A stretch of DNA of 30,067 nucleotides, taken from positions 1 to 30,067 of IMG/VR virus record IMGVR_UViG_3300005253_000413; one strand, written 5' to 3'. The stretch comes from a virus. Position 1 is the first letter of the stretch, and every line of letters starts with the position of its first letter. Positions 1-30,067 of this stretch are shown here, piece after piece. The notes beneath the pieces were generated by a model. It was not told the origin of the DNA, ran no database searches, and saw only the letters and a program-made list of their open reading frames with translations. The translations under genes were made by a program, and so were the position numbers.

Positions 1-391
1 GGTCTTTTCCAAGGCGGGTTGGCCGCGGGCGGAGGCAGGGGGGTGCCCCCCCGTTGTGCCGGCCGGGAAACACCCCCCCGCCGCGGCCGCCTGTCCCGGC
101 CCCGCCACCGCGGCGGATCGCCACAAGAAAAAGACCGTCCGGCGTGACACCGATTGCGGTCGGTGTGTTCTGCAGGGCGCCGTCGGTGGCCGGGCCGATC
201 GACCACGTCGCAGCGGCGACGGCCGGATCGCAGATCATCACGCCCCGCTCCGGTATCGGCCCCGTCACCACGCCCTCGGTCGGGCTCACGTCTGGGTCAA
301 ACCGGACCTCACCGAGGAGCGATCGAAGCCCGCCGGCCGCGGTGCGGTAGCGGCCCTGCCAACCGCCGCCGGGGTAGGAGTCGTCACTCAT
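1..391 (-). CDS. Tail protein downstream of hub, partial at left edge
   Basis: The reading frame opens with ATG at 391, overlapping the stop of the hub gene in ATGA, and runs off the window with no stop. It begins MSDDSYPGGGWQGRYRTAAGG and continues through VRFDPDVSPTEGVVTGPIPERGVMICDP and a segment giving GVTPDGLFLVAIRRGGGAG. About 130 residues are visible. Its place directly after the tape measure and hub genes suggests a further tail-tip, baseplate or fibre protein, but I recognise no family. The last 25 or so codons cross a very G/C-rich stretch with a G6/C7 hairpin (positions 38-52), where the frame may not be reliable. Confidence 0.7.
   Translation of the reverse strand, partial: MSDDSYPGGGWQGRYRTAAGGLRSLLGEVRFDPDVSPTEGVVTGPIPERGVMICDPAVAAATWSIGPATDGALQNTPTAIGVTPDGLFLVAIRRGGGAGTGGRGGGVFPGRHNGGAPPCLRPRPTRLGKD
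38..79. repeat. G/C homopolymer hairpin
   Basis: Six G at 38-43 are followed, after TG, by seven C at 46-52, and another seven-C run sits at 73-79. This can fold as a very stable hairpin and is a natural stalling or miscall point. It lies inside the partial left-edge gene, so its frame beyond this point is uncertain. Confidence 0.4.
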
Positions 392-1458
392 GCGGTTGGC
401 CCCTTGGCCTGGATCTCGTGGGTCCAGTCTTTGCCGGTGCCGCGGACGCGGGTCTTGATCCTGTTGATCAGCATATCGACGTTGGCCAGCCCTTGGTCCG
501 GCAGGTTGACCACCACCTCCTGCCCTACCTCGAAGCCCGGGACCCTCGTCACGCCGACAAACGTTTTGCTACTCAGGGTGACGGAATACCGGGCGAGCAA
601 CGCCTCGGCGAGGGCGAGAAGGTGCTGGCGGTTCGTGACCGAGGGCCGATCGAAGCGTTTGGTATGGACGCCCGCCGTCCCCTCGTGCGCGGCCCGTGCC
701 GCGATCTCGACGTTGTTGCTTTTCTGCGCCACCCAATTGTGGATGTTGTCCCCGCCTACCACGATCACCCGGTTGGCGTAGCAGCTCAAATCGGGGTTGA
801 CCTTCGGCTTCTCAGCCTGGGGCGGCCGCTCGAGGTTCGCGCTGTCCAGCGTGACGGGTGAGCCCGGGGGCGTCGTCGGCTTGCGGAATTGTAGGTCGAG
901 CGTTCCCGCCGGCCAGCTTGCCGGGACGTCGATCCAATAGGAGAAACCGCTAAACTCCGTCAGGTCGGTAAAGGCCTGCTGTACCGTGATCGTGTTGGCG
1001 ACGAACTCCCGCCACCGGGGGCCCTGCTCGACGCCGGTGTACGTCAATCCCTCGACGGATATGTCCGTCGTGTCCAGTATGTCGGGGACGATCTGGTCGA
1101 GGTTGCGGCGCTCGTAGCGCCGGGTCACGTAGAACCGATCAAAAAGCTGTTCATAGCTGCCCGCTTTGCACTTCCAATGCAGTAGGGTGCCCCCCAGCTC
1201 GGCCTCGTCCGCCTTCGTCAGCAATCCGGCGAACCGCAGGCGCAACGTCGTCGGTCCGCCGGGCGTGTCTTGGGTGAGCTCCTCGATGATCACCGGCATT
1301 CCGGTTGAGGGACGAAACGCCCCCTTCTCGTCGGCCATCGTCCACTCCGCCGTCGAGCGGCCGTTGAGCAGGCGCTCCCATTGGAGGGTTTCTTGCTTGA
1401 TCAGGATGGTGCGGTCGCCGGCGTCTACCGTGACAATCGCGCTGTGCGTGAAGGCCAT
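388..1458 (-). CDS. Siphophage tail hub / tail-tip protein
   Basis: 356 residues from ATG 1458 (MAFTHSAIVTVDAGDRTILI), one base after the tape measure stop. The frame extends upstream to 1686 inside the tape measure gene, but that extension is low-complexity shadow, so the start at 1458 is preferred. The protein has the layout of hub-type tail proteins: an N-terminal beta domain (residues 1-100, with PVIIEELTQD and LRLRFAGLLTKADE), a middle part with YVTRRYERRNLDQIVPDIL, and a C-terminal beta-rich part ending VGQEVVVNLPDQGLANVDMLINRI. Position after the tape measure gene fits the ring that caps the tail tube and carries fibres. The family call rests on layout and gene order, not on a diagnostic motif. 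Confidence 0.65.
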   Translation of the reverse strand: MAFTHSAIVTVDAGDRTILIKQETLQWERLLNGRSTAEWTMADEKGAFRPSTGMPVIIEELTQDTPGGPTTLRLRFAGLLTKADEAELGGTLLHWKCKAGSYEQLFDRFYVTRRYERRNLDQIVPDILDTTDISVEGLTYTGVEQGPRWREFVANTITVQQAFTDLTEFSGFSYWIDVPASWPAGTLDLQFRKPTTPPGSPVTLDSANLERPPQAEKPKVNPDLSCYANRVIVVGGDNIHNWVAQKSNNVEIAARAAHEGTAGVHTKRFDRPSVTNRQHLLALAEALLARYSVTLSSKTFVGVTRVPGFEVGQEVVVNLPDQGLANVDMLINRIKTRVRGTGKDWTHEIQAKGPTA

Positions 1459-1459
1459 A

Positions 1460-4400
1460 TCAGCAGCTACCCAGGCCGGCGTCGTCGAGGATGCCGGCGG
1501 CCTTCCGGACAACCGTCTCGGCGACCTTGTCGCCGTCCAGAATCGAGTCCACGCGGAGGTGGATATCGCAGCCGCCATCCCGGAAGCCGTCGCCGCGGAA
1601 GCCGTCGCCGTCGCGGTCCATGCCCCGGTCCCGATCTCGGCGGAGGCGCTCGGCCTCGCCCCCCGGGTGATCGATGGCCAGGTCACGGTTGACCCGCTCC
1701 CACTCCGCCGACGTCCTGCGCGCGGCCGCGGCCTGGTCGTCGCCCAGCTGCTTGGCGTGCTCGGAGCCGATCACCTGGATATCGACGATCGACGAGAATC
1801 CGACGGTCGAGGCCCTGGTGGCCAGCCAGGCCTTGGTGGTCCGGGTGGCTGAGGCGACCCACGCGTCCCCGGTGGCCTCCGCCGCGCTGATTGCGATCGA
1901 GGCGATCTGGGTCTGGGCCCGAGCGGTGACGGAGACCTTCTGGGCCTCAGCCCGCTTGATAGCTTCCAGCGTGTCGCGGGTCGCGGTCGTCGTCACGGCG
2001 ACCTGCTTGGCGACCTCGGTCGACACCGCAGCTGTCGCGGCCGTCGCGGCTTCAGCCGCCGCGGTGGTGCTGGCGATCGTGGCCTGGGTCGCCGCGTTGA
2101 TCTGGTCGATAACGCCCTGGACGGCTGAGCCGCCCTTCTTCTCGGCTTCGAACAGTCGCGCCCCCCACTGTTGCGCCTGGACGCTCGCGGCCTCGGCAGC
2201 GACGCCGGCCGCGATCAGCTTTTGCTGGATCGAGGCGAGAAAAGCCGCGCCCTCGACCTGGTTCGGAAACTGCAGTTTGACGTCGGCAAGCACCTCGGCG
2301 TCCAGCTCGCTGCGGATAGAGTCGCGGAACGCGGCCGCCACTGATCGGCCCTCCTTCTCCGCGCCCGATGGGCCACCGAACAGGCTCTTAAAAAAGCCGC
2401 CGATTTTCTTCAGGCCCTTGCCCAGGAGCGCGGTGAGTTTTCCGATCAGAGGGGCGATCAGCGGACCGATCAGCGGCAGCGCGAAGCCGACCGCGGCGCC
2501 CAGGCCCTTGGACAGAAAGCCGCCGATCGGCGAGCCCTCTTTGAACAGGCCGCCCAGCTTCTCCTTCAGGAAGTCGGTCCCTTGGTTTACGAAGCCCTGC
2601 AGCTCCCCGACCCCCCCTTTGATCTGGCCGCCGATAAAATCGAAGGCCCCGCCGAGCTTCCCGAGGATCGGGATCCCCTCGAGCAGCCCGCCGAGAAACC
2701 CCTGGGTCGCCTTGGCGCCTTCGTTCATGGCGTCGTTGAGACCGAGCTGCCGCCGCTGGGATTCCTGGATCGCCGGGCCCCACTCCCCGCGGAGCTGCTG
2801 GGCCGCGCGGATCAGCTCGTCCGTGTTGTCGCGGTACGCGGTGAGCGCCAGGCCCTCCTCGAGGGTGAGGCCCTGCTGCTGGGCGATCACCTCGGCGAGG
2901 GCAAAAGCGTTGCTGTCGGACGCGGCCGCCATGCGGGTCAGCGCGTCCTCGATGCTGTCGCCGGTGGCCTTGACGGACGCCGGCAGGCCGGCCATGGATC
3001 CGCCGAAAAGATCGAGGGCGTTGGTGGCCGCCGGCATGGTCCCCACGATCCCGTCGACCGCCGCGTCCTGCTCGTTGATGTCCTGGGTGAGGGCGTCGAT
3101 CGTCTTGCCCACCTCCGGGTTGAGGCGGCCGATCTCCTCGAGCTTTTTCCGGTACTCCTCGAGGAGCGGCCGCATGGTGGCCACCGGCTGCTCGCCGGAC
3201 TTGATCGCGATCGCCAGATTCTCGAGCTCGGTATCGAGCTCCTCCTGGGGGATGATCCCCAGCGCCGCGATCGCCTCCGCGTAGCGGGTGGCCGGGTCGA
3301 CGCCGTCGCCGGCCGCGGTGTTGACGGTGACGAGGGCCGGGGCGAGCTCGTCGGCCAAGATCTGAGCCAGCCGCGCGGTCTCGTCGGCCGCGATCTCGGC
3401 CTGGGTCCGGTAGGTGCCGAAAGTCTGGGAGACGGCGTCCGCGGAGGCCCGGATATCGGCGACGCTCTCGGCCCCGAAGGCCTCCCGGATTCCGTCCCAC
3501 CAATTGGCGACGGCGTTCTCCTGGACCCCGAGCTGCTCGGCGAGAAACTCGCCGGCCTTCCAGCCGGCACAGAAGGCCGCGAGGGCGAGGGCCGCCACGC
3601 CCAGAGACTTGGCCAGCCCGGAGGCTCCCACGCTCGCCGCGTTGGCCGTGTTGGCCGTCGTGTTGGCGACGGTGGCCGCGGTGTTGGTGACCATCATCCC
3701 CGCGATTTTTCCGCCGACGCTCAGGAGCCTGCCGCTGATCGAGAGGACCGGACCGATCGCAGCGAGGAGCAGCCCCATCTTGAGGATCCAGCCCTGGGTG
3801 GCCGGCTCAGATCTCCAAACCACTTGACCGTCTCGGTCAGCTTTTGGATCAGAGGTGTGATCACCGGGAGGAGCTGCGCGCCCATTGTCTCGGCGAGCTG
3901 TTTGATCTCCCGCATAAAGAAGGCGGTAGAGGCCGCCGCGCCCTCGGCCTCTCGAGCGGCCGTGCCCGTGGCGTCGGTGGTCTGGGCCTGGATCTGCAGC
4001 AGCACCGCCTGGGCCCGGGCCACGTCGGTGAGTTTCTCGCCCTCCTTAATCAGGCCGTTGGCCAGCGCGACGGTCTCGAGCGCGGCCACGCGGGTGTCAA
4101 CGCCGTATTTGAAAAGGGGCTCCGAGGATCCCACCAGGCCGCTCTTGATATCGGCGAGGACCTGAGCCACCGGGACGTCGTTGAAGGCGGCCACGTCGCC
4201 GGCGATCTCCACGAAGGTCGCCGACATATCGGCGCCGGCGTCGCGCGCCAGGCCCATGGGGACGAGGAGATCCTGGATCCCGGCGGACAGTCCGAGAAAT
4301 TCCCCCGTTGTTAGAGGGATCTGGCCCTCGAGCAGCGCCAGCTTCGCGCGCACGCGGTCGGCGGAGCCACCCATGACGATGTCAAACTTGTTGCTGGCCT

Positions 4401-4623
4401 CCTCGGCGGTGGAGGCCATTTTGAAGGCGGCCGCGCCGGCCGCGAGGATCGGCAGCGTGACGCCCACGGTCATGCGATCGCCGAAGCCGGAGAGATTCTT
4501 CCCGATCTGCTGGAAGGTCTGATCTAGCCCCTGGGCCTTCCGCTTGGTGTCATCAATCCCGCGGTTGGCCCGCCGGTTGTCGGTGGTCAGATCCAGGACA
4601 GCTTCGCCGAGACTCTCAGCCAT
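1460..4623 (-). CDS. Tail tape measure protein (frame interrupted near 3805)
   Basis: The gene starts with ATG 4623 (MAESLGEAVLDLTTDN), overlapping the tail chaperone gene by 8 bases, and ends with TGA at 1460. It lies in two overlapping frames, 4623-3721 and 3823-1460. The first is coherent up to KWFGDLS; the second resumes with PATQGWILKMGLLLAAIGPV. Re-reading one base at 3805, or restoring one C in the GCCGG there, gives a single protein of about 1,054 residues. Tape measure features are an alpha-helical N-terminus, a hydrophobic stretch around GFALPLIGPLIAPLIGKLTA, and a long Ala/Thr coiled coil. The C-terminus has a GDGFRGDGFRDGG repeat and ends IHLRVDSILDGDKV. By the usual rule of about 0.15 nm per residue the tail would be near 150-160 nm. 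There is no classical slippery heptamer at the join, so a sequencing indel is more likely than programmed shifting. Confidence 0.88.
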
Positions 4624-4894
4624 CGGTGGCCCTCGGGACGGCGCCCAGCACCTCGGGGACCATGGTTACCCCGATGCCGATCTCAGCGAGCTCTGCAGCG
4701 CCAGCGACCTTGTCGCTACGCGTGACCTCCTCCGGCTCCTTGTGCCGGCGCGCGCCCCGCGCCTGGCGCCGCAGATCGCGCATATGGGCCCGGCGGTGCA
4801 GCTTCTTCATGTTGCCGGAGCCGGCCGCCGTATCGAGCACGCGCATGATCCGCTCTGTCCCTCGTATCGTTGCGGCCTCCGCGGCCGCGTCCAT
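4616..4894 (-). CDS. Tail assembly chaperone, T-like extension
   Basis: 92 residues from ATG 4894 (MDAAAEAATIRGTERIMRVL), rich in Arg and Lys in the middle, ending 8 bases inside the tape measure gene. Its frame is open upstream to at least 5035, through LASWWDAPIGVV, and is the -1 frame relative to the gene at 4927-5370. This is the normal arrangement of the G and GT tail chaperones of long-tailed phages, where a -1 slip near the end of G makes a fused GT protein. I find no textbook slippery heptamer in the overlap. The best run is six T (minus strand) at 5034-5029, not ideally phased. Independent start at 4894 is the alternative. Confidence 0.6.
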   Translation of the reverse strand: MDAAAEAATIRGTERIMRVLDTAAGSGNMKKLHRRAHMRDLRRQARGARRHKEPEEVTRSDKVAGAAELAEIGIGVTMVPEVLGAVPRATDG

Positions 4895-4926
4895 GACGAC
4901 GCCGATAGGGGCGTCCCACCAGGACG

Positions 4927-5370
4927 CTAAGCCGCCTCCTGGTCCTCCTCGGTAGAACCGTTGGAGCCAGCAGCAGAGGCCGTACCACTCTCGCCCGGCG
5001 TCGTCACGATCTCGTCGCCGAGCTCTCGAAAAAACGCTGAGATTTTCAGGAACATGCCCGGCGTCACAGCCCGCGCGTCCTCGTCGCTGATGCCGACCAG
5101 GACGACCTGGACGCCCTCGGCCACGAGGGCCTGCAGTTGCTCGAGGACCTCGGGGTCGCTGGCCTTCTCGGCGAGGTCTTGGATCGCCTTTGAGTTGCGC
5201 TGCTGCTCGGCGAATTCGTCGAAGGTAAGCTCCTCCGGGACGCGGAGCTCGTGGTCACCCGTCGGCAGCTTTACGATGGGCCGCTTGGGGGGAGTGCTGA
5301 GGTCGAGAATCTGCGGGACGTGCTCGGCCTTCGTCGCCTTCTCGCGGGTGCTGCGCTTTTTTTTGGCCAT
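4927..5370 (-). CDS. Tail assembly chaperone, G-like
   Basis: 147 residues from ATG 5370, beginning MAKKKRSTREKATKAEHVPQ and ending with an acidic, low-complexity tail (GSTEEDQEAA). The middle contains VPEELTFDEFAEQQRNSKAI and VLVGISDEDARAVTPGMFLK. Such proteins coat the tape measure during tail assembly and are lost from the finished virion. The identification rests on size, acidic C-terminus, position between the tail tube and tape measure genes, and an overlapping -1 frame downstream. Codons 3-5 contain A8 on the minus strand, including an in-phase A AAA AAG heptamer, which makes the frame here prone to slippage or miscalling. Confidence 0.7.
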   Translation of the reverse strand: MAKKKRSTREKATKAEHVPQILDLSTPPKRPIVKLPTGDHELRVPEELTFDEFAEQQRNSKAIQDLAEKASDPEVLEQLQALVAEGVQVVLVGISDEDARAVTPGMFLKISAFFRELGDEIVTTPGESGTASAAGSNGSTEEDQEAA

Positions 5371-5578
5371 GAGAATGCCTACGCCTCTCTACGCCTTGTG
5401 CGTCGAGCTCGATAACCTCGATCCCGATCGCGGTTAGTTGGTCGATATACAGCTGTTTTGCTGCGGCGGCCTCGTGCAGCTGCCGCTTGTGGAAGCGGAC
5501 CGCGCGCTTCCGCTCGAGGACCTCGGCGTGGAGCTCGTCGAAGTCCTCGAGCTGCGCGGTGCTAGCTGGTCTGGGCAC
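5255..5578 (-). CDS. Small charged protein between tail tube and chaperone genes
   Basis: The frame starts at GTG 5578, overlapping the tail tube gene by 17 bases. The first 60 or so residues look genuine: LEDFDELHAEVLERKRAVRF then LHEAAAAKQLYIDQLTAIGI, probably helical. Beyond about 5395 the frame runs inside the chaperone gene and reads as Arg/Pro-rich shadow. A one-base indel just before would end it at TAG 5391 or TAG 5381, immediately before the chaperone start at 5370. The true C-terminus is therefore unsure. Function unknown; many siphophages have a small helical gene at this spot. Confidence 0.5.
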   Translation of the reverse strand: MPRPASTAQLEDFDELHAEVLERKRAVRFHKRQLHEAAAAKQLYIDQLTAIGIEVIELDAQGVERRRHSHGQKKAQHPREGDEGRARPADSRPQHSPQAAHRKAADG

Positions 5579-6128
5579 TCATCAGGCCCGCCGGGTTGGG
5601 GTTGCCCTCGTCGTAGATCATCTGGAAATTGAGCTCCACGAGGGCCGGCTCCCCCTTCACGAAGCTGAGCTCCCTGCTGCCGGCCTCGACGACCCGCGGC
5701 ACGTCCCACTGGACGTTGCCGCCCAGGAATTGCGGAGACTTCCCGACGCCCCGCACCAGGAGGGCGATCTCCGTCGGGTCGATCCCGATATCGAGCTGGA
5801 TCGAGTCGACGGTCCCGCCGACCGTCACGCTGTTCTGGTTGAGGGCGAGCCGCATCTCCGCGATGGTGATGTCCGCCATCTGGAAGTTGATCATGACGTC
5901 GGCCTCGGGCGTGAAGGCCTTACGCGGGAAGGGTGACGCCAGGGCCCGGAAAAACTCGGTGCTTTTCTCCAAGTTCACGGAGACGCCGTCCTCGGAATAG
6001 TTGTGGGCGCCGGACGTGCCGATCAGCAACCAGTTGCCGGCGATCGCGGCATCCGCGGCGGGGAAGCCCTCCCCGACGGGACCCCAATAAACAGACAACG
6101 GACCGTTGACGATCTCGAGCTCGGCCAT
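5562..6128 (-). CDS. Major tail tube protein
   Basis: 188 residues from ATG 6128 (MAELEIVNGPLSVYWGPVGE), one base after the tail terminator stop. It is beta-rich with few Cys. It shows ASPFPRKAFTPEADVMINF and a C-terminal ELSFVKGEPALVELNFQMIY, the usual final strands of siphophage tail tube subunits. Size and place, after the head-tail connectors and before the chaperones, fit the hexameric ring protein that stacks into the tail tube. Assignment is from fold-like features and order. Confidence 0.75.
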   Translation of the reverse strand: MAELEIVNGPLSVYWGPVGEGFPAADAAIAGNWLLIGTSGAHNYSEDGVSVNLEKSTEFFRALASPFPRKAFTPEADVMINFQMADITIAEMRLALNQNSVTVGGTVDSIQLDIGIDPTEIALLVRGVGKSPQFLGGNVQWDVPRVVEAGSRELSFVKGEPALVELNFQMIYDEGNPNPAGLMSAQTS

Positions 6129-6129
6129 G

Positions 6130-6555
6130 CTATGTGACCTCCAATATGTCGGCTTTTACGGTGTAGCTCTGTCCGAGGACAGGCCACACGAGATCCTTTT
6201 CCACGTTGGGAAGGGGACCGCCGGTCGGGTTTATGTTGTGGATCAGCACGTCGTTGTGCTGCTCTCGTTCCAGCAGGGTGAAGCGTTGCGCGACAGCGCG
6301 GCGGAGCCGGCCCGCCTCGTGGTCGTTTTCCCCGTAGCAGATCGCGGTGATGGTCGTATCAACGATCGGCATAAGGTCGTTCTGCGCACCGCCACCGGCC
6401 TGGCGTATGACCAGGATTTTCTTCGGCTTCCGGACGTCCTGGGCCTTTACGATCTTGCGCGGGATCTGGTTGACGAAGATCCGATCCGCGGCCAGGGCGA
6501 AGATCTCCGGGGTCGAGCTGCAGAGGGTGTGGAGGGCGAAAAATAGGTCACGCAC
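6130..6555 (-). CDS. Tail terminator / tail completion protein
   Basis: 141 residues from GTG 6555, which overlaps the upstream stop by 8 bases. The frame is open to 6645, but that stretch lies inside the previous gene. It contains LFFALHTLCSSTPEIFALAA, RKPKKILVIRQAGGGAQ, DTTITAICYGENDHEAGRLR and a C-terminal LVWPVLGQSYTVKADILEV. The pattern of a hydrophobic N-terminal helix, an IVDTTI strand, a helix and a final YTVKADI strand is that of proteins closing the top of the siphophage tail. Place between the HK97 gp10-like gene and the tube gene agrees. Confidence 0.65.
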   Translation of the reverse strand: MRDLFFALHTLCSSTPEIFALAADRIFVNQIPRKIVKAQDVRKPKKILVIRQAGGGAQNDLMPIVDTTITAICYGENDHEAGRLRRAVAQRFTLLEREQHNDVLIHNINPTGGPLPNVEKDLVWPVLGQSYTVKADILEVT

Positions 6556-6913
6556 GGAAGGCCCTCCCGATCGCTCGGCCCAGGCCCGGATAGGTCGCCT
6601 CGCCCGCCGGTCGTAGGAAGGGCCCCTCCGGGTCGTCGAAGACACGACCGAGGGCGTCCTTACCCTGGAAGCCGAGCTCCCGCCGGCGCGCGTACGGCAC
6701 GCCCACGACGCCCCAGCGGCCGGTCACCTTCCGCCGGCCAGCCTTGGCCGTCTCGACGACCTGGGTCCCGCGCTCGAGCCTGCCGGTGCGCGTGGTGTAG
6801 GGGTGATCGCCCCGGGCCAAGGCGACCGCCGCGGCCATGCGGTTGTTGATGCCGCGCACCGCCGACCGGGTCAGCTTCCGCTTCACCTGCTCACCTCGCC
6901 AGATCAGGGCCAT
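6548..6913 (-). CDS. HK97 gp10-like head-tail joining protein
   Basis: 121 residues from ATG 6913 (MALIWRGEQVKRKLTRSAVR), two bases after the connector stop. It carries the signature of the HK97 gp10 family: an N-terminal helix, then a DHPYTTRTGRLERGTQ segment (the usual P-x-x-TG-x-L motif), GVVGVPYARRRELGF, and a C-terminal GPFLRPAGEATYPGLGRAIG. These proteins act in head-tail joining or tail completion. The frame is open far upstream to 7567, but that part is a shadow of the connector gene. Confidence 0.8.
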   Translation of the reverse strand: MALIWRGEQVKRKLTRSAVRGINNRMAAAVALARGDHPYTTRTGRLERGTQVVETAKAGRRKVTGRWGVVGVPYARRRELGFQGKDALGRVFDDPEGPFLRPAGEATYPGLGRAIGRAFRA

Positions 6914-6915
6914 GG

Positions 6916-7722
6916 CTAGACGTGGCTCCGGAGGGCGACGACGCGGTGAGGCGATCGAGATCCGGCGCCGGTGCCGGCCTCGATCGTCTCGACGTAGATC
7001 GGGCCGCCGAACAGCAGAAGGCCCAGGCGATCGTGGACGGTGAGCCGGTCCTCCTCGACGAGATCGGAGCCCCTGGGGAAGTGGCCGCGAAGGTCCGCCA
7101 CTACGGCCTTTTTGCCGGAGTCGTCGACGTCGGTCCGCTTGGCGGCCCAGACCCGGCAGGGGATCACGCCGACCTCGGCGAGCAGCGGGAGGTCCGGGAG
7201 ATTCCAATCGTTTTTCCCGTCTCTGATCTGGCGGAGCAGCTGGACGCGCTTCCCCTTCCAGCCCTTCTTTTGATCGCCCTCCCAATCGGCGCTTTTCTCC
7301 TTGTCGTAGGCCCGGAATTCCAGGTCTACCTGGGAGAGGTCGAGGGTCACGCGATCGCGGATAGCCTGGTCGACCTCGGGCGTGTAGGTCACCGCCACCT
7401 CGTCGCCCCAGTGGGGCGCGCCGTTGGTCCCGTCGGTCAGCCGAAGCAGACGATACGGTCCGACCAGGCGGTAGTCGTCGGCGGCTAGCGTCACTTCCGT
7501 GGAGCGGTGGCGCCGGCGTTCGGTGACGGTGTCGATCGTCACCGCGGGCCGCTGGATCGAGACCCACGCCGAATTTCGGGCGAGCTTGTGCTCCACCGCC
7601 GCCGCGGTCTTGCCGGCGGAGCGGTTGACGGCCACCACGTTGGCGTCCAGGACGCGCTGGATCGTGCTGTCGTCGAGGTCGGTCTCGTAGCGGGCCCGGA
7701 GGTCAGCAATCGTCACGGCCAT
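6916..7722 (-). CDS. Head-tail connector, possibly connector plus stopper
   Basis: 268 residues from ATG 7722 (MAVTIADLRARYETDLDDST). Residues 1-170 resemble head-tail connector proteins: a helical start, RNSAWVSIQRPAVTIDTVTE, and TYTPEVDQAIRDRVTLDLSQ. Residues 175-268 (from about DWNLPDLPLLAEVGV) read like a separate small beta-barrel, with HFPRGSDLVEEDRLTVHDRL and GGPIYVETIEAGTGAGSRSP, as in head-closure (stopper) proteins. No stop or obvious second ribosome site separates them. Connector and stopper are usually two genes, so this may be a fusion or a product of a frame error. It is also possible that it is simply a long connector. Confidence 0.6.
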   Translation of the reverse strand: MAVTIADLRARYETDLDDSTIQRVLDANVVAVNRSAGKTAAAVEHKLARNSAWVSIQRPAVTIDTVTERRRHRSTEVTLAADDYRLVGPYRLLRLTDGTNGAPHWGDEVAVTYTPEVDQAIRDRVTLDLSQVDLEFRAYDKEKSADWEGDQKKGWKGKRVQLLRQIRDGKNDWNLPDLPLLAEVGVIPCRVWAAKRTDVDDSGKKAVVADLRGHFPRGSDLVEEDRLTVHDRLGLLLFGGPIYVETIEAGTGAGSRSPHRVVALRSHV

Positions 7723-7724
7723 GG

Positions 7725-8063
7725 CTAAATCTGCACCGAGTCCATCGTGATGCCGGTGTCCTCGGAGGTGGACACGTCGAGGTCCCCGCTGGGGTCGTTG
7801 AAGGTGTCCGGGTTGAAGGGGCCGGCCCACACTTCGCCGGTGGTGGCCGGGACGTTGAAGGTCAGCTCCGCCACCGCCAGTCCGGAGACGAGCTTCGGCG
7901 TCACCACGGTGATCGTCGCGGCGCCGGCGCCGGTCTTGCGGAAAAACAGGAGCACGCGGCCGTTGTTCCGGACGATGTAATTATCGGCGGCCGCCATCAC
8001 CTGCGGGACCGCCGCGATGCCCCCGTGCGCAGCCACCACGGGGGTGATAGGTACGTCGGCCAT
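7725..8063 (-). CDS. Small capsid-region beta protein
   Basis: 112 residues from ATG 8063 (MADVPITPVVAAHGGIAAVP) with AAGGAG upstream. It is rich in Thr, Val and Gly and predicted to be all-beta: NNGRVLLFFRKTGAGAATIT, AVAELTFNVPATTGEVWAGP, then DPSGDLDVSTSEDTGI. Small beta proteins of this type beside the major capsid gene are often head decoration or head fibre base proteins. No family is recognised; the decoration role is inferred from place and composition. Confidence 0.65.
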   Translation of the reverse strand: MADVPITPVVAAHGGIAAVPQVMAAADNYIVRNNGRVLLFFRKTGAGAATITVVTPKLVSGLAVAELTFNVPATTGEVWAGPFNPDTFNDPSGDLDVSTSEDTGITMDSVQI

Positions 8064-8066
8064 GGT

Positions 8067-8387
8067 CTAGCTCCTTTTCTTGGCGGCCTTCTTCGCCGTC
8101 TTCTTGGCGGCCTTCTTCGCCGTCTTCTTGGTGGTCGTCTTGGCGGCCTGCTTGGCGGTCGCCGGGGCCGCCTTCTTGGCGGTCGTCTTCGCCGGCGCCG
8201 GCGTCAGCTTGATGCCGACGGCCTCGGCGTCGGCCTTCCGGATCCGGTCTCCCGGTGCGCAGTACAGCCGCTTAGCTGTCGGGTCGCCGTCCTCGACCGG
8301 CTTGCCGTCTTTGTCGAGCCAGATCCGCCGGTCGACGGTGACCAGATCGACGGTGGCCTCCTTGTCCTCGTACACGATTTTCAGCAT
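8067..8387 (-). CDS. Small protein with histone H1-like lysine tail
   Basis: 106 residues from ATG 8387 (MLKIVYEDKEATVDLVTVDR) with GAGGAG upstream. Residues 1-60 form a compact domain (IWLDKDGKPVEDGDPTAKR, then PGDRIRKADAEAVGI). The layout recalls small unassigned proteins between the capsid and connector genes of many actinobacterial phages. Residues 62-106 are almost pure Lys, Ala and Thr with AKKTAKKAAKK repeats, like the tail of histone H1 or bacterial HU-type fusions. The tail coincides with a perfect 24-base tandem duplication (8079-8126). It could bind packaged DNA or the capsid interior; the function is not known. Confidence 0.7.
   Translation of the reverse strand: MLKIVYEDKEATVDLVTVDRRIWLDKDGKPVEDGDPTAKRLYCAPGDRIRKADAEAVGIKLTPAPAKTTAKKAAPATAKQAAKTTTKKTAKKAAKKTAKKAAKKRS
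8079..8126. repeat. Perfect 24-base tandem repeat encoding Lys/Ala
   Basis: Two identical 24-base units, 8079-8102 and 8103-8126, encode the repeated AKKTAKKA units of the basic tail. Partly matching units continue to about 8165. The length of the basic tail can be expected to vary by slippage or unequal recombination. Confidence 0.85.
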
Positions 8388-8391
8388 TGGG

Positions 8392-8653
8392 TTAGCTCCT
8401 CAAGACTGACGCCAAGGCACCGCCCACGGTGGAGACCGCGTCGAGCACCTCGTTGGGCTCGAGCTCGACCGTGACGGATTCGCCGTTGCCCAGGATGTAG
8501 CCGTCGCCTGCCGCCACCCGTCGACGTGCCCAGATAGATGGGCTGGACGACGTCGTTATTCTTCACGGTGAGCCGGAGGCCGGCGCGGCCGGCCGTGTTG
8601 AGGGCGACAATCGCGGCATCGGTGAGGGCAAATTGCGCGGACGAGAGGGCCAT
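8392..8653 (-). CDS. Capsid-region small beta protein (one-base frameshift near 8517)
   Basis: The gene starts at ATG 8653 (MALSSAQFALTDAAIVALNT) and is coherent to VQPIYLGTST. Beyond that the literal frame becomes Arg-rich and ends at 8381 inside the next gene. Removing one base of the CCC at 8517-8519 restores VAAGDGYILGNGESVTVELE, then PNEVLDAVSTVGGALASVLRS, ending with TAA at 8392. The restored protein has about 86 residues and is beta-rich with a nucleotide-free, decoration-like look. The repaired stop leaves 4 bases before the next start at 8387, matching the spacing elsewhere, so I take this as a sequencing indel in a real gene. Likely head decoration or fibre-attachment protein. Confidence 0.6.
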
Positions 8654-8656
8654 GGG

Positions 8657-9543
8657 TTAAGCCGGCCTCGCTGACGACAGACCGTCCTCGGCCGAGTTGC
8701 CGACCCAAAGGATCCCGGCGGCAATCGTCATTTTGGCCGCGGTGATCGTCGGGGCGCCGAAGTAGCACCGGCTCACCATGCCGGTGGCGCCGGCGCGGTC
8801 GACCAGCCGGAAACCTGTCCCCAACTCGATGCCACTAGGACGACGTCAGCCATGTCGACAAAGCCATCGCCGTTGAGATCACCCAGTGATGCTACGGCAT
8901 CGCCGAAGTAATTTTCGTTGTCCAGAATGCCGGTGAAATCCACCCACAGATCGTTGACGCTGCCGGCGGCCGGATTTTGCCGCAGGTGCGCGGTCGTGAC
9001 CTCGTGGAACCAGCAGCCCCGGAGCAGGATTTGCGTCGGGAAGCCGAACAGCGAGTCGTCGAACTCCATGCCGACCAGCCCCCAGGCAAACTCACAATCA
9101 AAAAACATGAGGTTGCCGCACTGACCGCCGGCCGTTCCCTCGAGCAGCGCCAGAACATCGGAGCCGCCCTCGATCTTGCAGGCGTGGAAGCGGGACTCCT
9201 CGCTCGCCGTCAGCTGCAGCGCCGCGGCCGCGGCGGCCGCGCCGGCGATGCCGAGATTGATGACCACGACGTCGTTCACAGCGTTGATGTGGAGACCGAC
9301 GCCGGCGGCCGGATTGATCCACGCCTCGCCTCTGGCGCCGAGGCCCACCAGGGTGAGACCGGCCGTCGTGATCACGACGTTTTCGGCGTACGTCGCCGGC
9401 GCGATATAGATCACATCGCCGGGGTTCGATTTGTCAACGGCCGCCTGGATCGTGCCGCCGTTGACGTAGCGGGTGAAGCCGAACGGGTTGACGTGTCGCG
9501 GTATCGCTCCCGGAAGAACGGCGCCGCCTTCGATGATTCCCAT
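8657..9543 (-). CDS. Beta-helix capsid-associated protein with embedded dockerin-like module (frameshift near 8820)
   Basis: The gene starts at ATG 9543 (MGIIEGGAVLPGAIPRHVNP) with AGGAGA upstream, directly after the major capsid gene. Residues 25-215 look like a right-handed parallel beta-helix: GGTIQAAVDKSNPGDVIYIA, TYAENVVITTAGLTLVGLG, HINAVNDVVVINLGIAG and LFGFPTQILLRGCWFHEVTT. At about residues 219-243 comes a dockerin-type calcium loop, GDLNGDGFVDMADV, ending SSWG. The literal frame then stops at 8773. Adding one G to the GGGG at 8822-8819 continues as TGFRLVDRAGATGMVSRCYF, a further helix coil, and stops with TAA at 8657, 4 bases before the next gene. Beta-helix proteins here are usually head fibres or decorations. 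The dockerin-like part has much more A/T at third codon positions than its surroundings. Confidence 0.65.
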
Positions 9544-9593
9544 ATGCGTGCTCTCCTATCGTTGGTGGTCGGAGCCCTTCCGGGATCAGATCC

Positions 9594-10877
9594 CTAGAGG
9601 CCGGTCGCCGTGCAGAAGGCGGCCGGGCGATAGACCACGACGGACCAGCGGCCGGAGGCCCGGATCGTCTGCAGACCGTCCCTGAAGTTGGTCCCGACGA
9701 AGCCGCGCTCGACGATGATGCCGCGCCGCTCGAACAGCGTGATCCACGGCAGCAGAAAGGAGCCGATCAACGAGGTGCCGAGGGTCAGCGTGTCGTTGGA
9801 GACCACCGGCAGGCCCCAGATCCGAGGCGGCGCCGAATCGCTCGGGCTCCCCCAGATATAGACCCCGTCAGCGGTCCGGAGCAGGCGGATATTCTGCCAG
9901 TCCGTCGGGTGCATCAGGACGTGAGTCGGGCTGGCTCGCCCGGTCACCATGACGTCCGTCATGCAGATAAAAATGGTATCCGGGACCGGCTCGCCGCCGT
10001 TGGCGTTGGTCTGGATACCGGCGACGTTGAGGATCCCCCGGAGGTTCGGCGCGGCCCCATTGCCACTGATGATCTGCTGATCGAGGCGCTGCTGCACGCC
10101 GAAGTTGAGACGGCCCTCGAGATACGAGCCGACCATGGCCACGTCCTCGAGCTGCTCGTCGGAGACCGGCACGCTGTCGGCGACCTTCCGGACCGGGCTT
10201 GTCTGCTCGGTGAGCTCGAAGCTGGACTCCGGATAGGCCCCCGCCTCGGCGGTCTCAGCCGCCGCGTGGGTCCGCACGGTCTCTTCCATGTAGAGGACCG
10301 AGGCCATGCCGGTGTTACCCATCGGCATGATGTCGATCACCTGCAGCGGGCGCGTGACGTCGGGGACGACAACGCCGGTGCGGATGGACTCCGGAGGCCA
10401 GCCGGCGGTGGTCAGGAAGTCGGCCTTGAGCTCCCGGAGGCCGATGTCCAGCTTGATCTCGGCGTCCCGCCGGGATCCCTTCTGCCAGTCCTTGAAAATA
10501 TCGGACTCGATCACCAGGTCGCCGATCGTCTTCCGCTCCTCGGGCTGGCGGGGGTCGGCGGGGAAGCCCGGCCGGTTGACCGGGGTCTCCTGGCGCTTCT
10601 TGAGATCCGCAGCGATCGCCTCGACGCCCTCCTGCTTGGTGAGGTCGTCTTGGAGCTCGGCCAGCTCGTCGTTGCGCTCGTTGACGAGCTCGATCACGCG
10701 CATACTCTTTTGCGTGCCCTCGAGCTTCGCGACGTCGTCGGGGAACCAGTCAGCCTCAGCCTTCTGGAAATCGTAGGTCTCGCCGTCGTCGGTCTTGACG
10801 GTGTTGTCGGCGAACAACTTGGCGAGCTCGGCCCGCCGGGCTCGGACCTTCTCTCGGAGTTGCTTCAGGGTCAGCAT
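9594..10877 (-). CDS. HK97-type major capsid protein
   Basis: 427 residues from ATG 10877 (MLTLKQLREKVRARRAELAK), with a GGAG ribosome site. Residues 1-110 form a charged coiled coil that matches the N-terminal delta (scaffold) domain removed by the prohead protease in HK97-like phages. The rest carries capsid-fold features: GVVVPDVTRPLQVIDIMPMG, EETVRTHAAAETAEAGAYPE, ADSVPVSDEQLEDVAMVGSY, a QQRLDQQIISGNG segment, THVLMHPTDWQNIRLLRTAD, and PPRIWGLPVVSNDTLTLGTS. Preceded by the protease and portal genes, as expected. The cleavage site cannot be fixed by eye; it should lie between the coiled coil and about residue 120. Confidence 0.93.
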   Translation of the reverse strand: MLTLKQLREKVRARRAELAKLFADNTVKTDDGETYDFQKAEADWFPDDVAKLEGTQKSMRVIELVNERNDELAELQDDLTKQEGVEAIAADLKKRQETPVNRPGFPADPRQPEERKTIGDLVIESDIFKDWQKGSRRDAEIKLDIGLRELKADFLTTAGWPPESIRTGVVVPDVTRPLQVIDIMPMGNTGMASVLYMEETVRTHAAAETAEAGAYPESSFELTEQTSPVRKVADSVPVSDEQLEDVAMVGSYLEGRLNFGVQQRLDQQIISGNGAAPNLRGILNVAGIQTNANGGEPVPDTIFICMTDVMVTGRASPTHVLMHPTDWQNIRLLRTADGVYIWGSPSDSAPPRIWGLPVVSNDTLTLGTSLIGSFLLPWITLFERRGIIVERGFVGTNFRDGLQTIRASGRWSVVVYRPAAFCTATGL

Positions 10878-10975
10878 GGCCGCTCCACGCTCGTGCAGCG
10901 TCGGAGCGGATGCGCCCTTCTGCTACTAGTGCCGGCCGGAAGCGGCCAGCGGAAAAAGTAGAAGTTGCGCCTATG
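10878..10975 (-). other. Protease-capsid intergenic region with weak hairpin
   Basis: 98 bases separate the protease stop from the capsid start, the longest gap within the head genes. It holds a small inverted repeat (minus strand CTGGCC / GGCCGG with one wobble pair, around 10931-10948) shortly after a T-rich tract. This could be a weak processing or attenuation hairpin that helps raise capsid expression. I see no convincing promoter. Confidence 0.3.
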
Positions 10976-12019
10976 CTATGCCGACGGCACCGGCTCCCGC
11001 AACGAGGTGAGCGCCAGAAACTTGGCCGCGGCCCGGGCGGCCAGGTCCTGGGGGAGCAGCTGGTCCGCCATGCCGCGGAGCTGCCCCATGGTCCGATCGA
11101 GCTCGGCAAACTGTCCCGCCATGGCCATGGCGGCCGCCTTCGAATCGGCCCCCAGGGTGCGGCCGCGCTTGCCCCGGGCGTCGACGGCGTCGAGGACGCG
11201 GGCGATCGTCGCCTCCACGTCGTAGGTGGTCAGGAGGACCTGGTCGATCAGCTTCAGGTCGTCCGGAGCTCCGCCGGCGTCGTCCTTGCCGACCGCCACG
11301 TAGGAAACATCGCGCACGACCACGGTCGCTTCGTCGCCGAAGGTGACGGTCTCGCCGTCCATGGCCCAGCTCCGCTCGAGGGTGCGGCCGGCTTCGTCGG
11401 CCCGCCGCGCGTGGTAGACCACGGCATCGTCGAAGACTGCCTCGACCCAGAGGTGCTCGAGCTCGCCCTCCACCTCGAGGAGCTCATGCTCGAGCCGCTC
11501 CCGGAGATCGTTGTCGCTCATGCCCTCGGCTTTGCGCCGCTTGACGTGCACCGTCCGGGTCCCGAGCGACGCGCCGCGGAGCACCGGGGAGACCTCCCGC
11601 TCGTCCAGCTTGATAAGCCGGCGGACCGGCTGGCCGTCGACCTGGTCGGCGCGGAAGCCGTCGGGCCCCATGATCCGGAAGCCCCAGGACCATTGTTGCA
11701 CCGGGGGCTGGACCTTCTCGAGGTCGAACTTTAGCGAGCTGTGCCAGTCGCGGGCCGCCTCGATCTCGAGGTTAAACTGGCCCGTCGCCACGGCGATGTC
11801 GCCCCGCTCCACAATCTGAGCCTTCCCCAGCGGGACGTGCTGCGAATCGTGCGCCGGCAGGACCGCGATCGGGTGGCCGCTGAAGGCCCCCCGCTCGACA
11901 ATATCGCCGTCGTGGTCGATCACTCCCAGGGTGGCTATTTCGGCTTCGAAGGATCCATCGTCGCCGGCCTGCTTGATCGTCGCGCCGACGGTCTTGTGCT
12001 CCACCTGTTTGGGCGTCAC
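10976..12019 (-). CDS. Prohead maturation protease (HK97 family)
   Basis: 347 residues from ATG 12019 (MTPKQVEHKTVGATIKQAGD). The first 180 residues match prohead proteases: FEAEIATLGVIDHDGDIVER, then LPAHDSQHVPLGKA with the candidate catalytic His (57 or 61), SWGFRIMGPDG, and LIKLDEREVSPVLRGA with candidate Ser 144. It would trim the capsid scaffold domain and itself inside the prohead. The C-terminal half (residues 180-347) is longer than in minimal proteases. It carries an acidic helical part (ERLEHELLEVEGELEHLWVE) and a helical tail that may act as internal scaffold. ATGA overlap with the small membrane protein upstream. Confidence 0.88.
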   Translation of the reverse strand: MTPKQVEHKTVGATIKQAGDDGSFEAEIATLGVIDHDGDIVERGAFSGHPIAVLPAHDSQHVPLGKAQIVERGDIAVATGQFNLEIEAARDWHSSLKFDLEKVQPPVQQWSWGFRIMGPDGFRADQVDGQPVRRLIKLDEREVSPVLRGASLGTRTVHVKRRKAEGMSDNDLRERLEHELLEVEGELEHLWVEAVFDDAVVYHARRADEAGRTLERSWAMDGETVTFGDEATVVVRDVSYVAVGKDDAGGAPDDLKLIDQVLLTTYDVEATIARVLDAVDARGKRGRTLGADSKAAAMAMAGQFAELDRTMGQLRGMADQLLPQDLAARAAAKFLALTSLREPVPSA

Positions 12020-12207
12020 GCGTCCACCTCTCTGGGTTGCTCGTTGGTCTTGAAGATCTGCCGGCGGCGCTCGAGCCGGGGGGCGAGAAAAGTAAGCCCC
12101 AGGATAACCACCAGGCCGGCGATCACCGCGGCCTCCTTGTCAGCAGCCAACCCGGTGAGGGTCACCAGGCCGGCGAGACCTCGCACGCGTTCGATCCGTG
12201 CCGTCAT
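12016..12207 (-). CDS. Small single-span membrane protein
   Basis: 63 residues from ATG 12207 (MTARIERVRGLAGLVTLTGL), with one hydrophobic segment at about residues 26-43 (AAVIAGLVVILGLTFLAP) followed by a basic stretch (RLERRRQIFK). It overlaps both neighbours by 4 bases, between portal and protease. Function unknown. A membrane protein here is not part of the standard head module; holin-like or superinfection roles are possible but unsupported. Confidence 0.65.
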   Translation of the reverse strand: MTARIERVRGLAGLVTLTGLAADKEAAVIAGLVVILGLTFLAPRLERRRQIFKTNEQPREVDA

Positions 12208-14135
12208 TGTGCTGCCGCCCCGGTCGCCTGGGCCTCCTCGAGGGCGAGCTCGTCACCCTCGATCGGCTCGACCGCTTGGCCCCGGACCTCGGCATCGGGG
12301 AAGGAGCTCGAGATCTCATCCCAGATCGTCGCCACGGCCTTGGCCGTCGCCTCCTGCCGCGGATTGATATCGGCCTCCGGGTGGCCGTCGGTGAGGACGA
12401 TCACCTCGACGCCCTCGAGCAGCTCGGCCGCGCCCTCTCCGCGCTCCCGGAGAAACTTCCGCAGCGCCCGGACGGTGGCGATCCCCTCGATCACCCAGGG
12501 CCCCGGCTGCAGCAGCCAGTGGTCGGCGACAAACTTCGAAGCCTCCGACCAGCCCAGGCCCTCGGGCAGGTAAGTGACGCCGGACTCGGGATCCTTCACC
12601 AGCCTGAGCGGGTCCGTGCAGAGTGTGGGGATCTGGTGCTCGTCCCGGAAGGCCCGAGCAACGGTCGATTTTCCGCGGCGCGGGCCGCCGACGATCACGA
12701 TCCGACGGGGTGTATTTTCCACGAGCTCGTCCTCCTGCTGCTGTTTTGTGGTCACGATCCCCAGCGGGGTGACGTGGTATTCCGGGATTAGGCCGGCCTC
12801 GAGGGCGTGGTCGAGCACCGCCAGGAGCTCGGGCGCCACCTTGCCGTTGGTGTTGGGGTCGGTGGTCCCCGGCGCGGCCGGCAGAAGGCCGGTGGCCTCG
12901 ACGCCCTGGGGGAGCAGCAGATCGGTGAAGCTCACCCGGTAGACGTTGTCCGTGTCGGTGGACTCGAAGCCGACAGGGGCCCGGGCCTCGGCGCGGGTGA
13001 TCACGCCAGCAGCGTAGAGCTCGCCCAGGCGCTTGGCCTTTGTGTCCTCATTTTCTCGGAGGGCCTCCACGCCGGTGTTGTTGAAGGCGACGGCGCCGGC
13101 GCCGAAGGCCGGGGCCAAGCTGCGCGTGATCCCGCCGGCGATGGTCGCCTGCATGGGGATAACCCCGTTGAACCAGGACAGCTGTCGGAGCTCCCGCATG
13201 GTGGCGCCGACCTTTGTCTGCTGCAGGCCGGAGCCGAAGCCGACCACGGCGGATTGCACGCCGAGCGCCGCGGTGACGCGCTCCTCGCTGATGTCCCGCA
13301 GCGGGGAGAGGTCGAGCTCCTTCGGGGAAAATCCGAATTGCTCCACCTTGGTGGGGCCAGTCATGACCATTACGCGGCCGCGGTTGTTCCGGGTGTACTG
13401 GGTTTCTATGTTGGCCTTGATCGCGTCCGCCTGGTCCTGGTCGATATCGACGTCAGAATCCGCCGGCGAGATCACGAGGCCCGGCACGCCCCCATTGCGC
13501 AGCAGCGACGCGGTGAAGACCGCGGCCTCGTTGTCTGTCCAGATCTCCCGCAGCAGCCCCTTCAGCGGGGAGATACCCAGCCGGATGTTGTCGAGGTCGA
13601 CGCCGTCGCGGAAGTGGACGACGTCCTCCGGCTCGAGCCGCTGGACCCGGCCGGCGACCTTGTACTCGTAATGCGAAATAAAGACGTCGTTACGATCGGC
13701 CGGCCACCTGGGCTCCATGTTGCTGTGGGGGGCGTACCAGAGCTCCACCGGGTCGCCCACGTCGTTGCGGGCGACCACCCAATACGCGTTTCCGTCGAGG
13801 CTCAGTGACAGGGCCACGCCGTCGAGCAGCGTCTCCCATGGATACTCGGGATTCGGCCGGGCCAGGAGGGCGCCCAGGCCGTTGCCCTCGAGGGGCTCGC
13901 CGGCACCGTCGAGGATCTGGACCGGGGCCTCCCGCATGGATTTTTGGATCCAGCGGACCGGCGTCATGAGGACGTCGGCGCCGGTGCCGTCGCCGACGTC
14001 CCGAGCCATCTCGCTGTCGCTGGCCCGATCGAAGTCGAACATGATCATGGACCGCCCGGGGAAACGGACCTGGCCCTGCAGGAGGGCCTTCAGACCAGAG
14101 GGCAATCGGTCCCGCAGCTTCGTGAACAGGCTCAC
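12204..14135 (-). CDS. Portal protein fused to P-loop nucleotide-kinase-like domain
   Basis: 643 residues from GTG 14135 (MSLFTKLRDRLPSGLKALLQ), overlapping the upstream stop as GTGA. Residues 1-430 are an HK97-type portal, the dodecameric ring through which DNA enters the head: WIQKSMREAPVQILDGAGEP, ALSLSLDGNAYWVVARND, EPEDVVHFRDG, SPLKGLLREI and a C-terminal GATMRELRQLSWFNGVIPM. From residue 472 the same frame enters a kinase-like domain: RRIVIVGGPRRGKSTVARAF with Walker A at 483-491, then TLCTDPLRLVKD, GWSEASKFVADHW, PGPWVIEGIATVRALRKFL and VEVIVLTDGHPEADINPRQE. Phages often carry this domain as a separate gene; attachment to a portal is unusual. An AGGAGG site at 12736-12731 lies 8 bases before an in-frame GTG (12722), so the 172-residue kinase part may also be made alone. 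Confidence 0.85.
   Translation of the reverse strand: MSLFTKLRDRLPSGLKALLQGQVRFPGRSMIMFDFDRASDSEMARDVGDGTGADVLMTPVRWIQKSMREAPVQILDGAGEPLEGNGLGALLARPNPEYPWETLLDGVALSLSLDGNAYWVVARNDVGDPVELWYAPHSNMEPRWPADRNDVFISHYEYKVAGRVQRLEPEDVVHFRDGVDLDNIRLGISPLKGLLREIWTDNEAAVFTASLLRNGGVPGLVISPADSDVDIDQDQADAIKANIETQYTRNNRGRVMVMTGPTKVEQFGFSPKELDLSPLRDISEERVTAALGVQSAVVGFGSGLQQTKVGATMRELRQLSWFNGVIPMQATIAGGITRSLAPAFGAGAVAFNNTGVEALRENEDTKAKRLGELYAAGVITRAEARAPVGFESTDTDNVYRVSFTDLLLPQGVEATGLLPAAPGTTDPNTNGKVAPELLAVLDHALEAGLIPEYHVTPLGIVTTKQQQEDELVENTPRRIVIVGGPRRGKSTVARAFRDEHQIPTLCTDPLRLVKDPESGVTYLPEGLGWSEASKFVADHWLLQPGPWVIEGIATVRALRKFLRERGEGAAELLEGVEVIVLTDGHPEADINPRQEATAKAVATIWDEISSSFPDAEVRGQAVEPIEGDELALEEAQATGAAAQ
12723..12736 (-). 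promoter_or_regulatory. Internal ribosome site within portal-kinase gene
   Basis: On the minus strand AGGAGG (12736-12731) precedes an in-frame GTG (12722) by 8 bases, an ideal spacing. Initiation here would give a free 172-residue P-loop protein starting at ENTPRRIVIVGG. Good Shine-Dalgarno sequences are uncommon inside genes at such a domain border, so separate translation or an ancestral gene boundary is plausible. Confidence 0.5.
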
Positions 14136-14290
14136 CGCGTCAGCTCCCGGTGGAGCTCGTCCCAGCGATCCCGATCGCGTTCGGCGATCTCGATATGAGC
14201 CGGCGTCGCCCCGGTCGCATGGCGCAACTGCTCGATCGCTTCGTCGAGCGTCAGGCGCGATCGGCCCGGCAGCTCTGAGTTATCCGTCAA
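14132..14290 (-). CDS. Small helical protein between terminase and portal
   Basis: 52 residues if translation begins at TTG 14290, which overlaps the terminase stop as TTGA. The sequence TLDEAIEQLRHATGATPAHI then EIAERDRDRWDELHRELTR looks like a genuine charged helical protein. An ATG further upstream (14338) lies within the terminase gene and is less likely. It ends in GTGA overlap with the portal. Function unknown. Confidence 0.55.
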   Translation of the reverse strand: MTDNSELPGRSRLTLDEAIEQLRHATGATPAHIEIAERDRDRWDELHRELTR

Positions 14291-15570
14291 GCCAACCCCC
14301 AGGTTTTGCGTCGTTTGGTGAGGTGCGTCAGAGCCCAAACCACAGCGTCCGCCCTGTTGGGGCTGCCGTCACCCTCATAGCCCGTCGTCGTCATATGCCG
14401 GAGCTCCTCCTCGAGGAGGTCTAGCGCGGCGCCCTTGCCGCGGCGGTGGACGACCTTTTTCTGCTCGTACAGCAGCGAGATCGGCTCAGCTCGGACGGTC
14501 TTCCCCTTTGAGGCGGTGACCACCCGGACCGGCAGATCGGGCGCTGCATTCTTGAGGGTGCTCTCCACCATAGCACCCCCGTAGTTGACCTCCGCCACCA
14601 CCACGTCGCCATGCCACTTGTCAAAGAGGTCCTTGGTGCGCCGGGCCCACTTCGCCGGCGAGCCGTGGCAGCTCCAATCATCCAGCACGATCCAGAGCTC
14701 CGGGCTGAGCTGGCCGGCGGCCACGATCCCGATCTCGTCGACCCCGCCGGAAGGGTCGACGCCGATCGCGACGCGCAGCAGGCGCTTGGCCTTGACCTTC
14801 CGATAGCGGAACACGCCCGGCAGCCATAGCGACCCCTCGACCTCGGTCGGGATCTCGCCGAAGATCTCCCGCCGCTCGAGGCTCGTCCCCTTGTAGCGGC
14901 GCTCAATCGCTGCGATGAATTCCGGCGACAGGTTGGCCGCGTTGTCGTAGGTGCTGCCGGTGGTCACCACCACGTCGCCGTCCTCGCCCGCCCGCTCGAG
15001 GAGCTCGGCGACCAGGCGGCCCGGTTTCGGCGTCGACGTCACCACCATGCGGCTGTCGCCGGCGCTCATCGAGAGGTTGAGATTGTCCCAGGCGGTGCGC
15101 GCTTTCTTGGTCGTTATCTCGTCGCCCCAGCTATCAATTTCATCAGGCCAGGCGGTGTCAAAACCGCCACCGCGGAGCGGGTGCCGGTCGGCATTCTCGG
15201 CGCTGCAGACGTAAGCAACCGCGCCGTTGGGCCAGCGGATCTCCCCCTTGCCCGGCATGTAACGCGCCGACGGGGAGACGGACAGGATCCCGCTCTCCGG
15301 GTGCTCGATCATGAGCTGGCGCACCGCGGTGGTCGTCGAGCCAACAAGGGCGATCGAGCGGCCCCTCCCGCTGTTGACCCGGTCGACGATCCAGCGGGCC
15401 GCGGTGTAGCCCTTCCCCCAGCGGCGGCCCGGATGCAGCAGCCAGACCCGCCACTTGTTGCCGGCCGGCTCCCGCTGCTCCGGGCGCCGGCTGTCGAGCT
15501 CCGTCGGGATCGCCGGCGGATCGAGTATGTCCATGGCGACGTCCGCGAAGTGAACCGGTGAGGAGCTCAC
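14287..15570 (-). CDS. terL: Terminase large subunit
   Basis: 427 residues from GTG 15570, chosen because it gives a GTGA overlap with the preceding gene; ATG 15534 is the alternative. It is the packaging motor. The ATPase domain shows WLLHPGRRWGKGYTAARW (Walker A, Lys 53) and GGFDTAWPDEIDSWGDE (Walker B, Asp 143 with catalytic Glu 144), then SRMVVTSTPKPG as the coupling motif. The C-terminal nuclease has VAIGVDPSGGVDEIGIVAAG with the first metal Asp, VVVAEVNYGGAMVESTLK, and near the end GSPNRADAVVWALTHLTK. Length is typical. It acts with the small subunit upstream and docks on the portal encoded next. Confidence 0.95.
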   Translation of the reverse strand: MSSSPVHFADVAMDILDPPAIPTELDSRRPEQREPAGNKWRVWLLHPGRRWGKGYTAARWIVDRVNSGRGRSIALVGSTTTAVRQLMIEHPESGILSVSPSARYMPGKGEIRWPNGAVAYVCSAENADRHPLRGGGFDTAWPDEIDSWGDEITTKKARTAWDNLNLSMSAGDSRMVVTSTPKPGRLVAELLERAGEDGDVVVTTGSTYDNAANLSPEFIAAIERRYKGTSLERREIFGEIPTEVEGSLWLPGVFRYRKVKAKRLLRVAIGVDPSGGVDEIGIVAAGQLSPELWIVLDDWSCHGSPAKWARRTKDLFDKWHGDVVVAEVNYGGAMVESTLKNAAPDLPVRVVTASKGKTVRAEPISLLYEQKKVVHRRGKGAALDLLEEELRHMTTTGYEGDGSPNRADAVVWALTHLTKRRKTWGLA

Positions 15571-15740
15571 CGCGGTGGCGGTGGCGGTGGCGGCACGTTG
15601 GGCTGGCCCTTCGGTGGTGGTGGCCGGACACTCCGCGGCTGGCGGCGCACGCCACCTCCGGCAGGACGCGGTGATCGCAGCGCCCAGACAATGACCAGGA
15701 GCAACAGAATCGCCGCGTAGACGTCCCACAAATCCGTCAC
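15567..15740 (-). CDS. Small membrane protein with proline-rich tail
   Basis: 57 residues from GTG 15740 (GTGA overlap). One clear membrane span at residues 8-25 (YAAILLLLVIVWALR) is followed by a basic, proline-rich tail (RPPPPKGQPNVPPPPPPPR). The proline run is coded by a GGTGGC-type short repeat around 15571-15596. It lies between small terminase and large terminase genes, overlapping both neighbours. Function unknown; a type of small envelope protein, possibly linked to lysis, cannot be excluded. Confidence 0.6.
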   Translation of the reverse strand: MTDLWDVYAAILLLLVIVWALRSPRPAGGGVRRQPRSVRPPPPKGQPNVPPPPPPPR

Positions 15741-15931
15741 GCCGGGCCCATCCACTCGATGATGCTGGCCACGTCCAGCTCGACCTTGGCGATGTGGTGC
15801 TGCTCATATAGCTGCTCATCGTCGAGCGCGATCTCGAGCACCGCGCGCCTAGCCTTTTTCTCCGTCGAGTAGATCCCGCGGACGTCGCGGCCGTAATTCT
15901 CGGCGTGCGCCAGCACCACGTAGACGGTCAT
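15737..15931 (-). CDS. Small conserved phage-type protein
   Basis: 64 residues from ATG 15931 (MTVYVVLAHAENYGRDVRGI), continuing YSTEKKARRAVLEIALDDEQ and ending ASIIEWMGPA. The pattern of a short strand (YVVLAHAEN), a GIYST turn and a helix of the form STEKKARRAV is typical of a small family seen in phages and bacteria (DUF7336-like) with unknown role. ATGA overlap with the small terminase gene and GTGA with the next gene show it is part of the same operon. Confidence 0.7.
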   Translation of the reverse strand: MTVYVVLAHAENYGRDVRGIYSTEKKARRAVLEIALDDEQLYEQHHIAKVELDVASIIEWMGPA

Positions 15932-16572
15932 GCCGCGTCGCGCACAACGGACAGGCGGCGCCGGCAGACCTTCCCGGCGTCGGGGTGATCGGCGACGTCG
16001 AGGTCCTCGAGGATCCCGCGGATCGCTTCGGCGACGAGGACGCCTTGCTGCTCGGCCAGCTTGACCTGGCGCTCGGCGATGCCGGCAGCGATCGCGGTCC
16101 GGGCCACGGCGACGTATAGCCGGCGCTCCTGATGGTGCCAGACCACGAGGCCGGGCGACGCCAGGAGCTCGTCGGCGGTCTTGGAGCAGATCTCCCGGTC
16201 GAGCATGGAAACCATCGCGGCGGTGCGCCAGAGCTCCTCAAGCAGGGCGTCCGTCGGCTCGATCTCCCGCGACAGGTTGAAGACGTGGACGGCCTCCTCG
16301 AGCTCCTCCCGCTGGGCCTTCTTGACGTGGTTCGGGGTAGAGCCGCCGTGGCGCTTGCAACGGCCGCGGCCGGTGCCGGTGCCCCAGCCGACCGGCTGCC
16401 GGCAGAGTCCGGAGCCGTCAGTCCTGTTGCCGTTGCATCGGCCGGCGACGGGGGCCCATGGGTCGAGCTCGAGGAGCTCCGAGCGGCTGCTGACCTTGGC
16501 GCCCTCGCCGGCGGGGTAGACCTTCTTCTTGTCTGGCTCCGCGGTGCGGCCTTCTTGCCTTCGCTTCGCCAT
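15928..16572 (-). CDS. terS: Putative terminase small subunit with zinc-knuckle motif
   Basis: 214 residues from ATG 16572, with GAGGA upstream. Residues 45-80 form a Cys-rich motif (GRCNGNRTDGSGLCRQPVGW, then GRCKRHGGSTPNHVKKAQ), typical of small terminase-like proteins that carry C-x-x-x-C...C-HGG motifs before a helical region. The rest is helical: REELEEAVHVFNLSREIEPT, DALLEELWRTAAMVSMLDRE and VARTAIAAGIAERQVKLAEQ. It would recognise phage DNA and regulate the large subunit. Call rests on the HGGSTP motif and adjacency to the large subunit gene. Confidence 0.75.
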   Translation of the reverse strand: MAKRRQEGRTAEPDKKKVYPAGEGAKVSSRSELLELDPWAPVAGRCNGNRTDGSGLCRQPVGWGTGTGRGRCKRHGGSTPNHVKKAQREELEEAVHVFNLSREIEPTDALLEELWRTAAMVSMLDREICSKTADELLASPGLVVWHHQERRLYVAVARTAIAAGIAERQVKLAEQQGVLVAEAIRGILEDLDVADHPDAGKVCRRRLSVVRDAA

Positions 16573-16584
16573 GACGTCCTCAGT

Positions 16585-16770
16585 CTACGCGGAGAAACAG
16601 GAAGGGGACCCGCGCGGCCAGGGGCGAATGCTAGCCAGGTCGGACCCGGGAGGCATGGGCCGACGCATTGGGTTAGCTAAGGCCCGCGGGTCCCCGTCCC
16701 TTTGCACCGCCGGCGCGCATGACGCCAGGGCCAGGAGGAGCAGAGCGGCGGCCGCCTTCGGGCCGCTCAC
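16585..16770 (-). CDS. Small lipoprotein
   Basis: 61 residues from GTG 16770 (GTGA overlap with the gene before). A signal peptide of residues 1-17 (MSGPKAAAALLLLALAS) leads to lipobox LASC with Cys 18. The mature part is short and proline/arginine-rich (NPMRRPMPPG, RPWPRG). A tiny proline-rich lipoprotein overlapping another small gene recalls outer spanins, but the partner below has no membrane segment, so the lysis role is only a guess. It implies a host that processes lipoproteins. Confidence 0.6.
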   Translation of the reverse strand: MSGPKAAAALLLLALASCAPAVQRDGDPRALANPMRRPMPPGSDLASIRPWPRGSPSCFSA

Positions 16771-16926
16771 AGCGCCCGGAGCCTCTCGAGCGTTCCCTCG
16801 AGGGCGTCGATTGTCTGCTCGACCAGCTTCGGCCGTTGCGACGAGACCACGCCCTTGGTGCGCATGACCCTTCCGACGGGCCGCGGCCAGCTCGGCGGCC
16901 ACCTTGGTGAGCTCGGACAGCTTCAC
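16767..16926 (-). CDS. Small helical protein (one-base frameshift near 16867)
   Basis: The gene starts at GTG 16926 (GTGA overlap with the previous gene), reading MKLSELTKVAAELAAARRK. The literal frame then turns into Arg/Gly shadow and runs on into the lipoprotein frame. Removing one base of the CCC at 16868-16870 (GGG on the coding strand) gives VMRTKGVVSSQRPKLVEQTI then DALEGTLERLRAL, ending exactly in a GTGA overlap with the lipoprotein start. The repaired product is 52 residues, a charged helix. Alternatively, the second half starts on its own at ATG 16865. Function unknown. Confidence 0.55.
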
Positions 16927-17219
16927 CGGCTCGGCGCCGATCGCGTGGGTCCGCCGGTCACCTCTTCGGCGACCTCTTGGGCCACGGTGCCAGGGACCTC
17001 GGAGAGGCGCCCCTCGTCAAACCACTGTTCGTCCACCGGTTTCCCATCCTTGTGCTCTCCGGATAGGACCGCGATCGAGACGCAGCCCCAAAGCCACTCG
17101 GACCGCGCGACGGCCGTGCCCGTGAAACCCGTTATTCCCTCCTTCACCATCATGCCGAGCTCGATCGGGTTGCCTAAATCGAGGTCGGTCAACGCTGCTT
17201 CTTCTTGTCGGCTCGTCAT
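16923..17219 (-). CDS. Conserved phage protein (SH3-like, WFDE motif)
   Basis: 98 residues from ATG 17219, ATGA overlap with the ParB-like gene. The core MVKEGITGFTGTAVARSEWL and DGKPVDEQWFDEGRLSEV is a pattern I associate with a small phage family of the form D-x-VTGFxG-x-A...WFDE-x-RL. It is probably a small beta-barrel; its role is unknown. The family is often found near replication or packaging genes. The C-terminal 20 residues are helical and variable. Confidence 0.7.
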   Translation of the reverse strand: MTSRQEEAALTDLDLGNPIELGMMVKEGITGFTGTAVARSEWLWGCVSIAVLSGEHKDGKPVDEQWFDEGRLSEVPGTVAQEVAEEVTGGPTRSAPSR

Positions 17220-17582
17220 TGCTTACCGCCTTTTGTCCCGGCGGCCGGCGTGGCCGCCTTCTTGGTGGTGGCCTTCTTGGCCTTCAGCTTCTTGGTCCAT
17301 GCCGGTGGCTCCGGGTTGTCCTCGAGCGCCTGCTGCGTCCAGAGTGACGCGCGCCGGGCCACCCATTTGGGGTGGCGGCCGACCTGGGCGCCGACGGTCT
17401 CGAAGGTCCAGCCGGCCCGCTCGAGCAGCAGGGCAACGGCGTGGCCCTCCTCGATCACGCTCAGGTCTTCGCGCTGTAGATTCTCGGTGACGCAGATCTC
17501 CGCGGCCACCTCGTCGTCGGCGGGTCTGCCACGGTGACGGATCGAGCTCCTCGATCGCGATGTACTGGATTTGTTGGCTCAT
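17216..17582 (-). CDS. ParB-like protein lacking the core of its N-terminal domain (frameshift near 17535)
   Basis: ATG 17582 has a strong AAGGAGG site and starts MSQQIQYIAIEELDPSPWQT, the first strand and N-P-x-Q-x-R-like motif of ParB/Srx-type domains. One base must be removed in the CCGCC stretch near 17535; the frame then continues DDEVAAEICVTENLQREDLS VIEEGHAVALLLERAGW and GAQVGRHPKWVARRASL. This is the ParB ENLQRE-L-x-x-IEE motif followed by its helix-turn-helix. The roughly 55 residues that normally lie between (the phosphate-binding GERR region) are missing. It ends in a Lys-rich tail (KKATTKKAATPAAGTK). The repaired product is about 121 residues. It may still bind DNA but should lack CTPase or nuclease activity. 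Confidence 0.6.
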
Positions 17583-17784
17583 GCTGTCGCCTCCTTCTCC
17601 TGGGCTGGTTGGCCAGCCCGTGCAGATAGCCGGCATAACCGGCGATGAAAATCAGCCGCCAAAAGGGTAACCCGGGCGCCGGGTCGTTCCACAGCTCGGT
17701 ATAGACCCAGCTGGCGAGGTAGATCCCGAGGGCCCAGGACGCCAGGCCCCACAGCACCGCGCCGACGGTCCGCCTGGCGCTCAT
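17579..17784 (-). CDS. Two-span membrane protein (frameshift near 17603)
   Basis: ATG 17784 (ATGA overlap) starts MSARRTVGAVLWGLASWALG. Two hydrophobic segments are visible, about residues 8-26 (AVLWGLASWALGIYLASWV) and 39-54 (LPFWRLIFIAGYAGYL). The literal frame then becomes Arg-rich and runs to 17461 inside the ParB-like gene. Adding one base to the GGG at 17602-17604 ends the protein as NQPQEKEATA with a TGA that overlaps the ParB-like start as ATGA. The repaired length is about 68 residues. Two spans with a charged tail would suit a holin, but nothing confirms it. Confidence 0.55.
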
Positions 17785-17984
17785 GACCACCACCACCAGG
17801 CCGCGATCGCCCAGAAGACGAGACACGCCAGCACGCCGACGGCGATGCCCAGGCCCGCGTTGCCCTGGTGCTCCTCGGGCGTCGGCGCCGCGGTGCCGCA
17901 GGTGTGGCAGTCGTCGGCCGAGCCCAGGTGGAGGACGTTGGGATCCCAGCGGGACGGATGGAGCTCGGCGCGGTCGTTGTCCAT
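17781..17984 (-). CDS. Small membrane protein with Cys pair
   Basis: 67 residues from ATG 17984, sharing TGATG with the previous stop. The N-terminal half is soluble with ADDCHTCGTAAP, a C-x-x-C pair that may bind a metal; residues 45-66 form a membrane span rich in Trp at the end (VGVLACLVFWAIAAWWWWS). Function unknown. With the following two-span protein it makes a small membrane-protein pair. Confidence 0.65.
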   Translation of the reverse strand: MDNDRAELHPSRWDPNVLHLGSADDCHTCGTAAPTPEEHQGNAGLGIAVGVLACLVFWAIAAWWWWS

Positions 17985-18337
17985 CAGCCGACCGGCCAGC
18001 GCGGCGGCTCCGGGGGGCCCGGTCCGCCGTAAGGTGGGACGCCGACCAGGAGCGGCCCCAGGTCGAAGGGCAAAACGTGGGTGATTTTGATCCGGTCGGC
18101 CTCGTCCTTGTAACCGTAGGAGTGCTTATCGAAGGTCATAGCCTGCCGCGGGACCGTGCTCACCTCGTGGATCCAGTCGGCTGCCGGGGCCATGGACTTG
18201 CTGATGCTCACGGCGCGGAGGCTGACGAGCTGGGTGCAGCAGGGACAGCGGACGCCGTTCGGCCGGGTCCTCTCGAGGATCATGCGCTCGGCTGCTTCGC
18301 TCACCGTCTCCTCGAAGGGGAGCATTGGGGCGGTCAT
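17984..18337 (-). CDS. Putative zinc-ribbon protein
   Basis: 117 residues from ATG 18337, ATGA overlap with the long winged-helix gene. It has an N-terminal helix (EETVSEAAERMILERTRPNG), a CPCC motif in GVRCPCCTQLVSLRAVSISK, and a middle HEVSTVPRQAMTFDKHSYGY. A CPxC followed by QLV-x-L and a basic helix resembles a phage family of unknown function with a metal-binding N-terminus. The C-terminus is proline-rich (PPYGGPGPPEPP). Role unknown. Confidence 0.6.
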   Translation of the reverse strand: MTAPMLPFEETVSEAAERMILERTRPNGVRCPCCTQLVSLRAVSISKSMAPAADWIHEVSTVPRQAMTFDKHSYGYKDEADRIKITHVLPFDLGPLLVGVPPYGGPGPPEPPRWPVG

Positions 18338-19860
18338 GATCGCGGCTCCTGGCGCAACTGGTCCGACGCGAGGTCCAGCTCCTCGTTGCGGAGCCTCTCA
18401 CACAGCACCGCGGCCGCCTCGAGGATCCCGAGATCCCGACGGGCCTCCTCGGCCCGGGCCCGCAGATTCTTGGCCGCGACCTCGAAGCCGATCGCCGGGC
18501 CGATCAGCTCAGCCTCGGAGGGGCCGCGGTCCTTCACCGTCGAGCCGTCGAGGTGGCACTCGAGGACGAGCTGCTCGAGGGGGACTCCGGCGTCGAGGTG
18601 CGCCTGGATCTCCGCCTCGAGCTCGAGGGCCTCGGCGCGGCTCCACGCCCGGACGGTGCGGCGATCGTGATCGGTGAGCTGCTGGCTGAGCGGGACGCCG
18701 GCGAGCTCCTCCGGGTCGTCGGTCGGCCGCGGCAGCCGGACGCCGTCGGCGTGCTCCTCGGTGCCCTCCGCCTCGAGGTGGGCGAGGGTGTCCCCGCGCT
18801 GGGCGTATTGATCGAGTAGGTCGCCGAGCTCCGGCTCCCCCGGGGTCGCTGGATTTGCGCCGGTCTCGAGCGCGATCGCCAGCTCCTCGGGGAGCTCGAC
18901 GGGCCCGGCCGCGGCGAGCTCCGCGCGAGCGCGGCACCCGTGGGGATCGTCGACGTATCTTTGCTCGGCCTCTTCGCGCGCGATCGCGCGGCGCAGCTCC
19001 GCTTCCGACTCGACCCCGGCGGCCTCGACCTCGAGCTCCGGATCCGGGGGTCCTACGGTATCGGGCGCCTCGAGATCGGCCGCCTCGGTCGCTCCTGGGG
19101 CCTCCTTTTGGGCCTTTTCGGCCTCCTGGGCCCGGATCCCCGCAGCGAGGACCTCCGCGGCGTCGGTGTAGCCCTCGGGGAGCGCGTCCTCTGGCGGTCG
19201 TTTGGTGAGCCCGTCCACGTCGACGTGCGAATAAGCGCCGGCGGGGATCTCGAGCTCCTCCGCGCGGTCGAGCTCCTCGTCGGCGACGCCGAGGTCCTGG
19301 TCCGGGTGGATCCCCGCGGCCCGCATCGCCGGCTCGCAAGCGTGGTTAACCCCAGGGCCGCCGGTCGGCCAGTCCAGACCGCAGTCCGGGCAGACGTACG
19401 CCGGCCCGGTGACGTCTTCCTGCAGGGTGCGATAGAAGCGGTAGGGGTCGCCCCGCTTCCCCTCGCCCTCGCGGCTCACCTGGCCGCTGCGCAGCATCAG
19501 CTTGAGCTCGGCGGTGACGGTGTTGGGCCGCGCCTTGATCTTGCTGCCGATCTCGAGCGTGGTCAGGCCTGGCCGCCCGTCGCGAAGCAGGCGGGGGAGC
19601 ACCTCGAGGATCCGGTCCGCCAGTGGTCGATTGTCATGCTCGGTCATGGTCTCGTCCTCCTCGTTTTTGCGGCGGTAGCGGGTGACGCCGGCGCCGTCGG
19701 TCTCGATCTTGACGACGGTCCCCAGGCTGACCAGCGCGTCCAGGTGTTGCCGCACGATGTAGTGGGACACGTCGGCGCTGCAGGCCAGGCTGTTCACGCT
19801 GACGGCGTGGTCCCCGGCCTCCACCAGGAGCTCGAGCAGCTGCGCCCGGACGCCGTTCAT
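18334..19860 (-). CDS. Large acidic protein with two winged-helix domains
   Basis: 508 residues from ATG 19860 (ATGA overlap). Residues 1-64 form one winged helix (LLVEAGDHAVSVNSLACSAD, VSHYIVRQHLDALVSLGTVV); residues 80-145 form a second (LTTLEIGSKIKARPNTVTAE, LKLMLRSGQVSREGEGKRG). A possible zinc site follows, C157-x-x-C160 and H173-x-C175. The rest is very rich in Glu and Ala with likely helices and disorder (EAEKAQKEAPGATEAADLEA and similar) and ends in a coiled-coil-like region. DNA binding seems likely, as a transcription or replication regulator. An internal ATG 19647 with GAGGAGG upstream could start a shorter form lacking the first domain. A fusion of two ancestral genes is possible. 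Confidence 0.7.
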   Translation of the reverse strand: MNGVRAQLLELLVEAGDHAVSVNSLACSADVSHYIVRQHLDALVSLGTVVKIETDGAGVTRYRRKNEEDETMTEHDNRPLADRILEVLPRLLRDGRPGLTTLEIGSKIKARPNTVTAELKLMLRSGQVSREGEGKRGDPYRFYRTLQEDVTGPAYVCPDCGLDWPTGGPGVNHACEPAMRAAGIHPDQDLGVADEELDRAEELEIPAGAYSHVDVDGLTKRPPEDALPEGYTDAAEVLAAGIRAQEAEKAQKEAPGATEAADLEAPDTVGPPDPELEVEAAGVESEAELRRAIAREEAEQRYVDDPHGCRARAELAAAGPVELPEELAIALETGANPATPGEPELGDLLDQYAQRGDTLAHLEAEGTEEHADGVRLPRPTDDPEELAGVPLSQQLTDHDRRTVRAWSRAEALELEAEIQAHLDAGVPLEQLVLECHLDGSTVKDRGPSEAELIGPAIGFEVAAKNLRARAEEARRDLGILEAAAVLCERLRNEELDLASDQLRQEPRS

Positions 19861-20297
19861 CCGGCCGCCTTCGTCTTGCCGTCCTTCGGGAGCGCGGCCG
19901 CGTGCGCCTTCTGCTCGGCTGTCACCTCCGCGGCCCTGGGGCACGTCGAGAAGTGATTAAGGTGGACCCGGTGGGAGACGCCGTCGGCGTCGATCCCTAC
20001 GATCATCGCCGCGTCCAGCGGGGCGTTGGCGCCGCTGGTCGTCTTCACCCACAACAGCGGGGCACCGCATTTCTTACATAGCCCACCGCCAGCAGCTCGG
20101 CCGGGGTTGAAGTAGTCCGACGCCAGGCGGACGAGCTCCTCGAAGGCCTCGACGTCGGTCTCGATCAGAACGTGGGTATGCTTGCGACCGCTAGCGCCGA
20201 GGAGCTCCTCAGCCTCGGGGCCTGGGGGGATCGCAACGGTGTGTTGTTTATGGTCGGCCGCGACCTTGCGCGCGGCCTTCAGGATCTTGTCGATCAT
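19857..20297 (-). CDS. Zinc-ribbon phage protein
   Basis: 146 residues from ATG 20297 with a perfect AAGGAGG site that is part of a 13-base inverted repeat (see the regulatory entry). It contains a helical N-terminus and a zinc ribbon: GGGLCKKCGAPLLWVKTTSG, PLDAAMIV, then HLNHFSTCPRAAEVTAEQKA. The pattern C-x-x-C-x-x-P-x-x-W-x-x-T-x-x-G...PLDA...HFxTCP is one I know from small phage and bacterial proteins of unknown function. ATGA overlap with the winged-helix gene. Confidence 0.7.
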   Translation of the reverse strand: MIDKILKAARKVAADHKQHTVAIPPGPEAEELLGASGRKHTHVLIETDVEAFEELVRLASDYFNPGRAAGGGLCKKCGAPLLWVKTTSGANAPLDAAMIVGIDADGVSHRVHLNHFSTCPRAAEVTAEQKAHAAALPKDGKTKAAG

Positions 20298-20301
20298 GAT
20301 T

Positions 20302-20393
20302 TAGCCTCCTTCTCATACGTGGCCGGGGGGCGTCGAGACAGCCGGAGAAGGAGGCTAGGCCAACACCCGACAGCGCTCGAGGCGCCCCCACGT
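20302..20393 (-). promoter_or_regulatory. Interlocked inverted repeats around a ribosome site
   Basis: Two inverted repeats interleave. Arms 20302-20314 and 20345-20357 are perfect 13-base complements (TAGCCTCCTTCTC). Arms 20317-20337 and 20376-20393 pair over about 16 bases with small bulges. In the minus-strand RNA the order is arm 1 (20393-20376), arm 2 (20357-20345), arm 3 (20337-20317), arm 4 (20314-20302), and 1 pairs with 3 and 2 with 4. Arm 4 contains the AAGGAGG of the gene starting at 20297. If folded, the ribosome site would be hidden and the whole could form a pseudoknot. Translational control of the downstream operon is a reasonable inference. Confidence 0.6.
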
Positions 20394-20418
20394 CCACAAG
20401 GGATTGCAGCGTATCAGA

Positions 20419-20787
20419 TCAGTGGGCGACCGCCTCGCCGGTCTCGCCGGTCTCGTCGTCCGCGAAGGCCTGCTCCGATGGGAGCAGCTCGGAGATCAGC
20501 GACAGCTGGGCGCTATCGCCCTCGCCGGTGAGCCGTGCCCTGATGATGACCACCTCATCGCCGTAGTCCGGCTTCGCCTTGATGATCACCTCGGGGTCCT
20601 TGGTCGCCTCGGTACGGCCCGCCGGCCGGACGCTGATATTGATCGCCAGGCTGCTGGCCTTGTCGACCTCGCAGACCCGCGCGATCACCGAGGGCAGGTA
20701 GTCGACGATCAGGTCCGCGGCCCGTTTCGCCACCGCGGCGGTCGACGTCTTCGTGTTGCGGGTGAGGTACTGCACCCTGGCGGTCAC
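20419..20787 (-). CDS. Unknown phage early protein
   Basis: 122 residues from GTG 20787 (GTGA overlap). Begins MTARVQYLTRNTKTSTAAVA, with KRAADLIVDYLPSVIARVCE, then strands (SSLAINISVRPAG, PEVIIKAKPDYGDEVVIIRA) and an acidic C-terminus (DDETGETGEAVAH). It looks like a small alpha-beta protein. No family recognised. It is the last gene before the 121-base gap that contains the interlocked repeats. Confidence 0.6.
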   Translation of the reverse strand: MTARVQYLTRNTKTSTAAVAKRAADLIVDYLPSVIARVCEVDKASSLAINISVRPAGRTEATKDPEVIIKAKPDYGDEVVIIRARLTGEGDSAQLSLISELLPSEQAFADDETGETGEAVAH

Positions 20788-21113
20788 TTCTTGGCCTCCT
20801 TCTCCGGTTTGTCCTCGGGCGTCGGGTCAAAGTAGCGCGTCCCAGACGGTCGGCCCTGGGCGTCCTGGGTGTGGAGCTCGACGGTCCGGCCGAAATCGTC
20901 CGCGAGTTTCTGCGCGGCGGTCGCTGCCAGGCGCGCGGCCATCGTCTTGCTAACGTCGGTCCCTAGCTCGACAGGTCGCCCTCCGTCGTGTGGCTGGTGC
21001 ATGACCCGCCAGCTGACCCGCTCGAGGCGGACGATCAGCGGCCTCGCCTTGGCCGGTTCGGTGCCGGCGCCCCGAGTCGTGGCCCGGTCTTGGTGCTCTG
21101 CTGTGTCTCGCAT
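20784..21113 (-). CDS. Unknown phage early protein
   Basis: 109 residues from ATG 21113, chosen for its GAGGAGGAG ribosome site; the frame is open to 21176 but without a good site. Reads PLIVRLERVSWRVMHQPHDG, then SKTMAARLAATAAQKLADDF and GTRYFDPTPEDKPEKEAKK. Probably a small protein with a strand-helix core and a basic/acidic tail. Function unknown. Confidence 0.6.
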   Translation of the reverse strand: MRDTAEHQDRATTRGAGTEPAKARPLIVRLERVSWRVMHQPHDGGRPVELGTDVSKTMAARLAATAAQKLADDFGRTVELHTQDAQGRPSGTRYFDPTPEDKPEKEAKK

Positions 21114-21198
21114 GTTGTCTCCTCCTCTAGTGCCGGCGGGATCGCCGACGGTCTCAGGGCGCCGTCTGCGCCCCACGGTACTGGCCTGGGGCCAGCTG

Positions 21199-21744
21199 TC
21201 AACTATCGGGGAGCTCGAGGAACTCCGGGGGGACTTCGGTCACGCCCTTGTCGTGCCACACGAGGCCGGCCGGCGAGCTCCCGCCGAGCTCGAAGCGGCG
21301 GACCGCCTGGGCGCCGGCGTGGCGGCCGGTGATCCAGCCCCAGACCTCGACGGGGTGGCCGGAGCTGATCAGCGCGAAGGCTCGAGCTCGCAGGGTGGGT
21401 GAGTCAAGTATCTTTTTCTTGCGCGCGGCCTGGTTGCTCGAGCTCGTCGCCTGGACCATCAGGAAGCTGGCGACGTCGCGCGGGTCGCCGACGTGGTCGG
21501 CCATCCTGCTGCGGCAGTTTCGACAAACGTCGGCCAGCGCGTCCATGGGCTGAAAGTGAGCGCACGCGCCGCCGGTGGTGCCGCCGAGGATCGGGGCGAA
21601 GCCCTGGACGTCGACGAAGCCGTACAGGTCGAAGGACCGGCGCCTGATCCGGGTCGAGGTCTTGGCCGCGATCAGGCCCATGCCGTTGATCATGTACCGG
21701 ACGGTCTTGGTCTCGGGGGTCAGCTTGCGCGGTGCTCGGGCCAT
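21199..21744 (-). CDS. Putative PD-(D/E)XK (QxT-type) nuclease with zinc insertion
   Basis: 181 residues from ATG 21744 with GGAGGAGG upstream. Motifs suggest the small QxT branch of PD-(D/E)XK nucleases: RRRSFDLYGFVDVQGFAP with Asp 39 and Asp 45, then FLMVQATSSSNQAARKKKIL (Q98-A-T100), and SSGHPVEVWGWITGR near the end. Between the two halves lies an unusual insert with C61, H63, C74 and C77 (CAHFQP ... CRNC) that may hold zinc. Phages use such enzymes to process branched DNA or as homing-type nucleases. The family call is by motif order only. Confidence 0.55.
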   Translation of the reverse strand: MARAPRKLTPETKTVRYMINGMGLIAAKTSTRIRRRSFDLYGFVDVQGFAPILGGTTGGACAHFQPMDALADVCRNCRSRMADHVGDPRDVASFLMVQATSSSNQAARKKKILDSPTLRARAFALISSGHPVEVWGWITGRHAGAQAVRRFELGGSSPAGLVWHDKGVTEVPPEFLELPDS

Positions 21745-22190
21745 GGGTGCCTCCTCCTTCTACTGCTGCTAGATCAGATCAGGGTGTCCGGGGTAGTAGT
21801 CGTAGTAGGGGCTGTGGAAACGTGGAAACCGGCGGCCGTCCATAGAGGTCCGCCGTGGAAAAGCTGTGTAGGAATTATGGACACGTAGGCCCCAGGTGTC
21901 CGATCCGCGGGAGCTCCGCAGCTTTTCAACAGGGGCAATATCAACAGGGCCACGGAGGCCGGCGCGGGGCCTGGCTTTGAGCTGTGGAAAAACTGTGGAT
22001 ATTGAGGACGCCCGGGAGCCGCCGTGAAACGGCGACAAGGCCGGGCGCCCCGTGGCCGCCGGAAGCCGGCGACGAAAAGGAGATCGAGGGGGAAGCAGGG
22101 CAGGAGCCACCGGCGACACGACGGCGCATCTGGTCCGAGACCACCGAACGGCGAGCAGCTCGACCACCCCGCCCCCTCGACGTGCTCATT
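21745..22190. other. Non-coding region with DnaA-box-like repeats, candidate origin
   Basis: About 445 bases without a convincing gene. Between 21811 and 22003 the motif GTGGAAA occurs four times on the plus strand (21814, 21822, 21855, 21984). TGTGGATAT follows at 21994-22002, one mismatch from the DnaA box TGTGGATAA, and TTCAACAGG / ATCAACAGG occur at 21925 and 21940. The region is less GC-rich than its surroundings. It lies between the recombination and regulatory operons, a common place for a phage origin. A minus-strand frame from ATG 22189 to 21941 (82 residues, Ser/Arg-rich) starts one base after the previous gene's stop but has mixed codon use; I do not trust it. Confidence 0.45.
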
Positions 22191-22367
22191 CTACAGCCAC
22201 GCCGTCGCCGAGTCTTCCCTGATCTCCCGGACGGCCTTCTGCAGGTCCTTGAAGCTGCAGACGAAGCGGCGGCCGGAGAGGCAGATAAGCACCGTCCCGA
22301 AGCCGAGGTGACGCTGCTTCAGGAGCTCGACGAGCTCGGCGGCGCGGTCGATCTCCTCGTCGCTCAC
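22191..22367 (-). CDS. Small unknown protein
   Basis: 58 residues from GTG 22367 (GTGA overlap): MSDEEIDRAAELVELLKQRH then LGFGTVLICLSGRRFVCSFK and DLQKAVREIREDSATAWL. A helix, two strands and a helix; the frame is open far upstream but only this part is coherent. Function unknown. It is the last gene of the recombination operon before the candidate origin. Confidence 0.6.
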   Translation of the reverse strand: MSDEEIDRAAELVELLKQRHLGFGTVLICLSGRRFVCSFKDLQKAVREIREDSATAWL

Positions 22368-22603
22368 GGTTGGACCGTCCAGGTCATGGCGAGCCACTCG
22401 AGATAGAAGGGCAAGACGACAGCGCCCAACAGCAGGACGGCGACGATCGCGACAACGAGCACCCAGGTCGGCGGGGCGCCGGCGACGTGCCGCTCCAACA
22501 TCCGTACGTATTTGCGTTTCGCTTCTTCGCTCCCCCAATTGCCCCAACTCCCGCTAGGTCCGCCCAGGTGCTCCGGCGGTGGCGGTGGAACCGGGGCGCC
22601 CAT
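22364..22603 (-). CDS. Small membrane protein
   Basis: 79 residues from ATG 22603, sharing TGATG with the upstream stop. A proline-rich start (MGAPVPPPPPEHLGG), a charged helix (SEEAKRKYVRMLERHVAGA) and one membrane span at residues 46-70 (WVLVVAIVAVLLLGAVVLPF). Function unknown; it sits in the early operon, so an envelope role during infection is possible. Confidence 0.65.
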   Translation of the reverse strand: MGAPVPPPPPEHLGGPSGSWGNWGSEEAKRKYVRMLERHVAGAPPTWVLVVAIVAVLLLGAVVLPFYLEWLAMTWTVQP

Positions 22604-22821
22604 CAGTCTCCCTCTGGGTCGGCCCGGCTCAGGTGTGCACCGATCGAGCCGGCCAGGGCGTCGACCGTCTCCGCCAAGTTGAGGACCGCCAGGATCAGCT
22701 GCTCGTAGAAAAGGGCGTCAGTGATCGCCGGCCCGGCGTTGCCCGTCTTCGCCACCCGCGCCGCGTCGGCGGTGGCGTCCCGAATCCACCCGCGTTCCAG
22801 CTCCCGGTCCTGTCCGATCAT
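22603..22821 (-). CDS. Small helical unknown protein
   Basis: 72 residues from ATG 22821 (ATGA overlap): MIGQDRELERGWIRDATADA, then LFYEQLILAVLNLAETVDAL and an acidic end. Entirely helical by appearance. Function unknown. Confidence 0.6.
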   Translation of the reverse strand: MIGQDRELERGWIRDATADAARVAKTGNAGPAITDALFYEQLILAVLNLAETVDALAGSIGAHLSRADPEGD

Positions 22822-23129
22822 CGCGCCGCCCGTAGAAGCCGATCGATCTCTGCCGCTATGAGCGCGCCCGCCCTCTCAAGATCTCGCACGGGGTCGCTAC
22901 TCGGTTTCCACCAGTCCTCATCGAACGGCCAAACGGATTCGGCCATCGCCCCGTACGTCGTCGTCCAATTGTCGCACTGTGCTTCCGTCGAGGCCACGCG
23001 GAGCGCATAGGCTGCCGCCGCGGCCGCGAGACAGCCGTTGCTGTGCGCGTCGTCATGTTCGGCTGTCCATCGCTCGACTTCTATTTGCCGTTGCCGCTCG
23101 GCGGCAATCCTACGGGAGCCTTCGCTCAT
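22818..23129 (-). CDS. Conserved phage protein of the AAERQRQI...WWKP type
   Basis: 103 residues from ATG 23129 (ATGA overlap). It has the features of a small protein widespread in phages: RIAAERQRQIEVERWTAEHD DAHSNGCLAAAAAAYALR, WPFDEDWWKP and DLERAGALIAAEIDRL. The role is not established in the family. The pattern of E-x-x-RQ-x-x-x-E-x-W-x-x-EHDD and WWKP with a final helix is well kept here, so the gene is intact. Confidence 0.8.
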   Translation of the reverse strand: MSEGSRRIAAERQRQIEVERWTAEHDDAHSNGCLAAAAAAYALRVASTEAQCDNWTTTYGAMAESVWPFDEDWWKPSSDPVRDLERAGALIAAEIDRLLRAAR

Positions 23130-23878
23130 CGGGCCCGCGCTCCGATCTGGCGCTCCTGATAGACCTCGATCCCGCCGACGAGCTCCTCCGCGTCCGGGCC
23201 CATCTTCCGGACCACACCGAGGACCTTCGAGCGGTCGACCTTCAGAAACCCGCGGGAGACCTTGGCCGGATCGAGGACGCGGAACTTGTAGACCGGCCTC
23301 GAGCTCACCCCGCGGGCCTTCGCCCTGGGCGCCGGCGCCGGCATGACGGGGACCGTCGGGGCGTCGAGGCGCTCGACGGCCGCCTCGAGGTGGCCCTGCT
23401 TCTCGAGGTGCTCGGCCGCGTCGAGCTGCTCCTGCTCGGCGACCTTCCGGGCGGCCGCCTGGCGCTGGCGCTCCGCCTCGGCCTCGAGGCGGTCCTGCTC
23501 GTCGTCGTAGGCGGCCAGACCACCCTTAACCAGGCGCTCCGCCTCGAGCAGCGGGTCCTCGATCGCCCTCCGCTGGGCGACGACCTCGAGGTGGGCCGCC
23601 TGGGTCTTGCGTTGCATCGGCCGCCAGGTCTCCTCGATTTTCTTTAGCGCCGGCTTGACCGTCTCGGTCAGAAAAGCGGCTGCCGCCTGATAGGTGTGGG
23701 CCTCGCGGATCGTCACGAAGCGCTCGGCCTCCACCACCACGAGGTCGGTCTCACCGGCGAGCTCGGCGAGCTCGGCGAGTTCCGCGTCCGTTTCGATCGT
23801 CGGGTCGTTGGTGCCGTCGGTCGGTGCGACGCCGGCGCCGAGGACGTCGATCTGTTGCTGGTCTTCGTGGTACGTCAT
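23126..23878 (-). CDS. Coiled-coil protein associated with phage recombination genes
   Basis: 250 residues from ATG 23878 (ATGA overlap with the 58-residue gene). The middle is a long charged helix (EDPLLEAERLVKGGLAAYDD, QDRLEAEAERQRQAAARKVA); the C-terminus is a small domain with YKFRVLDPAKVSRGFLKVDR and VVRKMGPDAEELVGGIEVYQ. Proteins of this shape are commonly found next to ERF or RecT genes, with a C-terminal P-x-x-x-L-x-x-D...V...GxxVY pattern. The role is unknown, probably in recombination or replication. The N-terminus is acidic. Confidence 0.7.
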   Translation of the reverse strand: MTYHEDQQQIDVLGAGVAPTDGTNDPTIETDAELAELAELAGETDLVVVEAERFVTIREAHTYQAAAAFLTETVKPALKKIEETWRPMQRKTQAAHLEVVAQRRAIEDPLLEAERLVKGGLAAYDDEQDRLEAEAERQRQAAARKVAEQEQLDAAEHLEKQGHLEAAVERLDAPTVPVMPAPAPRAKARGVSSRPVYKFRVLDPAKVSRGFLKVDRSKVLGVVRKMGPDAEELVGGIEVYQERQIGARAR

Positions 23879-24051
23879 TGTTCCATGTCTCCTTCGGGAA
23901 GCACCTCGACGTCAGGCGCCGAAATCTCAATTCTGTAGCGACGTCGCGCTCCGACGTCGCTACCGCGGCCTGTGATCCTGCATGTATCGAGTCGCCCCGC
24001 TGCAACATCTTCGACGGCAAGAGCGATCATCTTTTGCAGTAGCTCTTTCAC
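23875..24051 (-). CDS. Small unknown protein (58 residues)
   Basis: GTG 24051 lies one base after the exonuclease stop and the frame ends in ATGA overlap with the coiled-coil gene. The product is MKELLQKMIALAVEDVAAGR, LDTCRITGRGSDVGARRRYR, then IEISAPDVEVLPEGDMEQ. Codon use has more A/T than its neighbours. Tight coupling on both sides supports it as a real gene despite its size. Function unknown; it may be a partner of the recombination proteins. Confidence 0.65.
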   Translation of the reverse strand: MKELLQKMIALAVEDVAAGRLDTCRITGRGSDVGARRRYRIEISAPDVEVLPEGDMEQ

Positions 24052-24052
24052 C

Positions 24053-24682
24053 TCAAAACCTCCGGTGTGCTTGCCGCCACTTGGCGACGGTGAGGGCTGC
24101 GCGGAAAACTGCGGTCTGGGCTAGGCCGGCGTTGTTATGCGCCGGGACAAAGTGCGGCTTGGCGCGGCCCTTCAGCGTGACCACCGCCATGCGGGCCGCC
24201 GCGACGAGCTCGGGCTCCGCGTTGATCGCGCCGTGCTCCGCGGCCTCGAGGAGCAGCGGAGCGTATCCGCCGGCCACCTGGACCTCGTAAGCCTCATCCA
24301 TGATCGAGGCCTTCCAATCGACGATCAGGTGGCCCAGCTTGGTGTCGGCGAACAGGTCGAGGGTCCCGCCGTATTCGAGGACCGTATGCACCCAGCGGTG
24401 CTCGATCACGATCGGCCGGGCCTCGACGAGCTCGAGCCACTCCTGCCCGGCCTCCACAAAGGGCCGGATCCGCTCGTCGAGGGTCTCCTGCTCGAGGGTG
24501 CCGAGCAGGTGCAGCGCCATGGCCTTGTGGATCGCCTGGCCGCGGTGGAGGTAGTAGTCCGGCAGGAAGGAGAAGTCCGGCGCCATGCCGGTGCCCTCGA
24601 GGACCTGGGTCACGCTCGGGACGTGCCTCGAGCCGGGGAGGGCGTAGGTGTGGGTCCCCTCGTCAAATTGAAAATGCGCCAC
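24053..24682 (-). CDS. PD-(D/E)XK exonuclease (RecB/Cas4-like)
   Basis: 209 residues from GTG 24682 with AAGGAGG 8 bases before; the frame is open to 25171, but that part is shadow of the ERF gene. Nuclease motifs in order: HRGQAIHKAMALHLLG with His 52; EYGGTLDLFADTKLGHLIVD WKAS with Asp 109, Asp 122 and Lys 124 (the D-x-K core); then YEVQVAGGYAPLLLEAA with Gln 135 and Tyr 140. This is the order of the lambda-exonuclease/RecB family. With the ERF gene upstream it forms an exonuclease-annealase pair that can recombine phage DNA or repair packaged ends. Confidence 0.85.
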   Translation of the reverse strand: MAHFQFDEGTHTYALPGSRHVPSVTQVLEGTGMAPDFSFLPDYYLHRGQAIHKAMALHLLGTLEQETLDERIRPFVEAGQEWLELVEARPIVIEHRWVHTVLEYGGTLDLFADTKLGHLIVDWKASIMDEAYEVQVAGGYAPLLLEAAEHGAINAEPELVAAARMAVVTLKGRAKPHFVPAHNNAGLAQTAVFRAALTVAKWRQAHRRF

Positions 24683-24695
24683 GCGGTCGCCTCCT

Positions 24696-25652
24696 TCACT
24701 TGATCGGGCCGTGGGTCTGAAACCAGCGGACGGTCGCCTCGTACGCGTCGCCCAGACTGGGGATCTCGGACGCCCGCATTGATAGCACGCGCACGACCTC
24801 GTTGTCCACGTCCTCCCGCCTCCACCCGTTCTTACTCGCGAAGTTATAGAGGCGGCCTTGCTGGGTGGTGCTGATCGTCTGCTCCCGGTCGCCCGGAAAC
24901 ATGGCCATGACCTCGTGGAGCTCCTCGACCTCGAGGACGTCGCCGGGCCCGTTGGCGCCAGCGCCAGGCTCCTGACCCTGGGCCCGCGGCTGCTCGAGCG
25001 GTCGCTGCTGCGCTGGGGCACCGCCGGCGCCGTCGTCGTCCTTGCCGGCTGCGATGCCGATTGCCGCCTTGAGTGTGTACCGCTGTAGATAGGAAACGGT
25101 CGACGCGATCGCCTGGATCGCGTTCTTACTTCCGGTGGTATCCGGCGGCCCGAATAGGCTCGCCTCCTCACTGTGGCCGGCCGCGTGGGTGACGATACAG
25201 GTCACCTTGATGAGGTCCGGCGTGTCCTGCTCGATGCTCCACCGGAAGGAGAGGCCGTGTTGCGCCATCACCGGGGAGAGATCCTCGACCATGGTCGCCA
25301 GCGCCTCGTGGCGGTAGGAGACGCGGCCGGCTTTCTTCGTTGGGTAGTCGACGATCTCGGTCTTGACGACCTCGGGAAGGTCAGCGCGGAGCGCCGAGAC
25401 CGCGGCGTTATATTCCTGCCGCGCCAGGCCGGCCTGGTAGCGTTCGTGGACGGCCAGCAGCCGCTCGATCACCTCGACGTCGACGCCGGAGCTCACGGCA
25501 TCGCCGAGGATCCGCATCAGGGCGACACCGGGATCCTCGTCCGGGTCGGCGTCGATGGCCTCGGCCTCGAGCGTCTCGGATGATTCGTCGACGTCGTCGA
25601 CGAGCTCGGCCTCGAGGACCTGGTCCTCCGGCTCCTTGGTCTGTTCTTCCAT
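24696..25652 (-). CDS. erf: ERF-family single-strand annealing protein
   Basis: 318 residues from ATG 25652 with AAGGAGG upstream. An acidic start (EAELVDDVDESSETLEAEAI) is followed by the ERF core: AVHERYQAGLARQEYNAAVS, LPEVVKTEIVDYPTKKAGRV SYRHEALATMVEDLSP, LSFRWSIEQD and AIASTVSYLQRYTLKAAIGI. The YLQRY-x-L motif near the end of the core is characteristic. A linker (QQRPLEQPRAQGQEP) leads to a C-terminal domain (QGRLYNFASKNGWRREDVDN) of unknown role. Such proteins anneal complementary strands and drive phage recombination. Neighbouring exonuclease and coiled-coil genes complete the module. Confidence 0.9.
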   Translation of the reverse strand: MEEQTKEPEDQVLEAELVDDVDESSETLEAEAIDADPDEDPGVALMRILGDAVSSGVDVEVIERLLAVHERYQAGLARQEYNAAVSALRADLPEVVKTEIVDYPTKKAGRVSYRHEALATMVEDLSPVMAQHGLSFRWSIEQDTPDLIKVTCIVTHAAGHSEEASLFGPPDTTGSKNAIQAIASTVSYLQRYTLKAAIGIAAGKDDDGAGGAPAQQRPLEQPRAQGQEPGAGANGPGDVLEVEELHEVMAMFPGDREQTISTTQQGRLYNFASKNGWRREDVDNEVVRVLSMRASEIPSLGDAYEATVRWFQTHGPIK

Positions 25653-25670
25653 GGGTTGCCTCCTTCTCGG

Positions 25671-25708
25671 CCGGCGTTGGTGCCGGCGCGGTGGTGAGAG
25701 TCTACGCG
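25671..25708. promoter_or_regulatory. Hairpin and TCTACGCG site upstream of erf
   Basis: A GCCGGC / GCCGGC hairpin (25671-25688, 6-base loop) sits between the previous gene's stop and the erf ribosome site. TCTACGCG at 25701-25708 overlaps the stop codon of that gene, about 50 bases before the erf start. The same octamer occurs at other unit starts, so a regulator binding site is possible. Confidence 0.35.
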
Positions 25709-26079
25709 TGGCGGCCGCGGCCGTCCACGGATTCCCGGCGGTATCTCCGGGCCAGCATGATGACGCGTCGGCGAGCTCCGCCGAGTTGGCGGCCGGCGGC
25801 CAAGACAGCCCGGTGACGGACCGCCCGGCGCTGACAGCCAGGGCACAACGCCCAGAAGGGGAGCAGCTCCACCACCGGCTCCGGCGGAGATCCCACGGAC
25901 CTGGTCCGGGTCTGTTTCCAGCACGGCTCGACGAAGGACCGGCCACCGCCGGAGACGTTGGACTCTCGCCAACAGCGGCAGCGGTTTCGGGCCTTAAAAG
26001 CGGCGGCCTGCCGCTCCCGGTGTCGGTCCACCTCGACGGCCGCGCGGCCGATCCGGGCGAGCTCCTCGAGGCCGTTCAT
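25702..26079 (-). CDS. Cys-rich basic protein, probable zinc binder
   Basis: 125 residues from ATG 26079 (ATGA overlap; the frame is open to 26166). It is rich in Arg and Cys: FKARNRCRCWRESNVSG, SFVEPCWKQTRTRSVGS and FWALCPGCQRRAVRHRAVL. The CxC, C and CxxC groups could bind one or two zinc ions. It ends RYRRESVDGRGRHA. DNA or RNA binding seems likely from charge, but no family is recognised. Confidence 0.6.
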   Translation of the reverse strand: MNGLEELARIGRAAVEVDRHRERQAAAFKARNRCRCWRESNVSGGGRSFVEPCWKQTRTRSVGSPPEPVVELLPFWALCPGCQRRAVRHRAVLAAGRQLGGARRRVIMLARRYRRESVDGRGRHA

Positions 26080-26318
26080 TTGTCCAGCGTCATGGAGGCC
26101 AGCAGATACCAGCGGCCACCGCCGGCGGTGTGGAAGCTGACCAGCTGCAGGGTGGTGAGGTCCCACTTTTTGTCCGCGTCCATTCTGGCCTGGACGAAGG
26201 CCTCGAGGTCGTCGAGCTCGACGCGGAGGCTGGCCTCGTCCTCCTCGGGGATCCGGAGCAAAAGTAGATCTATCTCCTTTGTTGCTTTGGGTGGTTTGGG
26301 TGGTTTGTCGTTGGCCAT
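26076..26318 (-). CDS. Small unknown protein
   Basis: 80 residues from ATG 26318, one base after the upstream stop (TAG C ATG). A Lys/Pro-rich start (MANDKPPKPPKATKEIDLLL) then RIPEEDEASLRVELDDLEAF and SFHTAGGGRWYLLASMTLDK. The Lys/Pro start is coded by a GGTTTGGGTG-like repeat (26288-26308). Likely alpha-beta with a final strand; function unknown. Confidence 0.6.
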   Translation of the reverse strand: MANDKPPKPPKATKEIDLLLLRIPEEDEASLRVELDDLEAFVQARMDADKKWDLTTLQLVSFHTAGGGRWYLLASMTLDK

Positions 26319-26319
26319 G

Positions 26320-26553
26320 CTAGTGACCCTCCGCGGCCCTGATGATCGCGCGGCACCGATCGAGGGCCTGCTGGCGGCCGTGGGCCTCGAAGGGCTGGGC
26401 CACCTTGTCGACAAAGGGCGAGCTGTAGGCGTCCTCGAGGGCCGCCTGGCCCAGCTCCCCTCCGTACCACCGCTTCACCTGATAGTTACCGTTTGTGTGG
26501 CGGTAGCCCCACCACTGCAGCTCGAAGCCGCTGAGCTTCTCCGCGCCCCTCAC
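26320..26553 (-). CDS. Small phage protein (YRHTNG motif)
   Basis: 77 residues from GTG 26553 (GTGA overlap). Contains LQWWGYRHTNGNYQVKRWYG then DAYSSPFVDKVAQPFEAHGR QQALDRCRAIIR. The pattern of YRHTNG-x-x-QVK, SPFV and PF-x-A-x-x-R-x-x-A is one I recognise as recurrent in phage early regions. No function known. Confidence 0.7.
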   Translation of the reverse strand: MRGAEKLSGFELQWWGYRHTNGNYQVKRWYGGELGQAALEDAYSSPFVDKVAQPFEAHGRQQALDRCRAIIRAAEGH

Positions 26554-26789
26554 GAGTCGCCCTCATCGGCTAGGGCGGCATCCCGTAGCGCCATGAAAGC
26601 CTCCTTGCGCTTGGTCGCGTCGGGCCCGGTGTCTTCGTTTCCGTGGCGGTCTCCGACGAGAAGAAAATTGCAGCGTTCACATTGCCAAAAATAGAGCCTT
26701 GGCCTCGATCGTCCCTGGTTCACTTGCATGATGCAGGTGCAGGCGTGGCCCTCGGCCTTGCACTTCGGGACCTCGCCGCGGCCTCTCAC
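26550..26789 (-). CDS. Zinc-finger-like small protein
   Basis: 79 residues from GTG 26789 (GTGA overlap). Metal ligands are visible in PKCKAEGHACTCIMQVNQG and YFWQCERCNFLLVGDRHGNE: a Cys/His cluster followed by a C-x-x-C ribbon. An acidic helical end follows. Could bind nucleic acid or a host protein; function unknown. Confidence 0.65.
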   Translation of the reverse strand: MRGRGEVPKCKAEGHACTCIMQVNQGRSRPRLYFWQCERCNFLLVGDRHGNEDTGPDATKRKEAFMALRDAALADEGDS

Positions 26790-27187
26790 GAGCTCGCCCG
26801 CAGCGCGGCCGCTTGGTAGCGGTGCAACGGGGAGCAGTAGAGGCCCTTCCGCTTGCGCACCTTGTCCGTGAGCTCGGCGCGGCAGCTGATCAGCCCGCAG
26901 CGGCCGCCGTTGATCACCTGCATACGGCGCTCGAGGGCGTGGCAGGTCTGCCGGAGCTCCTCGACGACCTCGAGGACCTCGGCGTCGCCGGCGGCCAGCC
27001 AGACGCCGACGCGGGGGGAGCTGAGGACCTGGACGCCGGCCTCCTGGGCCTCGTGGATCAAGGCCCGCACGGTGGAGCTCGCCGGCTGGCCCGGAAGGAA
27101 CGCCGACAAGTGGCTGATGCTGATCGCGTTGGCGCGGCCCACCGGGAGCACCGCCCGGATCGTGGCGTGGATATCTGCGCGGGTCAC
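26786..27187 (-). CDS. Winged-helix-like regulator with C-terminal zinc motif
   Basis: 133 residues from GTG 27187 (GTGA overlap). The first half resembles a winged helix: ADIHATIRAVLPVGRANAIS, ISHLSAFLPGQPASSTVRAL, HEAQEAGVQVLSSPRVGVWL. A helix follows (VLEVVEELRQTCHALERRMQ), then RCGLISCRAELTDKVRKRKG LYCSPLHRYQ, with Cys/His positions that may bind zinc. Likely an early DNA-binding regulator. No named family. Confidence 0.65.
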   Translation of the reverse strand: MTRADIHATIRAVLPVGRANAISISHLSAFLPGQPASSTVRALIHEAQEAGVQVLSSPRVGVWLAAGDAEVLEVVEELRQTCHALERRMQVINGGRCGLISCRAELTDKVRKRKGLYCSPLHRYQAAALRASS

Positions 27188-27339
27188 CGTCTCACCTCCT
27201 GCTGGTGGATCGTCTCGAGCAATCGCCGGATGGTGTCCGGCCGGGTGTAGCCCAGGCGCCGACAGACCTCCTCGGCCTCCTCCTTGTCGCCGGCGCGCAC
27301 CGCCAGGCGGAGCAGCCGCCACAGCACGGTGCGGCTCAC
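27184..27339 (-). CDS. Small helical protein (51 residues)
   Basis: GTG 27339 (GTGA overlap) gives MSRTVLWRLLRLAVRAGDKE, then EAEEVCRRLGYTRPDTIRRL LETIHQQEVRR. Two or three helices, basic, perhaps a helix-turn-helix-like bundle. It overlaps the next gene by GTGA. Function unknown. Confidence 0.6.
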   Translation of the reverse strand: MSRTVLWRLLRLAVRAGDKEEAEEVCRRLGYTRPDTIRRLLETIHQQEVRR

Positions 27340-27593
27340 CGGGCCGCCGACCTGATCGCCTTGATCAGCGGGAAGACACCCCGCCGATACTTGCCGCCCT
27401 GGCGGTCGATCCACTTCCCCGTCCCCGGCCAGAAGTCCCAGCGGCCGGCGACGACCAGGTGGGCGCCGTCGTTGTGAACGGTGAAGGCCACGCCCGCGTG
27501 CTCGAGGAGCCCGCGGGAGCTCGCACGGTTGGCGGCCCGCTTCTTCTGGCTGTGTTCCCGGAGGCCGTCGAAGGTTTCGCCGAGGTCGCTCAT
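27336..27593 (-). CDS. Conserved small phage protein (DFWPGTGKW motif)
   Basis: 85 residues from ATG 27593 (ATGA overlap; the frame is open upstream). A helical start (DGLREHSQKKRAANRASSRG) leads to GVAFTVHNDGAHLVVAGRWD FWPGTGKWIDRQGGKYRRGV. The FWPxTGKW...GRG-x-x-x-L pattern recurs in phage early proteins. It is possibly a small nucleic-acid binding fold; role unknown. Confidence 0.7.
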   Translation of the reverse strand: MSDLGETFDGLREHSQKKRAANRASSRGLLEHAGVAFTVHNDGAHLVVAGRWDFWPGTGKWIDRQGGKYRRGVFPLIKAIRSAAR

Positions 27594-28144
27594 GGTTTGC
27601 CGTCGTTGTCGAGGATCTCCGCCCTCGCCTCGAGGCTCACCTCGGAGCCGAGCAGCAGCAGCTCGTTGCCCTTCGTGATCGTGCACCGTTTGGAGTCGGG
27701 GGCTGAGCCGACGAGGCGGACCTCCGCGTCGCCGTTGGAGCAGAAACCCATGACTCGCCACTCGTCGCCGTAGCAACGGACGTGATCGCCGACGACGAGG
27801 TCCTGGGTCCGGACCCAGCGGGACCCAGCGGGATCTGACGGGATCTCTCCGGAGCCGTCCGGCGGCTCCGCGACACTCACGCAGAGATCAGCGAACGCCC
27901 TAGCAACCCGCCCGGGAGGAATGCCCTCCGTGGCCGCGGCCGCCACCAGGTCCGCGGTGATCGCTTCGATATGCTTGAAGACCTCCTTGAGCGGCTCCTC
28001 GAGGACGCCGACGATCAGGCCGCCGCGGCCTTGTACAGCACCGCGGCGGATCCCCTCGCGGTACCCCTCCGCCCAGGTGCAGATCGCCACCGGGCCGACG
28101 AGCTGAAAAGCCCGGTGCAGCTGATCGTGGTCGTAGTCGCTCAC
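27590..28144 (-). CDS. Unknown early protein with C-terminal beta domain
   Basis: 184 residues from GTG 28144, 3 bases after a GAGGAGGAGGCAAC site. An N-terminal helical half (DQLHRAFQLVGPVAICTWAE, EEPLKEVFKHIEAITADLVA) and a C-terminal beta half (TQDLVVGDHVRCYGDEWRVM, GFCSNGDAEVRLVGSAPDSK). The second half looks like a small SH3-like barrel. The linker is coded by short repeats of GGACCCAGC (27814-27836). Function unknown. Confidence 0.6.
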   Translation of the reverse strand: MSDYDHDQLHRAFQLVGPVAICTWAEGYREGIRRGAVQGRGGLIVGVLEEPLKEVFKHIEAITADLVAAAATEGIPPGRVARAFADLCVSVAEPPDGSGEIPSDPAGSRWVRTQDLVVGDHVRCYGDEWRVMGFCSNGDAEVRLVGSAPDSKRCTITKGNELLLLGSEVSLEARAEILDNDGKP

Positions 28145-28259
28145 GATGTTGCCTCCTCCTCGTTGGTGTACGTGTACGGTTTGCCAAACAGCGCAACGGC
28201 CCCCGCGCCCGGTGCTGCTGGACGCGGGGGCCGCGTGTCCCCAGGGTGGCGATCGCCTC
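28145..28259 (-). terminator. GC hairpin and palindrome between early genes
   Basis: Arms 28198-28207 and 28223-28232 form a perfect 10-base stem with a 15-base loop, shortly after the stop of the 173-residue gene in the direction of transcription. There is no T-run, so termination may be partial. On the downstream side lies a 5-1-5 palindrome (GTTTG C CAAAC, 28179-28189) before the next ribosome site, a possible operator. Confidence 0.45.
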
Positions 28260-28781
28260 TCAATCCACGACGCCGTGGACGATCGCCTGGGCGCCGGTGT
28301 CGTTGACGTTGACCAGCAGCTCGGTGCCGTGCTTGCGGTTGAGGCCGTCGACGATGCCGCGGGCCGTCCTGAGAAACCGCGCGGCCGCGCCGTTGCTGTG
28401 ATCGACGACGGTCCAGAAACCGAAGCGGAGCTCCCCGGGGCGGTCGAAGCCCTCGCCGTAGGGGATCGTGATCTCGGTCAGTGGTGAGACCTTGTGGACC
28501 TTGGAGATCTCGGCGGCCGCGCGGGCGAGGCCCTCAAATTCGGCATCCGCGTCGGCGTGCGTCGGCTTGCAGGCCTCACACAGTCCCGTCCAGGCGCCGG
28601 CGACGAGCTCGAGGCCGGCCGCGGCCAGCTTGCGGGTGTCGACGACGAAGCCGAGCTCCCAGCTGGTGGTGCACTCGGAGCAGAAGGCAACGATGGCGCG
28701 GCCGCTCGTCCCGCCCTGCTTGCACCAGTGGAGGGGAGTGCGGGGCTGGCCGCAGCCGAAGGGACAAAGGTTGTTGCTCAT
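28260..28781 (-). CDS. Zinc-binding early protein
   Basis: 173 residues from ATG 28781 (ATGA overlap). Several Cys pairs in the first 75 residues: NLCPFGCGQPRTPLHWCKQG, IVAFCSECTTSWELG and GLCEACKPTHADADAE, suggesting one or two zinc sites. The second half has PLTEITIPYGEGFDRPGELR FGFWTVVDHSNGAAARFLR. Function unknown. A strong GC hairpin follows its stop. Confidence 0.6.
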   Translation of the reverse strand: MSNNLCPFGCGQPRTPLHWCKQGGTSGRAIVAFCSECTTSWELGFVVDTRKLAAAGLELVAGAWTGLCEACKPTHADADAEFEGLARAAAEISKVHKVSPLTEITIPYGEGFDRPGELRFGFWTVVDHSNGAAARFLRTARGIVDGLNRKHGTELLVNVNDTGAQAIVHGVVD

Positions 28782-29065
28782 GAGGTCACCGCGGGTCGGA
28801 GGGAATAGGTCGGTTCGATCATCAGCTCGAGCGCCCGCCGGAGCTCGAGGTCATAGTGGCCACTACCGAAGCCGCCGGCGGTGGCGTTGTAGGTCCACTT
28901 GGCGAAAGTGCCGTCCGCCCGCCGGGCGATCACGACGAACAGATACGAGTCGGCCGCGACGGCGGTCATGGGCCGGAAGCCGATCAGCTCGAAGCGGTCG
29001 CCGAAGTTGGCAACGAAGGCCGCCGGCAGCGTGGCCGCGGCTAGGGTCAGCGGGGTGGCGCTCAT
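28778..29065 (-). CDS. Small unknown early protein
   Basis: 95 residues from ATG 29065 (ATGA overlap). Reads LPAAFVANFGDRFELIGFRP, SYLFVVIARRADGTFAKWTY then FGSGHYDLELRRALELMIEP. Mixed alpha-beta fold with a central strand pair. No family recognised. Confidence 0.65.
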   Translation of the reverse strand: MSATPLTLAAATLPAAFVANFGDRFELIGFRPMTAVAADSYLFVVIARRADGTFAKWTYNATAGGFGSGHYDLELRRALELMIEPTYSLRPAVTS

Positions 29066-29262
29066 GATCTAGCCTCCTCCTCGACGGGGCCGTGGACCAC
29101 GGCGACCAGCTTCCCGATCGCGTGGAGCAAGGTCTCCCGCTCGGTGGTGTCACCGCGGAACTTCGCGCGGCTCAGATTCAGACGGTTGAGGATTGCCTCG
29201 GACTCGGCCACGCTCAGACGGGCCGGGCGGCCGGTGCCGCTGCGCCGCGCGTGTAGTGCCAT
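29062..29262 (-). CDS. First gene of the early operon, small unknown protein
   Basis: 66 residues from ATG 29262 with AAGGAGG upstream. Begins MALHARRSGTGRPARLSVAE, then SEAILNRLNLSRAKFRGDTT and LLHAIGKLVAVVHGPVEEE. Basic N-terminus, helical rest. As the first gene behind a candidate promoter and operator it is likely to be an immediate-early product. Function unknown. Confidence 0.65.
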   Translation of the reverse strand: MALHARRSGTGRPARLSVAESEAILNRLNLSRAKFRGDTTERETLLHAIGKLVAVVHGPVEEEARS

Positions 29263-29297
29263 GGTCGCCTCCTTCGTTGGGTATCTCGGACGACCTA

Positions 29298-29372
29298 ATT
29301 ATCCGCCTTCTGGCCCCTCGACACCAGCCCTCAATTGCCGTTTCTACGCGTAGAGACGGCCCGTCTACGCGT
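29298..29372 (-). promoter_or_regulatory. Candidate early promoter with TCTACGCG operators
   Basis: On the minus strand GATAAT (29303-29298) could serve as a -10 box for the operon starting at 29262; no convincing -35 is seen at 17 bases. About 40 bases upstream lies the perfect 12-base palindrome TCTACGCGTAGA (29343-29354), with a second TCTACGCG at 29364-29371. Two closely spaced sites upstream of a promoter suggest binding of a dimeric regulator. Confidence 0.45.
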
Positions 29373-29785
29373 GATCCTGGGGGCGCGGCCATCGTGGGGG
29401 CCTGCAGAGGTATCAGAGGCCGCCAGGCCGCGTCAGCCTGGCGGCCCCTGGGAGGCCCTGAGCCGCCGCTGATGGCTCTGGAAGGGCCCCGCCATCCGAG
29501 GGCCTTCCGGCACCGCTAGGGACCTCGGAGGAGTGGATCAGGAGGAGGGGTCAGGAGCTCGAGGGCCCCGCGTCGGCCGGGTCCGACGACTCCCCGGCAT
29601 GGACGCCGGGCCGCTCCGCACAAATCAGGCTAGCAGGGGCCGCCGGCCGGGTCGACCCAACACCCCGCCGGCGGCAGGACCGACACCTGGGGAGCAGCTC
29701 CTCCGGTCCCACCGCCGACGTTTCTCGAGGCCTCGGCGTGACCCTCGGCACGACGCGGACCCGATAGTGGGTCCTGGGTCCGCCT
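29373..29785. other. Non-coding stretch with GC hairpins
   Basis: About 410 bases between the right-edge gene and the early operon. It contains three strong inverted repeats: 29418-29427 with 29437-29446 (perfect 10 bases); 29480-29489 with 29500-29508 (one unpaired G); and 29755-29762 with 29776-29783 (perfect 8 bases, immediately after the stop of the right-edge gene on the minus strand). None has a T-run. They could stop late transcription before the early operon. Open frames here have poor codon use and are rejected. Confidence 0.5.
29755..29783 (-). terminator. Hairpin after right-edge gene
   Basis: GCGGACCC and GGGTCCGC (29755-29762 / 29776-29783) form a perfect stem that begins 2 bases after the TAA of the partial gene on the minus strand. 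Its location supports that gene's stop. No U-tract follows, so it may be a Rho-assisted or processing hairpin. Confidence 0.45.
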
Positions 29786-30067
29786 TTACCTCCCGGGGCC
29801 GGTGGTGAGGGTGATGGGCCCGCCCGCGGCCGTGATGACGGCCGGGTCGATCGTGCCGTCGTGGACGTGGTTATCGTCCTGGGAGCATTGCGGATCCGCC
29901 GCGCACAAGACGGCAAACTCCGCCGGTGTCGGCAGCCCGCCGGTGGCACAGTCGCCGGTCGCTACACACTCAGCGTACGCGCGGACAAACCAGGACTGTG
30001 TCGAGCTCGGCGACGGCGCCGACGGGGGAAACTGCGGCGCCTGGGGCGCGGTCGCATTGGGTGGCAG
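29786..30067 (-). CDS. C-terminus of a gene entering from the right edge
   Basis: A minus-strand frame with no start in the window is open from 30067 to TAA at 29786. It encodes about 93 residues: FPPSAPSPSSTQSWFVRAYA, ECVATGDCATGGLPTPAEFA, VLCAADPQCSQDDNHVHDGT, then a Gly/Thr end (AAGGPITLTTGPGR). Four Cys and a repeat-free extended end suggest a virion surface or fibre protein, but this is a guess. If the genome is circularly permuted it would be the last late gene, following the partial gene at the left edge in the full map. A hairpin follows the stop. Confidence 0.6.
   Translation of the reverse strand: MPPNATAPQAPQFPPSAPSPSSTQSWFVRAYAECVATGDCATGGLPTPAEFAVLCAADPQCSQDDNHVHDGTIDPAVITAAGGPITLTTGPGR

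What the first reader, a model, noticed from the sequence alone, without database searches (positions are those of the whole stretch)
1..30067. CTGGAG/CTCCAG appears completely absent from the window
Reading both strands I find no CTGGAG and no CTCCAG. With GC near 67% about 20 copies are expected. The inner pentamers TGGAG and TCCAG occur several dozen times, always preceded by G, A or T. Leu-Glu pairs are written CTC-GAG instead of CTG-GAG, so CTCGAG and GAGCTC are very common. CTGGAG is the target of known type IIS/IIG restriction enzymes (GsuI/BpmI). The simplest inference is strong past selection by a host enzyme with this specificity.
Basis: partly seen in the sequence, partly recalled or inferred. 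Interest (0 to 1): 0.7.

Follow-up and report, generated by a model that had tools for sequence, protein, structure and literature searches.

The report
Phage lacking every CTGGAG site
This 30-kb phage fragment has removed every copy of one six-letter DNA word, CTGGAG, where 17 to 42 would be expected, most likely because a bacterial enzyme in its host cuts or blocks DNA at that word; it is a clear case of a kind of site that phages were reported not to avoid.

Summary
CTGGAG/CTCCAG occurs 0 times in 30,067 bases; expected 17 (5-mer Markov), 22 (dinucleotide shuffle), 42 (synonymous codon shuffle) or 36 (codon shuffle that also keeps codon-junction dinucleotides). It is the most depleted hexamer in both codon nulls, and its one-base neighbours show no comparable loss. 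Leucine codon choice flips with what the junction would create: before GAG, CTC 76 and CTG 0; before CAG, CTC 0 and CTG 14. This is selection on a double-stranded DNA word, not codon bias. Relatives sharing the head-tail module keep copies, and none of 117 other stretches with an expectation of 8 or more is at zero, so the loss is specific to this lineage and must be current or recent. The best mechanism is a host restriction-modification system of the Eco57I/BpmI two-gene type. I found candidate pairs (MamA-like methylase plus ~990-aa type IIG enzyme) in two Actinomycetota genomes; MamA of mycobacteria methylates exactly CTGGAG. The phage's host is unknown, so the link is inferred. BREX/Pgl remains possible. 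A published survey found no avoidance of type IIG sites, so this is an exception worth testing.

The parts
1..30067 (.). whole record: no CTGGAG or CTCCAG on either strand
388..15570 (-). head-tail module (distal tail protein 388-1458, tape measure 1460-3823, neck/tail genes 4927-8387, major capsid 9594-10877, protease 10976-12019, portal 12204-14135, terminase large subunit 14287-15570), shared in order with relatives that keep CTGGAG
   Evidence: gene model; PHROGs; collinear relatives; codon counts for the whole window
15737..29211 (-). early/replication side: small genes of unknown function, HTH proteins, exonuclease-like 24053-24682 and 23126-23878, Erf-type annealing protein 24696-25652; no methyltransferase found among the proteins scanned
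14287..15570 (-). terminase large subunit used to find the nearest relative (L001/L058, 71% identity, which keeps 4 CTGGAG)

Best explanation
The phage lineage infects bacteria that carry a restriction-modification system reading exactly CTGGAG, most likely of the Eco57I/BpmI two-gene type: one ~990-aa enzyme that both cuts and methylates, plus a separate MamA-like methylase that protects both strands. Every unmethylated CTGGAG in incoming phage DNA is a cut point, so the phage has replaced all of them, mostly by synonymous changes (Leu-Glu as CTC-GAG, Leu-Gln as CTG-CAG). Shown: complete, exact, both-strand loss of the word, not explained by codon, codon-pair or strand effects, and recent. 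Inferred: that the agent is a nuclease, that it is of this type, and that the host is probably an actinobacterium.
For: 0 copies against 17-42 expected under four nulls; rank 1 hexamer in the codon nulls with no comparable loss in its one-base neighbours. Leu codon flips: before GAG CTC 76/CTG 0, before GAY 40/17 (Fisher 1e-7); before CAG CTC 0/CTG 14, before other CAN 12/5 (9e-5). About 11 copies expected outside the CTG-GAG codon pair, 0 seen. Both orientations gone, so each single site mattered. Relatives keep copies and none of 117 stretches with expectation 8 or more is at zero. Known CTGGAG enzymes: RM.BpmI with companion M, and M.GsuI, M.BpmI, MamA (PMC3874165; PMC3701705). Candidate intact systems: MamA-like methylases 50-55% identical to mycobacterial MamA next to 992-993-aa proteins with a conserved PD...EAK stretch and Eco57I methylase domains in G248 and G464; G248's methylase groups with MamA (99/99) and its target-recognition half is nearly as conserved as its catalytic half, 53% against 58%. 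The Eco57I subclass is constrained to its site by the companion methylase. Mycobacteriophages D29, Bxb1 and Che8, on a host with MamA described as an orphan methylase, do not avoid CTGGAG, as expected if a nuclease is needed. The tetranucleotide signature of the window is nearest mostly to actinobacterial DNA, including G248 and G464 (weak).
Against: The phage's host is not known, so no host enzyme is linked to it. A survey of phages found no avoidance of type IIG sites (PMC6286503). Specificity of the candidate pairs is inferred from similarity. The window's major capsid protein finds only distant relatives (at most 48%) in the orders of G248 and G464. Hosts of some other partly CTGGAG-depleted prophages lack a detectable homologue of this enzyme or of the methylase.
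Confidence: 0.55

Rival explanations
1. A BREX/Pgl system whose PglX/BrxX methylase reads CTGGAG (methylating the fifth base, A) blocks phage DNA carrying unmethylated sites, and the phage has lost them all.
For: BREX in E. coli HS reads an asymmetric six-base word, GGTAAG, methylated at the fifth adenine (PMC11842806); CTGGAG has the same shape. Actinobacteria carry Pgl systems (own knowledge). All sequence evidence for selection on the word fits equally.
Against: No BREX system with this site is known to me or appeared in the papers searched; the site of a PglX cannot be read from sequence here. Known CTGGAG enzymes are of the Eco57I/BpmI type.
Confidence: 0.2
2. Another restriction system with the same site: an orthodox type IIS enzyme with separate nuclease and methylases, possibly plasmid-borne.
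For: Orthodox type II sites are the ones phages usually lose (PMC6286503). Restriction systems of this general family do travel on plasmids.
Against: No orthodox type IIS enzyme for CTGGAG is known to me; the plasmid methylases are only about 40% identical to MamA, so their site is uncertain.
Confidence: 0.12
3. Codon or codon-pair bias, or avoidance of GGAG as a ribosome-binding-like word.
For: CTC-GAG is very common and Leu-Glu is the main in-frame source of CTGGAG.
Against: Leu-Gln shows the opposite codon choice, exactly where CTC-CAG would make the complement; GGAG itself is not avoided (CAGGAG 31/36, CGGGAG 33/30, GTGGAG 26/26); out-of-frame copies are gone too.
Confidence: 0.03
4. A type III restriction system.
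For: Type III sites are short and asymmetric (own knowledge).
Against: Type III cutting often needs sites in opposite orientations, so losing one orientation would suffice (discussed in PMC6286503); both orientations are gone here.
Confidence: 0.04
5. Chance, or an artefact of a library cut at CTGGAG.
For: A cut library would leave site-free fragments.
Against: Zero copies has probability about 3e-8 or less under every null, and codon choice shows active replacement, which cutting cannot do.
Confidence: 0.01

Closest known systems
Restriction-site avoidance by phages (survey PMC6286503)
   Same: complete loss of one short word in a double-stranded DNA phage, beyond codon and composition effects
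   Different: the survey finds it mostly for orthodox type II sites and not for type IIG or type I sites; here the word is asymmetric and known as a type IIG site
BpmI / GsuI (CTGGAG; BpmI is listed as type IIG, 16/14, with companion methylase)
   Same: same recognition word; two-gene layout as in the candidate loci L230 and L232
   Different: no such enzyme has been tied to this phage's host; candidate proteins' specificity untested
MamA (Rv3263, M.MtuHIII) of mycobacteria
   Same: methylates one adenine on each strand of CTGGAG/CTCCAG; relatives of it sit beside type IIG enzymes in other Actinomycetota
   Different: described as an orphan methylase without a nuclease, and three phages of Mycobacterium smegmatis tested here do not avoid the word
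BREX (BrxX/PglX)
   Same: asymmetric six-base word with A at position five
   Different: no BREX system with this word found

Membership tests
Phage restriction-site avoidance | word significantly under-represented or eliminated against a Markov or codon null | tested here: met
Phage restriction-site avoidance | exact word, both strands, independent of reading frame | tested here: met
Phage restriction-site avoidance | host (or recent host) carries an enzyme with that specificity | not testable with these tools
   host unknown; distant relatives in many phyla
Phage restriction-site avoidance | relatives on other hosts do not show it | tested here: inconclusive
   relatives keep copies (L058 4, L060+L061 18, L004 2) but their hosts are unknown
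Eco57I/BpmI-type R-M (candidate loci L230, L232, not in the window) | ~1000-aa protein with N-terminal nuclease motif and Eco57I methylase domain | tested here: met
   PD...EAK and NPPY conserved, PADLOC type IIG model over nearly the full length
Eco57I/BpmI-type R-M (candidate loci L230, L232, not in the window) | adjacent separate methylase with M.Eco57I C-terminal domain | tested here: met
   adjacent genes in G248 and G464; PF22837 found in the G248 methylase and in mycobacterial MamA; the G464 methylase was not scanned but is 50% identical to MamA
Eco57I/BpmI-type R-M (candidate loci L230, L232, not in the window) | recognition of CTGGAG | tested here: inconclusive
   only by similarity to MamA: target-recognition half 53% (G248) and 48% (G464)
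BREX/Pgl | methylase site CTGGAG in the host | not testable with these tools
   host unknown
Type III R-M | avoidance of one site orientation is enough | tested here: not met
   both orientations absent: in-frame CTC-CAG and CTG-GAG both zero; this argues against, but does not exclude

The most novel reading that the evidence does not exclude
Phages do purge sites of the Eco57I/BpmI subclass of type IIG enzymes, because the companion methylase locks these enzymes to their word; actinobacteria carry live CTGGAG systems of this kind, and mycobacterial MamA is the surviving methylase of such a system.
Probability: 0.35. Interest if true: 0.55.

Novelty: new variant of a known kind. Interest (0 to 1): 0.45.

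Why it matters
Site avoidance is a record of which enzymes phages actually meet. A published survey reports none for type IIG sites; this fragment is a clean, complete case for a word known as a type IIG site, and it suggests a testable rule: type IIG systems that need a companion methylase cannot change specificity easily and so do leave a mark on phage genomes. It also gives a host clue for an uncultured phage (look for CTGGAG methylation) and points to a possible origin for the mycobacterial methylase MamA.

Tried and rejected
Codon and codon-pair bias: rejected by opposite Leu codon choice before GAG and before CAG. Ribosome-binding-like GGAG avoidance: rejected, other GGAG words normal. 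Bipartite type I-like words: the scan used a null that ignores codon phase, so its depleted words are probably codon-phase effects; not pursued. First guess at MamA orthologues (559-aa proteins) was wrong: they are followed by a ~240-aa gene that resembles PaeR7I/XhoI from memory, so probably CTCGAG systems. True MamA orthologues were then identified by the fbiA-fbiB-methylase-manB gene order; the order in M. tuberculosis is from my own knowledge. Search for the type IIG enzyme or MamA-like methylase in hosts of other CTGGAG-poor prophages: negative apart from one distant methylase in G544. Host identification by related prophages: relatives are spread over Alphaproteobacteria, Actinomycetota and others at up to 52% identity, not decisive. 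DNA match to known phages: none. Portal, annealing and tape-measure proteins as probes in viral contigs gave little.

Full report
Check of the observation. The window is a whole virus record of 30,067 bases, 68% GC, with all clear genes on the minus strand. CTGGAG/CTCCAG occurs 0 times; dinucleotide shuffles give 21.65 +/- 4.3 and the 5-mer Markov expectation is 17.2. Because most copies would be in-frame Leu-Glu pairs, I shuffled synonymous codons among positions of the same amino acid: 42.0 +/- 5.5, minimum 27 in 300 shuffles. Keeping also the base that follows each codon gives 36.3 +/- 4.2, none of 500 at zero. CTGGAG is the most depleted of all hexamers in both codon nulls. In the 5-mer Markov test it ranks second behind CGCCGC, which is only halved. 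Even the weakest expectation gives about 7e-5 after correction for 2080 hexamers.

The word is exact. Of its 18 one-base neighbours, 16 lie within about two-fold of expectation or are raised, with CTAGAG 0 of 3.2 and ATGGAG 4 of 8.9 the lowest. CTCGAG and CTGCAG are raised, as expected if Leu-Glu and Leu-Gln pairs were moved there.

The selection acts on double-stranded DNA. Leucine before GAG is CTC 76 times and CTG never, while before GAC/GAT it is 40 to 17; leucine before CAG is CTG 14 times and CTC never, while before the other CAN codons it is CTC 12 to CTG 5. The preferred codon reverses so that neither CTGGAG nor its complement CTCCAG arises. About 11 copies are expected outside the in-frame CTG-GAG pair, and none is seen. 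Bias in codon pairs or in ribosome-binding-like words cannot do this. The gene model is my own simple predictor, so counts may shift slightly with a better one.

It is specific to this lineage and recent. The nearest relatives share the head-tail module in the same order at about 40-75% protein identity for most genes, with the tape measure and distal tail proteins lower. L058 keeps 4 copies (8.7 expected), L004 2 (4.9), and L060 plus L061 18 (25) under the stricter null; they are somewhat low, but the word's rank among hexamers in L058, L003 and L004 is unremarkable. All of 20 whole related records have copies, and none of 117 stretches with a Markov expectation of at least 8 is at zero. About 635 words in the window lie one mutation from CTGGAG, 134 of them by a synonymous change, so under equal rates zero copies means selection acted within about 1.4% divergence (all routes) or 7% (synonymous only) of the present. 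This corrects 'past' to current or recent.

What the phage is. PHROGs identify terminase, portal, protease, major capsid, tape measure, exonuclease and Erf-type annealing proteins. Pfam and PHROGs found no methyltransferase among the proteins scanned; several small genes were not scanned. No lysis genes or further minor tail genes were recognised and the record ends just past the distal tail gene, so it is probably a fragment and the absence is shown only for this part. The host is unknown. Capsid relatives occur in Alphaproteobacteria, Actinomycetota and others, the best terminase match among named phages is an Actinomycetia phage at 39%, and the tetranucleotide signature is nearest mostly to actinobacterial DNA (weak).

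Known enzymes of this specificity. RM.BpmI is listed as CTGGAG 16/14 with a companion methylase, next to Eco57I (CTGAAG, 997 aa, with M.Eco57I that methylates both strands); the need for the companion is said to confine change of specificity to the central two bases (PMC3874165). MamA of Mycobacterium tuberculosis methylates one adenine on each strand of CTGGAG and is described as lacking a nuclease; M.GsuI and M.BpmI read the same word (PMC3701705; PMC7591249).

Candidate systems. I identified mycobacterial MamA orthologues by gene order. The one scanned carries the M.Eco57I C-terminal domain PF22837. In 396 Actinomycetota genomes, MamA-like methylases at 50% identity or more outside that group occur in G248, G076 and G464. 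In G248 and G464 the methylase lies beside a 993- or 992-aa protein. The two are 41% identical over full length, with a conserved PD...EAK stretch that looks like a nuclease motif and an NPPY methylase motif, and match type IIG models. G248's methylase groups with MamA at 99/99 support, and its target-recognition half is 53% identical to MamA against 58% for the catalytic half, so the site is probably kept (inference). The same arrangement, more distant, is on plasmids of Neorhizobium, Xanthomonas citri and Lysinibacillus.

Controls. Phages D29, Bxb1 and Che8 of Mycobacterium smegmatis do not avoid CTGGAG, which fits the view that a methylase without a nuclease exerts no such pressure; MamA's presence in M. 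smegmatis is from PMC3701705. TM4 has no CTGGAG, but it also has no Leu-Glu pair written with CTC or CTG before GAG and many other missing words, so it is a different case.

Weighing. That a host system reading CTGGAG selected this genome I hold at about 0.9. That it is the Eco57I/BpmI two-gene type I hold at 0.55, with BREX/Pgl the main rival at 0.2. Against the favoured type stands the survey that found no avoidance of type IIG sites (PMC6286503). Its authors explain this by the ease with which type IIG enzymes change specificity; the companion methylase of the Eco57I subclass removes much of that ease, so an exception in exactly this subclass is reasonable. That last step is my inference.

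Noticed in passing
L230:4695-9379; L232:2805-7387; L206, L207, L208: Mycobacterial MamA carries the M.Eco57I C-terminal domain, and its relatives in G248 and G464 sit beside type IIG enzymes; MamA may be the surviving methylase of such a system. No paper holding MamA, Eco57I and Mycobacterium together was found.
   Followed up: partly
L281 (Mycobacterium phage TM4, 1-50000): TM4 has 0 CTGGAG, 0 GAGCTC in genes (29 expected), 0 CACGGG (40 expected) and no Leu-Glu pairs written CTC-GAG or CTG-GAG in the predicted genes: broad avoidance of several words.
   Followed up: no
L112 (DYFX01000025.1, 14,824 bases): A phage-like contig binned as Candidatus Paceibacter has 0 CTGGAG (11 expected), 0 CTCTTC (11) and 0 GTCGAC (8.5) in its predicted genes.
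   Followed up: no
L105 (Streptomyces sp. SID3212): 0 CTGAAG/CTTCAG against 10.5 expected, the top depleted hexamer there; this is the Eco57I word. The type IIG enzyme and the MamA-like methylase used as probes found nothing in that genome.
   Followed up: partly
L065 (Phyllobacterium leguminum prophage region): 1 CTGGAG against 15 by the Markov expectation, but only rank 9 in the codon null.
   Followed up: partly
L002/L059 (IMGVR_UViG_3300037560_000107): GGA/TCC is depleted 2.3-fold (373 of 874) and CCGCGG, CCCATC, GAGGCC are absent.
   Followed up: no
window 1-30067: CGCCGCC/GGCGGCG occurs 8 times against 45, and CATC/GATG 110 against 234, in the codon null; GATC is raised (283 against 173).
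   Followed up: no
L162-L175: About 550-aa N6 methylases in several Actinomycetota are followed by a ~240-aa gene resembling PaeR7I/XhoI, probably CTCGAG restriction systems (resemblance from memory).
   Followed up: partly
window 28778-29065: Weak match, below cut-off, to LPD24, a large polyvalent protein associated domain.
   Followed up: no

Follow-up and report, generated by a model that had tools for sequence, protein, structure and literature searches.

A phage portal protein fused to a P-loop kinase-fold domain, a candidate module of the phage head

Enzymatic domains on portal and MuF proteins

The closest described counterparts of the gene analyzed in this study are the portal::MuF fusions, in which a PF04860 portal is followed by PF04233, as in the PHROG 2662-like proteins of Sinorhizobium phage Aussie and Microcystis phage Mwe-Yong1. 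Their portals belong to the same family as the portal of the window, that is, the whole analyzed stretch of 30,067 nucleotides (IMG/VR virus record IMGVR_UViG_3300005253_000413), and are 37-41% identical to it. The gene order is the same, and in both cases a C-terminal domain follows the portal core; this domain is MuF in the portal::MuF fusions, whereas in the window it has a P-loop kinase fold.

PBECR, 2H, Nudix, and ART domains fused to portal or MuF proteins were described by Iyer et al. 2017, 2022 (PMC5512222, PMC9503650), where they are interpreted as packaged and injected effectors. Like these head-packaged effectors, the window protein has an enzyme-fold domain on a portal and is encoded in the terminase-portal region, but the fold differs, and a P-loop kinase on a portal is not mentioned in the portions of the two papers available. 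PMC5512222 also reports a zeta-toxin-like P-loop kinase joined to MuF in phages. It resembles the window protein in combining a P-loop kinase with a head protein, but the partner in the window is the portal itself, and the zeta-toxin profile PF06414 is absent from the Pfam matches of the window domain up to an E-value of 10, a range where the HMMER filters may drop very weak matches. The small P-loop kinases, such as the gluconate, shikimate, adenylate, and polynucleotide kinases, share the fold and the Walker A motif with the window domain, which, unlike them, has no conserved LID arginine and is fused to a portal.

Thus an enzymatic domain on a portal is of a known kind, portal- and MuF-fused enzymes having been described in principle. 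In the literature searched, we found neither the present domain family, nor its exchange with MuF, nor one module on two unrelated portals. A literature search for a portal-kinase fusion found none, and no usable paper came from a search for PF06381 portals with anti-CBASS Acb1 domains.

Structure of the fused reading frame

The fused portal::P-loop ORF (12204..14135, minus strand) starts with GTG and encodes 643 amino acids in a single uninterrupted frame. In its full-length AlphaFold2 model (mean pLDDT 84.5), an ordered core at residues ~40-405 and another domain, likewise ordered, at residues ~476-620 are separated by a linker of low confidence. The sole Pfam domain seen in the ORF, PF04860 (Phage_portal), spans residues 58-386 with an E-value of 5.5e-45 and 154.4 bits, compared to the curated cut-off of 39.1, and PF04233 is absent after the portal core. 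The core itself (residues 40-405; 12921..14018, minus strand) has the HK97/GTA portal fold, the top Foldseek matches (E-value 1.6e-17) being the HK97 portal (8cez/8fql) and then the GTA portal (6te8). The linker (residues 406-471; 12723..12920, minus strand) is predicted to be mostly flexible. The GC3 content is alike over the join (0.89 in the portal, 0.91 in the linker, and 0.86 in the P-loop part), and no in-frame stop codon separates the two domains. The ORF is a genuine fusion of a complete HK97-type portal with a P-loop kinase-fold domain, as proposed in the initial annotation and borne out by the PF04860 match, the Walker A motif, and the AlphaFold2 domain. The fusion is beyond chance: full-length homologues of the P-loop region make up one family, which is joined to another portal in three independent contigs. 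Within the linker, residues 434-462 (12750-12836, minus strand) form a small predicted helix and a hairpin, for which a search for homologues found none.

The P-loop kinase-fold domain comprises residues 472-643 (12207..12722, minus strand; ordered at ~476-620), as delimited by AlphaFold2, fold matches, and the family alignment. Residue 472, earlier taken as its beginning, is an in-frame GTG codon, and the P-loop itself lies further downstream: the Walker A motif GGPRRGKST occupies residues 483-491 (12663..12689, minus strand), and its Gly488 and Lys489 are invariant in 75 family sequences. The other motifs noted earlier, CTDPLR, GPWVIEG, and a late helix with a glutamine, are all present and, like Walker A, coincide with strongly conserved columns of the family. 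The hallmarks of these 75 sequences further include an acidic residue ending the second strand, which is Asp508 in the window, as well as Glu550 and Arg556, both invariant, and the near-invariant Arg559 and Gln594, the two arginines being located in the helix that follows the third strand. The window domain retains the Walker A lysine, the acidic residues, and the arginines intact, and has Thr597 and Ala600 at the positions of the family Met and Gly.

The AlphaFold2 model of the isolated domain (pLDDT 87.7, pTM 0.79) resembles gluconate, adenylate, and shikimate kinases with Z-scores of 8-10, all tied, and also polynucleotide kinases acting on nucleic-acid ends (Z about 8), the sequence identity to small P-loop kinases of similar fold being 11-22%. 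The domain shares with the P-loop small-molecule/nucleotide kinase superfamily a GxxxxGK[ST] Walker A motif on a kinase-type alpha/beta fold, and the model points to a P-loop kinase fold, from which the substrate is not readable. No family of PHROG, Pfam, or NCBIfam covers the domain past the P-loop, and the dNMP-kinase, thymidylate-kinase, and shikimate-kinase profiles have no match beyond it. For instance, the phage dNMP kinase family phrog_139 matches domain residues 10-36 only, with an E-value of 0.2, and a sequence search against solved structures produced P-loop matches only. Phosphotransfer by the domain is uncertain, since the loop before Gln594, corresponding to the LID position, contains no arginine conserved across the family.

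Related portals and the P-loop family

Neither the domain nor the whole ORF, when used as a single query sequence, had any match in the scans of viral contigs, so that alignment-based scans were required; these yielded 79 loci with related portals. Most of the complete related-portal ORFs have an extension of 240-300 amino acids after the portal, and there are no P-loops among those. In the tested cases the extension is Phage_Mu_F (PF04233) by Pfam, above the curated cut-off in L085, L052, and L030, and below it in Aussie, Mwe-Yong1, L007, and L177. All five nearest portals (L177, L178, L007, L179, and L181; 53-58% identical) end in a MuF-like domain, and among the related portals scanned the window ORF is the only PF04860 portal with the P-loop domain. 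Elsewhere in the window, MuF has one sub-threshold match only (E-value 0.012, 11 bits), which is not convincing. Since the nearest portals have MuF at this position and no convincing MuF exists in the window, sequence comparison indicates that the P-loop domain stands in the MuF slot, that is, that it replaced MuF. The suggestion that the closest portal relatives also carry the P-loop was rejected, as these portals run into MuF. A 909-residue portal relative in L051 (5830-8556) has a tail of ~450 residues in which Pfam identifies neither MuF nor a P-loop domain, and which is possibly another occupant of the slot.

Alignment scans of IMG/VR for the domain retrieved 13 and then 80 loci, and about 75 distinct family members were found, almost all of them metagenomic. 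Most are free proteins of about 120-170 residues encoded near portal and terminase genes. The single match in 50,697 phage records, UOF77383.1 of Caudoviricetes MW202476.1, belongs to the same family as the window domain, but is a free gene, annotated with an unrelated name, which overlaps the 3' end of a DUF4055-type portal gene. In 84,980 reference genomes the domain occurs in one Phycisphaerales MAG, where the carrier is probably a phage contig; 199 genomes of the same phylum contain no further carrier, and a tblastn search against plasmids found none. At 51 of 76 distinct loci, a gene for a portal, terminase, MuF, or scaffold protein lies within 4 kb on the same strand, a count which includes L107-type "portals" called from position and weak PHROG matches and many short contigs; at 27 of the 76 a portal lies within 500 bases. 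The assignment of the L107-type genes was not supported when their profiles were compared to those of known portals. In L091, L108, L129, and L138, the free P-loop gene is located between the portal and MuF genes, and about one third of the free members are away from packaging genes, some adjoining an exonuclease or endolysin gene. Judging from these gene contexts, it is a portal-associated phage family without a name or assigned function.

Several family members are fused to head proteins. In L099, L100, and L101, ORFs of 680-733 residues combine an N-terminal PF06381 portal (Phage_portal_3) with a C-terminal P-loop domain; the PF06381 portals of the isolated phages examined have about 480-530 residues, and some have a separate MuF gene adjoining. 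The view of the initial annotation that no portal carries such a domain was thus too strong. Related genomes do not always have two genes here: the P-loop relatives occur both fused and free, and a fusion of this kind is found in other contigs, though with PF06381 portals and not among the five nearest portals with their MuF domains. In L167, a MuF domain (PF04233, E-value 3.9e-15) is followed by the P-loop domain. In the near-identical genes of L111 (3281-4501) and L112 (4992-6212), the P-loop domain is N-terminal to a scaffolding protein (phrog_206, E-value 2.6e-38), and an internal Met could yield the scaffold alone. Genes of this P-loop::scaffold type, in which a putative internal start precedes the scaffold, resemble nested protease/scaffold genes. 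A similar P-loop and scaffold-like layout is found in L162 (4938-6272), although none of the PHROG families matches its scaffold part. In L109, L132, L117, and L153, the long frames upstream appear to be out-of-frame readings of neighbouring genes and were excluded from the fusions.

In the maximum-likelihood tree of the P-loop domains, which is built on few columns and has many unresolved forks outside this group, the four portal-fused domains form one clade (100/89), with the window domain sister to that of L099 (99/92), to which it is 60% identical over 126 columns. The window portal has no BLAST similarity to the portals of L099-L101. The tree and this comparison would be explained best if the fused form arose once and the tail module was then passed from one portal to another, unrelated one; repeated recruitment from closely related free genes is a less favoured possibility.

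Proposed role and alternative explanations

We think it somewhat probable that the P-loop module, which replaces MuF at the C-terminus of the portal, is located in the head interior, acts as a head-packaged enzyme, and was moved by recombination. Portal C-termini form a crown, which in the capsid is turned towards the DNA (PMC10541612), and the C-terminal fusion would therefore place about twelve copies of the domain inside the head at the portal vertex. There they would bind nucleotide and act as a packaged enzyme, a role favoured by analogy with the portal- and MuF-fused effectors of PMC5512222 and PMC9503650. Most likely, the domain would serve as an early effector during genome delivery, its target being a nucleotide or some other small molecule of the host or its defences, which it would modify after release by linker cleavage or while at the vertex. 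The neighbouring S78-like prohead protease (10976..12019, minus strand; phrog_80, E-value 1.3e-10) could in principle cut the domain loose, and the module itself would have moved between unrelated portals by recombination. In support of a head module, the family is fused to two portal families, MuF, and scaffold, and is found in the neighbourhood of packaging genes. The weak point is that a domain tethered to the portal ring must be cut off for injection, a cleavage that is hypothetical here. The free members away from packaging genes (about one third), the single PF04860 case, and the lack of a conserved LID arginine, along with Thr597 and Ala600 in the window copy, also count against the packaged enzyme.

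The more general proposal, that this unnamed family is a mobile head module repeatedly joined to proteins of the procapsid interior and forms a ring of some twelve nucleotide-using enzymes at the vertex, acting at delivery or packaging, is plausible, though we hold it with a little less than even confidence. If true, the cargo attached to the portal vertex of tailed phages would gain a new class of enzymes, and the portal C-terminus would be an exchangeable slot, in which MuF gives way to a kinase-like module and one module serves two unrelated portals. It would also provide leads to the function of a family whose members come, in this analysis, almost exclusively from metagenomes, and make it testable whether a portal-tethered enzyme works without leaving the head.

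Another possibility, which we regard as rather unlikely, is that both forms are made, a fused portal and a free 19 kDa kinase-like protein, which would be the working form in the cytoplasm, the fusion being a recent loss of the portal stop codon. The AGGAGG and in-frame GTG reported earlier at the border are indeed present: AGGAGG (12731..12736, minus strand), a possible internal ribosome site, is 8 nt upstream of the GTG codon 472 (12720..12722, minus strand), from which a free form of 172 residues could start. Free homologues begin exactly at this position, e.g., with MRRIVIVGG or MSKRIVIVGG, and L167 has an ATG at the domain border, where the upstream sequence is weaker. However, the site is weak evidence of use, since about 30% of codon-shuffled copies of the gene that keep the protein have an AGGAGG/start site, and a comparable internal site occurs in three of ten other window ORFs tested. 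Further, no start with a good ribosome site is present at the domain border in L099-L101, and the nearest portals of the window continue into MuF rather than ending there. Given the protein sequence, the site does not exceed chance expectation, so that a free form from GTG 472 is possible at most.

The main alternative to an enzyme acting at delivery is a factor of assembly or packaging that stays in the head, where nucleotide binding or hydrolysis tethered to the portal would aid in forming the portal ring, in scaffold exit, in the handling of DNA ends, or in headful sensing. It agrees with the fusion partners, since portal, MuF, and scaffold are all assembly components, with the location of genes between terminase, portal, and MuF, and with the similarity of the fold to polynucleotide kinases. 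We nevertheless consider such a factor unlikely: most relatives do without the P-loop, having MuF instead, the family is sporadic, and none of the tied kinase-fold matches singles out DNA ends.

Less probable still is an accidental fusion with an ordinary nucleotide kinase gene whose product plays no part in the head. Free dNMP kinase genes are common in phages, and the domain does have the P-loop kinase fold, but the dNMP-, thymidylate-, and shikimate-kinase profiles stop at the P-loop, and accident hardly explains why the family is joined to two portal families, MuF, and scaffold. A stray inserted nucleotide kinase is likewise at odds with a domain that occupies the MuF slot and comes from a portal-associated family.

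Finally, an artefact of sequencing or assembly joining two genes, which might be suspected in a metagenomic contig with the single PF04860 portal of this kind, is very improbable given the similar GC3, the comparable fusions of three unrelated contigs, and flanking genes that match the same relatives on both sides. The gene order is that expected for an HK97-type portal, with the terminase upstream and the protease and capsid genes downstream. The terminase large subunit (14287..15819, minus strand) is 71% identical to that of L181, and the HK97-type major capsid protein (9594..10877, minus strand) is 64% identical to that of L177. The terminase, portal core, protease, capsid, and the next gene all have their nearest relatives in the same few contigs (L177, L178, L179, and L181), and this collinear arrangement, which extends to either side of the C-terminal domain, renders both a chimeric contig and a frame error unlikely.

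Between the portal and protease genes, a 63-residue ORF with a hydrophobic stretch (12016..12207, minus strand) overlaps the portal stop by a few bases and has no family match. Past the capsid gene, a 256-residue ORF (8773-9543, minus strand) is 79% identical over 141 residues to its counterpart in L177 and matches no Pfam or PHROG family. The tRNA and Rfam scans of the window had zero matches. Further along the window, an exonuclease-like gene and a gene for an Erf-like single-strand annealing protein (23126-23878 and 24696-25946, minus strand) constitute a phage recombination pair.
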